64,000 nt of DNA from Niveispirillum cyanobacteriorum (GCF_002868735.1 NZ_CP025611.1:304501-368500), one strand, 5' to 3'; shown: positions 1 to 64,000, numbered from the stretch's first letter. The notes: generated by a model not told the origin, from the letters alone. A program made the numbers and translations.

Positions 1-228
1 GTCCAGGCCTGTGAAGGATCGCTGCACCGCCTCAAACAGCGTCTCCGCCTGGGCCGTGGGATGCACCCGCCCGCCCCGCCGTTCAAACAGTGGAAAACCC
101 ACCGCATATTCCAGATCGGCGATCAGGCGGCTGACCGATGGCTGGGAGATGTTCAGCATGGCGGATGCGGCGGTGACCCCGCCACTCATCATCACTGCCC
201 TGAACGCCTCAATCTGTCGCATCCGCAT
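1..228 (-). CDS. LysR-family regulator, N-terminal part (cut by window edge)
   Basis: The reverse strand reads an uninterrupted frame of 76 codons from an ATG at 228 to the window edge. It begins MRMRQIEAFRAVMMSGG and continues with an AASAMLNISQPSVSRLI helix-turn-helix and LFERRGGRVHPTAQA, the classic N-terminal winged HTH of LysR-type regulators (about residues 3-62). The effector-binding domain lies beyond the window. It is divergent from the oxygenase gene that starts at 334, the usual arrangement of a LysR activator and its target, so it probably controls that gene. An alternative in-frame ATG lies two codons downstream. The family call is secure; the ligand is unknown. Confidence 0.85.
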   Translation of the reverse strand, partial: MRMRQIEAFRAVMMSGGVTAASAMLNISQPSVSRLIADLEYAVGFPLFERRGGRVHPTAQAETLFEAVQRSFTGLD

Positions 229-333
229 GGAGACATAGTATTCACGAATGAACTCGTGATGCAATTCGATTGGATGCGATGGCTGATCCGGCGGCAGAAT
301 GGTTTCAACAACAGCCCGTACCCGGAGGAAACC

Positions 334-1098
334 ATGAAGTACGAACAGCAGCGCGAACAGTTCCAGCGTGAAGGCTACGCCGTTTTCGAACGCGTGCTAG
401 AAGGCGAATTGCTGGATATCCTGCGCGCGCAGTGTGGCCGCATGGTGGAGCGGGAGGATGCGCGGCTGGACGCGCTGGGCGTGGATGTCGACGGCATCAC
501 CCATCGCGGCAACCGCTATTTCGCAGGGGAATGCCAGCGGGTACAGCCGGAACTGCGCGAAATGCTGTTCTCCGACGTGATGGCCGATATCTGCCGCGCC
601 ACCATCGGCGACGACGCCTATTTCTTCTATGACCAATATGTGGTGAAGGGGGCGGGCGGCGGCATGTCCTTCAGCTGGCATCAGGACAGTGGCTATGTCG
701 TGGGCAACGGCGGCCCGCCGGACCATAAGCCCTATCTGACCTGCTGGTGCACCCTTGACGACACCACCATCGAAAACGGCACCGTCCGCGTCCTGCCTTT
801 CAGCCAGGTTCCCGCCACGCGTGAAGGTATCGTCCCGCATGTGCGCCAGCCCGGTACCAACGATCTGGTCGGTTGGACTGGCGACGAGGAAGGGGTGGTG
901 GTGGAGGTACCCGCCGGCAGTGTGGTGGCCTTCTCCTCCCTGCTGTTGCACGCCACGGGTGCCAATCGCACTGACCGCATGCGTCGTGTTTATCTGGCGC
1001 AGTATAGTCCGGAGGTGATCCTGAACCCCGGTACCAAACAGCTTCGCCGCAACGCCATCCCGGTGCTTCGCAATGGCAAGCAGGTGACATTTGCCTGA
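334..1098 (+). CDS. Phytanoyl-CoA dioxygenase (PhyH) family Fe(II)/2-oxoglutarate oxygenase
   Basis: A 254-residue protein. The start at 334 is chosen because GGAGGA lies 5 nt upstream and the PhyH-like fold begins at once (EQFQREGYAVFERVL); the open frame extends upstream without homology. The Fe(II) triad is visible: H116 and D118 in SWHQDSGYV and a distal H206 in LLLHATG, followed by an Arg-rich stretch (NRTDRMRRVYLAQYS) that would bind 2-oxoglutarate. PhyH enzymes hydroxylate diverse small molecules, so the substrate cannot be named. It is divergent from a LysR gene and followed by a hairpin terminator. A second, unrelated-looking PhyH-family protein is encoded at 55717-56610. Confidence 0.85.
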   Translation: MKYEQQREQFQREGYAVFERVLEGELLDILRAQCGRMVEREDARLDALGVDVDGITHRGNRYFAGECQRVQPELREMLFSDVMADICRATIGDDAYFFYDQYVVKGAGGGMSFSWHQDSGYVVGNGGPPDHKPYLTCWCTLDDTTIENGTVRVLPFSQVPATREGIVPHVRQPGTNDLVGWTGDEEGVVVEVPAGSVVAFSSLLLHATGANRTDRMRRVYLAQYSPEVILNPGTKQLRRNAIPVLRNGKQVTFA

Positions 1099-1104
1099 TG
1101 GAAC

Positions 1105-1137
1105 GGGGCGGGATTGCTGACTTTCCGCCCCTTCTTT
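1105..1137 (+). terminator. Rho-independent terminator of the PhyH gene
   Basis: A GGGGCGG / CCGCCCC stem (1105-1111 with 1125-1131, 13-nt loop) is followed by TTCTTT, 7 bases after the PhyH stop codon. The loop holds the -35 box of the downstream small-RNA promoter, so the two signals are interleaved. Confidence 0.6.
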
Positions 1138-1145
1138 GCTATGCT
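1117..1145 (+). promoter_or_regulatory. Promoter of small-RNA element copy 1
   Basis: CTGACT (1117-1122) and TATGCT (1140-1145) are 17 nt apart, each matching the sigma-70 consensus at 4 of 6 positions. The same two hexamers with the same spacing occur in copy 2 at 54218-54246, although much of the spacer differs. This conservation is the main support. Confidence 0.5.
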
Positions 1146-1151
1146 CTGCCC

Positions 1152-1257
1152 ATCAGCGGGATATCTGCGTCTATGGCAATTCGGAGCGGTAGGTGGTCGG
1201 AGTTTGCAGGGCGTGAACTCCTGAAACACCCCCTTGTTTTGTGTTTCATTTGGTTGC
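1152..1257 (+). ncRNA. Putative structured small RNA, copy 1 of a two-member dispersed family
   Basis: This region has no convincing gene but is homologous to 54121-54211 (reverse strand). From the -10 box to the conserved AATTCGGAGC block both copies have exactly 32 nt. Two consecutive hairpins follow. The first is GGAGTT / AACTCC (1199-1204 with 1216-1221). The second is TGAAACAC / GTGTTTCA (1222-1229 with 1241-1248) with an 11-nt loop ending in TTTT, then TTTGGTTGC. Copy 2 keeps both stems with altered bases. The differences between copies are not biased to any codon position, which argues against a peptide. The 5' end is inferred from the promoter, and the 3' end is uncertain because no strong U-tract is visible. 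Confidence 0.45.
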
Positions 1258-1308
1258 ACGAGGCTCGTTTCCATTCGGAGCGGGCCTGTGCGCGTCTCTG
1301 AAAGGCTG

Positions 1309-2223
1309 TCACCCTGCCGCGACCACTGACTGCGCCGTCTCCCGCAACGCCTTCACAAACGCCGTAACCGCCGCACTCTGGCTGCGGTTGCGCAGAAGGT
1401 GGATACCGTCATTGGTTTGTTCGCCCGCTGCCATGGCATAACAGGTCAGGGACCCGTCAAGGCTGGCGGCCAGGCCCAGTGACCGGGGCACGACGGTGAC
1501 GGCCGGCCCCTGCCGTACCACCTCCAGGCAGGCAAGCGTGCTGTCCAGCTCATAGTCGGGAAAGCTGCGCTGGGCGATGCGGGTGCGGATGGCGGGGGCG
1601 AAGCGGTGCTCGCTTCCCGGTGCCGGGCGGGGTAGGGCCCAGGGCCGCTGCTCTACCGCTTCCCGTCGTCCCCGTCCCTCGGGCAGGGGATGGGACGCGG
1701 CGGTGACGATCATCAGCGGTTCACGCGGCAGGGCTGTCACCACCACCTCGTCGGCATAGGCGGACCCGTCGAACTTGCTGATATCGCAGATGACAAGGTC
1801 CAGCGAGCGGTCGACCAGACCTTGCAGCAACACATCCGCCGTTCCGCCGGTCACGGTGACCCGCACCCCTTCATGCGCCGCTCCAAACCGGCCAATGGCG
1901 CGGGTCAGCAGTGGGTTCATGGGATAGGGGCCGGCGCCGACCCGGACCGTGCCTGACCCGGGTCGGGTCAACTGGTTGGCGGCACTGTCCAGGTTGCCGG
2001 CGGCGGCCAGCACATCCTGTACGGGGCGGATCAGCCGGTCGCCGGCATCGGTGGGCCGGACATAATGGGTGGTCCGGTCGAACAGGACGGCACCCAGCTC
2101 CTCCTCCAGCTTCTGGAGGCTGCGGCTCAATGCCGATTGGGTGATGGCCAGTTCGTCGGCGGCCCGTGCGAAGCTTTGCAGGCGGTACAAAGCCTCGAAA
2201 TGCTGAAGCCGGCGCAGGTTCAT
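1309..2223 (-). CDS. LysR-family transcriptional regulator
   Basis: A 304-residue LysR-type regulator of standard length. The N-terminal winged HTH (about residues 3-62) includes SFARAADELAITQSALSRSL and LFDRTTHYVRPTDAG, followed by a periplasmic-binding-protein-like effector domain (about 90-295). Its ATG overlaps the stop of the upstream aldehyde dehydrogenase as ATGA, so it is translationally coupled to that gene and transcribed from the same promoter. This is unusual, because most LysR genes are divergent from their targets. A role in controlling the aldehyde dehydrogenase is a reasonable guess; the effector is unknown. Confidence 0.88.
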   Translation of the reverse strand: MNLRRLQHFEALYRLQSFARAADELAITQSALSRSLQKLEEELGAVLFDRTTHYVRPTDAGDRLIRPVQDVLAAAGNLDSAANQLTRPGSGTVRVGAGPYPMNPLLTRAIGRFGAAHEGVRVTVTGGTADVLLQGLVDRSLDLVICDISKFDGSAYADEVVVTALPREPLMIVTAASHPLPEGRGRREAVEQRPWALPRPAPGSEHRFAPAIRTRIAQRSFPDYELDSTLACLEVVRQGPAVTVVPRSLGLAASLDGSLTCYAMAAGEQTNDGIHLLRNRSQSAAVTAFVKALRETAQSVVAAG

Positions 2224-3620
2224 GACGCCCCCCCGATGAACAATCTTGTGATCCAGCCTGTCAGCCTCCCATAGGGGGCGGCGACAAGATGGGATTGGTT
2301 GAAGCGGCCCATGCGCAGGACCGCGCGGGCATGGGACAGACGCACAAAGCCCTCATGCCCATGATAGGCGCCGGTACCGCTTTCCCCGACGCCGCCAAAG
2401 GGCAGATCCTCCTGCCCGACATGCAGCATGGTGGCATTCACCGTCACCCCGCCTGACCGCGTACCGTTCAGCACTTCCGTCACCCGGTTGCTATCGTCGG
2501 AATAACAGTAAAGGGCCAGCGGCTTGGGGCGGTCATTGATGAAGGCCAGCGCATCCTCCACCCGGTCATAAGGCAGGATGGGCAGGACCGGCCCGAAAAT
2601 CTCCTCCCGCATGGCCATGCTGTCGGTGGGCGGGTCGATCAGCAGGGTCGGCGGGAACAGGCGCCGGGCGGTGTCGCCTGCGTCACGGTGGCGGACCACC
2701 CGCGCCCGCGCCTCATCCACCATGGCCAACAGTCGGGCGTGGTGGCGGTCGGTGATGATGCTTGTATAGTCGGGATTGCCCGAGATGGTGGGGTACATCG
2801 CCTCCACCCGCCGCATCAGGATTTGCGCGAAGTTCTCCATGCGGTCGCGCGGCACCAGCACATAGTCGGGCGCCACGCAGGTCTGGCCGGCATTGAAGAA
2901 CTTGCCCATGGCGATGGTCCGCGCCGCCTTGTCCAGCGGATAGTCCGGCATGATCAGGACCGGCGACTTGCCACCCAGTTCCAGCGTCACGGGCGTCAGA
3001 TTGTCCGCCGCCGCCTGCATCACCGCCTGCCCGACGCGAGTGGACCCGGTAAAGACCAGATGGTCGAAGGACAGGCGGGAGAACGCCGCCGCCACTTCCG
3101 CCCCGCCCGTCACCACCGCCACTCGATCCTCCGGGAACAGGCTACCCAGCAGGGTACGCAGCAGGTCGCCGGTACGCGGTGCCAGTTCCGATGGCTTGAT
3201 CATCACCCTGTTGCCCGCCGCCAGCGCATCGACCAGCGGCCCCAGCGTCAGGAAAAGCGGGTAGTTCCAGGGTGACAGGATGCCGACCACGCCCAGCGGC
3301 TGATACTCCACCCGCGCGGATGCCGGCTGGAATGCCAGCCCCGCCACCCGCCGTCGGGGCCGCATCCACCCCTTCAGATGGCGGCGGACATGGCGGATAC
3401 CGTTCAGCAACGGCATCAGCTCGCCCAGCTCCGTCTCCTGCCGGGCGCGGTTGCCGAAATCGGCGTTAACGGCACTGATCAGGTCCCCTTGGTGCCGGCG
3501 GACCAGGCGGGCCAGCCCGTCAAGGGCCGCCTGCCGCTCCTTAAGGTCTGGCGTGCCATGACGCTTCACCGCCTGTTGCTGGCGCGCCAGCAGGCCCTGC
3601 AGGTCCGGCACCCCGTCCAT
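2220..3620 (-). CDS. Aldehyde dehydrogenase, coniferyl-aldehyde/fatty-aldehyde type
   Basis: A 466-residue NAD(P)-dependent aldehyde dehydrogenase. Visible landmarks are SPWNYPLFLTLGPLVDALAA (cofactor domain), VFTGSTRVGQAV (nucleotide loop), LELGGKSPV with the general-base Glu, and the catalytic Cys in NAGQTCVAPDYV. The short N-terminus (LLARQQQAVKRHG) and the PDYVLV context resemble the CalB/class 3-like group that acts on aromatic or long-chain aldehydes, not the succinate-semialdehyde group. The start at 3620 has GAGGAAAC upstream. It forms an operon with the LysR gene that follows. In this setting it could oxidise fatty aldehydes, but the substrate is inference. Confidence 0.88.
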   Translation of the reverse strand: MDGVPDLQGLLARQQQAVKRHGTPDLKERQAALDGLARLVRRHQGDLISAVNADFGNRARQETELGELMPLLNGIRHVRRHLKGWMRPRRRVAGLAFQPASARVEYQPLGVVGILSPWNYPLFLTLGPLVDALAAGNRVMIKPSELAPRTGDLLRTLLGSLFPEDRVAVVTGGAEVAAAFSRLSFDHLVFTGSTRVGQAVMQAAADNLTPVTLELGGKSPVLIMPDYPLDKAARTIAMGKFFNAGQTCVAPDYVLVPRDRMENFAQILMRRVEAMYPTISGNPDYTSIITDRHHARLLAMVDEARARVVRHRDAGDTARRLFPPTLLIDPPTDSMAMREEIFGPVLPILPYDRVEDALAFINDRPKPLALYCYSDDSNRVTEVLNGTRSGGVTVNATMLHVGQEDLPFGGVGESGTGAYHGHEGFVRLSHARAVLRMGRFNQSHLVAAPYGRLTGWITRLFIGGAS

Positions 3621-3777
3621 GACGTTTCCTCAAGATTTCGTTCAATTGCTTATCGCGAACATACATGACCAAAGGCCTGTTGATGCATCCATGGAAATCA
3701 TCAGGTGATGAAATTTTGGCAAGATCGCCATTGGACCGCCCCGAATATCATCGCCGAAGCTGCAAGGGCGGAACCCG

Positions 3778-4194
3778 ATGACACTTCCATATCTGATTGT
3801 GGGCAGCCTGCTGTTCATCCTGTTCATCATTGTGCTGCACCACCTTCTGGGACAGACCGCGTGGGAAGGCATGCCAGACCGGGAAGCGGCCTTAACCCGC
3901 TTCCGCGATATCCTGCCGGATGTGCCCGCCGCCGGTGCGGCCCTGTCCCGTGACGGGCTGTCGGCATTGATCGACCTGGGGGCGGAGAGCCGCTTCGGCC
4001 TGCTGCTGATCATGGGCCGGTACGCCACGGCGCGGGTGGTGGGGGCGGATACTGTGACCGGGTGGGACCTGCGGGATAATGTTCTGACCCTGGCGCTGGC
4101 AGATTTCACAGCCCCGTCCTTCCGGATTTCATTCGCCGATCCGGCGGAGGCGGCGCACTGGCGGGCGGTGCTTGAAGCGCTGCGTAATAAATAA
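3778..4194 (+). CDS. Small membrane-anchored protein of unknown function
   Basis: A 138-residue protein I do not recognise. It has one strong N-terminal transmembrane helix (about residues 4-22, YLIVGSLLFILFIIVLHHLL) and a soluble domain of roughly 110 residues that alternates short beta-like stretches with charged turns and ends in a helix (EAAHWRAVLEALRNK). The start is supported by GGGCGGA upstream. It lies 22 nt ahead of the hydroxylase/desaturase gene and is probably co-transcribed with it and the next membrane protein. It may be an accessory subunit, but nothing in the sequence proves that. Confidence 0.65.
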   Translation: MTLPYLIVGSLLFILFIIVLHHLLGQTAWEGMPDREAALTRFRDILPDVPAAGAALSRDGLSALIDLGAESRFGLLLIMGRYATARVVGADTVTGWDLRDNVLTLALADFTAPSFRISFADPAEAAHWRAVLEALRNK

Positions 4195-4216
4195 CGACAA
4201 TATCTGGGAAGAAACG

Positions 4217-5221
4217 ATGCCGGACAACCTGAGCTATCCCGATGTCGCCACCCTGGCCAGCCCGCTCTATCTGCTGCTGCTGGTCCTGGAACTGTTGCTG
4301 ATGCGCCTGAACCTGCTGCGCGCGCATTATGAGACGCGGGACAGTGCCGCCAGTCTGGCCATGGGTGTGGGCTATGTCATCACCGGCCTGTTCTCAGGCC
4401 TGCTGATCGGCGGTGGTATTTCGGCCATCATGTTCCGGGTCTATGACCATCGCCTGTTTGATATCGGAACGTCGGTCTGGGCCATCGTCGCCTGCTTCCT
4501 GATCGACGACATGCGCTATTACTGGGCGCACCGGTTCATGCACCGTATCCGCTGGCTCTGGGCCAGCCATGTCGTCCATCATTCCAGCCAGCATTTCAAC
4601 TTCGCCACGGCCCTGCGCCAACCTTGGACCGGCGCCATCATGGGCTTGTTCGTCCTGAAGCTCCCCCTGGCTTTCCTGGGCTTTCACCCGGCCATCCTGA
4701 TCTTCGCCTCGTCCCTTAACCTGCTGTATCAGTTCTGGATCCATACGGAATCCATCCGTCGCATGCCCGCCTGGTTCGAGGCGGTGATGAACACCCCCTC
4801 CCATCACCGCGTCCATCACGGTTCCAATCCCCGCTACCTCGACTGCAACTATGCCGGCACCCTGATCATCTGGGACAAGCTGTTCGGGACCTTCGTGCCG
4901 GAGCAGGATGATGATCCGGTGCGGTTCGGGCTGGTGCGTGATTTGGGCACCTTCAACCCGCTGCGCATCGCCTTTCACGAATTCGTGGGCATCGCCAAGG
5001 ATCAGGCGCAGCACGACCTCTCTCTGCGCGACCGCTTCCTGTATCTGTTCGGCCCGCCAGGGTGGAGCCATGATGGCCGCCGTGATGATACCGACAAGAT
5101 CAAGGCGGCCTTTCTGCGCCGTCATCCGGAACAGGCCGGCACGCCCGGTCTGCCGCCGGTCACCGGTGCAGGCATGCCTGTGATGGCGCGGGAGGTGGCT
5201 GATGCTGCTGGCGGTCAGTGA
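4217..5221 (+). CDS. Fatty acid hydroxylase / sterol desaturase superfamily membrane di-iron enzyme
   Basis: A 334-residue membrane protein. The ATG at 4217 follows GGAAGA; an upstream in-frame start would overlap the previous gene. Membrane helices lie at about residues 11-30, 46-80 and 125-165. The histidine boxes of the FA_hydroxylase family are all present: HRFMH, HVVHHSS and HRVHHGS. Members are di-iron oxygenases acting on sterols, fatty acids, carotenoids or alkylglycerols. A GlpD/alkyl-DHAP-synthase-like operon 1.2 kb downstream and an aldehyde dehydrogenase upstream would fit an alkylglycerol monooxygenase-type ether-lipid role, but the family does not prove substrate. The next gene overlaps it by 20 nt. 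Confidence 0.85.
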   Translation: MPDNLSYPDVATLASPLYLLLLVLELLLMRLNLLRAHYETRDSAASLAMGVGYVITGLFSGLLIGGGISAIMFRVYDHRLFDIGTSVWAIVACFLIDDMRYYWAHRFMHRIRWLWASHVVHHSSQHFNFATALRQPWTGAIMGLFVLKLPLAFLGFHPAILIFASSLNLLYQFWIHTESIRRMPAWFEAVMNTPSHHRVHHGSNPRYLDCNYAGTLIIWDKLFGTFVPEQDDDPVRFGLVRDLGTFNPLRIAFHEFVGIAKDQAQHDLSLRDRFLYLFGPPGWSHDGRRDDTDKIKAAFLRRHPEQAGTPGLPPVTGAGMPVMAREVADAAGGQ

Positions 5222-5807
5222 TGCGATCCTGGCGCTGGCCTGCCTCTGGGCCGGCTGGAGCTTGCTGACGGAACAGGCGACGGGTCCCGTCCGGTTGCTG
5301 GCCGCTGCGATCCTGGCCCTGGCTATACCGTCCTCCCTGGGCGCCCTGCACTTTGCCGGGTGGGAGCCGGAATGGCTGACCATCCTGCATCAGGATGCGT
5401 CGGAGATTTACGCCCTGCTGGGCTTCGTGAGCATTGCCGTGGCCCTGTTCCTGCTGCCCGGGACGCGCCGCGCATCCTGGGTGGTGGGGCTCGCGGTCCT
5501 GCTGGTCGGAGGTCTGATCCTGGCAGGACAGAAGCCCCTGGTTGGCTCGCTATCCAGCCTGTTCATCCTTGCCGGCACCCTGCGTTTGCTACTGCGCAGC
5601 ACGGGCGCGGCGAGGCTTTGGCTGGGCCTGTCAATACTGGGCGTCGTCCTGGCCGCGCTCACGCGGATACCGGGACTGATGGGGCCGGATGCCCGCATCA
5701 TCGGTCTGCATCTGGGGCTGGCGCTGTGGGTGGCGACGCAGGCCATGGGGGTACGGGGTTATTCTTCCTCGGCTGATAGGATGGGGCCGATGTCGAGCAC
5801 AGTGTGA
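5202..5807 (+). CDS. Polytopic membrane protein of unknown function
   Basis: A 201-residue, very hydrophobic protein with about seven predicted membrane helices (near residues 4-22, 28-48, 66-85, 90-108, 113-130, 136-153 and 164-182). The start has GGGAGGTGG upstream and overlaps the 3' end of the hydroxylase/desaturase gene by 20 nt, so translation is coupled. A few polar residues inside helices (H, E, D around residues 49-65, HFAGWEPEWLTILHQDASE) could form a functional site. I do not recognise the family. Its tight linkage suggests a partner of the hydroxylase. Confidence 0.7.
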   Translation: MLLAVSDAILALACLWAGWSLLTEQATGPVRLLAAAILALAIPSSLGALHFAGWEPEWLTILHQDASEIYALLGFVSIAVALFLLPGTRRASWVVGLAVLLVGGLILAGQKPLVGSLSSLFILAGTLRLLLRSTGAARLWLGLSILGVVLAALTRIPGLMGPDARIIGLHLGLALWVATQAMGVRGYSSSADRMGPMSSTV

Positions 5808-5870
5808 AGGATGTTGATGATGCTCAGCTGTGCCCCATTGATGCGATAGAACATAGCTTAGTTCCAGTGA

Positions 5871-5912
5871 ATCCCGGATACCGTGGTGCTCATATCTTTG
5901 CATCACCGGGAT
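5871..5912. other. Long imperfect stem-loop in a 204-nt non-coding gap
   Basis: ATCCCGG (5871-5877) pairs with CCGGGAT (5906-5912), and an inner GTGGTGC / GCATCAC stem (one mismatch) closes a loop of about 10 nt. No U-tract follows, so it is not a standard terminator. The rest of 5808-6011 shows no convincing gene. Confidence 0.3.
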
Positions 5913-6011
5913 CGCGTGCGGCGCCTGGGCAATGGCCATCGCGGCCTCCCTCTCAATCTGATCCCCATCACGCCATTTTTTGCCAAAGCCTGCCAAGACG
6001 GAGACACTGCT

Positions 6012-6386
6012 TTGACCCGTACCGCTCTGTCGCTGCGTCTGTTCGCCCTGTATCTGGGGGCCAATGGTCTGATCCTGCTGCTGGTCCCCAACCTGCTGTT
6101 GGCCCTGCTGGGACTGGCCTCGACGGAGGAGCCTTGGATACGGGTCCTGGGGATCATCGTCTTCAATCTGGCGCTTTACTATCATGCCGGTGCCGACGGC
6201 GTGGCGTTTCAGCGGATCACCGTTGTCACGCGTGTCATCGTGTTGGTGGGCTTTTCGGGCTTGGTCCTGGCGGGTCTGGCGCCCAGCCTGCTGATCCTGT
6301 TCGGGCTGGTGGATTTCTCAGGCGCCATCTGGACGGCGCTGGCCATGCGGCGGGACCGGGCTGTTTCCCAGAACGCATCACCATAG
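6012..6386 (+). CDS. Small four-helix membrane protein of unknown function
   Basis: A 124-residue protein beginning MTRTALSLRLFALYLGANG with about four membrane helices (near residues 8-32, 44-58, 72-90 and 95-112). The start is a TTG at 6012, with ACGGAG eight bases upstream; the open frame extends further 5' but that part is low-complexity and unlike a membrane protein. No family is recognised. It lies 55 nt ahead of the glpD-like operon and might be co-transcribed. Confidence 0.6.
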   Translation: MTRTALSLRLFALYLGANGLILLLVPNLLLALLGLASTEEPWIRVLGIIVFNLALYYHAGADGVAFQRITVVTRVIVLVGFSGLVLAGLAPSLLILFGLVDFSGAIWTALAMRRDRAVSQNASP

Positions 6387-6441
6387 CTATCGCAATTCCC
6401 CTAACGTCTGACGGACAGCAACCAGGGGCGGAGGCAAAGCG

Positions 6442-8010
6442 ATGGGCACGGGAGCAAGCCTGAATGCGGGCGAACGCGCTGCCAGCTTTGCCCGGCTGGA
6501 GGCGGAAACCTTCGATCTGGTCATCATCGGCGGCGGCATTACGGGGGCGGGCATCGCCCGTGATGCCGCCCTGCGCGGCCTGTCCGTTGCCCTGCTGGAG
6601 GCGCAGGATTACGCGTCTGGCACCAGCAGCCGGTCATCCAAGATGATCCATGGCGGCCTGCGCTATCTGGCCCAGGGCGACGTGGCCCTGGTGCGGGAGA
6701 GCGCGTCGGAGCGGCAGGTGCTGCGCCGTATTGCCCCACATCTCGCCCGTATCACACCTTTTGTGATCCCCACCACGTCGTTGGCCACCCAGGCCAAGCT
6801 GCGTGCCGCCCTGTGGAGCTTTGAGAAGATGGGTGCGGTGCCGGCGGCGGAGCAGCATGAGGTCTGGAACCTGGATGAACTGGCGCGACGGGAACCGCAT
6901 CTGCGTCGCGACCGGCTGAACGGTGCTGTGGCATATCCGGAATTCCTGACCGACGATGCCCGCCTGACCCTGGCTAATGTCCGCTCCGCTGCTGCTGCCG
7001 GGGCCGCGGTCCTGAACCATGCGCTGGTGGAAAGCCTGATAGAGGAGGGGGGGTGTGCCGTTGGCCTGATCGCCCGCTCCACCCTGGTGGGTGAAGAGAA
7101 GGCGGCCCGCGTCAGGGCACGGGTTATCGTGAACGCCGCCGGTCCCTGGGTGGATGGGGTTCGGGCGCTGGCGGCGGGAGATGGCGACCGCCGGCTTGCC
7201 ATCTCCAAAGGCATCCATATCGTGCTGCCGCGCGGCGTGCTGCCGGTGGCATCCACGCTGATCCTGCGCGCGCCGGACAAACGCAATATCTTCGCTGTAC
7301 CGCGCGGGGATTTCACCTATCTGGGCACCACCGATCAGTTCCAGGCCGGTGTCGATTACTGGCCCGACATCGGTCGCGCCGATGTCGATTACCTGCTGAA
7401 TGCTACCCAGGCCGCCATGGATGTGCCCGCCATCCGGGACCAGGATATCGTTTCCCTTTGGGCCGGCATCCGCCCCCTGATCGGAGAGGCGGGCAAGAAG
7501 GCGGCGGAGGTATCCCGCAAGGATGAGATGTGGGTCGGTCCCAGTGGCGTGATTGCCATTGCGGGCGGCAAGCTGTCGGCCTATCGCGCCATGGCGTCCC
7601 GCATCGTGGATGCGGTTGTGGCGCGGCTGGGCCGCCGCACGCCGACCTGCCTGACAGCGGACCTGCCCCTGCCCGGTGGGGAGCGCGTTCTGGATGGCGA
7701 TGACCGCCTGGACCGTCTTTATGGCACCGAGGCTGCTGTGATCCGTGCCGCCGGCGGTGATGTGGCGGCGGAGGCTCGCCACGCCGTCCTGCATGAAGGG
7801 GCCGCGACGCTGGAGGATTACTGGGTTCGGCGCAGTGCGAGGGCTTGGTTCGACACCGACGCGGGCCGCGCGGCCCTGGCCCCGGCGGCAGAGGCCATGG
7901 GCCGGCTGCTGGCTTGGGATGACCGCCGCCGGGCCACCGAAATCCATCATTGCTTGCAACTAGACCGGAACAGCCGGCGGGCCCTGTCGCCCGATCCGGG
8001 GGGAGAATGA
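6442..8010 (+). CDS. glpD: FAD-dependent glycerol-3-phosphate dehydrogenase paralogue
   Basis: A 522-residue flavoprotein of the GlpD/GlpA family, which oxidises sn-glycerol 3-phosphate to DHAP at the membrane and passes electrons to quinone. The dinucleotide-binding motif is at residues 26-40 (LVIIGGGITGAGIARD), followed by the family signature SSRSSKMIHGGLRYL and later GIRPLIGE and AGGKLSAYR. Start at 6442 with GGCGGAGG upstream. It heads a tight operon with an FAD oxidase (1-nt gap) and an FGGY kinase. A second, clearly different GlpD lies at 20788-22359, so this copy may serve another polyol phosphate or a lipid-derived substrate. Confidence 0.88.
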   Translation: MGTGASLNAGERAASFARLEAETFDLVIIGGGITGAGIARDAALRGLSVALLEAQDYASGTSSRSSKMIHGGLRYLAQGDVALVRESASERQVLRRIAPHLARITPFVIPTTSLATQAKLRAALWSFEKMGAVPAAEQHEVWNLDELARREPHLRRDRLNGAVAYPEFLTDDARLTLANVRSAAAAGAAVLNHALVESLIEEGGCAVGLIARSTLVGEEKAARVRARVIVNAAGPWVDGVRALAAGDGDRRLAISKGIHIVLPRGVLPVASTLILRAPDKRNIFAVPRGDFTYLGTTDQFQAGVDYWPDIGRADVDYLLNATQAAMDVPAIRDQDIVSLWAGIRPLIGEAGKKAAEVSRKDEMWVGPSGVIAIAGGKLSAYRAMASRIVDAVVARLGRRTPTCLTADLPLPGGERVLDGDDRLDRLYGTEAAVIRAAGGDVAAEARHAVLHEGAATLEDYWVRRSARAWFDTDAGRAALAPAAEAMGRLLAWDDRRRATEIHHCLQLDRNSRRALSPDPGGE

Positions 8011-8011
8011 C

Positions 8012-9412
8012 ATGACCATTGCCACCCAACTGGCCGAACGCATTGGCCACGACAAGGTGCTGGGCGACGCCGAAACGCTGCGCGCCCGACGCTATGACCA
8101 ATGGTGTGTGAAGCATCTGCGATACTGGCGTGGGGAGCATGTGCCAGCACCCGGCATCGTGGTGCGGCCCGAAAGCGTGTCCGATGTCCGTCAGGTCTTA
8201 CTGTTCGCCAATGAGCATCATATCCCCCTGATCCCCTTCGGTCTGGGCAGTGGGGTCTGCGGCGGGGTGGAGCCGACGCCGGAGGCTATTCTGCTGGACA
8301 TGGGCGGCATGGCGTCTGTGCGGTTCATTGATGAGACGAACCTGCTGGCCAGCTTCGATGCCGGCATGAACGGGCTGCTGGCGGAAGAGACGGTGGCTTC
8401 CCATGGACTGACCATTGGTCATTGGCCGCAATCGATCGGGATCAGCAGTGTTGGCGGCTGGGTCTCCACCCGCGCCTCGGGCCAGTTCTCCACCGCCTAT
8501 GGCAATATCGAGGACATGATCTACGCCGTTGAGGCAGTGATGCCCGACGGTAACGTCGTCACCCTCGGAAAAGCTCCACGCGCCGCGGCGGGACCTGACC
8601 TGCGCCATCTGCTGATGGGGGCGGAGGGAACGATGGGCGTGGTCACGGGTGTCACCCTGTCGCTGCGCCGGGCGGCACCCTTCCGGCAATGCTCTGTCTT
8701 CTACGCAAAGGACATGGAGGCGGGGTTCGAGGTGCAGCGCCGGATCATCCAGGCCGATTGGAAGCCGCCGGTGATGCGCCAGTATGACGGGCGGGAGGTG
8801 CGCCGTCTGTTCAAGGATTTCCAGCGTGACGGCCAGTCCATGCTGCTGATGGTGCATGAAGGCCCGCGTGAGCGGGTGGAGGCTGAGATGCCCGCCATCG
8901 CCGCCATCGCGGCGGCGGCGGGGCTGGAGCCGGGTGACCCGGCGGCGGCCGAACAATGGCTGACGCGCCGTAACCATGTGCCCACCTGGCAAGACATGTT
9001 CGAGCGTGGTTATGTCGCCGATACCGCCGAAATCTCCGGTACCTGGACGCAGATCGGCGATATCTACAATGACGTTATCCGGGACTTGAACGGGGTTGAC
9101 GGCGTCATCAACGCCTCGGCGCACAGTTCCCATGTCTACCGTTCCGGGATTAACCTGTATTTCTCCTTCGCCGCTACGTTCGAGGATACAGCCCGCATGG
9201 AACCCGCCTATTTTGAATGTTGGCGCCGCATAATGGAGGCGACGGCCCGCCATGGAGGCGGGGTGGCGCACCATCATGGTGCGGGCCGCCTGCGCAAGCC
9301 TTATCTGGCCCATGATCTGGGTGCCGGTGGTGTGGCGTTGCTGCGGCGGTTGAAGGCGGCAATGGACCCGAACGGGATCATGAACCCAGGCAACCTGCTC
9401 CCCGATGCCTGA
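8012..9412 (+). CDS. FAD-binding oxidase related to alkyldihydroxyacetonephosphate synthase
   Basis: A 466-residue flavoprotein of the PCMH/FAD_binding_4 type. The FAD domain is about residues 45-220 (PLIPFGLGSGVCGG, SIGGW-like loop, GAEGTMGVVTGVTLSL); the C-terminal half is of the FAD-oxidase C type. STRASGQFSTAYGNIEDM and the His-rich AHHHGAGRLRKPYL resemble alkyl-DHAP synthase more than glycolate or lactate oxidases. Alkyl-DHAP synthase exchanges the acyl chain of acyl-DHAP for an alkyl chain. Whether this bacterial homologue does so, or simply oxidises a hydroxyacid, cannot be told from sequence. It sits between glpD and an FGGY kinase and overlaps the latter by 8 nt. Confidence 0.8.
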   Translation: MTIATQLAERIGHDKVLGDAETLRARRYDQWCVKHLRYWRGEHVPAPGIVVRPESVSDVRQVLLFANEHHIPLIPFGLGSGVCGGVEPTPEAILLDMGGMASVRFIDETNLLASFDAGMNGLLAEETVASHGLTIGHWPQSIGISSVGGWVSTRASGQFSTAYGNIEDMIYAVEAVMPDGNVVTLGKAPRAAAGPDLRHLLMGAEGTMGVVTGVTLSLRRAAPFRQCSVFYAKDMEAGFEVQRRIIQADWKPPVMRQYDGREVRRLFKDFQRDGQSMLLMVHEGPRERVEAEMPAIAAIAAAAGLEPGDPAAAEQWLTRRNHVPTWQDMFERGYVADTAEISGTWTQIGDIYNDVIRDLNGVDGVINASAHSSHVYRSGINLYFSFAATFEDTARMEPAYFECWRRIMEATARHGGGVAHHHGAGRLRKPYLAHDLGAGGVALLRRLKAAMDPNGIMNPGNLLPDA

Positions 9413-10850
9413 ACTGCTGCTGGCCCTTGATTGTGGCACCACGGGTGCCCGCGCCCTGTTGATCGATGCAGGTGGCGCCGTGCTGTCGGGGGCCAAGCAG
9501 CCGATCCCATCGTCCTTTCCCTCGCCGGGCCGGGTGGAACAGGATGGTGAACAGGTCTGGTCCATCTGCCGGTCGGTCATCGCGTGTGCCCTGGATCAGG
9601 CCGGGCGATCCATGCAGGACGTGGCCGCCATCGGCGTGACGACGCAGAGATCCAGCACGGTCCTGTGGGACCGCGCAACCGGGCATCCCGTGGCCCCGAT
9701 CCTGGTCTGGAGCGACCTGCGCGGCATGGACCGTTACAAGCAGCTGCGCGCCGCCGGCTTCATGCTGTGGCCCCAGGTGCCGGCAGCGAAGCTTGAAGCC
9801 GCACTGGATCTCGTCCCCGATGGCCGTGCCCGTATGGCGCGGGGTGACTTGTGCTGGGGCACGCTGGACAGCTATCTGATTTTCCGTCTGACGGGCGGAG
9901 GGGCGCATGTCACCGATATCGGATCGGCCTGGCTGTCGGGCTATATCGGCTATCCTGATCATGCCGGCTGGAACCCAGCCCTGATTGTGCATCAGGGGCT
10001 GGAAGCCGGTCTGTTTCCCGCCATCGCAGACAGTTGGGGTCCCATCGGACAGACCGACCCATCGCTATTCGGCGCATCCGTGCCCGTGACGGCGGTGATC
10101 GCGGATCAGCAGGCTGGCATGCTGGCCCATGGGCGGCTGTCGGCGGGGGCATGGAAAGCCACTTATGGCACCTCTGGCGTCCTGATGGCCTCCACCGGTG
10201 CCACCCCGGTCAGCCCGCATCGCACCATCCCCATCCAGGCCATGACCAAGACGGGGGAGGATATCTCCTGGTGCGTGGAAGGCATGGTGATCAGCTGCGG
10301 TGCCTTCCTGAACTGGCTGTGCCGGGACATGGGCATGTTCGCCGATGCCGCCGCGCTGTCCGATGCCGCCGGCAGCGTGCCGGACACGCACGGCGTGATC
10401 GTCCGTCCGTCCCTGCAGGGGCTGGGCGCGCCGCATGGACGGTTTCATGAACGCGCCCTGATTTCTGGGCTGGATGCGGGTGCCAACCGTGCCCATGTGG
10501 CCCGCGCCGCCTTGCAGGGCATTGCCTACCGCATGATGGAAATCGCCCGCGCCGTGGCCGCCACACCGGGCCTCTCCACCCCCGACCACCTGCCCGTGGA
10601 TGGCGGGGTCAGCAACAGTGAACCGTTGTTGCAGATGCAGGCGGATGCGTTGGGCATGCCTGTGCGCCGCCATCTTGTGAAGGAGGCGACGGCCTATGGT
10701 GCCGCCATCGCCGCCGGCCTGGGCTTCGGCGTCATCGCCGTGGCTGATCTACCCCGCTTCGCCCGCTATGACGCGGAATTTACGCCGCGCATAGGCCGGG
10801 ACAAAGCGGAAGCCATCTATCATGCCTGGGCCAAGATCGCCCTGGCCTGA
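9405..10850 (+). CDS. FGGY-family carbohydrate/polyol kinase
   Basis: A 481-residue two-domain sugar kinase. The N-terminal phosphate loop LALDCGTTGARALLID (residues 5-20), the catalytic-base motif IADQQAGMLAHG and the C-terminal GLGAPHGRFHERALISGL and VDGGVSNSEPLLQMQADALG are all intact. It is more divergent than the canonical GlpK at 22356-23858, resembling the xylulokinase/fuculokinase side of the family. The gene starts inside the end of the FAD oxidase gene and stops 4 nt from the convergent MFS gene. It probably phosphorylates a C3-C5 polyol or keto-sugar that feeds the GlpD paralogue. Confidence 0.85.
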   Translation: MPELLLALDCGTTGARALLIDAGGAVLSGAKQPIPSSFPSPGRVEQDGEQVWSICRSVIACALDQAGRSMQDVAAIGVTTQRSSTVLWDRATGHPVAPILVWSDLRGMDRYKQLRAAGFMLWPQVPAAKLEAALDLVPDGRARMARGDLCWGTLDSYLIFRLTGGGAHVTDIGSAWLSGYIGYPDHAGWNPALIVHQGLEAGLFPAIADSWGPIGQTDPSLFGASVPVTAVIADQQAGMLAHGRLSAGAWKATYGTSGVLMASTGATPVSPHRTIPIQAMTKTGEDISWCVEGMVISCGAFLNWLCRDMGMFADAAALSDAAGSVPDTHGVIVRPSLQGLGAPHGRFHERALISGLDAGANRAHVARAALQGIAYRMMEIARAVAATPGLSTPDHLPVDGGVSNSEPLLQMQADALGMPVRRHLVKEATAYGAAIAAGLGFGVIAVADLPRFARYDAEFTPRIGRDKAEAIYHAWAKIALA

Positions 10851-10854
10851 ACCT

Positions 10855-12078
10855 TTAAGCAGCCTCCGCCGGCTTCAGCACTGGCTGCAACAGATGCAGC
10901 CAGCCCAGTGCCAGCAGGTAGGACACCGACACCAGCGCGAACATGGGGGAATAGGACCCGCCCGTCGCCAGCACCCAGCCGGCAGCTTGCAGCACCGCCA
11001 TGCCCGCCAGATTGCCGCACAGCGCGCCGATGGAAATGACGGTTGCGATCCGGCCTTGCGGGATGATGTCGGTGGCTGTCGCGAACAGGTTGACGGAGAA
11101 ACCCTGATGGGCCGCCAAGGTCAGACCCAGCAGCGCCACGGCTAGCCAGTAATTCTGCACCAGCAGCACCAGCGGCACCGGCAGCACTAGCAGGGCGCAG
11201 ATCAGCAGGGTCAGCTTGCGGGCACGGTTGATGCTCATCCCCGCCGCCAGCATGCGGCCAGAGACGTAGCCGCCGGCGAGAGACCCGAACGCCGCGACGG
11301 CATAGATGGTGGCCAGCGGTACGCCGAAGCTGCGCATATCCAGCCCGAAGACACGGGTGAACAGATCCGGCATCCACATCAGAAGGAACCACCAGACCTG
11401 ATCAGAGAAAACCTTGGCCCCTGCGAAGGCCCAGGTGCGCCGGTCCGTCAGTACCGTGCCCCAGGGCACCTTGGCTCCCCCCGTCGCGGCAGCTGAGGTG
11501 GGCGGCGTCTGGAAATAGGGTAGGCGGGTTAGCGCCCACCAGGCGACAACCCAGATCAGCCCCAATCCCCCCATGATGTAAAAGGCCCACCGCCAGCCAT
11601 AAGACAGTGCGATGACGGGCACCAGCAGCGGTGCGATGATGGCCCCGATGTTGCCCGCCGCATTGACGAAGCCCAGGGCAAGGGAGCGTTCATTGGCCTG
11701 GAACCAGACGGAGACGGTCTTGATGGCCGCCGGCGTGCCCAAAGCTTCGGTCGCGCCCAGGGCGACCCGGACCAGCTTGAACTCCGTCAGGGTGGTGGCC
11801 ATGCCATGGACGATGGCGGCCAAGCTCCACGAACCGACAGCAGCAGGATTGCCGACGCGCCAGCCCATGCGGTCGATCATCCAGCCGGCAAAGACGAAGG
11901 CGACAGCCGCTGCCCCCTGGAACATGGCGACCAGCGTGCCGTAGTCGGCATCGCTCCACCCCAGTTCCTTTTCCAGCATGGGTTTCAGCACGGCGATAAT
12001 CTGCCGGTCCGTGTAATTCAGGATGCCCGCCATCATGACGAGCGCCAGCAGCAGGGTACGGTGAATGCCGAAACGCAT
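10855..12078 (-). CDS. MFS transporter (ACS/hexuronate type), candidate SQ or SQ-glycerol importer
   Basis: A 407-residue major facilitator with twelve predicted helices, beginning MRFGIHRTLLLALVMMAGILNYTDRQI. The NYTDRQ start of helix 1 and RVALGATEALGTPAAIKTV in helix 4 are typical of the anion:cation symporter branch (hexuronate, glucarate, tartrate transporters). It lies 42 nt downstream of the sulfoquinovosidase in the same direction, so the two are probably one operon. This placement suggests uptake of an anionic sugar such as sulfoquinovose or its glycerol glycoside. The substrate is inferred from context only. Confidence 0.8.
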   Translation of the reverse strand: MRFGIHRTLLLALVMMAGILNYTDRQIIAVLKPMLEKELGWSDADYGTLVAMFQGAAAVAFVFAGWMIDRMGWRVGNPAAVGSWSLAAIVHGMATTLTEFKLVRVALGATEALGTPAAIKTVSVWFQANERSLALGFVNAAGNIGAIIAPLLVPVIALSYGWRWAFYIMGGLGLIWVVAWWALTRLPYFQTPPTSAAATGGAKVPWGTVLTDRRTWAFAGAKVFSDQVWWFLLMWMPDLFTRVFGLDMRSFGVPLATIYAVAAFGSLAGGYVSGRMLAAGMSINRARKLTLLICALLVLPVPLVLLVQNYWLAVALLGLTLAAHQGFSVNLFATATDIIPQGRIATVISIGALCGNLAGMAVLQAAGWVLATGGSYSPMFALVSVSYLLALGWLHLLQPVLKPAEAA

Positions 12079-12120
12079 GGGGTCGTCCTTGTTCGGATAC
12101 GAAGGTTGGGTCGAACTGCT

Positions 12121-14145
12121 TCAGATCACCGCTGCGATGCCCGTGAACAGCTCTGTCCAGGCACTGCCCTGCCGGTAGAACAGTGGCGGCTTGCCCAGCG
12201 GTGCATCCACCGTCACCGCTCGCCCACCGACATGTAGGTTGCCGGTCCAGACCTCCACCCAATCGGTCCCCGCGGGAAGATAGGTGCTCCACCGGTCCAC
12301 GCCCGGTTGAATGACCGGGGCAACCAGAAGATCGGCACCATAGAGATAACTTTCCTGAAGTGCGTAAGTGGCGGGATCATCGGGGAAATGCAGGAACAAC
12401 GGCCGCTGCACCGGTAGGCCCGTCGCCACCGCCTCATCCGATAGCGCTCGCAGATAAGGTGCCATATGGGCATAGAGACGGGTCATGCGGGCGAAATGCG
12501 CCAGGACCTGTTCATCCTCGTCGATCTGCACATTCTCACGCGGGCGGTTGCCTTCATGACCGCGCATCACGGCGGTAAAGGCGGCCATTTCGGACCAGCG
12601 CATGATCAGTTCCGGTGTGCGGACATTACCGAACAGGCTGGTGTAACCTCCGATATCGCTGTGATGATAGGCATTGCCCAGCAAGCCCGATGACAGGGCC
12701 GCCGTGATGACGGTACCGATCCCGTCATGTCGGCTGAAATCCACCGACTGGTCGCCTGCCCACAGCAGCGGGCAATGGCGCTGCACCCCGCTATAGCCGG
12801 CGCGCATGAAGAACAAGGCCTCCCCCGTCCGGCCCCGGCTTTCCACGGCACGGGCATTCACCTCTGCCCACAGGACCGGCCAGGCATTGTGGGCCAGCAT
12901 GCCGGGCGTGCCGTCGTGCAGCCGGACATCGGTCGGCAGATACTCCCCGAAATCCGCCATCCAGCCGGACAGGCCAAAATCCAGCATGTTCTGGCCGATC
13001 ACGCGTTCGGCGAACCATGCGGCAGCGGCCGGGTTGGTGAAATCCACCACGCCGCAATCGAACTCCCCGAAATCGACCGTATAGGTCTCGTCGCTCTCCA
13101 GCTTCTTTGCCAGATATCCGGCGGCCTCCGCTTCGGGGAAAAAGCTGCCATCAACGCAGAGATAGGGGTTCACATAGCCCAGGAAGCGGATGCCGCGGTC
13201 ATGCAGTTCCTTGATCTTCGTATCCAGGTCCGGATAGCGCGTGGCGTTCCATTTCCAGTCCCAGAACAGGCGGCTGCCGAAGCTGGTGATGCGAAGCCCC
13301 ACCCAATCCTCGCACCATAGGCCCGACAGGGCGGCCCCGGATGCCGCATATTTTTCCAGCCGGTCAAAGCTCGTTGCCCCGTCCTTCAGGCCGATGATGG
13401 CACCCTTCAGCACCCAGTCGGGCAAAGGCGGCTGCCGCCCGAACCGGTCGGACAGGGCCGTGACCAGATCGGTGAAGGCATCACGGGCCCAAAGCTCGAT
13501 GGTGGCCGGTGCCGCCCAGATCTCCAGCTCATGCCAGCCTTCCTGGCGGAAATCGAAGGCACTGTAGGCCGTCGTGTCGATATGCAGGGCGTAGCGGCGG
13601 GAGGAGAGGTAGGTGGGCTGCGGGTAGTTGGTCTTGTAGTAGTCGCCGCCGGCCTTTCCCTTCTGGTCGGACTGGAAGGTCAGCAGGGTGGATTTGTCGC
13701 GGCCCACCCCAGGCTCCGACGTCCAAAGGGGGAAACGGCGGCCGCGCATGTCGAAATAGGAGAGCTGTTCACCCCCGCCCCAGACATGCTCACCCTTGTC
13801 TGCCACCACGCGCAGCCAAAGGCGGTTGAGCGTGGGGTCGATGGCGTCGATGTGGATACGGGCATCCTGTGCGCCACCGGACAGGGTCAGGGTGACCAGG
13901 GGCGGCAGGGCAGGGGCGATGGACAGGGCGATGCGGGCGCTGCCGTCGCTGACACGGGTCAGGGCCGCATAGCGCAGGCCCACCCGCTCCTCGACATTAT
14001 CCTCGATGTCGAAATGGCCATGATACATCTCCACACGAGGGGCACCCCGGCCGACATAGAGGCAGGGCGCGTCGGACCGCTGGCGCAGCATTGCGCGACC
14101 TGCCAAAATCAGGTCGAAGCCGCCATCCGTCTCAACCAATTGCAT
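12121..14145 (-). CDS. yihQ: Sulfoquinovosidase, GH31
   Basis: A 674-residue protein collinear with E. coli YihQ (678 aa), which hydrolyses alpha-sulfoquinovosides such as sulfoquinovosylglycerol to free SQ. The start at 14145 follows AGGGAAGGGA. The nucleophile D398 (WMADFGEYLP) and acid/base D465 (LWAGDQSVDFS) are 67 residues apart, as in E. coli. The sulfonate-binding residues known from characterised enzymes are present as K254, E279, R292, W295 and Y501, the K-E-R-W-Y form described for Agrobacterium SQase; E. coli has Q-Q-R-W-Y. Ordinary GH31 alpha-glucosidases lack this set, so the specificity is well supported. No signal peptide is seen, so it is probably cytoplasmic. It is divergent from the acyl-CoA ligase across an operator-like site at 14224-14235. 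Confidence 0.93.
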   Translation of the reverse strand: MQLVETDGGFDLILAGRAMLRQRSDAPCLYVGRGAPRVEMYHGHFDIEDNVEERVGLRYAALTRVSDGSARIALSIAPALPPLVTLTLSGGAQDARIHIDAIDPTLNRLWLRVVADKGEHVWGGGEQLSYFDMRGRRFPLWTSEPGVGRDKSTLLTFQSDQKGKAGGDYYKTNYPQPTYLSSRRYALHIDTTAYSAFDFRQEGWHELEIWAAPATIELWARDAFTDLVTALSDRFGRQPPLPDWVLKGAIIGLKDGATSFDRLEKYAASGAALSGLWCEDWVGLRITSFGSRLFWDWKWNATRYPDLDTKIKELHDRGIRFLGYVNPYLCVDGSFFPEAEAAGYLAKKLESDETYTVDFGEFDCGVVDFTNPAAAAWFAERVIGQNMLDFGLSGWMADFGEYLPTDVRLHDGTPGMLAHNAWPVLWAEVNARAVESRGRTGEALFFMRAGYSGVQRHCPLLWAGDQSVDFSRHDGIGTVITAALSSGLLGNAYHHSDIGGYTSLFGNVRTPELIMRWSEMAAFTAVMRGHEGNRPRENVQIDEDEQVLAHFARMTRLYAHMAPYLRALSDEAVATGLPVQRPLFLHFPDDPATYALQESYLYGADLLVAPVIQPGVDRWSTYLPAGTDWVEVWTGNLHVGGRAVTVDAPLGKPPLFYRQGSAWTELFTGIAAVI

Positions 14146-14216
14146 GTCGTTCCCTTCCCTCAATAAACCATGCGCGACCGGGTGCGCCCGGCGGCTGGCT
14201 TTCTATTTATCCGTAC

Positions 14217-14235
14217 TCTTATGTCTAATATAAGA
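14217..14235. promoter_or_regulatory. Degenerate GntR-type operator between yihQ and the acyl-CoA ligase gene
   Basis: TCTAATATAAGA (14224-14235) differs by one base from the TCTTATATAAGA palindrome found at other promoters of the locus. A further TCTTAT half-site begins at 14217. It is about 75-80 bp from each divergent start codon. Confidence 0.6.
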
Positions 14236-14308
14236 CTCAAGACATCGCCCTGTCCAGCCATCGGGTTGGGAATGAGAAAATGAGGGCGAAAAGCATAGGG
14301 AGAAACGC

Positions 14309-15937
14309 ATGTTCGGGCTGATGCAGGACTGGCCGCTGACCGTGAACCGGATCATCGATCATGCCGCGCGCTGGGATGGGGCACGACCCGTGGTTTCACG
14401 GCGGCTGGAGGTATCGGCGGACGGGGCCTTGTCCGTTGCGGATTATGCCAGCCTGCGTGCTCGTGCCCGCCGCGTTACCGCGGCCCTGCGCGGGTTGGGC
14501 GTGGGGTTGGGCGACCGTGTGGCGACGCTGGCCTGGAACAGCGACCGACATCTGGAGGCATGGTTTGCCATCATGGGCATGGGGGCTGTCTGCCACACGC
14601 TGAACCCGCGCCTGTTCAAGGATCAGCTGCGTTTCATCATCAACCATGCCGCCGACCGTGTGATCCTGGCCGATCCGGTCTTTGCCGGCTTAGTGGCGGA
14701 GCTGCTGCCCGATTGCCCGACGGTCACGCATGTAGTTCTGCTTTGCGGTGAAATGGATGTGGACCGCGCCGTGCTGCCAAATGCCATCGCCTATGAGGAT
14801 TGGATCGCCGCGCATGCTGATGACGGGCGCCCCTGGGGGGATTTCGATGAACGGCAGGCGGCGGCCCTTTGCTACACCTCCGGCACCACGGGCAATCCCA
14901 AGGGCGTGCTTTACTCCCACCGCTCTACCATGATCCATATGTGGATGACGTTGCAGCCTGATGTCATGGGGCTGTCGGTAAGCGACGTGGCCCTGCCCAT
15001 TGTTCCCATGTACCACGCCAATGCCTGGGGTATTCCTTTGTCCACGGCGGCGGTGGGGTGCAAGCTGGTGCTGCCGGGATCGCGGCTGGACCCGGCCTCG
15101 CTCTTGGACCTAATCCATGGTCAGGGGGTGACTTTCGCCGCCGCTGTACCCACTATCTGGCAGGCCATCATCCAGCATCTGGAACGCCATGGCGGCGATT
15201 TCGGGCCGCTGCGGCGCGTCATCATCGGCGGTGCCGCCTGTCCCGAAGCGGTCCTGCGCCGGCTGCATGATTACGGGGTGGAAGCGCGCCACGCCTGGGG
15301 CATGACCGAAACCTCCCCGATCGGCACGCATTTCAAGCTGGTGCCGGAACTGGCGGGGACTGGGTTTGAGGAACAGATGCCCTATCGCATTCGTCAGGGC
15401 CGCCCGCCGCTGGGCATCGATCTGGCCCTGCGCGGACAGGGCGGCTCCTTTCTGCCCCATGACGGTCAGCAGATGGGACGCCTGCAGGTGCGCGGCCCCG
15501 TGGTGGCTGGCAGCTATCTGCATGGCGATGGTGGGCAGGTACTGGACGTCGATGGCTGGTTCGATACGGGCGACATCGCCGATATCGATGGGTACGGCTT
15601 CATGCGCATCGCCGACCGCGCCAAGGATGTCATCAAGTCCGGCGGCGAATGGATCAGTTCGCTGGAGATCGAAAATATCGCCTCCAGCCATCCCAAGGCC
15701 GCCCTTTGCGCCGCCATTGCCATATCTGATCCCAAATGGGATGAACGCCCGCTGCTGGTGGTGCAGCTGAAGCCGGACACGGATGCCACGGCGGCGGAAT
15801 TCCTGGCGCATTTTCAGGGACGCCTCTCGAAATGGCAGATCCCCGACGATGTGATGTTCGTGCCCGCCATGCCGCTGGGTGCGACGGGCAAGATCGACAA
15901 GAAGGTATTGCGCGCCATGCTCGCCACTGCGCTCTGA
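14309..15937 (+). CDS. Medium/long-chain fatty acyl-CoA ligase (AMP-forming)
   Basis: A 542-residue ANL-superfamily enzyme that adenylates a carboxylic acid and transfers it to CoA. The AMP-binding loop [15 protein letters not shown] is at about residues 188-202. [27 protein letters not shown] and the C-terminal lid with [11 protein letters not shown] are also intact. The start at 14309 has AGGGAGAAA upstream. It is divergent from yihQ with an operator-like site between them. In a sulfoquinovose locus its natural role would be to activate fatty acids stripped from sulfoquinovosyl diacylglycerol; this is inference, and it could also act on other acids. Confidence 0.88.
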
Positions 15938-15938
15938 T

Positions 15939-15973
15939 AAAAAATCCCCCGGTGCCAGGGGTGGCACCGGGGG
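15939..15973 (-). terminator. Rho-independent terminator of the TonB receptor gene
   Basis: A 12-bp perfect stem, CCCCCGGTGCCA (15946-15957) with TGGCACCGGGGG (15962-15973), has a four-base loop. Read on the reverse strand it is followed by ATTTTTTA. It lies just past the TonB receptor stop and could also act weakly against the convergent ligase transcript. Confidence 0.85.
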
Positions 15974-16005
15974 TGGAGAAGGCAGGTGGTTGGGACAGAC
16001 CCGGA

Positions 16006-18312
16006 TCAGAAATTGACCCGGGCGGAGGCGCCGAAATAACGCTCGGAATCGCGCGGGGTGATCTGGCGCATGAAGGCGGTGCCGTTCGGAATACGCAGGA
16101 TCACATACTGCTTGTCGGTGATATTCTTGGCGATCAGTGACAGACGATACTTGTCATCGTCCGAGGTCCAGGCCAGGACCGCATCCCAGGTAGAATAACC
16201 GCTCTGGACCGCGTTGGGGTTCTGATTGATATCGAACCCCTGCTTGGACGTGAACTGTACCGTGTTCGACAGGTTCAGATCGCCGTTGGGCAGGTCGACC
16301 GGCAAACGCCAGTCGGCGGTGACGGAGCCCTTCCATTTGGCGGAGAAGGGCAGGGGCTTGCCGTTGATGGCGTCGGCACAGGTGGGGTTGGTGGTTGGGC
16401 ATTTGAACTTGTCGATGCGCGCCTTGGTATAGGAAACGCCGCCATTGAACTCCAGGTCGCGGCTGGCGGCCCAGGTAAAGTCGGCTTCCAGACCGCGGGT
16501 CGACACCGAACCGGCATTGGTCAGGCGGGTCACCACCTGTCCGGCCACCAGTTCCAGATTGTTGGCCTGATACCCGTCATAGACGGTCTTGAAGGCAGCA
16601 AGGTTGAGCATCAGGCCCGCCTCAGGGAAGCGGGTCTTCAGTCCGGCTTCATAGGCGTTGGACGTCTCTTCCGAGATGGGCAGCGTGTCAGTGCCAATCA
16701 TGTTGAAGAAGACATTCAGCGCCGGGCCTTTATAGCCACGGGTATATGTCGCATAGCCGATGATGTCGTCGGCGAAATCATACTGGAGGCCGGCATTGCC
16801 GGAGATGCCATCCTGCTTGGTGGTGCCAGTGGCGGTAAAGGCGGGACGCACACCCGGGAAAGCCGCGGTGGAGGTGGATCGGCGGGCGAAGTCGAAGGAG
16901 ACCTTATCCTCGGTATAGCGCCCGCCCAGAATGGCGCGGAAATCATCCGTGAAGTTGACCGTCGCCTGACCGAAAGCCGCATAGTTCTTCAGCTTGGTCG
17001 TGAAATCGGCATTGCCTTCATTGGTGGTGAAGGTTGATGCGCCGGCACGGCAAGGCAGCAATCCGTTCACCGCCGCCAGGGTGGTCGCGGTACAGGCCGT
17101 GACGGTACGGTTGAAGAAGTCCACTTCCTTTGTGGTGTAGTAGTAAACGCCGGCAACGTAATCGATGAAGTTCTGACCCGTAGACGCGATGCGCAGTTCC
17201 TGCGTGAACTGATCAAAGCTAAGGTCGCCCCGGTCGTGGGAGCGCACATCGCTGGCCGCCGCACCGGTGGCGACGTAAAGCGGGGCGTCGGAACGGAAGT
17301 CACCGTCGCGCTGCTGATAGTTGTACCAGTGACGGTAGGCGGTGATGGAGGTGATGGCCGCCGTGCCCAGGTCGATATCGGCCTGCAAGGAGACACCTGA
17401 ATTCTTGTCCCGCGTCTTGGGGTCCAGATCGTTGTCGATATCCTTGTTCTTGGCACCCGGCGTCAGCGGGGCTAGCGACGGCTTGAAAATCTGGTCCTGA
17501 TAGGCGCCGGGGAAAACCGTGCCGATGCTGTCGGCATAGCCATTGTCATTGCCCTTGGCATAGTCGGCGATGGCCGTGAAGGTCACATTCTCCGTGGCAT
17601 CCAGCACCAGCTTCATGCGTGCGCCGTAACGTTCATAACCGTTGACGTCATGGCCATTGAACACATTCTTGCCGTTTCCATCGAAATGGCTGAAGAAACC
17701 CGTGACTAGGCCGGACAGCTTGTCCGACAGGGGGCCGGAGACGCCGGCCTTCAGGCGGTACTCGTTGCCCTCATAATATGAGGCTTCGGCAAAGCCCTTA
17801 GGCGTGGAGGAGGGGGAGCGGGTGGTGATGTTCACCACACCGGCCGACGCATTCTTACCGAAGATCGAGCCCTGCGGACCGCGCAGCACTTCAACCCGTT
17901 CCAGGTCCAGGAAGTCTGCCGTCTGCTGACCCGCGCGGGCATAGACTACGCCGTCAATGACGGTCGATACCGACGGCTCCACACCCGACGCGAAGGAGAT
18001 TGTGCCCACACCACGGATGGAGATGGCGCTGTCCTTGTTAGTGTTGCCCTTGCGGAAGGTGATGGTCGGTACGCGCTGGAACAGTTGTTCTGCGGAGTTA
18101 ATGTTGGCCTGTTCCAGCTGGTCGCCGGTCACGACACTGATGGCGACGGGCACGTCCTGCAGGTTCTGGACGCGCTTCTGGGCCGTAACGATGATTTCTT
18201 CCAGAAGAAAGCCACCATCGGCACTGTTCTGCGCAACGGCGGAGCCGGACAGGCCCATCACCGCCATGGCCGTGCCGGCCGCAAGCCGTCTCAGATGCTT
18301 TGCATGCTGCAT
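16006..18312 (-). CDS. TonB-dependent outer-membrane receptor of the SQ locus
   Basis: A 768-residue TonB-dependent receptor. The start at 18312 has GGAGGAA upstream and gives a clean signal peptide (MQHAKHLRRLAAGTAMAVMG, cleavage after SAVAQ). The TonB box LLEEIIVTAQKR, a plug domain (about residues 45-160, DVPVAISVVTGDQLEQ, RGPQGSIFGKNASAGVVNI) and a beta-barrel ending in Phe (ASARVNF) follow. It belongs to the FecA/CirA-like group that in alphaproteobacteria often imports carbohydrates or small glycosides. It shares a bidirectional promoter region, with a perfect TCTTATATAAGA site, with the sulfolactaldehyde dehydrogenase candidate. It therefore probably brings SQ-glycerides across the outer membrane. 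Confidence 0.88.
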   Translation of the reverse strand: MQHAKHLRRLAAGTAMAVMGLSGSAVAQNSADGGFLLEEIIVTAQKRVQNLQDVPVAISVVTGDQLEQANINSAEQLFQRVPTITFRKGNTNKDSAISIRGVGTISFASGVEPSVSTVIDGVVYARAGQQTADFLDLERVEVLRGPQGSIFGKNASAGVVNITTRSPSSTPKGFAEASYYEGNEYRLKAGVSGPLSDKLSGLVTGFFSHFDGNGKNVFNGHDVNGYERYGARMKLVLDATENVTFTAIADYAKGNDNGYADSIGTVFPGAYQDQIFKPSLAPLTPGAKNKDIDNDLDPKTRDKNSGVSLQADIDLGTAAITSITAYRHWYNYQQRDGDFRSDAPLYVATGAAASDVRSHDRGDLSFDQFTQELRIASTGQNFIDYVAGVYYYTTKEVDFFNRTVTACTATTLAAVNGLLPCRAGASTFTTNEGNADFTTKLKNYAAFGQATVNFTDDFRAILGGRYTEDKVSFDFARRSTSTAAFPGVRPAFTATGTTKQDGISGNAGLQYDFADDIIGYATYTRGYKGPALNVFFNMIGTDTLPISEETSNAYEAGLKTRFPEAGLMLNLAAFKTVYDGYQANNLELVAGQVVTRLTNAGSVSTRGLEADFTWAASRDLEFNGGVSYTKARIDKFKCPTTNPTCADAINGKPLPFSAKWKGSVTADWRLPVDLPNGDLNLSNTVQFTSKQGFDINQNPNAVQSGYSTWDAVLAWTSDDDKYRLSLIAKNITDKQYVILRIPNGTAFMRQITPRDSERYFGASARVNF

Positions 18313-18402
18313 GTCATTTCCTCCCTGTTCAATTGTCGGCTCCCCTTGTTGGCGGGGTTGCATCATTCCTACCGCATGGTCTTGGGTAAGACAAGAGTTG
18401 TA

Positions 18403-18414
18403 TCTTATATAAGA
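18403..18414. promoter_or_regulatory. GntR-type operator, perfect palindrome TCTTATATAAGA
   Basis: It lies between the divergent TonB receptor (91 bp) and aldehyde dehydrogenase (75 bp) start codons. It is identical to the sites at 29910 and 30042. Confidence 0.75.
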
Positions 18415-18488
18415 GTTAGAATAGATACTCGTCCAGCCCGAATATGGGGCGCTGCGACGCCCGCCACACGGAAGAAGGAAGACCGGAG

Positions 18489-19940
18489 ATGCCGATGTCC
18501 CACCCGCTGCTGCGCCAGCAATGCCTCATCAATGGCGTCTGGCAGGATGCCATGGATGGCGCCACAATCGCTGTTTCCAATCCATCAACAGGTGATGTGC
18601 TGGGATCAATACCGCGTGCTGGCCGGGCGGAGACGAAGGCTGCGATCGACGCGGCCCACCGTGCCTTTCTGGACTGGCGGACCTGGACGGCGGCGGACCG
18701 CGCCAATCTGATGATGAAGCTTCATGATGCCATTCTGGCCGACAAGGCCGAACTGGGCCGCCTGCTGACCCTGGAAATGGGTAAGCCGCTGGCCGAGGCC
18801 GTGGGGGAAGTGACATTGGGTGCCGCCTATATCCGCTGGTTCGCGGAAGAGGCGCGGCGCGTCTATGGCGATGTCATTCCGTCCCCTTGGAAGAACCGCC
18901 GCCTGCTGGCTGTGCGTGAACCGGTGGGGGTGGTGGGGGCCATCACGCCCTGGAACTTCCCCAACAGCATGATTGCGCGCAAGCTGGGGGCGGCGCTGGC
19001 GGCGGGCTGCACCATGGTGGTGAAGCCCGCAACCCAGACGCCCTATTCCGCCTTGGCCATCGGGGTGCTTGCGGAACAGGTGGGGTTCCCGCCGGGCGTG
19101 CTGAACATCGTTACCGGATCGGCGGCGGAGATCGCGGCGGAAATGTGCGAGAATCCACTGCTGCGCAAAATCACCTTCACCGGCTCCACGTCGGTCGGCA
19201 AGGCGCTGGCGGCCAAGGCCATGGCGCACATGAAGCGGGTCTCCATGGAACTGGGCGGTAATGCGCCCTTCATCGTGTTCGACGATGCAGACTTGGATGC
19301 CGCTGTGGCCGGCGCCATGCTGGCCAAGTTCCGCAATACTGGCCAGACCTGCGTCTGCGCCAATCGCATCCTGGTCCAGTCCGGTATCCATGATGCCTTT
19401 GTGGAACGCATGGCGACGGCTGTGTCGGCCATGAAGGTCGGTGACGGGCTTCAGGATGGGGTGGTGCAGGGGCCCTTGATCGACATGGCGGGCGTTCGCA
19501 AGATTGAGGAACATATCGCCGACGCCGTCGCCAAGGGCGCGCGCGTGGTGACGGGTGGTGCGCGGCACGCCCTGGGCGGCAGCTTCTTCCAGCCGACCTT
19601 GATCACCGGTGCGACATCCGACATGGCAGTTGCGCGCGATGAAACCTTCGCCCCGCTAGCCCCCATCTTCCAGTTTGAGACGGAGGCCGATGCCTTGCGC
19701 ATGGCAAACGACACCGAATACGGTCTGGCGTCCTATGTCTACACACGGGACCTCGGCCGCGCGTTCAGAATTATGGAGGGGCTGGATTACGGTCTGGTCG
19801 GCATCAATGAGGGACTGATAACGACAGAAGTGGCACCCTTTGGCGGGCATAAGGAATCCGGTGTTGGCGTGGAGGGTTCCCGGCACGGCATCGATGATTA
19901 CACGACGTTGAAATATGCCTGCATCGGAGGGTTGGGTTAA
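18489..19940 (+). CDS. Aldehyde dehydrogenase of the GabD type, candidate sulfolactaldehyde dehydrogenase
   Basis: A 483-residue NAD(P)-dependent dehydrogenase. The start at 18489 is preceded by AGAAGGAAG. Landmarks are ITPWNFPNSMIARKLGAALA, FTGSTSVGKALA, MELGGNAPFIVF with the general-base Glu and NTGQTCVCANR with the catalytic Cys; the second Cys two residues on is usual in succinate-semialdehyde dehydrogenases. In the sulfo-Entner-Doudoroff pathway of Pseudomonas putida SQ1 a GabD-like enzyme converts 3-sulfolactaldehyde to sulfolactate. The shared operator and position within the SQ locus make that the best assignment here. A plain succinate-semialdehyde role cannot be excluded by sequence alone. 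Confidence 0.82.
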   Translation: MPMSHPLLRQQCLINGVWQDAMDGATIAVSNPSTGDVLGSIPRAGRAETKAAIDAAHRAFLDWRTWTAADRANLMMKLHDAILADKAELGRLLTLEMGKPLAEAVGEVTLGAAYIRWFAEEARRVYGDVIPSPWKNRRLLAVREPVGVVGAITPWNFPNSMIARKLGAALAAGCTMVVKPATQTPYSALAIGVLAEQVGFPPGVLNIVTGSAAEIAAEMCENPLLRKITFTGSTSVGKALAAKAMAHMKRVSMELGGNAPFIVFDDADLDAAVAGAMLAKFRNTGQTCVCANRILVQSGIHDAFVERMATAVSAMKVGDGLQDGVVQGPLIDMAGVRKIEEHIADAVAKGARVVTGGARHALGGSFFQPTLITGATSDMAVARDETFAPLAPIFQFETEADALRMANDTEYGLASYVYTRDLGRAFRIMEGLDYGLVGINEGLITTEVAPFGGHKESGVGVEGSRHGIDDYTTLKYACIGGLG

Positions 19941-20025
19941 AATCGCGGTGGCGTGGCAGGCTATGGAGCACTTCGCCCCGCCACCGGTCCCAAAACCCTT
20001 GATGAAATCCTTCAGAACTGTTTTA

Positions 20026-20037
20026 TCTTATATAAGT
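20026..20037. promoter_or_regulatory. GntR-type operator (one mismatch) upstream of the GntR gene
   Basis: TCTTATATAAGT is 33 bp upstream of the GntR start codon, consistent with autoregulation. Confidence 0.7.
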
Positions 20038-20069
20038 CTCACCGATGCAGCACAGGATGCCTCCACCGC

Positions 20070-20786
20070 ATGGACGCCCCCGGTTACCGTCCCCTTTACC
20101 GACAAGTGTACGACATCATTGTCAACAAGGTGGCGGAAGGTGTCTGGCGGCCGGGCGAAGCCATTCCCAGCGAACATGCGCTGGCCCGCGAACTGGGGGT
20201 CAGTCAGGGCACGATGCGCAAGGTGCTGGATGCGCTGACGGCGGAAAAGCTGCTGGTCCGCCATCAGGGCAAGGGCACCTTTATTGCGGAAAATACCCAG
20301 GAACGGTCGCTGTTTCGTTTCTTCCGCATGGTGCGCCCCGGCGGCGAGCGCGTTACCCCGACCATGGGCGAGCAGAGCGTGCGGGTCCGCGTGGCGCGCG
20401 TGGCCGATCAGCAGAAGCTGGACTTGGCTAAGGGCGCCAAGGTGGTTGAGATCAACCGCGTCCGGCTTGTCGATGGCAAGCCGACCATCCGCGAAACCAT
20501 CATCCTGCCCTCGGCCTTGTTCCCGAAGATCGAAGACCGGATGCCACTGCCCAACACGCTCTATTCGCTCTATCAGACTGATTTCGGCATCAATATCGTC
20601 TCAGCGAACGAGGAACTGCGCGCGGACCTGTCGACGCCCGACGACCAGCGCCTGCTGAACGCGCCGCCGGGCGCCTCAATCCTGTGCATCGACCGTCTGG
20701 CCCTGTCGCTGCAGGACCGCAAGGTCGAATGGCGCCTCAGCCGCGTCTATGCCCGCGACCTCACCTATTCGGTGACGTTGAGTTGA
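20070..20786 (+). CDS. GntR/HutC-family regulator (wHTH + UTRA), probable regulator of the SQ locus
   Basis: A 238-residue regulator. The ATG at 20070 places the winged helix at the N-terminus: PLYRQVYDIIVNKVAEGVW, GEAIPSEHALARELGVSQGT and LVRHQGKGTFI (about residues 7-72). The rest is a UTRA effector domain (about 95-235), in which HutC-type proteins bind a sugar phosphate or related metabolite. It follows the aldehyde dehydrogenase gene by 129 nt and has its own upstream palindrome. It is the only regulator inside the locus, so it is the natural candidate for binding TCTTATATAAGA at five promoter regions. The effector may be SQ or a pathway intermediate. Confidence 0.87.
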   Translation: MDAPGYRPLYRQVYDIIVNKVAEGVWRPGEAIPSEHALARELGVSQGTMRKVLDALTAEKLLVRHQGKGTFIAENTQERSLFRFFRMVRPGGERVTPTMGEQSVRVRVARVADQQKLDLAKGAKVVEINRVRLVDGKPTIRETIILPSALFPKIEDRMPLPNTLYSLYQTDFGINIVSANEELRADLSTPDDQRLLNAPPGASILCIDRLALSLQDRKVEWRLSRVYARDLTYSVTLS

Positions 20787-20787
20787 C

Positions 20788-22359
20788 CTACACCCGATAA
20801 ATGCCCGCCAGCTTCGTAAATTCTGCGACCTGCGCGTCAATCCATTTGGCGTCGCGGCCCAGTTCGGTGGCCAACAGCTGTGCGACTGCGGGGGCGGCGG
20901 CGACGGCGGCTTGGGCGTTCAGTAGAAGAGCGCGGGTGCGCCGCGACAGGACATCTTCGACCGTACGCGCCATCAGGTGACGGGCGGCGTATGCGGCTTC
21001 ACCCAGGGCATAGGGCAGGTCGGGATGCATCGGCGCTGTCCATCCCGGCTGTTCGGCCAGAACAGCTCGCACCTTGGGCGCATCAGCGCCATAGGCGGCC
21101 AACGGGTCGGTGCCGTCGATGCCATCGCGCGGGGTCCAGCCATGCAGGCGCAACTCCCTGGTCGGGCTGGGCGTCGGCGTAAAACCGCCTACACGCAGGG
21201 CTGCATCGACCGTCTGTTCCGCCATCTCGCGATAGGTGGTCCATTTGCCGCCCGTGATGGTGACAAGGCCGCTGTCTGATACCATCAGCACATGATCGCG
21301 CGGTACCGCCGACGTGCCCGAGGCACCCTTCACCTTCACCAGCGGGCGGATGCCGGTAAAGACCGACAGCACATCCGATCGGGCCGGCGCGCGGGTCAGG
21401 TAATGGGCAGCATGGTCCAACAGGAACTGGATTTCCGCCTCCTGCGCGCGCGGTTCCATGCTGGCCGTCGGGATCGGCGTGTCGGTGGTGCCGATCACCG
21501 TCCGGCCCAACCAGGGCAGCACGAACAGCACGCGGCCATCATCGGTTTTGGGGATCAGGATGGCGTCATCGCTGGCCAGGAAACCGGGGTCCAGCACCAG
21601 ATGGATACCCTGGCTCAGCGACAGACCCTCGGCCAGATCGGGCCGGTCCATATGCCGGATATCATCCATGAAAATCCCGGCGGCATTCACCACCGCTTTC
21701 GCCTGGATGCGGTAATCGCTGCCGGTCTCCATGTCGCGGGCCGTGATACCCGCGATGCGGCCATCTTCTTTCAGCAGACCCGTGACGCGGACATAGTTCA
21801 GCAGGGTGGCGCCATGGTCGGCGGCACTGGCCGCGATGGTGATGGCCAGGCGGCTGTCATCAAACTGCCCATCATAATAATGGATGCCGCCCACCAGACC
21901 CTCTGTCTTGACCGTCGGCAGCCGCCGCATCACCTCGGCCCGCGACAGCAGGCGCGAGCGGCCCAGTCCCAGCTTGCCGGCCAGCAGGTCATAGGCGAAC
22001 AGGCCCGCGCCATAGAACGCCATGTCCCACCAGCGATAGCAGGGCACTACGAACCCTTGCCGCCGCGTCACCTGCGGCGCATTGGCCAGCAGCCGCCCGC
22101 GTTCATGCAGGGCGTGGCGGACCAGGGGGATATTGCCCTGCGCCAGATAGCGCACCCCGCCATGCACCAGCTTGGTGGCGCGCGACGAGGTGCCCTTGGC
22201 GAAATCATGCCCTTCCAGGAGAAGCGTGCGATATCCGCGCGCCGCCGCGTCCAGCGCCGTGCCCAGGCCCGTGGCCCCGCCGCCGATGATCACCAGATCC
22301 CAGACACCACCAGCGGCCAGGGCAGCGATCCCGCTTGCCCGGTTCAATCCCATGTTCAT
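20788..22359 (-). CDS. glpD: Aerobic glycerol-3-phosphate dehydrogenase
   Basis: A 523-residue membrane-associated FAD enzyme. The start at 22359 overlaps the glpK stop as ATGA; the frame is open further upstream but that part is the shadow of glpK. Motifs: LVIIGGGATGLGTALDAAA (FAD), SSRATKLVHGGVRYLAQGN, GIRPLVKVKG and ITGGKWTTYREMA, followed by the C-terminal GlpD domain. It converts glycerol 3-phosphate from GlpK into DHAP. It is the last gene of an eight-gene operon that starts with suyA and ends next to the convergent GntR gene. It is clearly distinct from the copy at 6442-8010. Confidence 0.92.
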   Translation of the reverse strand: MNMGLNRASGIAALAAGGVWDLVIIGGGATGLGTALDAAARGYRTLLLEGHDFAKGTSSRATKLVHGGVRYLAQGNIPLVRHALHERGRLLANAPQVTRRQGFVVPCYRWWDMAFYGAGLFAYDLLAGKLGLGRSRLLSRAEVMRRLPTVKTEGLVGGIHYYDGQFDDSRLAITIAASAADHGATLLNYVRVTGLLKEDGRIAGITARDMETGSDYRIQAKAVVNAAGIFMDDIRHMDRPDLAEGLSLSQGIHLVLDPGFLASDDAILIPKTDDGRVLFVLPWLGRTVIGTTDTPIPTASMEPRAQEAEIQFLLDHAAHYLTRAPARSDVLSVFTGIRPLVKVKGASGTSAVPRDHVLMVSDSGLVTITGGKWTTYREMAEQTVDAALRVGGFTPTPSPTRELRLHGWTPRDGIDGTDPLAAYGADAPKVRAVLAEQPGWTAPMHPDLPYALGEAAYAARHLMARTVEDVLSRRTRALLLNAQAAVAAAPAVAQLLATELGRDAKWIDAQVAEFTKLAGIYRV

Positions 22360-23858
22360 ACCGCCCATCCGCGTGATTTCTCCACGGCCATTGTCCATTG
22401 CGTGTAAAGCCGCTCGCGCTTTGCGGCGCTCATCCCCGGCTCGAACCGGCGGGCGAGTTTCCAGGTGGCGCGGATTTCGTCGCGGTCCTGCCACAGGCCC
22501 GTGGCCAGCCCGGCCAGATAGGCGGCGCCCAGGGCCGTCGTCTCCGACACGCGCGGCACCTCCACCGGCACGCCCAGCAGGTCGGCCTGGAACTGCATCA
22601 GGAAACTGTTGCCCACGGCCCCGCCATCGGCGCGCAGTTCGGTCAGCGCGATGCCCGTCTGCGCCTCGATGGCGCGGGTGACATCGCGGGTCTGATAGGC
22701 CATGGCCTCCAGCGCTGCCCGCGCCAGATGCGCCCGGCCCGTGCCCCGCGTCAAGCCGGCGATAAGCCCCCGGGCATACGGGTCCCAATGCGGCGCACCC
22801 AGGCCCGTCAAGGCCGGCACGAAATAGACCCCGTCATTATCCGTGATGGAGCGGGCCAGTTCCTCTGTCTCCGCCGCCGCCGCGATCAGGCCCAACCCGT
22901 CGCGCAGCCATTGCACGGCAGCACCCGTGACAAAGATCGCCCCCTCCAGCGCATATTCCAGCGGCTGATCCCCAATGCGCCAGGCCACCGTGGATAAAAG
23001 CGGGCCGGGATCGCGCAGCGTGCTGCGACCGGTATGCATCAACAGGAAGGACCCGGTGCCATAGGTGTTCTTGGCCAGTCCCGGCCCATGACAGGCCTGA
23101 CCGAACAGGGCCGCCTGCTGATCCCCCGCCACGCCCGCGATGGGAATGCCGCCGGCCCCCAGGAAACCGTGGGGCGTAGTATGGCCCAGCACCGCCGACG
23201 ATGACCGCACCTCCGGCAATCCCCGCGCCGGCACATCCATCAGGGAAAGCAGTTCATCATCCCAAACGCCGGCATGGATATCGTAAAGCTGGGTCCGCGC
23301 GGCGTTTGACGGGTCGGTGACATGGGCGGCCCCGCCCGTCAGGTTCCAGATCAGCCAGCTGTCGATGGTGCCGAACAGGATGTCACCGTTCTCCGCCCCC
23401 GCCCGCAGGCCCGGCACATGCTCCAGCAGCCAGCGCAGCTTGGTGCCGGAGAAATAGGGATCGATGACCAGGCCGGTCTTGGCGCGCACCATCTCCTTCA
23501 CGCCCGTGCGCGACCGCAGATCGTCGCAGAACGCCGCCGTCCGCCGATCCTGCCAGACAATGGCGCGGTGCACCGGTTCGCCCGTATGCCGGTTCCAGGC
23601 CAGTACCGTCTCGCGCTGGTTTGTGATGCCGATTCCGCGAAGGTCCCGCGCCGACAGGCCGGCGGAAGCCAGCGCCCGGCCCGCCGTATCCAGCGTCACC
23701 CGCCAGATCTCCGCCGCATCATGCTCCACCCAGCCCGCCTGCGGATAGAACTGCGTGAACTCCGCATAAGCACGGCCAACAATGTGCGTTTCGCGGTCAA
23801 AGATGATGACTGTCGTTCCCGTCGTCCCCTGGTCAATGGCCAGGATATGGTCGGTCAT
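22356..23858 (-). CDS. glpK: Glycerol kinase
   Basis: A 500-residue FGGY kinase with all GlpK landmarks: LAIDQGTTGTTVIIFD, GITNQRETVLAWNRHTG, VWQDRRTAAFCDDL, DPYFSGTKLRWLL, GDQQAALFGQACHGPG, NTYGTGSFLLMHTG and GLGAPHWDPYARG. Length and motif order match E. coli GlpK. It phosphorylates glycerol to sn-glycerol 3-phosphate. Its location in the suyA operon, with glpD coupled to it, suggests that the glycerol comes from sulfoquinovosylglycerol cleaved by the sulfoquinovosidase. Confidence 0.95.
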   Translation of the reverse strand: MTDHILAIDQGTTGTTVIIFDRETHIVGRAYAEFTQFYPQAGWVEHDAAEIWRVTLDTAGRALASAGLSARDLRGIGITNQRETVLAWNRHTGEPVHRAIVWQDRRTAAFCDDLRSRTGVKEMVRAKTGLVIDPYFSGTKLRWLLEHVPGLRAGAENGDILFGTIDSWLIWNLTGGAAHVTDPSNAARTQLYDIHAGVWDDELLSLMDVPARGLPEVRSSSAVLGHTTPHGFLGAGGIPIAGVAGDQQAALFGQACHGPGLAKNTYGTGSFLLMHTGRSTLRDPGPLLSTVAWRIGDQPLEYALEGAIFVTGAAVQWLRDGLGLIAAAAETEELARSITDNDGVYFVPALTGLGAPHWDPYARGLIAGLTRGTGRAHLARAALEAMAYQTRDVTRAIEAQTGIALTELRADGGAVGNSFLMQFQADLLGVPVEVPRVSETTALGAAYLAGLATGLWQDRDEIRATWKLARRFEPGMSAAKRERLYTQWTMAVEKSRGWAV

Positions 23859-23892
23859 GGTCGTTCCTCCCCTTTGCCTGTCCCTTATACGC

Positions 23893-25224
23893 TCAACTTA
23901 CCGTCTCTTCCCGCAAGGTCTTGCGTGCCATCCAGAACAAGGTGGAGGCCAGAAAGCCGAACAGGGTGAAGATCACCAGCGACCAGCGCACGCCCTCCGC
24001 CTTGCCCAGGCCCATCGGCCCACTCAACAGGTCCGACACGGCGCCTACACCGAGAGGGCCCAGTCCCAACCCGACAAGATTGATGATCAACAACAGTACC
24101 GCCGTGGCGGTCGCCCGCGTCTGTGGCCGCACCAGCCCCTGCACCGCCGCATAGCCCGGCCCGTACCACAGCGTGTTCAACACGGGCGGGAAGGCCAGCA
24201 TGATAAGGGCCAGGGTCGTATCCTCCACCGTCAGGCCGACCATATAGAAGGGGATGCCCAGGGCCGTCGACACGGCAGGAATGGACATATAGGCCCGCAG
24301 GTCCTTGGCCCCATGCTTGTCCGCCAGATATCCGCCCAGCCAGGTGCCCACAGCACCGGTCAGGCCCAGGATAAGGCCAAGGGCCACGCCCAGAAAACCT
24401 GCCACACCCAGCCCGAAACCATCGGCCATGTCGGTCAGGCTTTCGGAATGATTGCGGAAGAAGAAGGGAGCCAGAAAGGAGGCGGCGCCATAGCCGATGA
24501 AGGCCTTGATGGCAGCCCCGAAGGCGATCAGCCAGAAGGCGCGCTTAGCCTTCAGTTCGACCAGCGCCTCGCGCAGGCTGGGTGCCGTTGCCCGCCGGGC
24601 GGCAAGGTCGGCGGCCAGCATCTGCCGGCGCGGTTCACGCAAGGTCAGGGCGGCGACAATCGCCATCAGGATGCCCGGCGCGCCGGCCACCAGAAAGGCT
24701 GTGCGCCAGCCCCAGGCATCGCCGATCAACCCGCCCAGCACCATCCCGAGCAGCCCGCCCAGCGGCGTGCCCAGCGAATAGAAGGCCAGGGCTGACGCGC
24801 GGCGTTCACGCTGCGTATAATCGCTGATCAGGGAATGGGCGGGTGGGGTGCATCCGGCTTCTCCCACCCCGACGCCGACGCGGCACAGCACCAGCTGTAC
24901 GAAGTTCTGCGCGAAACCGCAGAGCATGGTGAAACCGCTCCACGTTCCTACCGCCGCCGCGATGATCAGGGGCCGGTTGCCGCGTTCAGCGACCCGCGCG
25001 ATGGGAATGCCCAGGAACGTATAGAACAGGGCGAAAGCCAGCCCCGTCATCACGCCCAGCTGCCAGTCAGCCAGATGCAGTTCCTGGCGGATGGGTTCCG
25101 CCAGGATGGCGACGATCTGCCGGTCCAGAAAATTCAGGATATAGATGATCAGCAGCACCCAAAGCGCGTAGCGTCGATACCCGTCACTGACGGGCGGGGC
25201 CCCGGCCTGTTGGCTCTGCTGCAC
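23893..25224 (-). CDS. MFS transporter of the spinster-like type
   Basis: A 443-residue major facilitator with twelve predicted helices. The start is a GTG at 25224 with GGGAGGCAG just upstream. It opens with LLIIYILNFLDRQIVAILAEPI and has GIPIARVAERGNRPLII in the helix 2-3 loop and CRVGVGVGEAGCTPPAHSLI in helix 4, features of spinster-type MFS proteins. It lies between the YeiH-family exporter and glpK in the suyA operon. It may move SQ, SQ-glycerol or a sulfonate intermediate; direction and substrate are unknown. Confidence 0.8.
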   Translation of the reverse strand: MQQSQQAGAPPVSDGYRRYALWVLLIIYILNFLDRQIVAILAEPIRQELHLADWQLGVMTGLAFALFYTFLGIPIARVAERGNRPLIIAAAVGTWSGFTMLCGFAQNFVQLVLCRVGVGVGEAGCTPPAHSLISDYTQRERRASALAFYSLGTPLGGLLGMVLGGLIGDAWGWRTAFLVAGAPGILMAIVAALTLREPRRQMLAADLAARRATAPSLREALVELKAKRAFWLIAFGAAIKAFIGYGAASFLAPFFFRNHSESLTDMADGFGLGVAGFLGVALGLILGLTGAVGTWLGGYLADKHGAKDLRAYMSIPAVSTALGIPFYMVGLTVEDTTLALIMLAFPPVLNTLWYGPGYAAVQGLVRPQTRATATAVLLLIINLVGLGLGPLGVGAVSDLLSGPMGLGKAEGVRWSLVIFTLFGFLASTLFWMARKTLREETVS

Positions 25225-25266
25225 GTTTCTGCCTCCCGATGATTTTTATTTATTATGTTTCAGAAT

Positions 25267-26286
25267 TCAGCCGATCAGTTCGATCCAGCCCAGCACGAAC
25301 AGGGCGATGAAGGCGGTTTCTGCCACGACCATGGCAATGGCGGCGCGCCCCACCTCCATGATGTCCTTGGCTGATGTCTTCATGCCCAGCGCCGCGACAG
25401 AAATCAGCAGCAGCCAGCGCGACAGCTCCGTCAGGACCGACGTAACCGGTGCGGGCACCCAGCCCATGCCATTTAAGAAGGCCAGCACAACGAAGCCGAT
25501 CAGAAAGCCGGGCAGGGGCGTCACCTTGGCCTCGCCATCATTGGCGGTGCGCCGGCGGGCGGCCAGTAGGGTGATGGCAATGACGACGGGCAGAAGCATG
25601 GCGACCCGCATCAATTTGACCACCGTGGCCGTATCGCCGGCCTGGGGTGACTGGCTGTATCCGGCCCCAACGACCTGCGCCACATCATGGATGGAGCCAC
25701 CGAAGAACCGGCCTGCCTGTACCGCATCCAGTCCCAGCCAGCCGCCGATGGCCGGATAGGCCAGCATGGCCATGGTCGACAGGCTGGTGATGCAGGCGAT
25801 GATGACGACGGTATCGCGCTCGCTATCCCGGCGGGGCCAGGCGGCGGCAATGGCCATGGCGGCCGACGCGCCGCAGATGCCCACGGCCCCGCCCGACAGC
25901 ACGCCGAACCGGCCACCAACCCCTGTCAGTTTCGACAGGACCCAGCCGAAACCGATGGTCAGCGGCACAGCGCAGACCACCATGGCCGCCGTGGACCAGC
26001 CCAGGTCGCCCACCTGTGCAAAGGTGATGCGCAGGCCCAGCATCGCCACCGACAGGCGCAGCAAGGTGCGGGCCGATAGGGCAATGCCGGGCGCATAGCG
26101 TGGTTCCCCCGGCAAGGTGTTCAGCGCCATGCCCAGCAGCAGGGCAAAGACCATCGATGGGGCGTTGTAATGGTCGGACAGGTATGTCGCCGCCAACGCC
26201 ACGACGATGGTGGCGATCAGGCCGGGCAGGACGCCCCGCGCCCATTCCAGCCGGTTGGCGGGGGCCGGGGCGGTGGCAAGGCTCAT
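25267..26286 (-). CDS. YeiH/UPF0324-family membrane protein, candidate sulfite/sulfate exporter (SuyZ-like)
   Basis: A 339-residue protein with about ten membrane helices. The family pattern includes GMALNTLPGEPRYAPGIALS, LLRLSVAMLGLRITF, GGAVGICGASAAMAIAAAW and FGGSIHDVAQVVGAGYSQS. YeiH-type genes are repeatedly found beside desulfonation genes; SuyZ of Paracoccus pantotrophus, next to suyAB, is proposed to export sulfate. Here the gene is coupled by an ATGA overlap to the SlcC-like dehydrogenase and is co-transcribed with suyAB, fitting export of the sulfite released by SuyAB or of sulfate made from it. Transport has not been shown from sequence. Confidence 0.8.
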   Translation of the reverse strand: MSLATAPAPANRLEWARGVLPGLIATIVVALAATYLSDHYNAPSMVFALLLGMALNTLPGEPRYAPGIALSARTLLRLSVAMLGLRITFAQVGDLGWSTAAMVVCAVPLTIGFGWVLSKLTGVGGRFGVLSGGAVGICGASAAMAIAAAWPRRDSERDTVVIIACITSLSTMAMLAYPAIGGWLGLDAVQAGRFFGGSIHDVAQVVGAGYSQSPQAGDTATVVKLMRVAMLLPVVIAITLLAARRRTANDGEAKVTPLPGFLIGFVVLAFLNGMGWVPAPVTSVLTELSRWLLLISVAALGMKTSAKDIMEVGRAAIAMVVAETAFIALFVLGWIELIG

Positions 26287-27209
26287 GCCCCCAACTCCTC
26301 CAGCACCGCACGCGCCGTCACTTCACTGACGCGCGCATTGCTTTCATCGGAGACGCCGGCAATATGGGGGGTGAGGATCAGGTTGGGCACATCCTTGAAC
26401 ATCGCACCCGACGCCGCCGTCACCGGTTCGGTCGCGAATACGTCCAGGGCGGCCCCGCCGAGCTTTCCGGCCATCAGCGCGGCGCACAGGGCCGCTTCAT
26501 CCACCACGCCGCCGCGCGCGGCATTAATCAGGATCGCATCGTTCTTCATGCGCGCCAGAGCGGCCTCGTTGATAATATTGGTGGTGGACGGGGTCAGGGG
26601 CACATGCAGGCTGACCACATCGGCGGTGGTCAGCAGGGTTTCCAGGGACTGCCGTTCCACCTGCACCCAGGCCGGATGCTTTTCCGGAAGATGCGGGTCA
26701 TAGGCAGCGACGGAAAAGCCCAGGGCGCGGGCCTTCTGCGCCGTCAGCCGGGCGATGGCGCCATAGCCGACCAGCCCCAGCCGCTTGCCCGCCGCTTCCC
26801 GTCCCATCAGGTCGGTGCGCGGCCATTCGCCCGTCGCCACGCGGGCAGAGGCGAACCAGGCCCGGCGCAGCAGCATCAGGGCTGCCGTGATCACATATTC
26901 GGCCACCGCCAGATCATTGGCGCCCGTCGCGGGTCGGACAATGATCTGGCGGGCGGCACAGGCTGCCATGTCGATATTGTCCAGCCCCACGCCCAGCCGC
27001 CCAACCACCTTCAGCTTGGGCGCCTGATCCAGCAACGCCTGGCGCACCTGTGTGCGGTTGCGCACCACCAGAGCACGGGCGGTGACCAGCGCGGCGGCCA
27101 GCCTTTCGGGCTGATCCACCAGCTTGGGATCATAAAGAACGTCGCGGCCCGCCAGGACATTGGCGATGGCATCTTCGTCCATGAATTCGGTAATGACGAT
27201 GTCGGGCAT
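26283..27209 (-). CDS. slcC: D-2-hydroxyacid dehydrogenase, SlcC-like (S)-sulfolactate dehydrogenase
   Basis: A 308-residue NAD-dependent dehydrogenase of the phosphoglycerate-dehydrogenase family. The catalytic triad appears as Arg in INAARGGVVDE, Glu in LDVFATEPV and His in LILTPHIAG; the cofactor loop is LGLVGYGAIARLTAQ. The N-terminus (IVITEFMDEDAI) and RLGVGLDNIDM, PATGANDLAVAEYV and GVSDESNARVSE closely resemble my recollection of Chromohalobacter SlcC, which oxidises (S)-sulfolactate to sulfopyruvate. It lies in one operon with ComC-like and SuyAB genes, the same partners as in Chromohalobacter. RBS GAGAGGC precedes the ATG at 27209. Confidence 0.85.
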   Translation of the reverse strand: MPDIVITEFMDEDAIANVLAGRDVLYDPKLVDQPERLAAALVTARALVVRNRTQVRQALLDQAPKLKVVGRLGVGLDNIDMAACAARQIIVRPATGANDLAVAEYVITAALMLLRRAWFASARVATGEWPRTDLMGREAAGKRLGLVGYGAIARLTAQKARALGFSVAAYDPHLPEKHPAWVQVERQSLETLLTTADVVSLHVPLTPSTTNIINEAALARMKNDAILINAARGGVVDEAALCAALMAGKLGGAALDVFATEPVTAASGAMFKDVPNLILTPHIAGVSDESNARVSEVTARAVLEELGA

Positions 27210-27252
27210 CTTTGCCTCTCATTTGGCTGTCAAATGGCCGGCGCACGCCCTT

Positions 27253-27373
27253 CGTCATCCCGGCGAAAGCCGGGGCCCAGGGGCTACAGGCCCAACTTCG
27301 AAGCCGCGTTGTGCGACGCAAACTCTGTCGTGGTCTTGGCCGCCCCTGGATCCCGGCTTTCGCCGGGATGACG
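27253..27373. repeat. 121-bp inverted-repeat element (REP/MITE-like, CGTCATCCCGGCGAAAGCC type)
   Basis: Arms at about 27253-27284 and 27341-27373 are near-perfect inverted copies beginning CGTCATCCCGGCGAAAGCCG, with about 55 bp between them. This sequence type recurs in intergenic regions of many alphaproteobacterial genomes. It lies inside the suyA operon between the ComC-like and SlcC-like genes, filling most of the only gap above 100 nt in that operon. In RNA it would form a very stable long hairpin. Confidence 0.85.
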
Positions 27374-27388
27374 GGAAGCGGCTTTCTA

Positions 27389-28390
27389 TTAGACTAATCC
27401 CAAAATCTCCGCATGCAGGGCCGCCGGGATGGTCACCCCGTCTGCCGCCGCCTTCCGTCGCAGTGCCAGCCTTCTGTCGCCCGGCAACCGAGCCGGAGCC
27501 TCACCGGCCACCGTCAGCAGCAGGTGCGCCATTTGGTCGGCATAGCCGTCACCACCGAAACGGGCTGGGTCCAGCACGATCAACAACTGCCCCAGGTCCG
27601 GCGGGCCGCCATGACCATCAAAGAATCCGCTGGCGTTCCAGCCGAAATTGCCGCCGACCAACGCCGCACAGATCACTTCGATCATCAAGGCCAGGGCGGC
27701 ACCCTTGGCACCGCCGATGGGCAGAAGCGAGCCACCCAGCGCCGCGTTGGCATCCGTGGTCGGGTTGCCATCGGCATCCAGGGCCCAGCCTTCGGGGATG
27801 GGTTTGCCGGCCTTCGACGCCGCCATGATCTTGCCGCGTGCCGCCACCGACAGGGCCATGTCGATGACCAGCGGCGCGCGGCCCGGCAGGGGCGCGGCAA
27901 AGGCGATGGGGTTAGTACCCATCAGCGACCGCCGCCCGCCCGGCAGGGCCATGGCCGCCGGTGTATTCGCAAACGCGAAGGCTACCAGCCCCTGTTCGGC
28001 CAACCGTTCGACATGCCGCCCCGCCTGTCCGAAATGGTGGGACCGGTGGATGGCGGCCGCCGCGACGCCGGTCCTCGCCACCAGCGTCAACAGCCGTTCA
28101 ATGGCCAGATCCACGGCGGGATAGGCGAAACCATGGCCCGCATCAATGCGGACCCCAGCTTCCCCCGCCGTGACGGCGGCAGGCACGGCATTGCCATCCA
28201 CCTTTCCGGCCCGCGCATGCAGCGTGTAGGAGGGTACGCGGGACATGCCGTGCCCGGCCTGTCCATCCACCTCCGCCGCCACCAGTGCGGAGGCCGTGGC
28301 CGCCGCACTGGCCGGGGCGACGCCGGCCTTGACCAGCGCCCCCATGGCCAGAAGGTGTGCTTCTTCCAGGCTGAGCGTGACCGTGCTCAT
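27389..28390 (-). CDS. comC: Malate/L-lactate dehydrogenase family, ComC-like (R)-sulfolactate dehydrogenase
   Basis: A 333-residue member of the LDH2/MDH family, which is unrelated to classical Rossmann lactate dehydrogenases. Family motifs are [14 protein letters not shown] near residue 42, the catalytic His in [23 protein letters not shown], and [14 protein letters not shown] with [13 protein letters not shown]. ComC enzymes interconvert sulfopyruvate and (R)-sulfolactate with NAD(P)H. Its ATG overlaps the suyB stop as ATGA. Together with the SlcC-like gene it would invert (S)-sulfolactate into the (R)-form that SuyAB cleaves. Confidence 0.85.
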
Positions 28391-29562
28391 GCCGACCTGT
28401 ACAGCTTGGTCATGACGAACTCCTTGTGCCCCAGGGCTTCCGCCGCTGTCAGGCGACCGTTGGAGGTTCGGGCGATCATGTCGATCAAGGTGTCGCCCGC
28501 CTGATCGATGGTCATATCACGACGCACGATGCCGGACACGTCCACGTCCACATGCTCGCTCATCAACCGGACGGTACGCGGGTTACCGGTGATCTTGATG
28601 ACGGGCATGATCGGGTTGCCGATGACATTGCCCTGGCCCGTGGGGAAGCAATGGACGACATAACCGGCGGCCGCCTGCAAGGTACAGCATTCAGCAGCGG
28701 CGGATGACGTGTCCATGAAGTAGAGACCCGGCCCCTTGGCCGGCGCTTCCGCCGGTTCCAGCACGTCGATATAGCTGGTCTTCTTGCCGATCTTCTCCAG
28801 GTTGCCCAGGGCCTTTTCCTCGATCGTCGTCAGGCCGCCGGCGATGTTGCCCTTGGTTGGCTGGCTGTCGGACAGGTCGGAGGTCTTGTGCGCCTCGATC
28901 ACGTCATCCTGATAGGATTGCCAGGTCTTCATGAATTTGGCGGCCACTTCCGGGCTGGCGGCGCGGGCGGCGGCCAGATGTTCGGCCCCCGTCAGTTCCG
29001 ACGTTTCGCCGAAGCAGCCATAAAGGCCCAGTTCCACCATCTTGTCATACATGTTGCCGACGGTGGGGCAGGAGGCCAGACCCGTGGTCGTGTCGCTCTC
29101 CCCGCACTTGGCCGCCACCCACACCTCTGACAGCGGGCATTCGGTGCGGACAAGTTCAGAGGCCCATTGCGAGAATTCCTTCGCCTTGCGGCTGGCGGCG
29201 GCGACGGTGGCGATATCGCCATTACCTTCGATCCAGAATCCGGCGACCGGCTTGCCCGTGGCGGCGATGCCGTCCACCACCTTCTGGGTCCAGCCCTCCT
29301 CAATCCCGATCACGATACAGGCCGCGACATTGGGATTGGCGCCTGTGCCGATGATGGTGCGGAAATGCAGGTCCAGGTCGGCGCCGAACTGCAACCTTCC
29401 ATAGGAATGGGGCAGGGCGATGGTACCCTGGATATGGGCGGCCACGGCCTCGCACGCTGCGTTGGAAATATCGTCCAGCGGCAGGATGGCGACATGGTTG
29501 CGCACGCCGACGCGGCCATTCTCGCGGCGGTAGCCCCAGATCTTCAGATCAGCATAGTTCAT
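28387..29562 (-). CDS. suyB: (R)-sulfolactate sulfo-lyase, large subunit
   Basis: A 391-residue protein of the UxaA/altronate-dehydratase large-domain family, beginning [20 protein letters not shown], the conserved start of that domain. Cysteines in [20 protein letters not shown] and [30 protein letters not shown] are candidates for the iron site. SuyB pairs with the small SAF-domain SuyA to split sulfolactate into pyruvate and sulfite. The separate small and large subunits, the length of about 390 and the neighbours (SlcC-, ComC- and YeiH-like) match SuyAB and not sugar-acid dehydratases, which have uronate genes nearby. Confidence 0.88.
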
Positions 29563-29575
29563 GATCCGGGTTCCC

Positions 29576-29863
29576 TTACCAGCGCTTGGTTTTCAGATTG
29601 TGGGTATGGACATGGGCGCCCTTGGCGATGGGCTGCACCACCTTGCCGATATCCTCGCCATACTTGATGACGGTATCGCCGACTGCGAAATCGCGCAGCG
29701 CCACCTTGTGTCCGATCTGCACGTCCTGGTTCACGGTCGCGCGGAACTCGCTGTTATCCTCGGTCACGACGCACAGCATGTCGGTGCCGGCTTTCAACCC
29801 TTCCACAACGACGACGCCGACATTGTCGCGCCGGTCATGGATCAGAAGATGTGGTGCGCCCAC
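29576..29863 (-). CDS. suyA: (R)-sulfolactate sulfo-lyase, small SAF-domain subunit
   Basis: A 95-residue SAF/UxaA N-terminal domain protein ([59 protein letters not shown]). The final HVHTHN motif is the family hallmark and probably contributes metal or substrate ligands. It starts with GTG at 29863, preceded by GGGGAGG. It is the first gene of an eight-gene operon. A perfect 14-bp palindrome GTCTTATATAAGAC lies about 46 nt upstream of the start codon and should control the whole operon. Confidence 0.88.
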
Positions 29864-29908
29864 TTGGAGCCTCCCCTTGTTCGCTGAAACTGTTCGTTGG
29901 AAGTTGAA

Positions 29909-29922
29909 GTCTTATATAAGAC
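29909..29922. promoter_or_regulatory. GntR-type operator of the suyA operon
   Basis: GTCTTATATAAGAC is the longest perfect version of the palindrome (14 bp). It lies in the 199-bp divergent region between suyA and the dehydratase operon, 132 bp from the second site at 30042-30053. Confidence 0.78.
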
Positions 29923-30041
29923 ACATAAGCTCACAACGTTCGGCGCTTGGCAAGATGGGTTTTTGATGATTTTCAGGAATGGCGGTATTCCGCCGATTTT
30001 CGCATTGACTTTGCCCTGGAAAGCGTCCCATCTGTCATTGG

Positions 30042-30053
30042 TCTTATATAAGA
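30042..30053. promoter_or_regulatory. GntR-type operator of the sulfo-ED operon
   Basis: TCTTATATAAGA ends only 9 nt upstream of the dehydratase start codon, so a bound repressor would block the transcription start or the start of translation directly. Confidence 0.75.
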
Positions 30054-30062
30054 GCTGGTGAC

Positions 30063-31805
30063 ATGACCAACCCGCCATCCGACCCGAAACGCCCCTTACG
30101 CAGCGCCCGCTGGTTTGCGTCTCCCGATATGCGCGGCTTCGCGCACCGGCAGCGGACGCAGCAGATGGGGCTGCGGCGGGAAGAGTTCATGGACCGCCCG
30201 GTGATCGCCATCGTGAATACCTGGAGCGAGATGAGCCCCTGTCACATCCATCTGCGGGATGTGGCTGAGGCCGTGAAGCGCGGGGTGCTGCGGGCCGGTG
30301 GCTATCCGGTGGAACTGCCGGCCTTGAGTGTGGGGGAGGTGATGGTGAAACCCACCACCATGCTCTACCGCAACTTCCTGGCCATGGAGGTGGAGGAGCT
30401 TCTGCGCTCCCACCCCATTGACGGGGCGGTGCTGCTGGGCGGGTGCGACAAGTCCACGCCGGGGCTGCTGATGGGGGCGATCAGTGCAGGGCTGCCGGCC
30501 ATCTATTGCCCAGCTGGCCCCATGGCCAATGGGCAATGGCGCGGGATCAAGACGGGGGCGGGTACCCACACCAAGAAATATTGGGATGAGCTGCGGGCGG
30601 GAAACATCACGCCGGCGGATTGGCTCGACCTGGAATCGCGGATGACGCGGTCCATTGGCACCTGCAACACCATGGGTACGGCATCGACCATGACGGGCAT
30701 CGCCGACGCCATGGGCATGACCCTGCCGGGCGCCTCATCCATCCCCGCGGTCGATAGCGGCCATCGCCGCATGGCCTCGCTCTGCGGCGAACGCATTGTA
30801 GCGATGGTGGATGAGGATCTGACGCCGCAGAAAATCCTGACCCGCGCTGCCTTCCTGAATGGTGTGGTCGCCTACATGGCGTTGGGCGGATCGACCAATG
30901 CCGCCGTGCATATGATGGCAATGGCGGGCCGGGCCGGTGTGGCACTGTCGCTGGATGATCTGGCCGCCGTCGCCAAACGCATCCCTGTCTGCGCCAATCT
31001 GTTTCCTTCAGGCAACGCGTTGATGGAGGATTTCTTCTTCGCGGGCGGCATGCGGGCGCTCTTGTGGAAGCTGCGGGACCACCTGTCGCTGGATTGCCTG
31101 ACGGTGACGGGCCGCACCCTCGGGCAGGAGATTGCGGACGCCGAATGTTACGATGATGATGTCATCCGCGACGCGTCCAACCCCGTCGTGCCGCTGGAAC
31201 GCGGGGCCACCTTGGCGCTGCTGCGCGGTAATCTCTGCCCCGACGGGGCGGTAATGAAATCATCTGCCGCCGATCCGCGCCTGTTGCGCCATACAGGCCG
31301 GGCCATCGTCTTCGACAGCAATCAGCAGATGCTGGCCGCCATCGATGATCCGGCCTTGGATGTCGATGCCGACAGTGTCATCATCTTGCGCAATGGCGGG
31401 CCGGTGGGCGCACCCGGCATGCCGGAATGGGGCAATCTGCCCATCCCGAAAAAGCTGCTGGCCCAAGGCGTGCGCGACATGGTTCGCATTTCCGATGCCC
31501 GCATGTCGGGCACCCACTATGGTGCCTGCATCGTGCACGCGGCACCGGAGGCGGCAGTGGGCGGCCCCCTGGCATTGGTTCAGACAGGTGACATGATCCG
31601 GTTGGATGCCGTGGCCGGCACGCTCGACATGCTGGTGGACGATGACGAACTGGCCCGCCGCCGTGCCGCCTGGACCCCACCCGTGAACCGCTATGAACGC
31701 TCCTACGCGGCCCTGTACAAGGCACATGTGACCCAGGCGCCGCAGGGCTGCGACTTCGATTTCCTGGCCGGCACCGCCACGGTGCCGGAACCGCCGATCT
31801 ATTGA
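30063..31805 (+). CDS. IlvD/Edd-family dehydratase, candidate 6-deoxy-6-sulfogluconate dehydratase
   Basis: A 580-residue Fe-S dehydratase. The Fe-S cysteines C128 (LLGGCDKSTPG) and C201 (SIGTCNTMGTAST) and the C-terminal ISDARMSGTHYGACIVH motif are intact. Its RSARWFASPDMRGFAHRQR start resembles sugar-acid dehydratases (arabinonate/xylonate type) and not biosynthetic IlvD. In the sulfo-Entner-Doudoroff pathway such an enzyme converts sulfogluconate to 2-keto-3-deoxy-6-sulfogluconate. It heads a five-gene operon with aldolase, epimerase, lactonase and dehydrogenase, and its operator is shared with suyA and the other SQ genes. The ribosome-binding site is weak. Confidence 0.85.
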   Translation: MTNPPSDPKRPLRSARWFASPDMRGFAHRQRTQQMGLRREEFMDRPVIAIVNTWSEMSPCHIHLRDVAEAVKRGVLRAGGYPVELPALSVGEVMVKPTTMLYRNFLAMEVEELLRSHPIDGAVLLGGCDKSTPGLLMGAISAGLPAIYCPAGPMANGQWRGIKTGAGTHTKKYWDELRAGNITPADWLDLESRMTRSIGTCNTMGTASTMTGIADAMGMTLPGASSIPAVDSGHRRMASLCGERIVAMVDEDLTPQKILTRAAFLNGVVAYMALGGSTNAAVHMMAMAGRAGVALSLDDLAAVAKRIPVCANLFPSGNALMEDFFFAGGMRALLWKLRDHLSLDCLTVTGRTLGQEIADAECYDDDVIRDASNPVVPLERGATLALLRGNLCPDGAVMKSSAADPRLLRHTGRAIVFDSNQQMLAAIDDPALDVDADSVIILRNGGPVGAPGMPEWGNLPIPKKLLAQGVRDMVRISDARMSGTHYGACIVHAAPEAAVGGPLALVQTGDMIRLDAVAGTLDMLVDDDELARRRAAWTPPVNRYERSYAALYKAHVTQAPQGCDFDFLAGTATVPEPPIY

Positions 31806-31813
31806 GGGACCTG

Positions 31814-32617
31814 ATGCACGAACCCCTGAACCCGCTGAAGCGGCAATTGGCCGATACGTCCCGCCTGCTAACGGGTACCTGGCTGATGTCGGGCGCGCCC
31901 AGCACGGCGGAAGCGATGGGCCATTGCGGCTTCGACTTCCTGGTCGTGGATATGGAGCATGTGCCCATCGAGATGCCGGATCTGGCCAATCTGCTGCGCG
32001 CCATCGAATGCACGCCGGCGCAAGCTATCGTGCGGCTGGCCTGGAACGATCAGGTGCTGGTGAAGCGGGTGATGGATGCCGGTGCCCGCACCGTGATGCT
32101 GCCCTTTGTGGAGACTGTGGAGGAGGCGCGGACCGCCGTTTCCTACACCCGCTATCCGCCCGATGGGGTGCGCGGGGTGGCGGCGGTGCATCGCGGGTCA
32201 CGCTATGGCCGTGTGCCCGACTATCTGAAGCGCGCCAATGACGAGGTAGCGGTCATCGTGCAACTGGAAACGCCAGGTGCCGTCTCCCGTGTGTCGGAGA
32301 TCGCCGCCGTGCCCGGTGTCGACGCCCTGTTCCTGGGGCCGGGCGATCTGTCGGCCTCCATGGGCATGATCGGGCAGGTCGGTCACGAGGCGGTCCAGGC
32401 CAAGATCGCCGAAGCCGCAGCCTTGGCCAAACAGGCGGGCAAGCCGATCGGCATTGTCGGGCCCAACCCGGAGATGGTGGGGCGCTTCGTTGGTTACGGC
32501 TACAGCTTCGTCGCCGTCGCATCCGATATCGCCATGATGACGGGCCGCGCCGTTGAATGGCAGGCGACCCTGCGCGGACAGGCGCCGGCGGTACCGGTCA
32601 TCACAGGTCCGTACTGA
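31814..32617 (+). CDS. HpcH/HpaI aldolase, candidate 2-keto-3-deoxy-6-sulfogluconate aldolase
   Basis: A 267-residue class II (metal-dependent) aldolase. The start at 31814 has GAGGGA 4 nt upstream. Family motifs are GTWLMSGAPSTAEAMGHCG, FLVVDMEHVPIE, VRLAWNDQVLVKRVMDAGA, metal ligands in VQLETPGAV and FLGPGDLSASMG, and GIVGPNPEMV. HpcH-type aldolases split 2-keto-3-deoxy acids into pyruvate and an aldehyde; in the sulfo-ED route the products are pyruvate and 3-sulfolactaldehyde. It begins 8 nt after the dehydratase stop. Confidence 0.86.
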   Translation: MHEPLNPLKRQLADTSRLLTGTWLMSGAPSTAEAMGHCGFDFLVVDMEHVPIEMPDLANLLRAIECTPAQAIVRLAWNDQVLVKRVMDAGARTVMLPFVETVEEARTAVSYTRYPPDGVRGVAAVHRGSRYGRVPDYLKRANDEVAVIVQLETPGAVSRVSEIAAVPGVDALFLGPGDLSASMGMIGQVGHEAVQAKIAEAAALAKQAGKPIGIVGPNPEMVGRFVGYGYSFVAVASDIAMMTGRAVEWQATLRGQAPAVPVITGPY

Positions 32618-32619
32618 CC

Positions 32620-33507
32620 ATGGCGGCGATCATCACTCTGGCGGCGGGCGGCATGCGGGCGGAAGTGGCGCCCGCCATCGGTGGTGCGCTGCTGTCGCTG
32701 TCGCGTGATGGTGCCGATATCATGCGGCCCACGCCTGCCGATGCCGTGGCGACCGGGCAGGTGCGGCGGACCGCCTGCTATCCCATGCTGCCCTATGCCA
32801 ACCGTATCGCCGATGGTCGTTTTCTGTTCGCCGGTCGCTGGCACCACGTCCCGCGCAACACGCCCGACATTAACCACCCGCTGCACGGGCTGGGCTGGCA
32901 GCGTGAATGGGTTGTGGATGAACAATCCGACACCCATGTCCACCTGCGTCTGTCATATCAGCCGGCAACAGTTGGGCAGGCCGACTGGCCCTATCCCTTT
33001 ACCGCGCGGATGGCGTACCGGCTGGACGATGCCAGCCTGGAAATCGGTCTGGACCTGACCAATGATAGTCAAGGCATGGCCCCGGCTGGCGCGGGCCTGC
33101 ACCCTTTCTTCCGGCGGGGTGCCGGAACGATGCTGCGCTTTTCGTCCCTGTCCCACTGGCGCAGTGGGGCCGATGGTTTGCCGGAAAAGGTCATCATGCC
33201 GCCGGACCCGGATTTCCGCCATGGCCGGCACCTGGATGACAGCGTCGTGGATGGCGACTTTCCCGGCTGGGCCGGCATCGCCCATATGACCGGATCAGTG
33301 CCCGGCCTGCTGGTCAGCCTGCGGGCAGACCGGATTTTTGGCACGTTGCGCGTCTATACCCCGGTGGGCCGTGACTTTTTCGCGGTGGAGCCGGTGACCC
33401 ACGGCGCCAATGCCCTGAACCAGCCCGAACTGCCCCCCATGACCATCCTGGCTCCTGGTGCCAGCCTGTCCGGGACCGTTCGCATCAATGCGGAGCCTTT
33501 GGCATGA
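32620..33507 (+). CDS. Aldose 1-epimerase family protein, candidate SQ mutarotase
   Basis: A 295-residue galactose-mutarotase-fold protein. Conserved elements are LPYANRIADGRF (substrate-binding Arg), NHPLHGLGWQ and GLHPFFRRG with the two catalytic histidines, and FFAVEPVTHGANAL with the catalytic Glu. Sulfoquinovose is released as the alpha-anomer and mutarotates slowly, and sulfoglycolysis loci often include such an enzyme. It starts 2 nt after the aldolase stop and overlaps the lactonase gene by 4 nt, so it belongs to the same translationally coupled operon. Confidence 0.85.
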   Translation: MAAIITLAAGGMRAEVAPAIGGALLSLSRDGADIMRPTPADAVATGQVRRTACYPMLPYANRIADGRFLFAGRWHHVPRNTPDINHPLHGLGWQREWVVDEQSDTHVHLRLSYQPATVGQADWPYPFTARMAYRLDDASLEIGLDLTNDSQGMAPAGAGLHPFFRRGAGTMLRFSSLSHWRSGADGLPEKVIMPPDPDFRHGRHLDDSVVDGDFPGWAGIAHMTGSVPGLLVSLRADRIFGTLRVYTPVGRDFFAVEPVTHGANALNQPELPPMTILAPGASLSGTVRINAEPLA

Positions 33508-34376
33508 GTGCATTCACCCCTGCGCTTCCCCTGCGTACCCGGTTGGGGGAATGCCCCGTCTGGGACGGGGGGGCGGGCATCCTGTCCTTCGTCGATATTC
33601 AGGGACGGCAGCTTCATCGCTATCACCCTGCCGATGGAGCATTGTCCAGCCTGGAGCTTCCCGAACATCCCGGTTGTGTCGTGCCGCTTGCCGGTGGCGG
33701 TTATGTCGCCGGGATGCGGACGGGCATCTATCGGCTGGATGCGGATGGGACGGTGGGGCCGATGCTGGCGCCCAATCCGACCGATCCCGCCGATACCCGT
33801 TTCAATGATGGCCGTGTCGACCCGGCAGGGCACCTGATCATCGGCACCATTGATGAGCCGAAATCCGGTTCGCGCGGCGGTCTCTACCGTCTGGAAAGGG
33901 GCGGGCTGCGTCTGCTGCTCGGCGGCCTGTTGACCTCCAACGGGCTGGCCTTCTCCCCCGATGGGCGCACCCTCTACCATTCCGACACGCCACGTTTCGC
34001 CATCCATGCCTATGACTATGATCCGGCCAGCGGTCAGGTCGCCAACAGACGCTTGTTTGCACAGTTGGACCCTGATGCCCCAGACCGGGGCCGACCCGAC
34101 GGGGCGGCGGTGGATGCGGAAGGCTGTTACTGGACCGCCCTCTATGCGGGTGGGCGGGTGCAGCGCTATGATCCCGATGGGCGGTTGATGGCGGAATACC
34201 GTACCCCGGCCCGTTGCCCTACCATGCCGTGTTTCGGTGGACCGGACGCCAAGACCCTGTATGTCACCAGCGTCGCCGCCGGCTTTGAGGGGCCGATGGA
34301 TGGCGCGCTGTTCGCTATGCCGGTCGATGTTCCCGGCCTGCCCAATGCGCCCTGCAACCCGGAGAGCCTGCCATGA
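33504..34376 (+). CDS. SMP-30/gluconolactonase family, candidate sulfogluconolactonase
   Basis: A 290-residue six-bladed beta-propeller lactonase. Metal-site residues are recognisable: E16 in RLGECPVW, Asn in DTRFNDGRVDPAGH and TSNGLAFSPDGRTLYHSD, and Asp in PDGAAVDAEGCYWTALY. It hydrolyses a sugar lactone to the acid; the partner genes make 6-sulfogluconolactone the likely substrate. Its ATG overlaps the epimerase stop and its own stop overlaps the SDR start, both as ATGA. Confidence 0.88.
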   Translation: MSAFTPALPLRTRLGECPVWDGGAGILSFVDIQGRQLHRYHPADGALSSLELPEHPGCVVPLAGGGYVAGMRTGIYRLDADGTVGPMLAPNPTDPADTRFNDGRVDPAGHLIIGTIDEPKSGSRGGLYRLERGGLRLLLGGLLTSNGLAFSPDGRTLYHSDTPRFAIHAYDYDPASGQVANRRLFAQLDPDAPDRGRPDGAAVDAEGCYWTALYAGGRVQRYDPDGRLMAEYRTPARCPTMPCFGGPDAKTLYVTSVAAGFEGPMDGALFAMPVDVPGLPNAPCNPESLP

Positions 34377-35122
34377 ATGTGCGTTATCACAGCCTGGAGG
34401 GCCGTTCCATCCTTATCACCGGCGGCGCGTCCGGTATCGGTGGGGCGATGGTGGAGGCGTTCACGGTGCAGGGCGCACGGGTCAGCTTCATCGATATCGA
34501 CGCCAATGCTGGTGCGGCCATGGCTGACCGTACCGGCGCCCGTTTCGTGCCCTGCGACATCACCGATATCACGGCGTTGCGCGCCGCCATCGCCGATATT
34601 GAACAGGCCAGCGGCGGTATTGATGCCCTGATCAACAATGCCGGCAAGGATGACCGGCAGGTGGTTGGGGAGGTGGAACCCGAAAGCTGGCGCCGCATGC
34701 TGTCCTTGAACCTGGACCATCAGTTCTTTGCCAGCCAGGCCGCTGCCCCCGCCATGATGGCGCGCGGGCACGGGGCGATCATCATGCTGGGCAGCATCTC
34801 CTGGATGCGTGGGCGGCCCGGCATGGTCAGCTACACGACGTCAAAGGCCGCCATCAACGGCCTAACCCGGACGCTGGCCCGCGAATATGGGCCGGGTGGG
34901 GTGCGGGTGAACTGCATCGTGCCGGGGGCCATCCTGACCGATCGGCAGGCGGCCCTCTGGCTGACCCCGGAACTGAACCAGCAATTCATTGACCTGCAGG
35001 CCCTGAAATTCCGCCTGACGGCGGATCATGTAGCCCGCATGGCCCTGTTCCTGGCATCCGACGAGAGTGTCGGCTGCACCGGTGCCAACTTCATCGTCGA
35101 TGCAGGCCTGACGCAGAACTGA
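34373..35122 (+). CDS. Short-chain dehydrogenase, candidate sulfoquinovose dehydrogenase
   Basis: A 249-residue classical SDR. The NAD(P) motif is TGGASGIGGAMV (about residues 17-28), with NNAG near 87, and the active site comprises a Ser in LGSISW, Y154 and K158 (SYTTSKAAING). FIDIDAN after beta-2 carries an acidic residue and suggests NAD preference. In Pseudomonas putida SQ1 an SDR oxidises SQ to 6-sulfogluconolactone as the first sulfo-ED step. It is the last gene of the operon and is convergent with the AraC gene, 7 nt away. Confidence 0.87.
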   Translation: MNVRYHSLEGRSILITGGASGIGGAMVEAFTVQGARVSFIDIDANAGAAMADRTGARFVPCDITDITALRAAIADIEQASGGIDALINNAGKDDRQVVGEVEPESWRRMLSLNLDHQFFASQAAAPAMMARGHGAIIMLGSISWMRGRPGMVSYTTSKAAINGLTRTLAREYGPGGVRVNCIVPGAILTDRQAALWLTPELNQQFIDLQALKFRLTADHVARMALFLASDESVGCTGANFIVDAGLTQN

Positions 35123-35129
35123 TCCGCCG

Positions 35130-35897
35130 TCAGGGCCCCTCGCGCATCTGGTACAGGCTGGGTGGCACGCCGAAGGTGCGGTGGAACATGGCGGTAAAGG
35201 CGCTGGGACTGTCGTAGCCGACATCGAAGGCGACCAGCGTCACTGGCCGTCCGCTGGCCAGCAGGGACAGCGCCTCCATCAGCCGTACCTGCTGTCGCCA
35301 GACGGCGACGCCCATCCCCGTTTCCTGCTTGAACAGGCGGGTGAAGGTGCGCCGGCTCATTCCCGCCAGCCGCGCCCAATCATCCAGGTCACGGTTGTCA
35401 GCGGGTTCGGCCAGGATGGCGCGGCAGACGCGCAGCAGCCGTTCATCCACGGGCATCCGCACCTCATATGGCGCGTTGGGCATCCGCTCGATCTCGTCCA
35501 GAAGCAGGGCGACGATCCGCCCCTCCCGGCCCTCCAGATCATAATCCGGTGGAAAGCTGGCGGTTTCCAGGATCAGGGCGCGCAGGAAGTCCGACACCTC
35601 GATCACCCTGCACCCGTCGGGCTGTCGGTCGCGCGCCGGGTCGATATAGAGGGTGCGCAGCGACACCGGCCCCCGGCAGGACACTTCATGCGGTGTGCCT
35701 GCCGGCAGCCATAGGGCGCGTTGCGGCGGCAGCACGAAGGAGGTGCGGTCGGTCACCACCGACATCACGCCGGCAGAGGCGTACAGCAGCTGTGTATGCT
35801 GATGGCTGTGGAAAGGATCGACGAAGCCGGCGGGATATTCGTCCTGCAGCGCGATCACGGGCCGCTGGGTAGTCAGATAATCGGCGCTGCGTTTCAT
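35130..35897 (-). CDS. AraC-family transcriptional regulator
   Basis: A 255-residue regulator. An N-terminal cupin (about residues 15-90, including FHSHQHTQLLYASAGV and WLPAGTPHEV) precedes two C-terminal HTH motifs (about 160-250: LDDWARLAGMSRRTFTRLF and LVAFDVGYDSPSAFTAMFHR). A GGAAGG sequence precedes the ATG at 35897. It is divergent from the alpha/beta hydrolase gene at 36074 and may regulate it. It does not carry an obvious SQ-locus operator. Confidence 0.88.
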   Translation of the reverse strand: MKRSADYLTTQRPVIALQDEYPAGFVDPFHSHQHTQLLYASAGVMSVVTDRTSFVLPPQRALWLPAGTPHEVSCRGPVSLRTLYIDPARDRQPDGCRVIEVSDFLRALILETASFPPDYDLEGREGRIVALLLDEIERMPNAPYEVRMPVDERLLRVCRAILAEPADNRDLDDWARLAGMSRRTFTRLFKQETGMGVAVWRQQVRLMEALSLLASGRPVTLVAFDVGYDSPSAFTAMFHRTFGVPPSLYQMREGP

Positions 35898-36073
35898 CTT
35901 CCTTCCCTGAAGTATGGCCCGGGCACTGTAGAAGAATGGGCATCATGGCATACGGGTCAAGGTTACCCACTCTGAACGGCCCGTTCGCGTCAGTGATTGG
36001 CCCGCCCTGGCAAGCCGTGGCGATGCCGGCTCCCGTAGCATTCGGCCCATGCCGATAGAGGGGAGTTTGGTTT

Positions 36074-37033
36074 GTGAATGAAGTGATCAAGGCCGCCGAC
36101 GATCTGGACCCCGATATCCGCCGTTTCCATCAGGCTATCAACAGCGGTTATGCCTCTCACCCTGTGCTGCCGGGGCAGACGCTGGCCGACCGGCGGCAGG
36201 TGGCGGAGACGGTGCGGGCGCCCTGGACAAAGGGCGGCCCGGTCATGGCCCGGACGCGGGAACTGCGTCTGGGGATTCGCGGTGTGCGCGTACGCATCTA
36301 CGAGCCATCCATCGGTGCCGACCTCCCCGTCATGCTTTATATCCATGGCGGCGGCTGGATGCTGTTCAGCCTGGATACGCACGACCGGCTGATGCGCGAA
36401 TATGCGGCCCGCGTTGGGGTTGCCGTCATCGGTGTGGATTACAGCCTGTCACCAGAGGCGAAGTTCCCGACCCCGCTGGAAGAGATCGTAGATGTGGTGG
36501 ATGCTGTCCGCGCCGGTACCGGCGGACCCGGCCTTGACCCCGCTCGCATTGCCATCGGTGGCGACAGTGCCGGTGCCAATATGGCAGTGGCCGCCAATCT
36601 GCTGCTGCGGCGGCAGGGCAAGCCGGTTCTGGATGCAATGGTCCTGAATTATGGCGCGTTCGACCATGCTATCACGGCCTCGCACGAACGGTATGGTTCG
36701 GACGGCTATATGCTGAACAGTGCCGAAATGGTGGTGTTCTGGGATGCCTATCTGCGCGGGATTGCGGACTATGATAACCCGCTGGCGGCACCGCTGCGGG
36801 CCGATCTGTCGGGCCTGCCGCCCGCCTTTCTGTGCATCGCGGCTTGCGACATCCTGGTAGATGGCAATCTGGCCATGGCCGCCCGATTGCGCAGTGCTCG
36901 CGTGCCGGTCAGCGCCAACCTCTATGACGGGGCCAGCCATAGTTTTCTGGAGGCGGTTTCCATTTCCCCGCTTGCCGACCGTGCCTTCACAGAGGCGTCG
37001 GCCTGGCTGTCCCGGCACCTACAAAGGTCCTGA
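36074..37033 (+). CDS. Alpha/beta hydrolase (hormone-sensitive lipase/acetyl esterase type)
   Basis: A 319-residue esterase. Start GTG at 36074 with AGAGGGGAG nine bases upstream. The oxyanion-hole motif HGGGWML, nucleophile elbow GGDSAGANMA, and later Asp (CDILVDGN) and His (GASHSFLEAV) form the triad of the HSL family. No signal peptide is visible, so it acts in the cytoplasm. Because it borders the SQ operon it could deacylate a glycolipid, but it could equally act on unrelated esters. It is divergent from the AraC gene. Confidence 0.86.
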   Translation: MNEVIKAADDLDPDIRRFHQAINSGYASHPVLPGQTLADRRQVAETVRAPWTKGGPVMARTRELRLGIRGVRVRIYEPSIGADLPVMLYIHGGGWMLFSLDTHDRLMREYAARVGVAVIGVDYSLSPEAKFPTPLEEIVDVVDAVRAGTGGPGLDPARIAIGGDSAGANMAVAANLLLRRQGKPVLDAMVLNYGAFDHAITASHERYGSDGYMLNSAEMVVFWDAYLRGIADYDNPLAAPLRADLSGLPPAFLCIAACDILVDGNLAMAARLRSARVPVSANLYDGASHSFLEAVSISPLADRAFTEASAWLSRHLQRS

Positions 37034-37295
37034 CGCGTTGCAGCAGGGGGCTGCCATCATCCGGCGTGGCATCCGATGAAACTACAGCTTTATCAAGCCT
37101 GTCGCCCCACGACTGTTGCGGTATCGGCCATGCTGCGATGCCATGTGACGGCCCGATGCAGATGTTTCTCGATTGGCCCGAACGCGGGAATAAATGACCT
37201 ACGCGGGTGTGCCGGGCCGCCGGGAAGGGCATAGGCTGAACCATGAAGAGAGGCCGGCTACGGCCCTGACCATGAACAGAACAGGGATCCTCGAC

Positions 37296-39521
37296 ATGAG
37301 CAATAGCCGTTGGTACCGCACCCTCATCCTGTCCTGCACCGCCGCGCTGGCGCCTCTGGCAGCGACAGCGCAGGAGGCAGCCACCACCGATACAAGCATT
37401 CTGCTGGAAGAAATCATCGTCACCGCTACCAAGCGGCAGCAGAGCGTGCGTGACGTTTCCGGCTCCGTTTCCGCCGTGTCCGGCAAGCAGCTGGAAGCCA
37501 TCGGCGCACAGAGCTTCGCCGACTATATCCAGCGCACGCCCGGCGTGGTGTTCAATGAATTCCAGCCCGGCACCTCCCATGTCGTGATCCGTGGCGTGGC
37601 CACCAATTCCGGCAATGTGCAGGGACAGGGCACCACGGGTTATTACATCAATGAGGTGCCGCTGACCGAACCCGGCTGGACCATCGTTATCCCCGATATC
37701 GACGCGTTCGACGTAGACCGGGTCGAGGTGATGCGCGGGCCGCAGGGATCGCTGTTCGGCTCCGCCTCCATGGGTGGTGCCGTCAATTATATCGCCAACA
37801 AGGCCGATGCCTCCAAGGAGGATGCGGCCCTGGAAACCACGGTCTCCCGCACCCGCAATGCCGATATCGGCTGGACCGGCAAGGCCATGCTGAACATGCC
37901 GCTGGTCGAGGATAAGCTGGCGGTGCGCGCCGTCGGCACCTTCCGCCGTGATCCAGGCTATCTGGACAATGCCGGCACGGGGGAGAAGGGGTCCAGCGAT
38001 ATCGATGTGGGCGGTGGCCGTCTGTCGGTCGTCTGGACGCCGGACGATCTGACGGAACTGTCCTGGCTCAGCCTGTATCAGAAGACGGCAGCAGATGACG
38101 CGCCCTATCGCAACCCGACCTATGGCAGTTTTGGCCGGTCCAGCGCCCTGCCGGAAACCAACGATACCGACGTTGAAATTCACAGCCTGCGCCTGGACCG
38201 CGATCTGGGTTTTGCGACGCTGACGGCGCTGGGTGCCTATCAGAAGAAGAACCAGGGTTTTGTCTTCGACTTCACCCCCTACCGCGCCGCCTATAATGCC
38301 GATCTGGGGCTGAACATCTCCAACCCGCTTTATGTACGCTCCGGCGGCGATAGCGACGGCAAGTCGGGCGAACTGCGCCTGGCGTCCAACGGGGGCGGGG
38401 CCTTTGAATGGCTGCTGGGGGCCATGTATTTCGAAAGCGACAAGTATCTGTATGAACAGCTGGGCGCCAATGGAGCCGCCGCCGCCTTTGATGCCTCGCC
38501 CAATTACGGCCCCGGCAAGGGCGCGATCATTGCCCCCGATGGCAGCATCTTCAACGCCTTCTATACCGACCTGAAGGGGGAGGAGAGCGCGCTGTTCGGT
38601 GAGGCCTCCTACTACCTGACGCCGGAGATCAAGTTCACGGCGGGTGGCCGCCTGTTCAAGACGGAGGTGACCAGCACCTCCACCACAATCGGCTTCTCCA
38701 CATATCCCGGCAATCCGCTGGTGGAACGCACGCAGACCAAGGAAGACGGTTTTTCCCCGAAACTCTCCCTGACCTATAAGCCCAGCGACACGCTGATGGT
38801 CTATGGTCTTTATTCTGAAGGATTCCGCTTTGGCACGCCCAATGGATCGGGCCTGTCGGCCTTCCCCATCCCCAGCGGATCGAAGAGTGACAGCCTGAAG
38901 AATTACGAGGCGGGGCTGCGCGCCACCCTGGCCGATGGGCAGTTGCTGCTGGACGCGACGGCCTTCTATGTCGACTGGACCGATATCCAGTTGCGCCTGC
39001 TGACGCCTGACAATTTCAATTATGCCGCTAACGGGGCGGCTGCCTCCATCAAGGGGCTGGAAATGTCGGCCACTTGGCAGGCGACGGCCAATCTCGATAT
39101 CCAGAGCAGCGTCACCTATATGAAGGCGCGGCTGGATGAAGATCTGTTTATCCTCTGGTACGGTACCGCACCCAAGGGGTCGCGGCTGGCCGGCTCGTCT
39201 GACTGGTCCATCGCCAATACCGCCATCTACACGTTTGATGTGGCGTACGACCCCACCGTCACCGTTGCCCACCGCTACCTGTCCAAGGGGATCAGCGACA
39301 TGAATTCCGCCGTTCCCGGCATCGCGGTGAATGGGCAGGGCGGGTATAATCTGTTCGATCTGCGTGTCGGCGCGACCTTCGGCACGACGACGGCCACCGT
39401 CTTCGCCAACAACATCACCGACAAGCGCGGCGTCACCCGTACCGTACCGGAGGCGAATGGCCTGAGCCAGGGTCTGGTGCGCCCGCGTACCTACGGTGTC
39501 ACGCTGCACTGGTCGATGTAA
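37296..39521 (+). CDS. TonB-dependent outer-membrane receptor
   Basis: A 741-residue receptor. The ATG at 37296, with AGGGA upstream, gives a signal peptide (MSNSRWYRTLILSCTAALA, cleavage after ATAQ); in-frame starts further 5' lack an RBS. The TonB box LLEEIIVTATKRQQ, plug (RTPGVVFNEFQPGTSHVVIR; RVEVMRGPQGSLFGSASMGG) and beta-barrel are complete. It is followed closely by an oligopeptidase and an amidase, so the ligand may be a peptide or amide. The 262 nt upstream (37034-37295) hold no other gene and no SQ operator. Confidence 0.86.
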   Translation: MSNSRWYRTLILSCTAALAPLAATAQEAATTDTSILLEEIIVTATKRQQSVRDVSGSVSAVSGKQLEAIGAQSFADYIQRTPGVVFNEFQPGTSHVVIRGVATNSGNVQGQGTTGYYINEVPLTEPGWTIVIPDIDAFDVDRVEVMRGPQGSLFGSASMGGAVNYIANKADASKEDAALETTVSRTRNADIGWTGKAMLNMPLVEDKLAVRAVGTFRRDPGYLDNAGTGEKGSSDIDVGGGRLSVVWTPDDLTELSWLSLYQKTAADDAPYRNPTYGSFGRSSALPETNDTDVEIHSLRLDRDLGFATLTALGAYQKKNQGFVFDFTPYRAAYNADLGLNISNPLYVRSGGDSDGKSGELRLASNGGGAFEWLLGAMYFESDKYLYEQLGANGAAAAFDASPNYGPGKGAIIAPDGSIFNAFYTDLKGEESALFGEASYYLTPEIKFTAGGRLFKTEVTSTSTTIGFSTYPGNPLVERTQTKEDGFSPKLSLTYKPSDTLMVYGLYSEGFRFGTPNGSGLSAFPIPSGSKSDSLKNYEAGLRATLADGQLLLDATAFYVDWTDIQLRLLTPDNFNYAANGAAASIKGLEMSATWQATANLDIQSSVTYMKARLDEDLFILWYGTAPKGSRLAGSSDWSIANTAIYTFDVAYDPTVTVAHRYLSKGISDMNSAVPGIAVNGQGGYNLFDLRVGATFGTTTATVFANNITDKRGVTRTVPEANGLSQGLVRPRTYGVTLHWSM

Positions 39522-39532
39522 GGGGGAACGGC

Positions 39533-41704
39533 ATGGGGAGCATGATGATGCGGCGTCGGTCATTCCTTCTGGCGGCTGGCGTCGCCCTGCTCCCCCTGCC
39601 GGGCATTGCGGCGGACGGTTCCCCGTCGCCGCCGCGCCCGCCCAAACGGCCCAAGCGCATCGTGCAACTGGGCCGCACGCGCATCGATAATTACGCCTGG
39701 CTGCGCGATCCCAACTGGGCCAAGGTTTCCCGCGATACCAGCCTGATGAACCCGGAAATCCGCGCGCACCTGGATGTGGAGAACCGCTATGCCGATGCCA
39801 TGTTGGCGCCGACAGCCACGGCGCAGCGAGATATCGTAGCGGCGATGCAGGCCCTGACGGGGACGGAGCAGTCGGCCCCGCCCGTGCCCGACGGACCATG
39901 GGAGTATTACACCTATGTCCGGCCCGGACAGGATCACAAGGTCCATGCCCGCCGCCCACGTGGCGGCGGTGCCGAACAGGTGCTGCTGGACGGTCAGGAA
40001 CGCGCGCGGGGCCATGCCTATTTCCGCGTGACGGAGGCGGAGCACAGCCCCGATCACAGGCTGTTCATGTGGGCGGAGGATGTGGAGGGCGGGGACCGTC
40101 ACCGCATCTGTGTGCGCGATCTGGAAACCGGTTCGCTCAGCACGACGCCCAACGCCGATGCCTATGGCTGGCACGGCATCGCCTTTTCCCCCGACAGCCA
40201 ATATGTGTTCTGGATCTGGCGCGATCCGCTGTCGCGACCGGTGAAGGTGTTCCGCCGGCCGGCGCGGGGCGGGGATGATGTGCTGGTCTATACCGAACCC
40301 GATCCCGCCCTGTTCATGGGCCTGTCGCGCACCGCCTCCAACAGCCATGTCGTGATCCATATCCTGGGGCCGGATGTGGATGAGGTGCGGCTGATCCCGG
40401 CGTCCAACCCGCTGGCCGAACCGATGCCGGTGGAACCGCGCCGGCCCGGCCTGCATTACCGGGTGCAGGAATGGGCGGGTGACCTGATCATCCTGACCGA
40501 TGCCGATGGCGCCCTGGATGGTAAGCTGATGCGCGCCAGCCTGACACAGCCGGGCCGTGCCCACTGGCAAGACTGGGTGCCGCACCGGCCCGGCTGCCAT
40601 ATTCTGGAGACGCTGTCCTTCCGTGATCATTTTGTGCGGTTGCAGCGGGCGGAGGGGCGGCTGGAGATCGTGGTGACGGGCCGCGACGGGCGCGAAGACA
40701 GCGTCGCCTTCGATGAAGCGGCCTATGCCATCACGCTCGCCCCGGTGCAGGAGCCGGGTGGCGGCATCCTGCGCCTGATCTATGAAAGCCCGCGCACGCC
40801 GCGCCAGTGGCTGGATTATGACATGGTCAGCCGCACCCGGCATGTGGTGCAGCAGCAGGCCACGGGCAAGGGTTTCGACCCCGCCCGGTATGAGGTGCGA
40901 CGCCTGATGGCCCCGGCATCCGATGGGGAACAGGTGCCGGTCACGGTGCTGATGCGCAAGGGCATGGCGCTGGACGGGGCAGCGCCGCTGCTGCTGTACG
41001 CCTATGGCGCCTATGGTGTGCCGTCGGAGGCGGAGTTTTCCATCCCCGCCCTGGCGCTGGTGGACCGTGGCTGGACCTATGCCATCGCCCATGTGCGCGG
41101 CGGGTCGGAGAAGGGGCGGCGCTGGTTCCTGGAAGGGCGGCGCTTCAAGAAGAAGAATACTTTCACCGATTTCATCGCGTGCGCCGAGCATCTGATCAAA
41201 CAGGGTTATACCGCGCGCCGCCGCATCGTGGCCTATGGCCTGTCGGCGGGGGGCTTGCTGATGGGTGGGGTTAGCAACCTGCGGCCCGACCTGTGGGGCG
41301 GGGTCATCGCACAGGTGCCGTTCGTCGACATGCTGAACACCATGAGCGATGGGGACCACCCGCTGGTGCCGGCCTTCCGTCCGGACTGGGGCGACCCGCT
41401 GGCCGATACTGAAGCCTATGATTACATCGCCTCCATCTCCCCCTATGAGAATGTGCGCGATGGGGTCTATCCGCCTGTGCTGGCCACGGCGGGCATCCGG
41501 GATGACCGTGTTTCCTACTGGGAGGCGGGCAAATGGGTGGCGACCTTGCGCGACCATAACAAGGGGCCGTCGCCCATCCTGTTCCATGTCGACATGGCGG
41601 CGGGGCATCAGGCAGGGGCGGGCCTGAGCGACCAGTTCAAACAGATGGCCCTGTTCTGGGCCTTCGCTGAACAAAGCCTGATCTGGAGCAAGGGTCTCAA
41701 ATGA
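39533..41704 (+). CDS. Exported S9A prolyl oligopeptidase / oligopeptidase B
   Basis: A 723-residue serine peptidase. The N-terminus MGSMMMRRRSFLLAAGVALL looks like a twin-arginine or Sec signal with cleavage near GIAADG, placing it in the periplasm, whereas E. coli oligopeptidase B is cytosolic. A beta-propeller (about residues 100-420) precedes the hydrolase domain, with nucleophile Ser in YGLSAGGLLMGG, Asp in IRDDRVSYWEAGKW and His in AAGHQAGAG. It starts 11 nt after the TonB receptor and overlaps the amidase gene as ATGA, suggesting that imported peptides are trimmed in the periplasm. Confidence 0.88.
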   Translation: MGSMMMRRRSFLLAAGVALLPLPGIAADGSPSPPRPPKRPKRIVQLGRTRIDNYAWLRDPNWAKVSRDTSLMNPEIRAHLDVENRYADAMLAPTATAQRDIVAAMQALTGTEQSAPPVPDGPWEYYTYVRPGQDHKVHARRPRGGGAEQVLLDGQERARGHAYFRVTEAEHSPDHRLFMWAEDVEGGDRHRICVRDLETGSLSTTPNADAYGWHGIAFSPDSQYVFWIWRDPLSRPVKVFRRPARGGDDVLVYTEPDPALFMGLSRTASNSHVVIHILGPDVDEVRLIPASNPLAEPMPVEPRRPGLHYRVQEWAGDLIILTDADGALDGKLMRASLTQPGRAHWQDWVPHRPGCHILETLSFRDHFVRLQRAEGRLEIVVTGRDGREDSVAFDEAAYAITLAPVQEPGGGILRLIYESPRTPRQWLDYDMVSRTRHVVQQQATGKGFDPARYEVRRLMAPASDGEQVPVTVLMRKGMALDGAAPLLLYAYGAYGVPSEAEFSIPALALVDRGWTYAIAHVRGGSEKGRRWFLEGRRFKKKNTFTDFIACAEHLIKQGYTARRRIVAYGLSAGGLLMGGVSNLRPDLWGGVIAQVPFVDMLNTMSDGDHPLVPAFRPDWGDPLADTEAYDYIASISPYENVRDGVYPPVLATAGIRDDRVSYWEAGKWVATLRDHNKGPSPILFHVDMAAGHQAGAGLSDQFKQMALFWAFAEQSLIWSKGLK

Positions 41705-43095
41705 AGCTGTCGGATGCCATCGCCATCGGCCGCCTGGATGCACATGCACAAGCCGGCCTGATCCGGTCGGGTCAGGTATCGGCCCCGGAACTGACGGAAG
41801 CCGCGATCCTGCGGATTGAGGCGCTGGACCCCGCCCTGCGGTCGGTCAGTTGCGCGGCCTTTGATCTGGGCCGGGCACGGGCCGCCGGACCGCTGCCCGA
41901 CCATGCGCTGGCCGGCGTGCCCTATCTGTTGAAGGACAGTCTGGATTATCCGGGTCTGCCCAGCCGGGGCGGATCGGCGTCCAAGCCGCTGACGCCGGTT
42001 ACATCCGGCCATGAATATATAAGGCGGCTGGATGAGGCGGGGCTGGTGCCGGTCGGCAAAAGCGCCATGCCGGAATTCGGCCTGCTGGGCGTGACGGAGC
42101 CGAAGATCGGCCCCGTCACCCGCAACCCCTGGTCCGCCGCCCATTCGCCGGGCGGGTCCAGCGGCGGGGCGGGTGCAGCCGTGGCGGCGGGTCTGGTGCC
42201 GCTGGCCCATGGTAGCGACGGGGCCGGGTCCATCCGTATCCCCGCATCCTGCTGCGGCATCGTGGGGCTGAAACCCGGACGCGGCACGACGGTGCGGGTC
42301 CGCGCCCGGCATGTGGTGGAAGACCTGCTGGTCGGCGACAGCCTGATGGCGCGCAGCGTGCGCGACGTGGCCGCCGGCTTCGCCCTGGCCCATCTGGCGC
42401 ACGCCGTCCCGGTGAAGGGGCCTTCCACCCGGCGTCTGCGCATCGCCGTGATACCCTGGACCCTGTCGGGCAACCAATCCGATCCAGCCTGCGACGTGGC
42501 GGCGAATGAGGCGGCGGCGCTGTGCCGTGCCCTAGGTCACGAGATAACCATCGCCGATTGGCCGTTTGACGGCGCTGCCGTGATGCAGGCGGAACGCACC
42601 CTGTGGTGCCATATCGGTGCCGATTGTGTTGATGCCGTGCGCGGGCGCGGGGATGATCCCCAGCAATGGCTCGAACCCTGGACCAATGCTCTGGGTCGTA
42701 TGGCCGAGGCCCTGTCCACCGACGATCTGGAACAGGCCTGGGGGCAGGTGGCGGAACTGCCCAAGCGGCTGTCGGCCTTTTTCCAGGATTACGATGTCAT
42801 CCTGACCCCGACCCTGGCAACGCCCCCGCCCGAACTGGGTTTCATGGCGCCCGACGTACCGGGGGACGTGCTGATGGAGCGGATGTTCGGCTGGTTGGAT
42901 TACACACCGCTGCAGAACCTTTCGGGCACGCCCGCCATCTCCCTTCCCCTGTCCTGGACCGCGCAGGGGTTGCCCATCGGCGTCATGTTTGCCGCCGACC
43001 GGGGGCAGGAGGCGTTGCTGCTGGCGCTGAGCTTTGAATTGGAACAGGCCCAGCCATGGGCCGGGCGCTGGCCGGAAACGACCCTCAACAGGTAA
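41701..43095 (+). CDS. Amidase (amidase-signature family)
   Basis: A 464-residue amidase. The Ser-cisSer-Lys triad is visible: Lys in VPYLLKDSLD, cis-Ser in SPGGSSGGAGAAVAAG and nucleophile Ser in HGSDGAGSIRIPA. Length is normal for the family. It is translationally coupled to the upstream peptidase (ATGA) and should hydrolyse an amide or a modified amino acid derived from the same substrate. No signal peptide is evident, so it is probably cytoplasmic. Confidence 0.88.
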   Translation: MKLSDAIAIGRLDAHAQAGLIRSGQVSAPELTEAAILRIEALDPALRSVSCAAFDLGRARAAGPLPDHALAGVPYLLKDSLDYPGLPSRGGSASKPLTPVTSGHEYIRRLDEAGLVPVGKSAMPEFGLLGVTEPKIGPVTRNPWSAAHSPGGSSGGAGAAVAAGLVPLAHGSDGAGSIRIPASCCGIVGLKPGRGTTVRVRARHVVEDLLVGDSLMARSVRDVAAGFALAHLAHAVPVKGPSTRRLRIAVIPWTLSGNQSDPACDVAANEAAALCRALGHEITIADWPFDGAAVMQAERTLWCHIGADCVDAVRGRGDDPQQWLEPWTNALGRMAEALSTDDLEQAWGQVAELPKRLSAFFQDYDVILTPTLATPPPELGFMAPDVPGDVLMERMFGWLDYTPLQNLSGTPAISLPLSWTAQGLPIGVMFAADRGQEALLLALSFELEQAQPWAGRWPETTLNR

Positions 43096-43102
43096 ACAGG
43101 AC

Positions 43103-43692
43103 ATGTTTGAGCACTACGCTGCCGATGATGTGCGGGACTTGATCGCACAGTTCCCACTTGCCTGGGTGACCACGCCGACGGGGAAGAGGCAAGTCTGCTT
43201 CCCCTGGTGGGCCGGTTTGACGCAGCAGGCGAACTAACCGAGCTTATCGGTCATCTGGCGATCTCGAACCCGCTGCGCGCGGCGCTGAACCGCGAACCGC
43301 GCGCCCTGATGCTGTTCAAGGGCCCGGATGCCTATATCTCGCCGTCGCATGCGGGCCGGCGGGACTGGGGACCCACCTGGAATTATGCACAGGCGCGGGT
43401 CTGGGCAGAGATCACCTTTGATCCGGACCTGACCGGTCCCTCCCTGGACCTGCTAGCCGACAGGCTGGAGCATTTCCGAGAGCATCCCTGGCACCCGGCT
43501 GAACTGGGCGCACGCTATGATCATTTGGCCCGCCACATTATCGGCTTCCGTGCCCGCGTTACCCGTGTGACGGCAAAGTTCAAGCTGGGTCAGGATGAAC
43601 GGCCCGAAACCCTGCACCATATCCTGGACAGCCATTCCGACCCCGCCCTTCTGGACTGGATGCGGCGCTTCAATCCGGGACGGCTGCCCTAA
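43103..43692 (+). pseudogene. PaiB-like FMN-binding split-barrel protein, frameshifted
   Basis: The first 26 or so codons (MFEHYAADDVRDLIAQFPLAWVT) and the later frame (EEASLLPLVGRFDAAGELTE onward, with LMLFKGPDAYISPS and GPTWNYAQARV) together make one PaiB/negative-transcriptional-regulator protein of about 195 residues. They are in different frames. The break lies at the GGGG run 43180-43183; one extra G would restore a continuous protein. It may be a real inactivation, a phase-variable tract or a base-calling error. It lies 7 nt after the amidase and its stop overlaps the convergent LacI stop. Confidence 0.8.
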
Positions 43693-44696
43693 CCGCGTGG
43701 CGCGGGGCCAGAGGATTCGCCCGGCACCAGGGTCAGGGTCCGGTGCAGTTCGGTTTCGGTTGGCATGTCCTCAATCATGTTGATCAGCCAGGCGGTCGCC
43801 AACTGCGCCATCTCCCCCAGCGGGCGGTGGACCGTGGTCAGGGCCGGCGTCAGCATCTGGGCCAGGACGCTGCCGTCAAAGCCGACGACGGACAGGTCTT
43901 GCGGCACCGCGATCCCGCGCGCCGCGGCTGCCTTCAACACACCGGCGGCCATGATGTCGTTGGCGGCGAAGATGGCGGTAGGCATCGGGTCCAGCGTCAA
44001 CAGCCGCTCGGCGGCGGCAACGCCGGAGGCAAAACCGTAATCGCCTTCCACCTCGCCGATCAGGCCGCACCCCGCCTCCATCAAGGCCGCCACGAAGCCG
44101 GCACGCCGTTCCTGGGCCGACCGCGCCGATGACGGGCCGGATACCAGCGCGATGCGGCGATGGCCCAGCCCCACCAGATGGCGCGCCACATCGGCGGCAC
44201 CAGCCCGTTCGTTGGAGACAAGGAAGCCGGCGAAACCGGTCAGCGGGGTGGGCGACAGGGCGATGGCCGGCACGTCCGCTGCTGCCAGCGCCTCTGGTAA
44301 TCCGGCCACCGTGGAGACGGGCGACAATACCACGACCCCATCGACCCGCGACCGTCCCACGAAATCCAGCACATTTTCCACTGGCCCCTGATGGCTGGCG
44401 GGTGCCGGGTGGATCACGATCTCATACCCGCGCCGCGTCGCCTCATGCACCATACCGCGCTGGACCGCGTCCAGGACCAGCGCGTTCTGGTCATTATGGA
44501 CCATGCCGATCAGGAAGGATCGGCCCGTCGCCAGACCGCGCGCCCGCGCGCTGGGCCGGAAGCCCAGGGCGGCAATCGCCTCTTCCACGCGTTCACGCGT
44601 CAGGGCATTGACCTTGGTGGACCGGTTGAGCACGCGGGACACGGTGCGGATGGAAACACCTGCCCGTTCGGCAACGTCGTTGATCGTTATATCCAC
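43689..44696 (-). CDS. LacI-family transcriptional regulator
   Basis: A 335-residue LacI/GalR regulator. The headpiece is at residues 3-58 (TINDVAERAGVSIRTVSRVL, hinge ARARGLATG), followed by a type I periplasmic-binding domain (IGMVHNDQNALVLDAVQRG, VVLSPVS, GHRRIALVSGPSSA, AIFAANDIMAAGVLKA, VGFDGSVLAQML). The start is GTG at 44696. It is divergent from the flavin monooxygenase gene, with a LacI-type AAGCGCTT site in the gap, so it probably represses that gene and itself. Confidence 0.9.
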   Translation of the reverse strand: MDITINDVAERAGVSIRTVSRVLNRSTKVNALTRERVEEAIAALGFRPSARARGLATGRSFLIGMVHNDQNALVLDAVQRGMVHEATRRGYEIVIHPAPASHQGPVENVLDFVGRSRVDGVVVLSPVSTVAGLPEALAAADVPAIALSPTPLTGFAGFLVSNERAGAADVARHLVGLGHRRIALVSGPSSARSAQERRAGFVAALMEAGCGLIGEVEGDYGFASGVAAAERLLTLDPMPTAIFAANDIMAAGVLKAAAARGIAVPQDLSVVGFDGSVLAQMLTPALTTVHRPLGEMAQLATAWLINMIEDMPTETELHRTLTLVPGESSGPAPRG

Positions 44697-44764
44697 AATG
44701 ACGCGTTCCGCCGCTGGCTGAGATGAATGATATTATCCTACTTATCAAACCATGCCCGCTTGGC

Positions 44765-44772
44765 AAGCGCTT
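44765..44772. promoter_or_regulatory. Candidate LacI-type operator
   Basis: AAGCGCTT, the core palindrome of many LacI/GalR operators, lies in the 122-bp gap between the LacI gene and the divergent monooxygenase gene, flanked by GGC and CGC. Confidence 0.45.
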
Positions 44773-44818
44773 CGCGCCCCCTCGTCATGACCATCCGCTA
44801 CCCCCATATGGGGAAGCA

Positions 44819-45850
44819 ATGATGGATCCCCCTGGCGGGCCCGCCGATGCGTGGCCCCGGAGACATGGTTTGGTTGATTTTTCGATTCTGGAACTGGGCC
44901 GCGTGCGTGAGGGCGGCAGCCGCCGCGATGCGATGGATGAGGCCCGGACGCTGGGGCAGCATGCCGAACAGCAGGGCTACAAGCGCCTGTGGGTGGCCGA
45001 ACATCACAATATGCCGACGGTAACGACGGCGGCGACATCCCTGATCATCGCCCATATCGCGGCGGGCACCCGCCATATCCGGGTGGGGGCGGGGGGCATC
45101 ATGCTGCCCAACCATTCCCCCTATGTGATTGCCGAACAGTTCGGTACGCTGGCGACGCTGTTTCCGGGCCGCATCGACCTTGGCCTGGGTCGCGCGCCGG
45201 GGACGGATCAGTACACCTTGCGCGCATTGCGTCGCGACCCGGCCAGTGCCGAGAATTTCCCCCGCGACGTGCTGGAACTGCAGGCCTATCTGGCGCCCGC
45301 CACGCCGGGACAGCCGATTGAGGCGGTGCCGGGGTCCGGCACAGAAGTGCCACTGTGGATTCTGGGTTCCAGCCTGTTCGGGGCGCAGCTGGCCGCCGAA
45401 CTGGGCCTGCCCTTTGGTTTCGCCTCCCATTTTGCACCCGGCTCCCTGGATCAGGCCCTGGCCATCTATCGCGACCGTTTCCGGCCATCGGCGCAGCAAC
45501 AGCAGCCTCATGCACTGGTCGGCGTCAATATCATCGCGGCGGAGAGCGACGCGGAAGCCCAGTATCTGGCAACATCGCAGCAAATGTCCTTCACCAATCT
45601 CGTCCGGGGTATGCGCCGCCTGACTCAGCCGCCCATCGCCGATATCGAGACCTACTGGTCCCCGCGTGAGAAGCTGCATGTCCAGCAGATGCTGGCCTGT
45701 TCCATCATCGGAGGGCCGGAGACTGTGCGCCGCGGCGTCGATGCGCTGCTGGAACGGACCGGGGCGGATGAGCTGATGATCGTGTCGGATATGTTTGATT
45801 TCGGCAAAAGGCTGCGCTCGTTTGAGATCATTTCGGGCCTGATGCGCTGA
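44819..45850 (+). CDS. Luciferase-like flavin-dependent monooxygenase (LLM, group 1)
   Basis: A protein of about 343 residues. I chose the ATG pair at 44819/44822 (GGGGAAG upstream) over an earlier in-frame start at 44723, because the latter would place the LacI operator inside the gene. Family elements are [73 protein letters not shown] and [20 protein letters not shown]. Members use FMN and a separate reductase; most of this group have no known substrate. It is not of the alkanesulfonate monooxygenase (SsuD/SmoC) type. Confidence 0.85.
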
Positions 45851-45959
45851 CACCGGTTGCTGTCTTACGACCTATCCGAAAAGAGGGCTGGTCAGCGCGC
45901 CACTGTTCGCCGACAAAATGATAGGCATATGATGGTGTGATTTTCAGGACGTTTGAGGG

Positions 45960-46964
45960 ATGCCGTTGCAAACCGACCTCCTTGGCAAAGTGTCAGAAAC
46001 CTTGGGTTCCGCCCGCACCGTGGAACAACTGACCCGGCCCCTGCTGGAACTGCTGGAACTGGTGACGGGTCTGGAAAGCACCTATCTGACCCATATCGAT
46101 ACCGGCGCCGGGATGCAGACCATCCTCTTTTCCCGCAACAGCCGGACGATGCAGATACCCGAGGGCCTGTCCGTGCCGTGGGACGACACGCTGTGCAAGC
46201 GCGCGTTGGAGGAGGGGCGGTCCTATACGGAGGATGTTGCCGCCTGCTGGGGCGATTCCGAAGCGGCCAGGGCGTTGGGGATACAGACCTATGCCAGCAC
46301 ACCCGTCTATATGGGCAGCGAAAACCTATATGGCACGCTCTGCGCCGCCAGCAGTGACCGCCAACCCCTGACCCCGCAAGGCAAGCAGGCCTTGTCGCTT
46401 TTCTCCACCCTGATCGGGCAACAACTGGAGCGTGAACGCCTGCTGGCGGACTTGCAGAAGGCCAATGCTGCGCTGGAGACGGAGTCCGCCACCGACGCCC
46501 TGACCGGGCTGCCCAATCGCCGCTGCACCTTGGCGGAGCTGGATCGGCTGTTCGCGCTGGGCCGGCGGACGGGGCAGCGGGTGTTGGTCGTCTTCATCGA
46601 CCTGGACGGATTCAAAAAGATCAATGACACCCATGGCCATGATGCGGGCGATGTCTTTCTGGTGGAGGTTGGACGCCGTCTGTCCAAAGGGCTGCGCGCG
46701 GGTGACATGCTGGGCCGGCTGGGCGGCGATGAATTTGTCGTCATCGGCCTGACGGCACCCAGCGATGGCGATAATGACGAGGCACCGCGCCGCCGTTTGT
46801 CGCCCCTGGTCCAGGGGCGCTACGACCTGGGTGAGGTGGTGATCGACTATCCGGGTGCCAGTTTTGGTGTCGTCCATGCCGACCCGCATCAATCCAACCC
46901 GGATGAAGCGCTGCGGGAAGCGGATGCGCGCATGTATGAGAATAAGCGCAGCCGCCGTTCGTAA
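45960..46964 (+). CDS. GAF-GGDEF diguanylate cyclase
   Basis: A 334-residue cytoplasmic signalling protein. A GAF domain (about residues 12-155, including WDDTLCKRALEEGRSYTEDV and YASTPVYMGSENLYGTLCA) and a short coiled coil (LERERLLADLQKANAALETE) precede a GGDEF domain (about 172-330). The active site is intact (GRLGGDEFVV), and an RAGD inhibitory site lies five residues before it, so it should make c-di-GMP and be product-inhibited. No EAL domain is present. Confidence 0.92.
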   Translation: MPLQTDLLGKVSETLGSARTVEQLTRPLLELLELVTGLESTYLTHIDTGAGMQTILFSRNSRTMQIPEGLSVPWDDTLCKRALEEGRSYTEDVAACWGDSEAARALGIQTYASTPVYMGSENLYGTLCAASSDRQPLTPQGKQALSLFSTLIGQQLERERLLADLQKANAALETESATDALTGLPNRRCTLAELDRLFALGRRTGQRVLVVFIDLDGFKKINDTHGHDAGDVFLVEVGRRLSKGLRAGDMLGRLGGDEFVVIGLTAPSDGDNDEAPRRRLSPLVQGRYDLGEVVIDYPGASFGVVHADPHQSNPDEALREADARMYENKRSRRS

Positions 46965-47043
46965 GTGATAGGCCGGCCCCTGACCGTTGTATTGCCATAA
47001 AGCTGTTGGCACTCTCGTCCCCGGACGTCTCGGGGAGGGGAAA

Positions 47044-50000
47044 ATGCCGGTGTCGAAGCGTGTCGTCCTGACGGCTGTCGCGGTGCTGTCTTTGGGCGCT
47101 GTTGGGTTCGCCGGATGGCAGGCGATGCGGCCAGGGGACAGGATGGTGGCGAAGCTGGTCCCGCCACCGGCAACCGCGACACAGCCGGTGACGGCCAAGA
47201 CATTGCCGCCTTCGACGCCGGATGACCGCGCCTTCCGTTTCACCCGCGTGACGACGGAGGCCGGTGGCACTGTTGCGGAGGCCTGTCTGGTCTTCAACAA
47301 GCCGTTGGACGAGACGGGCACCGTCAATTACGCCGATTATGTCGAGCTGCCGGCTGACACGCGCGCGGCCTTCCGGGTGGCGCGGGAGAAGCTGTGCCTG
47401 TCAGGCCTGACCTTCGGCACGGAGTATCAGGCCACTCTGCGCCCTGGCCTGCCGGCGGGGGCCGGTGCCGGCACGCTGGAGGCGGCGGCCACCGTGGCCC
47501 TGACCCTGACCGACCGACAGCCGGCGGTAGCGCTGGGCCAGGGCTTTATCCTGCCACGTGAAACGGGCGACGGCCTGCCGATCACGACCGTCAATGTCGA
47601 CCGGCTCGCCATAAAGCTTTACCGCGTCGGCGACCGCATGCTGGCCCGCATGCGGCAGGATTTCGTGGATGAACGCAGCTTCTACCCCTACAGCGCGAAG
47701 GAGGTAGAGCAGGACGAGGGCCGGCTGGTCTGGCAGGGCGAGGTGCCCGTGACCGGGCCGCGTAACAGCGCCGTCACCACCCTGTTCCCCCTGGCTGATG
47801 CCATTGGCAAGACCGAGCCCGGTGCCTACCTTCTGGTCGCCAGCAATCCGGATGCACCGCGCCAGGACGGTGAGGATAATTACTATTATTCCGACGAGTA
47901 CCGGCCCCAGGCCGGGCAGTGGATGGTGCAGTCCGACCTGGGCCTGACCAGTTTTCGGGGTGCCGACGGCCTGACTTTGTCGGTGCGGTCCCTGTCCAGC
48001 GCCAAGCCCGTGGGTGGTGTCCGCCTGTCCCTGATCGCCCGCAACAATGACGTGCTGGCGGAGGCGAAAAGCGACGGCAAGGGGCTTTTCCATTTCGATG
48101 CCGGACTGCTGCGCGGCGAGGGCGGTCTGGCGCCCGTCATGGTCATGGCCTATCGCGAGGATGGCGATTTCAACTTCCTGGACCTGCGCCGTCCCGGTTT
48201 TGACCTGTCCGACCGGGGTGTGGAGGGGCGCCAGCCGGCGGCGGCGGCGGATGCCTTCCTTTACACCGAACGCGGCATTTATCGTCCGGGGGAGACGGTA
48301 GAGCTGACCACCCTGCTGCGCGATGCGCAGGCACTGGCCTTGCCGGGCCGGCATCTGACCATCAAGCTGAAGCGGCCTGATGGGAAGGAGCATCAGCGGT
48401 TTGAGATGGTGGACGGCGGCGGGGCGGCTGGCCACCTGTCCATAACTCTGCCAGCCAGTGCAAATCGGGGACAATGGGAAGCGGCAGCCCATGCCGATCC
48501 TGCCGGCCCCGCCATCGGGTCGGTGCGCTTCCAGGTGCAGGATTTCGTGCCCCAACGCCTTGACGTTGCCATCGACAACAAGCCGGCCCGGCTGGCCCCT
48601 GGTGAGGCGGTTAGCCTGAAACTCAGTGCTCGCTTCCTCTATGGCGCGCCCGGTGCCGCCCTGGCCGGTGAGGCGCGGTTGACGCTGGAGCCGGACCCGG
48701 CCCCGTTCCCCCGCCACAAGGGTTATCAATGGGGAACCCCGGCGGACAGCTTCGATGTGGAGCCGGTGGATCTGACGGTGGCGGAGACGGATGCGGCGGG
48801 CAAGACGCAGGTGACGGGTACCGTCCCGGCCCAGGTACCAGGGACAAGGCCGTTGCGCGCCGACATCTATGTCGCCATCCGGGAACCGGGCGGGCGGGCC
48901 ACGGCGGAGCATGTCTATGTGCCCGTCCCTGTCACGCCGCTGTCCATCGGCATTCGACCGCAATTCCAGGACGCGGTGCCGGAAGGCGCCAAGGCAGGGT
49001 TTGAAGTGATTGCCGTCGATGCCGATGGCAACACAGTGGCTGCCAAGGGCCTGTCCTGGCGGTTGATCAAGGATACCTCCACCTGGCAATGGTTCCGAAG
49101 CGGCGGGACCTGGAAATATCAGCGGGTCCCGCGTGAGAAGGTGATTGCCAGCGGCACCCTAGACATCGCCGCCGACAAGCCGTCTGTGGTGTCTCAGGCG
49201 GTGACCTGGGGCGGATACCGGCTGATCGTGGCGGACAGCGCCAGCCCGGCTGCCACCTCCGTCGCCTTTTCCAGCGGATGGTATGGCGAAAGCGGGCCGG
49301 ACCGTCCGGATCGTTTGAAACTGGCCGCCGACCGTGCCGGCTATGCCCCCGGCGACACGGCCCGCCTGCGCATCGACAGCGAGGTGGCCGGGGAGGCGCT
49401 GCTGGTCATCGCCAATGAGACGGTGCATGAGACGCGCAGCATCGCTGTGCCGGCGGGTGGTGCGGATGTCGATCTGAAGGTCGGGGCGGACTGGGGGGCG
49501 GGTGCCTATGCCCTAGTCACCCTCTACCGCCCGCTGAATGCCTCGCTGGGCCACGCGCCGGTGCGAGCGGTGGGGGTTGCCTGGCTGGGCATGGATGCGG
49601 GCCGCCGGACGCTGGATATCGCCATCGCGGCCCCGGACAAGGTGCTGCCGCGCCAGACCATCACGGTTCCCATCGCGGTCAAGGGGGCGGGTGCAAAGGC
49701 GCATGTGACGCTTGCCGCCGTCGATCAGGGCATTCTGGGCCTGACCCGCTTTGCCACGCCCAGGCCGCAGGATTACTTTCTGGCGAAGCGGCAACTGGGC
49801 GTGTCGATGCGCGATGATTATGGCCGCCTGATCCGGGCGCAGGCCCAGGGTGATGATCAGGGCGGTGACGGGTTCGGCGGGCGCGGGCTGGACGTGGTAC
49901 CAACCCGGACGGTGGCCCTGTTCTCCGGCATCGTGGCGCTGGATGCGGAGGGCAAGGCCAATATTCCCCTGACCATCCCGGATTTTCAGGGCGAACTGCG

Positions 50001-51984
50001 CCTGATGGCCGTCGCCTGGGACACGGACAAGCTGGGATCGGCGGAAAGGCGGATGACGGTGCGCGATCCCGTAGTGGCGGAGGTGATCCTGCCCCGCTTC
50101 CTGTCCCCGTCCGACAAGGGCCGTGCAACCATCCTTATCCATAATGTGGAAGGGGCTGCCGGTGCCTACCGTTTGGCCCTGGGTGCCAAGGGTGCTGTTG
50201 CTGGTGGGCAGACGGATCGATCCGTCACTCTGGCCCAAGGGGAGCGGCAGGTCTTCACCGTACCGCTGGATGGGACCGAAGCCGGCATCGGTACCGTCAC
50301 CCTGTCGGTGGCGGGACCGGGCGGGTTCCAGGTGGAACGGTCATGGCCCATCCAGGTGCGTCCGCCACAGCTGCCCGTGATGCGGGAGATGGTGGCGACC
50401 CTGGCACCGGGGGAGAATGCAGTCCTTCCTGCCGATCTCCTGACCGGGCTGGTGCCGGGGACGGAGGCGGTGTCGCTGTCGGTCTCCCGCTGGCAGGGGA
50501 TTGATGTGCCGGGCATGCTGCGCTGGCTGGACCGGTATCCGTTCGGCTGTCTGGAACAGACGGTCAGCCGGGCCATGCCCTTGCTCTGGTTCAATGATCT
50601 GGCCCTGCTGGCCGGGACCAAGCAGGACAAGGCCATTGCCGACCGCGTGCAGGATAGTATCGACCGCGTCCTGTCCATGCAGGACCCGGAAGGGGGCTTC
50701 CGCATGTGGGGCCAGTATGGCGATGCCGCCGATCCCTGGCTGTCGGTCTTCGCCATGGACTTCCTGGAGCTGGCCTCCGACCAGGGCTTTGTGATCCCGG
50801 CGGATGCGCTGACCCTGGGCCGGCAATGGCTGGGCGATGCGTCCAGCCGTTCCTACCCGCCGGCGGTGCGGGCCTATGCCGCCTGGGTCCTGGCCCGCAA
50901 GGGCAAGGCCAATGTCGGCGACCTGCGCTATTTCCATGACAGCAGGATGCCCGAGCAGGCCCTGGCCGCCGCCCATCTGGGGGCGGCACTGGACGCCGTG
51001 GGCGAGCGGGCGCGGGCTGGCCAGTCCTTCGATGCCGCCCGCCAGAAGCTGGCCGATTGGGCCGCCAAGGAGGTGGAGGAGGATGCGGCGCGCGAAATGG
51101 CGCGGCGGACGGGCAAACGCCCCAAGCTGCCGGTCCGCACCGACACCTATGGCAGCCGCCTGCGTGACACCTATGCCATTGCCAGCCTGATGGCGGCGGG
51201 CGGGCGCGGGGTGGCGATCCCGGCCCTGCTGGAGACCGCACAGGTCCTGGATACCCGCGCGGAGGAGACGAACACCCAGGAGAAGGCCTGGATACTGCGC
51301 GCCGCCGCCGGTCTGGCGCCCAAGGGCGCAAAGCTGGCTGTCAGTCTGGATGGGGCCAGCGTCGGTACCGGCGATCCGGTATCGGCCAGCATCACCCCGG
51401 ACCGGCTGCGCGCCGGCCTGACGCTGGCCAACCAGGGTGACACCGGGCTTTACCGTACCCTGTCGGTGGAGGGCGTGCCGTTGGAACCGGTCCCCGCCAT
51501 GGAGGCCGGGATCGCCCTGCGCAAGAGCCTTTATACCGCCGATGGGCGGCCCGTCGATCCGGCGGGTATCAAGCAGAATGACCGGATCATCGTGGTGGTG
51601 GAAGGCAACGCTGGCATGGCCGCCGTTCCCGGCGACTATGCCATCCTGGACCTGCTGCCCGCCGGGTTGGAGGTGGAGGGCGTGATCAAGCCTGAACAGG
51701 CCGGCTATGGTTGGCTGGGCGCGCTGTCCGGCACCAACATTGCCGAGGGGCGCGACGACCGGTTTGTGGCGGCCTTGTCCTTGCCGGCCGACCGGGAAGG
51801 AGACAAAGGGGCCGCTGGCATTTCCGGCTTCAAGATCGATGCCCGCTGGGGCTTCCGCGTGGCCTATGCCGTCCGAGCGGTAACGCCGGGGTCCTTTGCC
51901 CTGCCGGCGGTGGTGGCGGAGCATATGTATGTGCCCAAAGTGAAGGCCCGGACGGCGATGGGACGGATTGAGGTGGCGGAGTGA
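47044..51984 (+). CDS. Bacterial alpha-2-macroglobulin (YfhM-like)
   Basis: A 1646-residue periplasmic protease-trap protein. The start at 47044 has GGGGAGGGG upstream. The N-terminus (VVLTAVAVLSLGAVGFAGW) is a membrane anchor without a lipobox Cys, unlike E. coli YfhM, which is a lipoprotein. MG-type domains (for example FLYTERGIYRPGETVELTTL) are followed by the bait region, and the thioester motif CLEQ (PFGCLEQTVSRAMPLLW) lies at about residue 1170 in the helical thioester domain. It is translationally coupled to pbpC by a GTGA overlap, the conserved pairing of these genes, in which the trap is thought to protect the envelope at sites of damaged peptidoglycan. Confidence 0.93.
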   Translation: MPVSKRVVLTAVAVLSLGAVGFAGWQAMRPGDRMVAKLVPPPATATQPVTAKTLPPSTPDDRAFRFTRVTTEAGGTVAEACLVFNKPLDETGTVNYADYVELPADTRAAFRVAREKLCLSGLTFGTEYQATLRPGLPAGAGAGTLEAAATVALTLTDRQPAVALGQGFILPRETGDGLPITTVNVDRLAIKLYRVGDRMLARMRQDFVDERSFYPYSAKEVEQDEGRLVWQGEVPVTGPRNSAVTTLFPLADAIGKTEPGAYLLVASNPDAPRQDGEDNYYYSDEYRPQAGQWMVQSDLGLTSFRGADGLTLSVRSLSSAKPVGGVRLSLIARNNDVLAEAKSDGKGLFHFDAGLLRGEGGLAPVMVMAYREDGDFNFLDLRRPGFDLSDRGVEGRQPAAAADAFLYTERGIYRPGETVELTTLLRDAQALALPGRHLTIKLKRPDGKEHQRFEMVDGGGAAGHLSITLPASANRGQWEAAAHADPAGPAIGSVRFQVQDFVPQRLDVAIDNKPARLAPGEAVSLKLSARFLYGAPGAALAGEARLTLEPDPAPFPRHKGYQWGTPADSFDVEPVDLTVAETDAAGKTQVTGTVPAQVPGTRPLRADIYVAIREPGGRATAEHVYVPVPVTPLSIGIRPQFQDAVPEGAKAGFEVIAVDADGNTVAAKGLSWRLIKDTSTWQWFRSGGTWKYQRVPREKVIASGTLDIAADKPSVVSQAVTWGGYRLIVADSASPAATSVAFSSGWYGESGPDRPDRLKLAADRAGYAPGDTARLRIDSEVAGEALLVIANETVHETRSIAVPAGGADVDLKVGADWGAGAYALVTLYRPLNASLGHAPVRAVGVAWLGMDAGRRTLDIAIAAPDKVLPRQTITVPIAVKGAGAKAHVTLAAVDQGILGLTRFATPRPQDYFLAKRQLGVSMRDDYGRLIRAQAQGDDQGGDGFGGRGLDVVPTRTVALFSGIVALDAEGKANIPLTIPDFQGELRLMAVAWDTDKLGSAERRMTVRDPVVAEVILPRFLSPSDKGRATILIHNVEGAAGAYRLALGAKGAVAGGQTDRSVTLAQGERQVFTVPLDGTEAGIGTVTLSVAGPGGFQVERSWPIQVRPPQLPVMREMVATLAPGENAVLPADLLTGLVPGTEAVSLSVSRWQGIDVPGMLRWLDRYPFGCLEQTVSRAMPLLWFNDLALLAGTKQDKAIADRVQDSIDRVLSMQDPEGGFRMWGQYGDAADPWLSVFAMDFLELASDQGFVIPADALTLGRQWLGDASSRSYPPAVRAYAAWVLARKGKANVGDLRYFHDSRMPEQALAAAHLGAALDAVGERARAGQSFDAARQKLADWAAKEVEEDAAREMARRTGKRPKLPVRTDTYGSRLRDTYAIASLMAAGGRGVAIPALLETAQVLDTRAEETNTQEKAWILRAAAGLAPKGAKLAVSLDGASVGTGDPVSASITPDRLRAGLTLANQGDTGLYRTLSVEGVPLEPVPAMEAGIALRKSLYTADGRPVDPAGIKQNDRIIVVVEGNAGMAAVPGDYAILDLLPAGLEVEGVIKPEQAGYGWLGALSGTNIAEGRDDRFVAALSLPADREGDKGAAGISGFKIDARWGFRVAYAVRAVTPGSFALPAVVAEHMYVPKVKARTAMGRIEVAE

Positions 51985-54035
51985 TCAGCGGGCGCCGGCG
52001 GCGGGCGCTGGCGGCGGCGCTGCTGACCCTGACCGGGCTGGTGGCTGCCGACCTGGCCCTGCCGCCGGATTTGGGCCGCTGGGACGGGCGGTCGGCAGAG
52101 GTGCTGGACAGTGAAGGCCGGCTGCTGCGCGCCTTTCCAACGGCGGAGGGGGCGTGGCGGCTGGCGACCGAAAGCACCCGCGTCGACCCGCTTTACCGGG
52201 CCATGCTGTTGGCCGTGGAAGATCGCCGCCACGGCTGGCATCCCGGCGTTGATCCGCTGGCTATCGTCCGGGCAGCGGGTCAGGCGGTGCGGCATGGGCG
52301 GGTCATTTCCGGTGCCTCCACGCTGACCATGCAGACAGCCCGCTTGCTCTCGCCGCAGCCGCGCACCCTGTCGGCCAAGGTTGGTGAGGCACTGCGGGCC
52401 TTGCAGCTTCGCCGTCGGCTCGGTGGGGACGGTGTGTTGTCACTTTATATGAGCCTTGCGCCGTTCGGCGGGCCGCTGGAGGGCGTGCGGGCGGCGTCGC
52501 TGGCCTGGTTCGGGCGGGAGCCGGACAGGCTGACCCCGGCGCAGGCGGCCCTGCTGGTGGCGCTGCCGCAATCGCCGGAAAGGCTGCGGCCTGACCGATA
52601 CCCAGACGCGGCCAAGGCGGCGCGGGCCAAGGTGCTAGACCGGGCCGTAGCGGCGGGTCTAATCGCGGCAGATGTGGCGGCGGCGGCCAGGACCGAGCCG
52701 CTGCCCACGGCCATGCTGCCCCTGCCGATGCTGGCCCCGCATCTGGCCGAACGGCTGGTCGCCGGTGTCGGGCGGGGTTCCGTCATCCACACCGGTGTGC
52801 GCGCCGACCTGCAACGTGCGCTGGAGGCCGTGGGTCGGGCCGAGCAGGCACGGATGGAGCAGGGCGGCGACCTGTCCATCCTGGTCATCGCCAACCAGGA
52901 CCGCCGTGTCCTGGCCCATCTGGGCAGCGGAGAATGGCGCGCCCGGCAGTTGGACCTGTCGCGGGCCGTGCGGTCGCCGGGATCGGCGCTGAAGCCCTTT
53001 ATCTATGCCCTGGCCTTTGATGACCTGTCCCTGCATCCCGGCACCCTGATCGACGATGCGCCGCAGCGGTTCGGGGATTGGCTGCCGCGCAATTTCGATG
53101 ATGGCTTCCACGGCGTGGTGACGGCGCGTGAGGCCCTGCAGCGCTCCCTTAACATCCCCGCCGTCCGGGTGCTGGAACGGGTGGGGCCAGCGCGGCTGGC
53201 AGCATTGCTAACCATTTCGGGAGCGGAACTGTCTCTGCCGCCGGCGGCGGAGCCTGGATTGCCGCTGGCGTTGGGCGGTGTCGGCATCCGGCTGACCGAC
53301 CTTGCCATGCTCTATTCCGCGCTGGGCGATGACGGCATCACCAGACCGTTACGGTACCGGATTGATCAACCGGAACCTGCCTCCACGGGTCGTCTGTTGG
53401 GAACGGCGGCGGCGCGGGCGGTACTGGCCGTGCTGCGCGACAGTCCCGTTCCCGATGGTCTGGCAGGCGGCCAGGGGATTGCCGGGCGGCGGCGGGTGGC
53501 GTTTAAGACCGGAACCTCCTTCGGCTTTCGCGATGCCTGGACCGTCGGTGTTTCCACCGATTACACCGTGGCCGTCTGGGTTGGGCGTGCCGATGGCGCG
53601 CCCCGACCCGGTGCGGCGGGACGGCAGGCGGCGGCCCCGCTGCTGTTCCGGGTGTTCGACCTGCTGCCCCCCGACGGGCCGGCAAGACCGGTGCCGGAGC
53701 CCGACCATGCCCTGCTGCGCGCGACGCCGCCGCCGGGTCTGGCCCGGCTGGATGGTGGGGGACCGGTGGCGGTGTCGCAGCGTAGCGAACGCTTGCGCAT
53801 CCTGTTCCCGCCCGACGGGGCGGAGGTGGAGGCGTTGGACGATGGCGTCTCCCTGTCGGCGGCGGGTGGGCGCCCGCCTTACCGCTGGGTCGCGGATAAT
53901 GTGCCGCTGCCCGATGACAGCCGGTTTTGGCGTCCCACCGGCCCCGGCTTTTCCCGCCTGACCGTCATGGACAGCACCGGGCAGCGCGCCAGCGCCGCCA
54001 TCAGGGTGCAGGTGCCGGGCTTGCCAGAAAATTAA
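51981..54035 (+). CDS. pbpC: Penicillin-binding protein 1C
   Basis: A 684-residue bifunctional peptidoglycan synthase. A GTG start overlaps the stop of the macroglobulin gene. An N-terminal membrane helix (ALAAALLTLTGLVAADLAL) is followed by a GT51 glycosyltransferase (about residues 65-230; VEDRRHGWHPGVDPLAIVRA, SGASTLTMQTARLL). The transpeptidase has SPGSALKPFIYA (SxxK), SLNIPAV (SxN) and FKTGTSFGF (KTG), and the C-terminal BiPBP_C domain spans about 590-680. All catalytic motifs are intact. Confidence 0.93.
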   Translation: MISGRRRRALAAALLTLTGLVAADLALPPDLGRWDGRSAEVLDSEGRLLRAFPTAEGAWRLATESTRVDPLYRAMLLAVEDRRHGWHPGVDPLAIVRAAGQAVRHGRVISGASTLTMQTARLLSPQPRTLSAKVGEALRALQLRRRLGGDGVLSLYMSLAPFGGPLEGVRAASLAWFGREPDRLTPAQAALLVALPQSPERLRPDRYPDAAKAARAKVLDRAVAAGLIAADVAAAARTEPLPTAMLPLPMLAPHLAERLVAGVGRGSVIHTGVRADLQRALEAVGRAEQARMEQGGDLSILVIANQDRRVLAHLGSGEWRARQLDLSRAVRSPGSALKPFIYALAFDDLSLHPGTLIDDAPQRFGDWLPRNFDDGFHGVVTAREALQRSLNIPAVRVLERVGPARLAALLTISGAELSLPPAAEPGLPLALGGVGIRLTDLAMLYSALGDDGITRPLRYRIDQPEPASTGRLLGTAAARAVLAVLRDSPVPDGLAGGQGIAGRRRVAFKTGTSFGFRDAWTVGVSTDYTVAVWVGRADGAPRPGAAGRQAAAPLLFRVFDLLPPDGPARPVPEPDHALLRATPPPGLARLDGGGPVAVSQRSERLRILFPPDGAEVEALDDGVSLSAAGGRPPYRWVADNVPLPDDSRFWRPTGPGFSRLTVMDSTGQRASAAIRVQVPGLPEN

Positions 54036-54120
54036 CCCTGTGAAACATTGTTGAACATGATTTCGGCGCTGTTTCGGTGTGGGTGTCCACGCCCATGCGA
54101 GTGCCGCAAACATCGCACCA

Positions 54121-54211
54121 CGCAACCAAGTGAAACACAAAATCGATGTGCGTTTCAGGAGCGCATGGCCTACCAGCTCCGAATTCATGTGGTCATGGCT
54201 CTGGCCTTGAT
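54121..54211 (-). ncRNA. Putative structured small RNA, copy 2 of the dispersed family
   Basis: Homologue of 1152-1257. The stems are kept: GGAGC / GCTCC (54180-54176 with 54162-54158) and TGAAACGC / GTGTTTCA (54157-54150 with 54138-54131). In the second stem an A-U pair of copy 1 is replaced by a G-U pair, and the 11-nt loop again ends in TTTT. The following CTTGGTTGC is also shared. The remaining part of 54036-54242 shows no gene. Confidence 0.45.
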
Positions 54212-54217
54212 GGGACC

Positions 54218-54246
54218 AGCATAGCAGGAACCGCTCGGAAAGTCAG
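54218..54246 (-). promoter_or_regulatory. Promoter of small-RNA element copy 2
   Basis: CTGACT (54246-54241) and TATGCT (54223-54218) are 17 nt apart, as in copy 1. The -35 hexamer overlaps the stop codon of sdaA. Confidence 0.5.
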
Positions 54247-55628
54247 CATTCCGGGACGTTCACGGCAAGGCCCCCCAGCGAGGTTTCCTTATAATGATCG
54301 CTCATGTCCGCTCCGGTGCGGCGCATGGTTTCGATAACGCGGTCCAGTGAGACATGGTGGGAGCCGTCGCCCATCATGGCCAGACGTGCGGCGTCTACAG
54401 CCTTGATGGCGCCCATGGCGTTGCGTTCGATGCAGGGGATCTGCACCAGACCGCCGATCGGGTCACAGGTCAGGCCCAGATTATGCTCCATCCCGATCTC
54501 GGCGGCGTTCTCGATCTGCGCCGCTGTGCCACCTAAGGCCGCGACCAGGGCGCCCGCGGCCATGGAGCAGGCGACGCCCACTTCACCCTGGCACCCGACT
54601 TCGGCCGCCGAGATGCTGGCATTACGCTTGTACAGGCCGCCGATGGCCGCGGCGGTCAGCAGGAAGCGATGGCGGCCCTCCCGGCTGCCATTGCAAAATC
54701 GGTCGTAATAGCGCAGGACCGCCGGCACCACGCCCGCGGCACCATTGGTGGGGGCCGTCACCACCTTGCCCCCGGCGGCATTTTCCTCATTCACGGCCAG
54801 GGCCCAGAGGTTGATCCAGTCCAGTACCGATAGGGGATCGGTCAGCATGCGTTCCTGGCGCGCGACCAGATCGCGGTGCAGGCGCCCGGCCCGACGCTTC
54901 ACCTTCAGCCCGCCCGGCAGGAACCCGTCCTGACGCATGCCACGGTCGGTGCAGGCCTCCATCGCGGCCCAGATGGCGTCCAGGCCCGCGCGCACCTCTG
55001 CTTCCGGCTTCGTCGCGCATTCGTTCGCCAGGATGATGTCGGGGATCGAGAGGCCGGTTGCCGCCGCGATGGACAGCAGGCCGTCGGCGGTTTCGTAATA
55101 ATGCGGGGGCGGGGTGGGGCCGTCGCTGTTGCCATCGCCCTGGTTCTGCCGTGCCTCATCCTCATCCAGGACAAAGCCACCGCCGATCGAATAATACGTG
55201 CGGGCTGCGACCAGTGTGCCATCGGTATCAAAGGCGCGCAGTAGCAGGCCATTAGGATGGAAGGGCAGGCGTTCTGACCCCCGCCATTCGATATCGCGTT
55301 CGGGATCGAAGGCAATCTCCTTCACACCGCCCAGGGGCAGGCGGTGATTATCGGTCACCGACCGGACCAGGGCCTCCGCCGCATCGGGATCGACGCTGGC
55401 TGGCTGAAATCCTGCCAGTCCCGTGATGGTGGCGCTGTCGGTGGCATGGCCGCGACCTGTCAGGGCCAGCGAGGCGTAGAGGGTGACGCTCACACGGTCC
55501 GTATGGGCCAGCCAGCCCGTTTCGGCCAGCCGGGCGGTGAAGCGGAAGGCGGCCGTCATGGGGCCCATGGTGTGCGAGCTGCTGGGCCCGACGCCGATTT
55601 TGAACAGATCAAAGACACTGATGGTCAT
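54243..55628 (-). CDS. sdaA: L-serine dehydratase (single-chain, 4Fe-4S)
   Basis: A 461-residue L-serine ammonia-lyase that makes pyruvate and ammonia. The N-terminal domain has [16 protein letters not shown]; the catalytic domain carries the Fe-S cysteines in [20 protein letters not shown] and a third near the C-terminus (VPEC). It lies 88 nt after the PhyH-like gene on the same strand, so it is probably in the operon controlled by the glycine riboswitch at 56790-56986. This would let surplus glycine be drained through serine to pyruvate. Confidence 0.95.
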
Positions 55629-55716
55629 GATAGATTATTCCAGAATAGGCGTACATGCCCAGGCGACCCGACAACAAGCAGGTCGGCGCACGCTGACAGG
55701 AACGCAAAAGGTCGCG

Positions 55717-56610
55717 TCAGGAGATGGTTTTGAGTTGTTCCATCGCCAGCGTCTCAAGCTCTGGCGACAGGGGGTACATATGCTTGTACTGCAGTATCTG
55801 CTTGCAGATCAGCGAAATGCGGCTGTCCATCGCCGGGACGGTCATCGGCTTCATCAAAGGCTTGTTGAATGGATCCACCTTCGCCAACTGAAACTCAAAT
55901 GCGATGCTGACACGGGGTTCTGTCGAACGAGGTGAACTGCGGGCACCCCAATGCAGCACTGCCTGGTTCCAGCAGAAAATGTCACCGGCGGTTGCCGGCA
56001 ACGCCCTGATGTCAGGCAGGTGCGGTGCCCATTGGTATTCATTTTCAGTGTTGTAGGTCTTGTCGCGATCTGCCGGCAGTACATACATACAGCCATTCAG
56101 TGGATTTGCGTTTGACAAGGGCAGCCAGATGGTAAGGCTCTTAGGCGTTCCGTCGGGGAACAGGGATTTACGCCCTTTGTCCCGATGCGGTGACCACCCT
56201 GCTTCACCCGCCTGCGGATCGACATGCCAGGCCCAGAAATCGGGCAACAGCAGGTAATCATCACCAAGGATCGACCGTATCAGGTGATGCAGCTTGCCGA
56301 AGATCAGCCAGAATTCGTCATAGGTATAGGCAAAGACCGGTGATAGCCCGGCATTCTTCAGCCTGCCGACCGCGTCGCACATGGCGCCTATGGGCAACTC
56401 CCATGGAATGGGGCCAGGCAGATGAAAATACCCTTCACGCAGGACGAGGTCGCGCGCCCGCTGTGCCAATTCGGGGTTGATATTGAACGGACGGTTAGCG
56501 TTCAGAAAATCAACATCCACGACATGTAAGCTGGGGTTGTGTTCCAACCAGAAAGCCGGCGAGACAAGATCTCGTGAGGTTAGCGAGGTGTGCAATACAT
56601 CGACGCTCAT
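55717..56610 (-). CDS. Second PhyH-family Fe(II)/2-oxoglutarate oxygenase, riboswitch-linked
   Basis: A 297-residue PhyH-type oxygenase. The likely iron ligands are His and Asp in GWSPHRDKGRK and a distal His in NQAVLHWGARSS, with an Arg in TEPRVSIAFEFQ for 2-oxoglutarate. It shares little beyond the fold with the protein at 334-1098. It is read from the glycine-riboswitch transcript, after a 47-codon small frame whose stop overlaps its ATG, and is followed by sdaA. That setting suggests a substrate connected to glycine or serine, for example an N-methylated or acylated glycine, but this is inference. Confidence 0.82.
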   Translation of the reverse strand: MSVDVLHTSLTSRDLVSPAFWLEHNPSLHVVDVDFLNANRPFNINPELAQRARDLVLREGYFHLPGPIPWELPIGAMCDAVGRLKNAGLSPVFAYTYDEFWLIFGKLHHLIRSILGDDYLLLPDFWAWHVDPQAGEAGWSPHRDKGRKSLFPDGTPKSLTIWLPLSNANPLNGCMYVLPADRDKTYNTENEYQWAPHLPDIRALPATAGDIFCWNQAVLHWGARSSPRSTEPRVSIAFEFQLAKVDPFNKPLMKPMTVPAMDSRISLICKQILQYKHMYPLSPELETLAMEQLKTIS

Positions 56611-56750
56611 TCTGTCACACGTTCCTGATTAGCCGCATCTTGTCCGCCAAACTGCTTTTGGCATGCACAGCATAGATTAGTGGCATTCGCTTTGGAAAGT
56701 GGGACCCCAGCCGCATCGGCGGGGTGGTGTGTGGAACAGATCACGGGCAT
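56607..56750 (-). CDS. Possible small ORF between glycine riboswitch and oxygenase gene
   Basis: A 47-codon frame begins MPVICSTHHPADAAGVPLS, with AAGGAAAG 3 nt upstream, and contains a CCACQKQFGG segment with a CxxC pair. Its stop overlaps the oxygenase ATG (ATGA), which is the arrangement of translationally coupled genes. The start codon lies in the 3' arm of a hairpin formed by riboswitch-proximal sequence. No family is recognised, and it could be a leader peptide or chance. Confidence 0.35.
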   Translation of the reverse strand: MPVICSTHHPADAAGVPLSKANATNLCCACQKQFGGQDAANQERVTE

Positions 56751-56791
56751 GGCTTTCCTTATCCCACCGCCGGGGTGGTTGGTGCATGCCC
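56745..56791 (-). promoter_or_regulatory. Hairpin, candidate expression platform of the glycine riboswitch
   Basis: GGGCATG (56791-56785) pairs with CATGCCC (56751-56745), with a nested CCACC/GGTGG stem. The 3' arm contains the ATG of the small frame at 56750, so the hairpin could sequester a start codon. No U-tract follows, which favours translational over transcriptional control. Confidence 0.5.
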
Positions 56792-56986
56792 CATCCGTAT
56801 CTGGGCCTGAGAGTTTCGCCATTGGTGCGGTATGCACCGATGGCTTTCTCCTTCGGCGGGGCGGGGTGGCTTGACCATCCCGTCCACTCTTCGGATGTCA
56901 TCGGCCCCATGCGGTTCGGGTGCCTGAGAGATTCCGGGGCGGTTGCTCCTTCGGCGGCGGCTTTATCCGCGCTCTCCCGCATGGGT
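56790..56986 (-). promoter_or_regulatory. Tandem glycine riboswitch
   Basis: Two glycine aptamers are read on the reverse strand. Aptamer 1 (56986-56905) is closed by CCCATGCGG / CCGCATGGG and contains the conserved GGGAGAG, GCCGAAGGAGCAA, CCCCGGAA and CTCTCAGGCA segments. Aptamer 2 (56898-56790) is closed by CATCCG / CGGATG and contains GCCGAAGGAGAAA and ACTCTCAGGC. The linker is a few nucleotides, as in known tandem glycine riboswitches. A possible promoter with TTGACC at 57024-57019 lies just upstream. It points toward the small frame, the PhyH-like oxygenase and sdaA. Confidence 0.92.
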
Positions 56987-57158
56987 GTCGGCATGATCTG
57001 GCCCGACTGCCCCCTCCGGGTCAAGTGGTTCCGTCAGGGGATCGTTTGGCCCTTTTTGCCCATAAGGCAAAGGCCATATGACCCTACCGCCTTGACGGAG
57101 CGACCGGTCACGGTTGTACTGGCTTCCATATTGGAAAACAGGGTTAACGGGGGCGTGC

Positions 57159-58850
57159 ATGGAGGGGATCAGCAAACTGGCCGGTGAGGAACGGGCCGCC
57201 GCCTTCTGGGGACCCGACCCGACGCCGCCGGTCAGTCCCAGGACACTGGACATCCTGTTCCTGCATCCCAAGACCCTGGTCGATAGCTGGCCCATCCCCG
57301 TTGATACGCTGGGCGAGATGGTGAAGATGCCCAGTGCCGTGTATCCCATCCTGGTTTCCTCTATCGCCGACCTGTCCATCGATTACGAGATTTTCGACGG
57401 CTATGTGGCGCGCGAGACCTTCGCCGCCTATAAGCGCCGGTTGGCCAAGCCTGACATCATCTGTATCAGTGTGATGACGGCGTTGAAGGCCATGGATACG
57501 GAACTGACCATACGTCTGGCGCGCGAACTGAATCCCAAGGTCAAGATCATCCTGGGTGGCAACCATGCCAGCGCCTGGCCCGAACGCTGGCTGTCACTGG
57601 GTGCTGACTATATCGTGGTGAAGGAAGGGGAGATCCCCTTCCGCCGCCTGATCCAGCATTTGACGGGCTGGCAGGTGGATCTGTCCGACGTGCCGAACCT
57701 GTGGTGGAAGAGTGCCGATGGGGAGGCGCGGAAATCTAACGCGCAACTTCCCCTTATCGACATCAACAAGGCACCGGTGCCGGATTGGAGCCGGTTTGAT
57801 TTTGCCCCCTATGGCATGGGAATGAGCGAGGGTTTCGCGGCGGCGGTGGAGATTTCGCGTGGCTGTCCGCAGCGTTGCGACTTCTGCAATATCAACAAGT
57901 TCTGGGATTACAAGCAGCGCTACAAGTCGGTGGACCGCGTGCTGGAGGAACTGACCGCCCTGCATGCGAAGGGGGTGCGGGAGTTTATCTTCACCGACGA
58001 TAATTTCGGCGGCGACCACCGGCATACGATCAAGCTGCTGGAAGGTATGGTGGAGCGGGGGCTGGACATGCGTTGGGGCAGTTTCCTGCGCGGCGATACG
58101 GTCACAAAGACGCCGGGGTTCGAGGTGCTGGCCGCCAAGGCCGGCCTGCGCTTCTGCATGATGGGGATCGAGAGCCTGGACCCGGCCTGGCTGAAATCCC
58201 ACCGCAAGGGGGTGCGGGCGTCGGATGTGGTCGGCATGTATTCGGATGTCTATAAGCGGCTGAACAGCCAGGGCATCTATGTCGTCGGCCTGTTCATCTC
58301 CCCGCCGCAGGGGGAACGGACGGATTTTTCCGGCACCGGGGCCTGCGGCGTCGTCTGCGATTACCATTACTCGGCCAACTTGATCGCCCAGAAGGGCAGC
58401 CTGCTCTATGACGAATATCTGGCGCGCAATGCCGTGGGTAAGGACATGTTCTATCATGATTGGAACCTGTCCAGCATCGTGCTGAACGATGGGCGGGTGC
58501 AGAAGAACCAGAAATCGCTGTGGGATGAGGTGAAGGAGGCCTTCACCGGCTATGGCATGCGCTCGGCCCTGTTCGGGTCGCGTTTCGCCCGGCGGTTCCG
58601 CTGGCGGCCCATCTTTGTCGTGGGCGAGCGTATGCTCTGCACTACGCCAGGCGATCTGAAACGCTGGCGGTTGGCGCGGGATAAGAGCCTTGGCCTGCAG
58701 GAGCGGCAGGACCGGATTTTGGAGACAGTATTGGGGGATGCGAAGATCCGGCGGCTGGCCAAGCGCCGGTTCTGGATCAGCCCGCTCAGCCTCCGCACGG
58801 GCCTATGGCGGGGTACGGCGAAGCGGGCTACGCTGCCCCCATCCATCTGA
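57159..58850 (+). CDS. B12-binding-domain radical SAM protein
   Basis: A 563-residue radical SAM enzyme. The ATG at 57159 is preceded by a G-rich RBS (ACGGGGG). The N-terminal half (about residues 25-170) resembles a cobalamin-binding domain (ISVMTALKAMDTELTIRLA, IILGGNHASAWPE, DYIVVKEGEIPFRRLI). The 4Fe-4S motif is CPQRCDFC at about 238-245, followed by TDDNFGGD and MMGIESLD. Such class B proteins perform methylations and other radical reactions; HpnJ- and BchE-like proteins are relatives. No partner gene identifies the substrate. A TTGACG / TGTACT pair (57092-57120, 17-nt spacing) is a weak promoter candidate. Confidence 0.85.
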   Translation: MEGISKLAGEERAAAFWGPDPTPPVSPRTLDILFLHPKTLVDSWPIPVDTLGEMVKMPSAVYPILVSSIADLSIDYEIFDGYVARETFAAYKRRLAKPDIICISVMTALKAMDTELTIRLARELNPKVKIILGGNHASAWPERWLSLGADYIVVKEGEIPFRRLIQHLTGWQVDLSDVPNLWWKSADGEARKSNAQLPLIDINKAPVPDWSRFDFAPYGMGMSEGFAAAVEISRGCPQRCDFCNINKFWDYKQRYKSVDRVLEELTALHAKGVREFIFTDDNFGGDHRHTIKLLEGMVERGLDMRWGSFLRGDTVTKTPGFEVLAAKAGLRFCMMGIESLDPAWLKSHRKGVRASDVVGMYSDVYKRLNSQGIYVVGLFISPPQGERTDFSGTGACGVVCDYHYSANLIAQKGSLLYDEYLARNAVGKDMFYHDWNLSSIVLNDGRVQKNQKSLWDEVKEAFTGYGMRSALFGSRFARRFRWRPIFVVGERMLCTTPGDLKRWRLARDKSLGLQERQDRILETVLGDAKIRRLAKRRFWISPLSLRTGLWRGTAKRATLPPSI

Positions 58851-58869
58851 CCTACGGAAGATCATCGCC

Positions 58870-59658
58870 ATGACCTTCGAGAAGCTGCGGTTTGAGCGGG
58901 AGGGGCGGGTGGCCTTGATCACCCTGAACCGGCCAGAGGCGCAGAACGCCATCGACCGGGCGCTGAACGCCGAACTGCACACGGTATGGGAACAGTTTGC
59001 CCGTGATGACGGGCTGGACGTCGCGGTGCTGACGGGGGCGGGCAGGGCCTTCTGTGCGGGGGCCGATCTGGCTGACTATATCCCGCAATTCCTGGATGGT
59101 GACATGCTGGCGGTGCGCGCCAACGTGCCAACGGGTCTGGGCGGCATTACGCGGGGACAGCACCGTCTGGCCAAGCCGGTGATAGGGGCCGTCAATGGCT
59201 GGGCGCTGGCGGGCGGGTTCGAACTGGCGCTGGCCTGCGATATCCGCCTTGCGGCGGAGGGGGCGAAGTTCGGGTCCTATGAGATCCATCGCGGTTTTCA
59301 CCATGGCGATGGCGGCATCGTGCGCATGGTGCAGAGCATCGGGGTGGCGCGGACCATGGATATCGTCCTGACGGGCCGCGATGTGACAGCGGCAGAGGCA
59401 CTGTCCATGGGCTTGGTCAGCCACGTGGTGGCTGCGGAGATGCTGCTGCCCACAGCGATGGAACTGGCGGGCCGCATCGCCAGCAAAAGCCAGGTGGCCA
59501 TCCGGTCGGCCAAGGAGACCATCCTGGAAGTCGCGGGACGCACTTTGGATGACGCGCTGCGGCTGGAGGCACTGTACGGCTATTCCAGCGGGGATGTGCG
59601 GGAAGTGAAGCGTCAACTGGAAAAGTTTTTTGCAAAATCTGGGATGGGTAAAACTTGA
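58870..59658 (+). CDS. Enoyl-CoA hydratase/isomerase (crotonase) family
   Basis: A 262-residue crotonase-fold protein. The oxyanion-hole segments GAGRAFCAGADLADY and AVNGWALAGGFELALACDIR are intact. The region of the first catalytic Glu of classic hydratases reads SYEIHRGFHHGDGG, and the second reads GLVSHVVAAE. GlyHis-rich loops make dehydratase or isomerase activity possible. The ATG at 58870 has GGAAG about 10 nt upstream. It lies 19 nt after the radical SAM gene and is probably co-transcribed. It acts on an acyl-CoA thioester of unknown chain. Confidence 0.85.
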   Translation: MTFEKLRFEREGRVALITLNRPEAQNAIDRALNAELHTVWEQFARDDGLDVAVLTGAGRAFCAGADLADYIPQFLDGDMLAVRANVPTGLGGITRGQHRLAKPVIGAVNGWALAGGFELALACDIRLAAEGAKFGSYEIHRGFHHGDGGIVRMVQSIGVARTMDIVLTGRDVTAAEALSMGLVSHVVAAEMLLPTAMELAGRIASKSQVAIRSAKETILEVAGRTLDDALRLEALYGYSSGDVREVKRQLEKFFAKSGMGKT

Positions 59659-59772
59659 CCCGTTCCTTCCTTGATAGCGGGCTATGCCATCCTGTCTTGC
59701 AACCTGTGACATGTCATGTTCTGATACATCCAATGATATGACAGACCGGGATAAGGTCGGGGTGGAACGGGC

Positions 59773-62700
59773 ATGGCGCCGTCGGAATCGCCGCTGAAAC
59801 TGTCGGACGAGATACAGCGCGATACGCGCACCATCCTGTTCCGCGGCACCTATGGTGCTGACAGCCAGCCTGTGCGGGTGCGGGTGCCGGCCCTGCGTCA
59901 AGCCCGCGATATTGCCGCCATCCATCGTGAACATGACATGCTGGCCCGGTTCGGGTCGGCCCGCATTGATGCGGTTCTGGCCCTGACAGAGTCTGCGCAT
60001 GGGCCGACCCTGGTGCTGGCTGACCGGTCGGAGACCTGCCTCAGCGATCTGATACCCGTGGGTGGCATGCCGCTGGAGCGGTTTCTGCCGCTGGCCCATG
60101 ACATGGCTGTCGCGGTGGAGGAGGTGCATGCCAGCGACATGGTCCATCGCGACATTCGGCCCGCCAGTTTCTGGGTGGCGGATGCCGACGGGTCTGTTCG
60201 GCTTGGCAATTTCTGCCGCGCCTCCCTGGTCCCCAATGAGGCGGCGCTGGGCCTGGGGGCCGGGCGGTTGGATGGGGACCTGCGCTATCTGTCGCCCGAA
60301 CAGACGGGGCGCATGAACCGCGTCGTCGATTACCGCAGCGATCTCTATTCGTTGGGTCTTTGTTATTACGAGATGCTGACGGGGCAGTTGCCCTTCAATG
60401 CCGGCGATGCGGTCGGCTGGGTCCATTGCCATATCGCGCGGGAGCCACGGCCCATCCGCGACCTGCGCCCCGACCTTGCCGAGCCGCTGGCCGATCTGGT
60501 CATGCGCCTGCTGGCCAAGGCGGCGGAGCAGCGGTACCAGCAGGCCGCCACCCTGAAATCGGACTTGGCCACCGCCATGCTGGAATGGCGGGCCACGGGA
60601 CGGATCATTCGGTTTCAACCGGCGCGCGGCGACCGCCCGCGACAACTGGTCCTGCCGCAGCGCCTGTTCGGGCGCGACCAGGAGGTGGGGCAACTGGTCG
60701 GCGCGTTCGAGCGGACCTGTGAGGGGGATGTTGAATTGCTGGCCGTGGCCGGCGGGTCGGGTATCGGTAAATCGGTCCTGGTGCGCGAGGTGCAGCGGCC
60801 CCTGACGGCGCGACGCGGATATTATGCGGAGGGCAAGTTCGACCAGCTGCGCCGGGATGTACCGTTCCTGGCCCTGATCCAGCCGTTGCGCGATCTGGTT
60901 AAACAGGTGCTGACTGAACCGCCAGAGGTGCTGGCCCATTGGGCGGCACGGCTGTCCCGCGCGCTGGGTCGCAATGCCGGGGTGCTGGCGCAGGCGTTGC
61001 CGGAACTGGAACTGGTGCTAGGGCCGCAAGCGGCGCCGCTGCCGCTGCCGCCCATCCAGGCGCAGAACCGGTTTCAGCAGACGGTATCGGCCTTCCTTCT
61101 GGAATTTGCCGGGGCGGAGCATCCGCTGGTCCTGTTCCTGGACGATCTGCAATGGGCCGATGTGGCCTCCCTGAAGCTGTTGGAAAGCCTGCTGGTCGAT
61201 CCGGAGGCCCATCACCTGCTGGTGATCGGGGCCTTCCGGGACCAGGAGGTGGATGGCGGCCATCCGCTGACCCGCATGCTGGATCTGGTCGGGCACAGCA
61301 TAAATGTCACCACCATTGTGCCACAGCCGCTGGGCACCGACCATGTCCGCGCCTGGCTGGCCGAGGCGCTGGGCAGTGACGATGCAGAGGTGGGGCAGTT
61401 GGCGACCCTGCTGACCGCCAAGAGTGGGGGGAACCCGTTCTTTCTGGGACAGTTGCTGACGGCGCTGGCCGCCGCCCATGTCATCCGCTTTGACGCGCAG
61501 GCCGGGTGCTGGCGCGGGGATGTGGCGGCGGTGGAACGGGCCAGCCTGCCGGACGATGTGGCCGACCTGCTGGCAGCAAGACTGGGCCTTCTGCCCGACC
61601 AGACGCAGGATGTGCTGCGGCTGGCCGCCTGTATCGGCAACCGGTTTGAACTGGGCCTGCTGGCCACTATCTGCCGGCTGTCGACGGAACTGTGCCTGAC
61701 AAGGCTGGAGCCGGCGCTGCACGATGGCTATTGCGTGCTGGTGGAGGATGAGGGCGGGGCGGCCAGCATCTACCGGTTCACCCACGACCGGTTGCACAAG
61801 GCCGCATATCTGCTGACACCGGAGGCTGAACGGGCGCGGGTGCATCTGGAACTGGGACGGCGGCTACGCGACGATGCGGCACTGGCCGTCCGCCTGCCGT
61901 TCGAGGTGGTGCGCCATCTGAACCTGGGCAGCGACCTGATCACCCAGGGGGAGGAGCGGCGGGGGCTGGCGCTGCTGAACTACGGTGCCGCCATCAAGGC
62001 CCGGGCGTCGGCCGCGTTCGATATTTCCCACGGCCTGTTCCGCATGGCCATGGCGCAACTGCCCGACGGTGATGCCGATGCGCGCTGGCGCCTGTGGATG
62101 GATGCGGCGGAAGGCGCCTATCTGGCCCAGGATTTTGAGGGCTTCGAAGCGCTTCGGGCCCAGTTGGAGAGCATGGCGCCCGACAATCTGCGCCGGGCGG
62201 AGCTGTGTGAACTGGTGGTGCTGGCCAATGAGGCGCGTAACAGTTTCAACGAGGCGCTGACGGCGGCCATCCAGGGCTTGCGGCTTCTGGATTTGGCGCT
62301 GTCGGCGGACAATGCCAAACGCGATACGCTGCGCCTGATCGCCGCGCTGCTCTGGCGGATGGGCCGGCGCGGTGCGGATAAGCTGGCGGCCCTGCCTTCC
62401 ATGGATGATCCGCGCATGTTGCAGGTGATGCGCCTGCTGGCATCCGCCATCCGCACCGCCTATTCCCTGGCCTCGCCCCTGCTGCCCATCCTGTCGCTGA
62501 CGGGCGTGCTGCTGTCGCTGAAACATGGGATGACGGCGCATGCCACCAACTGCTTTACGGGCAGTGCCGTCATCTTCATCGGCGCGCTGAACGATATTGC
62601 GCGCGGCAGCCGCCTTGGCGAGGTGGCCATGCGGTTGGGGGAGCGGTTCGGCACCGTGGTACATGTACCCAACCATGTGGTGGTGGTCCAGCATTGGACA

Positions 62701-64000
62701 GCGCCGGTGCGCGACATGGCGGTGCTTGCGGGCGAGGTGTCAAAGGACCTTCTGGCCAACGGCTTCTACGACCGGGCCGGCCTGTGCGCCATGGCGGAGA
62801 TGACCTGTCATACCGTCAGCCGCACCAGCCTGGAGATGGAGCTGAAATCCACGCAGGCGGCCATGGCCTTTGCCATGCGCCGCAATCTGCGTCTGATCGC
62901 GGAGACGGCACGCAATCCGCTGCTGCTGATCGAACGGCTGCGGCGGCCCGAACTCGGGGGCTTGAGTGAAATTCTGGCCTATGAGGGGACCGCCGACAGC
63001 CGTACAGGCGAGGTGGCTTTCAAGATCCGACAGCTTTATGCCCTGCTGGTCTTCGACAGGGCGGATCTGGCACGCACCCTGGCGGCGGAGGTGCGGCCCG
63101 ACTTGCGCTCCGTCCTGGGGTCGGCCTGGGTGGCCCCATTTCACTGGTATGAGGCGCTGGCCCTGCTGGATGGTCTGGCCAGTGGTGCCAGCTGGCTGGA
63201 CAAGTCGGCGGCCCTGAAACGGGTCAGGACCAACCTGAAACTGCTGCGGCGCTGGACGCGGCACGCGCCCATGAACCATGCCCACCGTGTCCGTCTTCTG
63301 GAAGCGGAACTGGCGACGCTGATACAGGAAAAGCATGGGGTGTCGGCCAAGCCGGTCGCTGGTTTCGCGGATGCCGTCGATCTGGCCCTGGCGGAAGGGT
63401 TCGTGGGGGATGCCGCCCTGGCCGCCGAACGGCATGGCCGTGCCTTGCTGCGCCTTGGCCGCGAACGGCAGGCAGCGTCGCAGATGCGCGAAGCCTGGCT
63501 GCTTTATCGCCGCTATGGTGCCCTTGGCAAGGCGGCACAGTTGGCCGGGGAGTTCCCCGACGCGCTGGAAGGGCTGTCTGCGGAGGGCGGAGGAGACGAG
63601 GCCGTTGGGCAGCAGGCGCTGGATGTGTCCACCGTCACCAAGACGGGGCAGGCTATCGCGGGCGAGCTTGTGTTGCACCGGCTGACGGGCCGGGTGCTTG
63701 ATCTGGCCATGGAGAATGCCGGTGCCCGCTATGCGGCGCTGACCCTGACCCAGGATCAGGGCCGTATCCTGGCCGCCGAACGCTGCCTGGGGGATGGGCA
63801 TGCGGAGGAGGGGCCGGTGGCGGTCGGTGTGCGGCTGCCGGAACCGCTGCTGCTCTATGTGGAGCGGACGCTGGAAACCGTGCTGATCGAAGATGCGCGG
63901 GTGCAGACCCGGTTCCCCAGCCATCGGCGCTGGGAACGGGCGGGTGCGGTGTCGGTGCTGGGCGTGCCGGTGGTGCATCAGGGGCGGTGCATTGGGGTTC
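59773..64000 (+). CDS. Giant sensor: degenerate Ser/Thr kinase, AAA ATPase and GAF (C-terminus beyond window)
   Basis: An open frame from the ATG at 59773 runs to the window edge (1409 codons seen). Residues about 15-270 are a Ser/Thr kinase fold, but key residues are altered: VRVRVPA where VALK-type Lys is expected, HRDIRP instead of HRDIKP, and LGNFCRA in place of DFG. An AAA/STAND ATPase follows (about 300-680) with Walker A GGSGIGKSV and Walker B LVLFLDDLQWAD. Next come a long helical repeat region (about 680-1290) and a GAF domain at the end (GARYAALTLTQDQGRIL). Related proteins usually continue into a histidine kinase or GGDEF domain. The 114-nt gap upstream contains TGTCAT and ATGACA half-sites. 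Confidence 0.85.
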   Translation, partial: MAPSESPLKLSDEIQRDTRTILFRGTYGADSQPVRVRVPALRQARDIAAIHREHDMLARFGSARIDAVLALTESAHGPTLVLADRSETCLSDLIPVGGMPLERFLPLAHDMAVAVEEVHASDMVHRDIRPASFWVADADGSVRLGNFCRASLVPNEAALGLGAGRLDGDLRYLSPEQTGRMNRVVDYRSDLYSLGLCYYEMLTGQLPFNAGDAVGWVHCHIAREPRPIRDLRPDLAEPLADLVMRLLAKAAEQRYQQAATLKSDLATAMLEWRATGRIIRFQPARGDRPRQLVLPQRLFGRDQEVGQLVGAFERTCEGDVELLAVAGGSGIGKSVLVREVQRPLTARRGYYAEGKFDQLRRDVPFLALIQPLRDLVKQVLTEPPEVLAHWAARLSRALGRNAGVLAQALPELELVLGPQAAPLPLPPIQAQNRFQQTVSAFLLEFAGAEHPLVLFLDDLQWADVASLKLLESLLVDPEAHHLLVIGAFRDQEVDGGHPLTRMLDLVGHSINVTTIVPQPLGTDHVRAWLAEALGSDDAEVGQLATLLTAKSGGNPFFLGQLLTALAAAHVIRFDAQAGCWRGDVAAVERASLPDDVADLLAARLGLLPDQTQDVLRLAACIGNRFELGLLATICRLSTELCLTRLEPALHDGYCVLVEDEGGAASIYRFTHDRLHKAAYLLTPEAERARVHLELGRRLRDDAALAVRLPFEVVRHLNLGSDLITQGEERRGLALLNYGAAIKARASAAFDISHGLFRMAMAQLPDGDADARWRLWMDAAEGAYLAQDFEGFEALRAQLESMAPDNLRRAELCELVVLANEARNSFNEALTAAIQGLRLLDLALSADNAKRDTLRLIAALLWRMGRRGADKLAALPSMDDPRMLQVMRLLASAIRTAYSLASPLLPILSLTGVLLSLKHGMTAHATNCFTGSAVIFIGALNDIARGSRLGEVAMRLGERFGTVVHVPNHVVVVQHWTAPVRDMAVLAGEVSKDLLANGFYDRAGLCAMAEMTCHTVSRTSLEMELKSTQAAMAFAMRRNLRLIAETARNPLLLIERLRRPELGGLSEILAYEGTADSRTGEVAFKIRQLYALLVFDRADLARTLAAEVRPDLRSVLGSAWVAPFHWYEALALLDGLASGASWLDKSAALKRVRTNLKLLRRWTRHAPMNHAHRVRLLEAELATLIQEKHGVSAKPVAGFADAVDLALAEGFVGDAALAAERHGRALLRLGRERQAASQMREAWLLYRRYGALGKAAQLAGEFPDALEGLSAEGGGDEAVGQQALDVSTVTKTGQAIAGELVLHRLTGRVLDLAMENAGARYAALTLTQDQGRILAAERCLGDGHAEEGPVAVGVRLPEPLLLYVERTLETVLIEDARVQTRFPSHRRWERAGAVSVLGVPVVHQGRCIGV

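Follow-up and report, generated by a model that had tools for sequence, protein, structure and literature searches.

The 64 kb window (the whole stretch of DNA that was analysed) carries a gene cluster that very probably constitutes a single regulon for the complete dissimilation of sulfoquinovose (SQ) glycosides. At the sequence level, the cluster combines a GH31 sulfoquinovosidase (SQase), a full sulfo-Entner-Doudoroff (sulfo-ED) set, a GabD-type dehydrogenase and a sulfolactate arm consisting of SlcC, ComC, SuyA, SuyB and a YeiH-type exporter. All genes named in the initial annotation were found as open frames in place with the expected family matches, and the proposed route from SQ glycosides to pyruvate and sulfite within one cluster has a candidate gene for every step; SQ-specific residues were checkable for two enzymes, the SQase and the SQ dehydrogenase (SQDH). 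The genes, their key residues, their recurrence in other genomes and the operator distribution were observed, and the activities, transport, repression and inducer are those that we infer. The content of the proposed interval (12121-35122) was correct but its extent is somewhat wider, as an MFS carrier gene (10855-12078) also belongs to the cluster; GlpK, GlpD, a second MFS carrier, a TonB receptor and a GntR regulator are also encoded inside it. Comparison of gene neighbourhoods, as had been proposed, revealed SuyA, SuyB, ComC, IlvD, HpcH, epimerase and SDR genes together in 9 of the best 80 SQDH loci. Because the set recurs jointly, chance co-location is not a serious alternative. These nine loci from named genomes, defined by the presence of SuyA and SuyB beside SQDH, are referred to below as tandem loci.

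The SQase gene (12121-14163, minus strand, likely ATG start near 14145) encodes a protein scoring 926.7 bits against NCBIfam PRK10426 (cut-off 553). Its best match in the Protein Data Bank (PDB) was 5ohy (1029 bits), and E. coli YihQ (5aed) scored 709 bits. Alignment to 5aed revealed that the equivalents of D405, D472, R301, W304 and Y508 are all kept; we take D405 and D472 to be the catalytic Asp pair of YihQ and R301, W304 and Y508 to belong to its pocket. The enzyme would release SQ and glycerol. The MFS carrier (10855-12078, minus strand, PF07690), a candidate inner-membrane importer of SQ or SQ-glycerol, is encoded 42 bp behind the SQase gene on the same strand. Its relatives (43-59%) occur in five of the nine tandem loci (L014, L019, L031, L037, L089) and adjoin the SQase in L019 and L089. 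The TonB-dependent receptor (16006-18366, minus strand, PF00593 and PF07715) is a candidate for outer-membrane uptake of the sulfosugar glycoside, with relatives (37-46%) in L019, L037 and L014, where the contig end cuts the gene. Together, receptor and MFS carrier would import SQ-glycerol; a crude motif search of the 64 kb window detected no ABC ATPase. The second MFS carrier (23893-25224, minus strand) was recognised by family match. Glycerol kinase GlpK (22356-23858, minus strand; PRK00047, 728.5 bits, cut-off 498) and a GlpD-like glycerol-3-phosphate dehydrogenase (20788-22311, minus strand, start approximate within a frame open to 22788; PRK12266, 277.5 bits, under the cut-off of 360) would use the glycerol freed from SQ-glycerol. 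Membership of the acyl-CoA synthetase gene (14309-15937, plus strand), divergent from the SQase gene, is uncertain: of 11 genus genomes, the 3 with the SQase, which also have SuyB and SQDH orthologues, carry it (E<=1e-150) and the others do not, and it had no match in the nine tandem loci.

The SDR (34373-35122, plus strand) is a predicted NAD-dependent SQ 1-dehydrogenase. It matched 9gwu best in the PDB (301 bits, next 217) and is 59% identical to the crystallised SQ dehydrogenase of Pseudomonas putida (PpSQDH). The SQ contacts of PpSQDH, including the sulfonate contact Arg152, are those described in PMC12133307. All nine PpSQDH equivalents checked (D99, R101, R152, R154, Q198, N119, S147, Y160, K164) are kept. 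Of the best 80 SQDH loci, 78 have Arg or Lys at this position 152, and the 14 class-search loci at 47-50% identity have neither; among the paralogues at about 50%, the second SDR copy of this genome (locus L152) also lacks the R152 equivalent. As judged from the sequence comparison, Arg152 separates the cluster SDR from these paralogues. Its nearest NCBIfam model, D-xylose dehydrogenase, scored below cut-off. The IlvD/Edd protein (30063-31805, plus strand, PF00920), a predicted sulfogluconate dehydratase, is 70-76% identical to the dehydratases of the Pseudomonas and Rhizobium sulfo-ED loci. NCBIfam names it L-arabinonate dehydratase, above cut-off; a Rhizobium sulfo-ED enzyme likewise passes this model and a Pseudomonas one falls just under it (880.7 vs 882). 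The HpcH/HpaI protein (31802-32617, plus strand, PF03328), a predicted KDSG aldolase, shares 58-68% with those of the Pseudomonas sp. BP8 and Rhizobium loci. These genes are followed by an aldose 1-epimerase-like gene (32557-33507, plus strand, PF01263; predicted SQ mutarotase) and an SMP-30 lactonase gene (33504-34376, plus strand, PF08450; predicted sulfogluconolactonase). SMP-30, PF00920 and PF03328 are given as sulfo-ED families in PMC9594981, and all three are present here. The epimerase would equilibrate SQ, and SDR, SMP-30, IlvD and HpcH would then convert it via sulfogluconolactone, sulfogluconate and KDSG to pyruvate and sulfolactaldehyde.

The GabD-type aldehyde dehydrogenase (18444-19940, plus strand), a predicted sulfolactaldehyde dehydrogenase, passes TIGR01780 (654.6 bits, cut-off 646.35). 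In the PDB set it is nearer to an ordinary succinate-semialdehyde dehydrogenase (3jz4, 633 bits) than to RlGabD (8c54, 583 bits), and its Arg residues are common to succinate-semialdehyde dehydrogenases, hence not specific for sulfolactaldehyde. It would oxidise sulfolactaldehyde to (S)-sulfolactate. The SlcC-like (S)-sulfolactate dehydrogenase (26283-27209, minus strand, PF02826) is 66% identical to the product of a gene beside suyAB-comC in Methylobacterium oryzae, and the ComC-like (R)-sulfolactate dehydrogenase (27389-28390, minus strand, PF02615) is 56% identical to its M. oryzae counterpart; the best NCBIfam match of the latter was L-sulfolactate dehydrogenase (194.5 bits, under the cut-off of 500). 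Both show the expected family and linkage, and with their predicted stereospecificities they would invert (S)-sulfolactate via sulfopyruvate to the (R) form. SuyB, the large subunit of sulfolactate sulfo-lyase (28387-29562, minus strand, PF04295 and PF20629), shares 60-77% with 13 plasmid records, including Paracoccus, Cupriavidus pinatubonensis and Sinorhizobium mexicanum, among the matches listed, the other 12 of which reach at most 39.4%. In a tree restricted to SuyB-type rows, it falls into one clade (100/99 support) with the SuyBs of all nine tandem loci. Because of this identity gap and tree position, the protein is assigned by sequence to the SuyB type, far from the altronate dehydratases (UxaA/GarD). 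Directly upstream of suyB lies the gene for the small subunit SuyA (29576-29863, minus strand, 95 aa), whose SAF-domain match is weak (23.1 bits, only just above the cut-off of 21) and which shares 52-70% with the genes at the SuyA position in L098-L100. SuyAB would cleave (R)-sulfolactate to a second pyruvate and sulfite. The SuyZ-like YeiH-type exporter (25267-26286, minus strand; PF03601, 229 bits; TIGR00698 below cut-off), which shares 50% identity with the exporter encoded next to suyAB in Paracoccus versutus, would be the outlet for sulfite or sulfate. No SorA-like sulfite dehydrogenase was found via PF00174 in the genome, where the matches were MsrP and a 409-aa protein that has no Pfam match beyond PF00174. 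For Paracoccus and Cupriavidus, PMC9594981 reports a sulfite dehydrogenase acting on the released sulfite.

The initial annotation had proposed one cluster from proximity only; an operator common to the separated pieces now backs this view. The palindrome GTCTTATATAAGAC precedes the SQase gene, the TonB receptor/GabD pair and the GntR/HutC gene and occurs on each side of the divergent suyA-ilvD promoter, a distribution across the cluster that is new here. An exact copy (29909-29922) lies upstream of suyA and one with 1 mismatch (30041-30054) ends 8 bp before the ilvD start. Operator-like copies were found between the SQase and acyl-CoA synthetase genes (14223-14236, 1 mismatch), in the TonB receptor/GabD divergent gap (18379-18392, 3 mismatches; 18402-18415, 2 mismatches) and 31 bp before the probable GntR ATG (20025-20038, 2 mismatches). 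Six sites in the window compare with 0.20 expected, and none of 100 shuffles reached six. Genome-wide, five of the six sites at <=2 mismatches fall within these 16 kb, and therefore the pieces look like one regulon. A backward control pattern had 5 genome-wide matches vs 6 for the operator, per strand, so that only the clustering of the operator is unusual. The GntR/HutC-family regulator (19953-20786, plus strand, probable start 20070; PF00392 and PF07702) has relatives (60-71%) behind the SDR in L014, L019, L031, L037, L041 and L089, and a search of the genome at E<=1e-12 gave a single further match, at 31%. Among the 80 loci, the operator (<=2 mismatches) was present in 11 of 13 with the GntR gene vs 6 of 67 without it; tandem locus L014 has a 3-mismatch operator only and L155 none. 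In L019 and L037 an operator lies within 250 bp upstream of the TonB receptor ORF start. A HutC-type regulator and a shared palindrome before its own and its target genes, to which binding is predicted, are both present. The proposed repressor would bind before the SQase, TonB/GabD and its own gene and in the suyA-ilvD promoter, and both pathway halves would thereby be induced together. The palindrome TCTTATGTCTTATATAAGACATAAGA listed in PMC4494728 for SdhR, a HutC-subfamily GntR protein, contains the core GTCTTATATAAGAC; the comparison is one of palindromes, and the sites here sit on sulfosugar genes. A HutC-type regulator was also seen beside free-standing suyAB clusters.

SuyA and SuyB were present in 9 of the 48 SQDH loci that also have the dehydratase. 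SlcC and SMP-30 were each found in eight of the nine tandem loci. Several of these stretches are short or end early, which limits the counts for SQase (4/9), GabD (3/9), TonB receptor (at least 38%; 2/9, partly in a third), GlpK (1/9) and YeiH exporter (1/9, the same-genus L013 only), but these parts may well not be constant members of the locus. In the class sample, SuyB occurred in six of eight other genomes with an R152-type SDR vs 26 of the remaining 376; in only one of the six (G103) do both lie on the same contig, and other sulfosugars may be the substrates of some R152-type SDRs in this sample.

Two independent pathways might simply lie side by side, a sulfo-ED route exporting sulfolactate and a SlcC/ComC/SuyAB route for external sulfolactate or cysteate. 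Of 385 class genomes, 33 have SuyB, and 26 of these 33 have no R152-type SDR at the cut-off used. No sulfo-ED set lies beside suyAB in the Cupriavidus, Methylobacterium and Paracoccus neighbourhoods inspected, although the Methylobacterium stretch includes an IlvD/Edd gene at its outermost end. The tandem loci do not form one group in the SQDH tree, which places the window with Elstera; close rows are L131 and L132, whose longer versions L162 and L163 lack SuyAB in 20 kb, except for a 32% partial match in L162. Against this stand the same operator flanking the suyA-ilvD gap and preceding the SQase and GabD/TonB genes, the recurrence of the linkage in 9 of 80 loci, whose SuyBs form a single clade, and a GabD homologue directly adjoining SlcC in L031 and L089, which make two separate pathways improbable. 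Still less probable is sulfofucose or another sulfosugar as the substrate. The Paracoccus sulfofucose pathway, as set out in PMC12421959, is also of the ED type with SlcC/ComC/SuyAB and uses the same families except for one step; its dehydratase belongs to PF13378/PF02746, whereas that of the operon here belongs to PF00920. Moreover, the cluster has an SQase with YihQ-type residues, E. coli and Agrobacterium SQases are described as inactive on a sulfofucoside (PMC12421959), and the SDR carries the PpSQDH contacts. The NCBIfam names of the dehydratase (L-arabinonate) and the SDR (D-xylose) point to a pathway for a neutral pentose or hexose, with sulfonate genes as unrelated neighbours. This reading is very improbable, given that the R152 equivalent is missing in the paralogues and that a Rhizobium sulfo-ED dehydratase receives the same NCBIfam name as the one here.

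The preferred reading, one regulon for SQ glycosides, shares SDR, SMP-30, PF00920, PF03328, GabD-type dehydrogenase and SQase with the sulfo-ED systems of P. putida SQ1 and Rhizobium leguminosarum SRDI565. The initial contrast with strain SQ1, which excretes sulfolactate, was correctly drawn: described sulfo-ED versions end in exported sulfolactate according to PMC9594981 and PMC12133307, and that of Vibrio in DHPS according to PMC13372026, whereas SuyAB-SlcC-ComC here lie within the cluster. ABC transporters are implicated in sulfo-ED uptake elsewhere (PMC12421959). For other sulfosugar routes, pathways prolonged by SuyAB are on record already (PMC9594981, PMC12421959, PMC11465081). The tandem sulfofucolytic-sulfolactate sulfolyase pathway of Paracoccus wurundjeri also joins ED-type cleavage to SlcC/ComC/SuyAB in one bacterium; it differs in its substrate (sulfofucose, not SQ), dehydratase family and ABC transporter, and in PMC12421959 neither a sulfosugar glycosidase nor a GabD/SlaB homologue was found for it. 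The extended sulfo-TAL clusters of Thermotogae and Chloroflexi, as presented in PMC9594981, likewise hold an SQ route and SuyAB, but belong to other phyla and use a transaldolase via sulfofructose, not Entner-Doudoroff cleavage. Predicted sulfo-EMP-like GH188 clusters of Actinobacteria also pair an SQ-type cluster with sulfolactate sulfo-lyase, but with sulfofructose kinase and isomerase genes, a GH188 SQase, and an aldolase in one of two (PMC11465081). In comparison with the SlcC/ComC/SuyAB degraders (Chromohalobacter, Paracoccus, Cupriavidus), SuyB is 68-77% identical to the Cupriavidus, Paracoccus and Methylobacterium homologues, and sulfolactate here would arise from SQ within the cell, not by import. 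Our literature search found no precedent for a sulfo-ED-SuyAB locus for SQ.

SQ is an abundant sulfur sugar of plants and algae. Accounts of its aerobic breakdown by sulfo-ED usually divide the work between two organisms, with a second bacterium receiving the sulfolactate. SQ production is put at about 10 billion tonnes a year (PMC12890257, PMC10755693). A 2025 mBio study regards it as unusual for sulfoglycolysis to coexist with biomineralisation in a single bacterium, and cites an unresolved Klebsiella case as one example (PMC12421959). It is possible, though rather doubtful, that the regulon is a whole-sulfolipid programme in which lipid chains, glycerol and both sugar halves are used and the HutC-type regulator ties desulfonation to sulfo-ED. 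The TonB receptor would then import SQ-glycerol or lyso-sulfolipid. The acyl chains would go to the divergent acyl-CoA synthetase, and perhaps to an esterase (36074-37033), the glycerol to GlpK/GlpD, and both halves of the sugar to sulfo-ED with SuyAB. If so, SQDG sulfur would be returned as sulfite without a partner bacterium, and uptake would be TonB/MFS based, not ABC based. More generally, because the locus recurs and has a predicted regulator, SQ mineralisation by sulfo-ED and SuyAB in a single organism becomes testable, and SQDH, SuyAB and the operator together provide a marker for genomes otherwise scored as sulfolactate excreters.

All genes that the initial annotation had named for the use of sulfoquinovose (SQ) were found as frames in the window, each with the expected family match, and SuyA, which had been listed there without coordinates, is a 95-aa frame on the minus strand (29576-29863). 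A gap of 199 bp lies between suyA and ilvD, and two same-strand gene runs diverge from it: suyA, suyB, comC, slcC, yeiH, an MFS gene, glpK and glpD to the left, and ilvD, hpcH and the epimerase, SMP-30 and SDR genes to the right. Further left are the sulfoquinovosidase (SQase) gene with an MFS carrier gene as well as a divergent TonB receptor/GabD pair with a GntR gene. Between comC and slcC lies a dispersed palindromic element of 121 bp (27253-27373). Its 32-nt arms are 94% complementary, and the arm sequence matches the genome at 68 places with at most two mismatches (29 forward, 39 reverse), often in inverted pairs spaced by about 96 bp; the backward control gave 0 matches. The region 6442-10850, next to the SQase block, holds genes for a further GlpD-like oxidoreductase, an FAD oxidase of the GlcD type and another FGGY (glycerol-kinase-like) protein, which are also present in genome G010.

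With 926.7 bits, the SQase exceeded the cut-off (553) of the NCBIfam model PRK10426; the best match in the Protein Data Bank was 5ohy (1029 bits). Alignment with YihQ from E. coli (5aed) revealed that the equivalents of Asp405, Asp472, Arg301, Trp304 and Tyr508, which we take to be the functional residues of YihQ, are all kept. For the SDR, the best structural match was the SQ dehydrogenase (SQDH) of P. putida (9gwu, 301 bits; next match 217). The accessible text on this enzyme describes Asp99, Arg101, Gln198, Arg152 and, via water, Arg154 as residues contacting SQ, the catalytic tetrad being Asn119-Ser147-Tyr160-Lys164 (PMC12133307). The window SDR is 59% identical to it overall and identical in 9/9 of these contact and catalytic residues. 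Comparison of 102 SDR loci (80 from genome contigs and 22 from the class search) showed no variation at Asp99, Arg101, Gln198 and the tetrad, which therefore do not discriminate. Position 152, unlike these residues, separates the SQDH-type loci from relatives of 47-50% identity: it is Arg in 74 contig loci, Lys in four, Asn in L088 and Leu in L091. Among the class loci it is Arg in L131-L138 (eight loci, 53-77% identity) but neither Arg nor Lys in L139-L152 (14 loci, 47-50%), the second SDR copy of the window's own genome being one of these 14. Position 154 is more variable (Met, Asn, Val, Ile, Gln, Leu and Thr among others).

The dehydratase and the aldolase of the window are 70-76% and 58-68% identical, respectively, to their counterparts in sulfo-Entner-Doudoroff (sulfo-ED) loci of Pseudomonas and Rhizobium, the comparison covering loci other than the P. 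putida SQ1 and R. leguminosarum SRDI565 clusters. The SQDHs of the Pseudomonas loci L071 and L073 share 92% and 90% identity with the P. putida enzyme of known structure. The NCBIfam names would point to a pentose pathway, as the window dehydratase matched "L-arabinonate dehydratase" with 907.8 bits (cut-off 882). This name is no argument against sulfogluconate, because the same model gave 914.7 bits for a Rhizobium and 880.7 bits for a Pseudomonas sulfo-ED dehydratase; a pentose pathway was rejected since this Rhizobium sulfo-ED dehydratase is named alike and the SDR keeps the sulfonate-binding Arg of SQDH. Sulfofucose as the substrate was rejected in view of the dehydratase family and the presence of the SQase. 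For the SQ pathway, GabD, a protein of the succinate-semialdehyde dehydrogenase type, is the candidate for sulfolactaldehyde oxidation. The accessible text on RlGabD proposes sulfonate binding via Arg residues (PMC10599462). In positions assigned by spacing from that text, the window GabD keeps a W-N-F motif with an Arg 9 residues past its Trp and an Arg 6 residues before the catalytic Cys; the same Arg positions occur also in the succinate-semialdehyde dehydrogenase 3jz4.

Searching plasmid records with SuyB gave 119 matches, 13 at 60-80% identity and the remaining 106 below 60%. Of the 25 plasmid matches listed, 13 are at 60-77% and 12 at 39.4% or less. The matches at 60-77% include Paracoccus, Cupriavidus pinatubonensis (beside hpsN/hpsO), Methylobacterium and Sinorhizobium mexicanum. 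Homologues of the window SlcC (66%) and ComC (56%) come after suyAB in Methylobacterium oryzae, and the gene after suyB in Paracoccus versutus encodes an exporter that shares 50% identity with the window YeiH protein, the putative sulfite exporter. Two further PF04295 proteins are encoded on other contigs of the genome but have diverged too far to be picked up by the SuyB searches, in which the window's genome gives one match. PF00174 was found in MsrP and in a 409-aa protein with this as its sole Pfam domain match, and no SorA-type sulfite dehydrogenase was recognised in the genome by this search.

Scanning of genome contigs with a four-sequence SQDH alignment yielded at least 598 stretches, at least 554 of them encoding relatives, of which the best 80 loci were used. 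The SDR and the dehydratase occurred together in 48 of these 80 loci, and SuyA together with SuyB in nine, all among the 48. These nine tandem loci come from a contig of AAP38 (the window's genus; L013), two Gammaproteobacteria MAGs, two Caulobacteraceae MAGs and four Proteobacteria MAGs. HpcH, the epimerase and ComC were each found in 9/9 of them, SlcC and SMP-30 each in 8/9, MFS1 in 5/9, SQase in 4/9, GabD and GlpD each in 3/9, GlpK in 1/9, YeiH only in L013 and the acyl-CoA synthetase in none. These counts are lower bounds because several contigs are short and the flank was 10 kb; the SQase and GabD genes of L013 lie outside it, in L156 and L157. SQase, GabD and the exporter are at most candidates for constant parts of the tandem loci. 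SMP-30 had no match in L017, L162 and L163, in agreement with the accessible text of PMC13372026, which describes sulfo-ED clusters without an obvious lactonase in Elstera. The same 3/11 genomes of the genus carry SQase, SuyB and the SQDH orthologue.

The palindrome GTCTTATATAAGAC, a predicted operator, occurs in the window at six sites with at most three mismatches (starts 14223, 18379, 18402, 20025, 29909 and 30041; expected 0.20), and 0/100 shuffles reached six. Six places with at most two mismatches were found in the 6.05 Mb genome, five of them being window sites (the site at 18379 has three mismatches). As the backward control pattern gave five genome matches per strand, it is the clustering of the sites and not their number that is unusual: with six sites spread evenly, the Poisson probability of at least five in the operator stretch is about 8e-12. 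A HutC-type GntR gene (PF00392 and PF07702; 19953-20786, plus strand) adjoins one site and encodes the putative repressor. Relatives of this regulator were found behind the SDR in the tandem loci L014, L019, L031, L037, L041 and L089 (60-71%) and around suyAB in Methylobacterium and Paracoccus (39-50%). With at most two mismatches, the operator is present in 8/9 tandem loci, L014 having only a three-mismatch site, versus 9/71 other loci, and among the best 80 loci in 11/13 with the GntR gene versus 6/67 without it (Fisher p 8e-8, kinship ignored). The accessible text on the HutC regulator SdhR lists a palindrome containing the same core (PMC4494728), so the motif type is already known; no case of it serving sulfosugar genes was found in the accessible part of the literature searched. 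Sulfo-ED loci of Marinomonas (L082, L085, L086, L090) and Balneatrix (L092) encode a GntR relative of 39-41% identity and contain operator copies (0-2 mismatches), but no SuyAB within the stretches examined. In the window, an acyl-CoA synthetase gene (14309-15937) is divergent from the SQase gene with an operator site between the two; at E<=1e-150 it occurs in 3/11 genus genomes, only those with the SQ locus. Directly past the AraC gene (36074-43095) are genes for a hormone-sensitive-lipase type esterase, a second TonB receptor, a prolyl oligopeptidase and an amidase. No operator occurs anywhere in this region, and the last three (37194-43095) were dropped as cluster members for this reason.

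In the class sample of 385 genomes, SuyB was found in 33 (E<=1e-120) and an SDR with Arg at 152 in nine (E<=1e-70), both occurring in seven, the window's genome included. With the latter excluded, SuyB is present in 6/8 genomes with this SDR versus 26/376 others (Fisher p 5e-6, kinship ignored). Only in the window's genome and G103 are both on one contig. In five genomes (G078, G263, G161, G370 and G069; L134-L138) SuyB is on draft contigs other than that of the SDR, which keeps Arg152 and may be an SQ or other sulfosugar dehydrogenase; some of the five SDRs possibly act on another sulfosugar, because they are only 53-57% identical to the window SDR. In G103, SuyB and the SDR are 3.7 kb apart in a gene order unlike that of the window: SuyA, SuyB, SlcC, ComC, the dehydratase and SQDH form one plus-strand run on contig 56 (L155, 2648-8673) without an operator. 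The sulfo-ED locus of Acidocella facilis (L050, 2503-8801) has SlcC and ComC homologues and no SuyAB within the stretch. Beside an operator copy it encodes an enzyme that belongs to the thiamine-pyrophosphate-dependent acetolactate synthase/Xsc superfamily and scores under the cut-offs of all 25 NCBIfam models listed. C-S cleavage downstream of sulfopyruvate possibly takes another route here.

The SuyB tree groups the window with all nine tandem loci in a single clade (100/99). The trees do not jointly support a single origin of the tandem arrangement: L155 falls outside this clade with Methylobacterium, and the SQDH tree requires five changes of the tandem label, the window and L013 grouping with Elstera (99/78). 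As L155 and L102 are one gene with two labels, the number of changes in the SuyB tree was left out of account. The block was therefore not inherited as one unit everywhere, and the linkage in L155 looks separately assembled.

The TonB and MFS-type proteins are candidates for uptake. A crude regular expression for ABC ATPases gave no match in the window and the nine tandem loci and at least one in 36/71 other loci. The accessible text of the literature examined on a link of the TonB receptor to SQ does not mention "tonb". In the proposed mechanism, an SQ glycoside would be imported and then hydrolysed, the sulfo-ED steps would be followed by sulfolactaldehyde oxidation, sulfolactate would be racemised and its C-S bond cleaved, and sulfite would be exported, all steps being controlled by one repressor with a presumed inducer.

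A sulfo-ED locus with SuyAB for SQ was not found in the accessible part of the literature searched, subscription papers being outside its reach. As far as the accessible texts tell, the nearest precedents are the sulfofucose tandem pathway (PMC12421959), sulfo-TAL with SuyAB (PMC9594981) and sulfo-EMP-like clusters with a sulfo-lyase (PMC11465081). According to its accessible text, PMC13372026 screened selected genomes tied to 13C-labelled taxa for SuyAB, SlcC and ComC and predicted an SMO pathway for its Novosphingobium. The gene content, kept residues and operator sites indicate that the locus is real and coherent, joining a predicted sulfo-ED pathway to a putative sulfolactate sulfo-lyase, with TonB/MFS uptake candidates and one predicted operator. 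The sulfo-ED/SuyAB locus is a new combination and involves no new chemistry.
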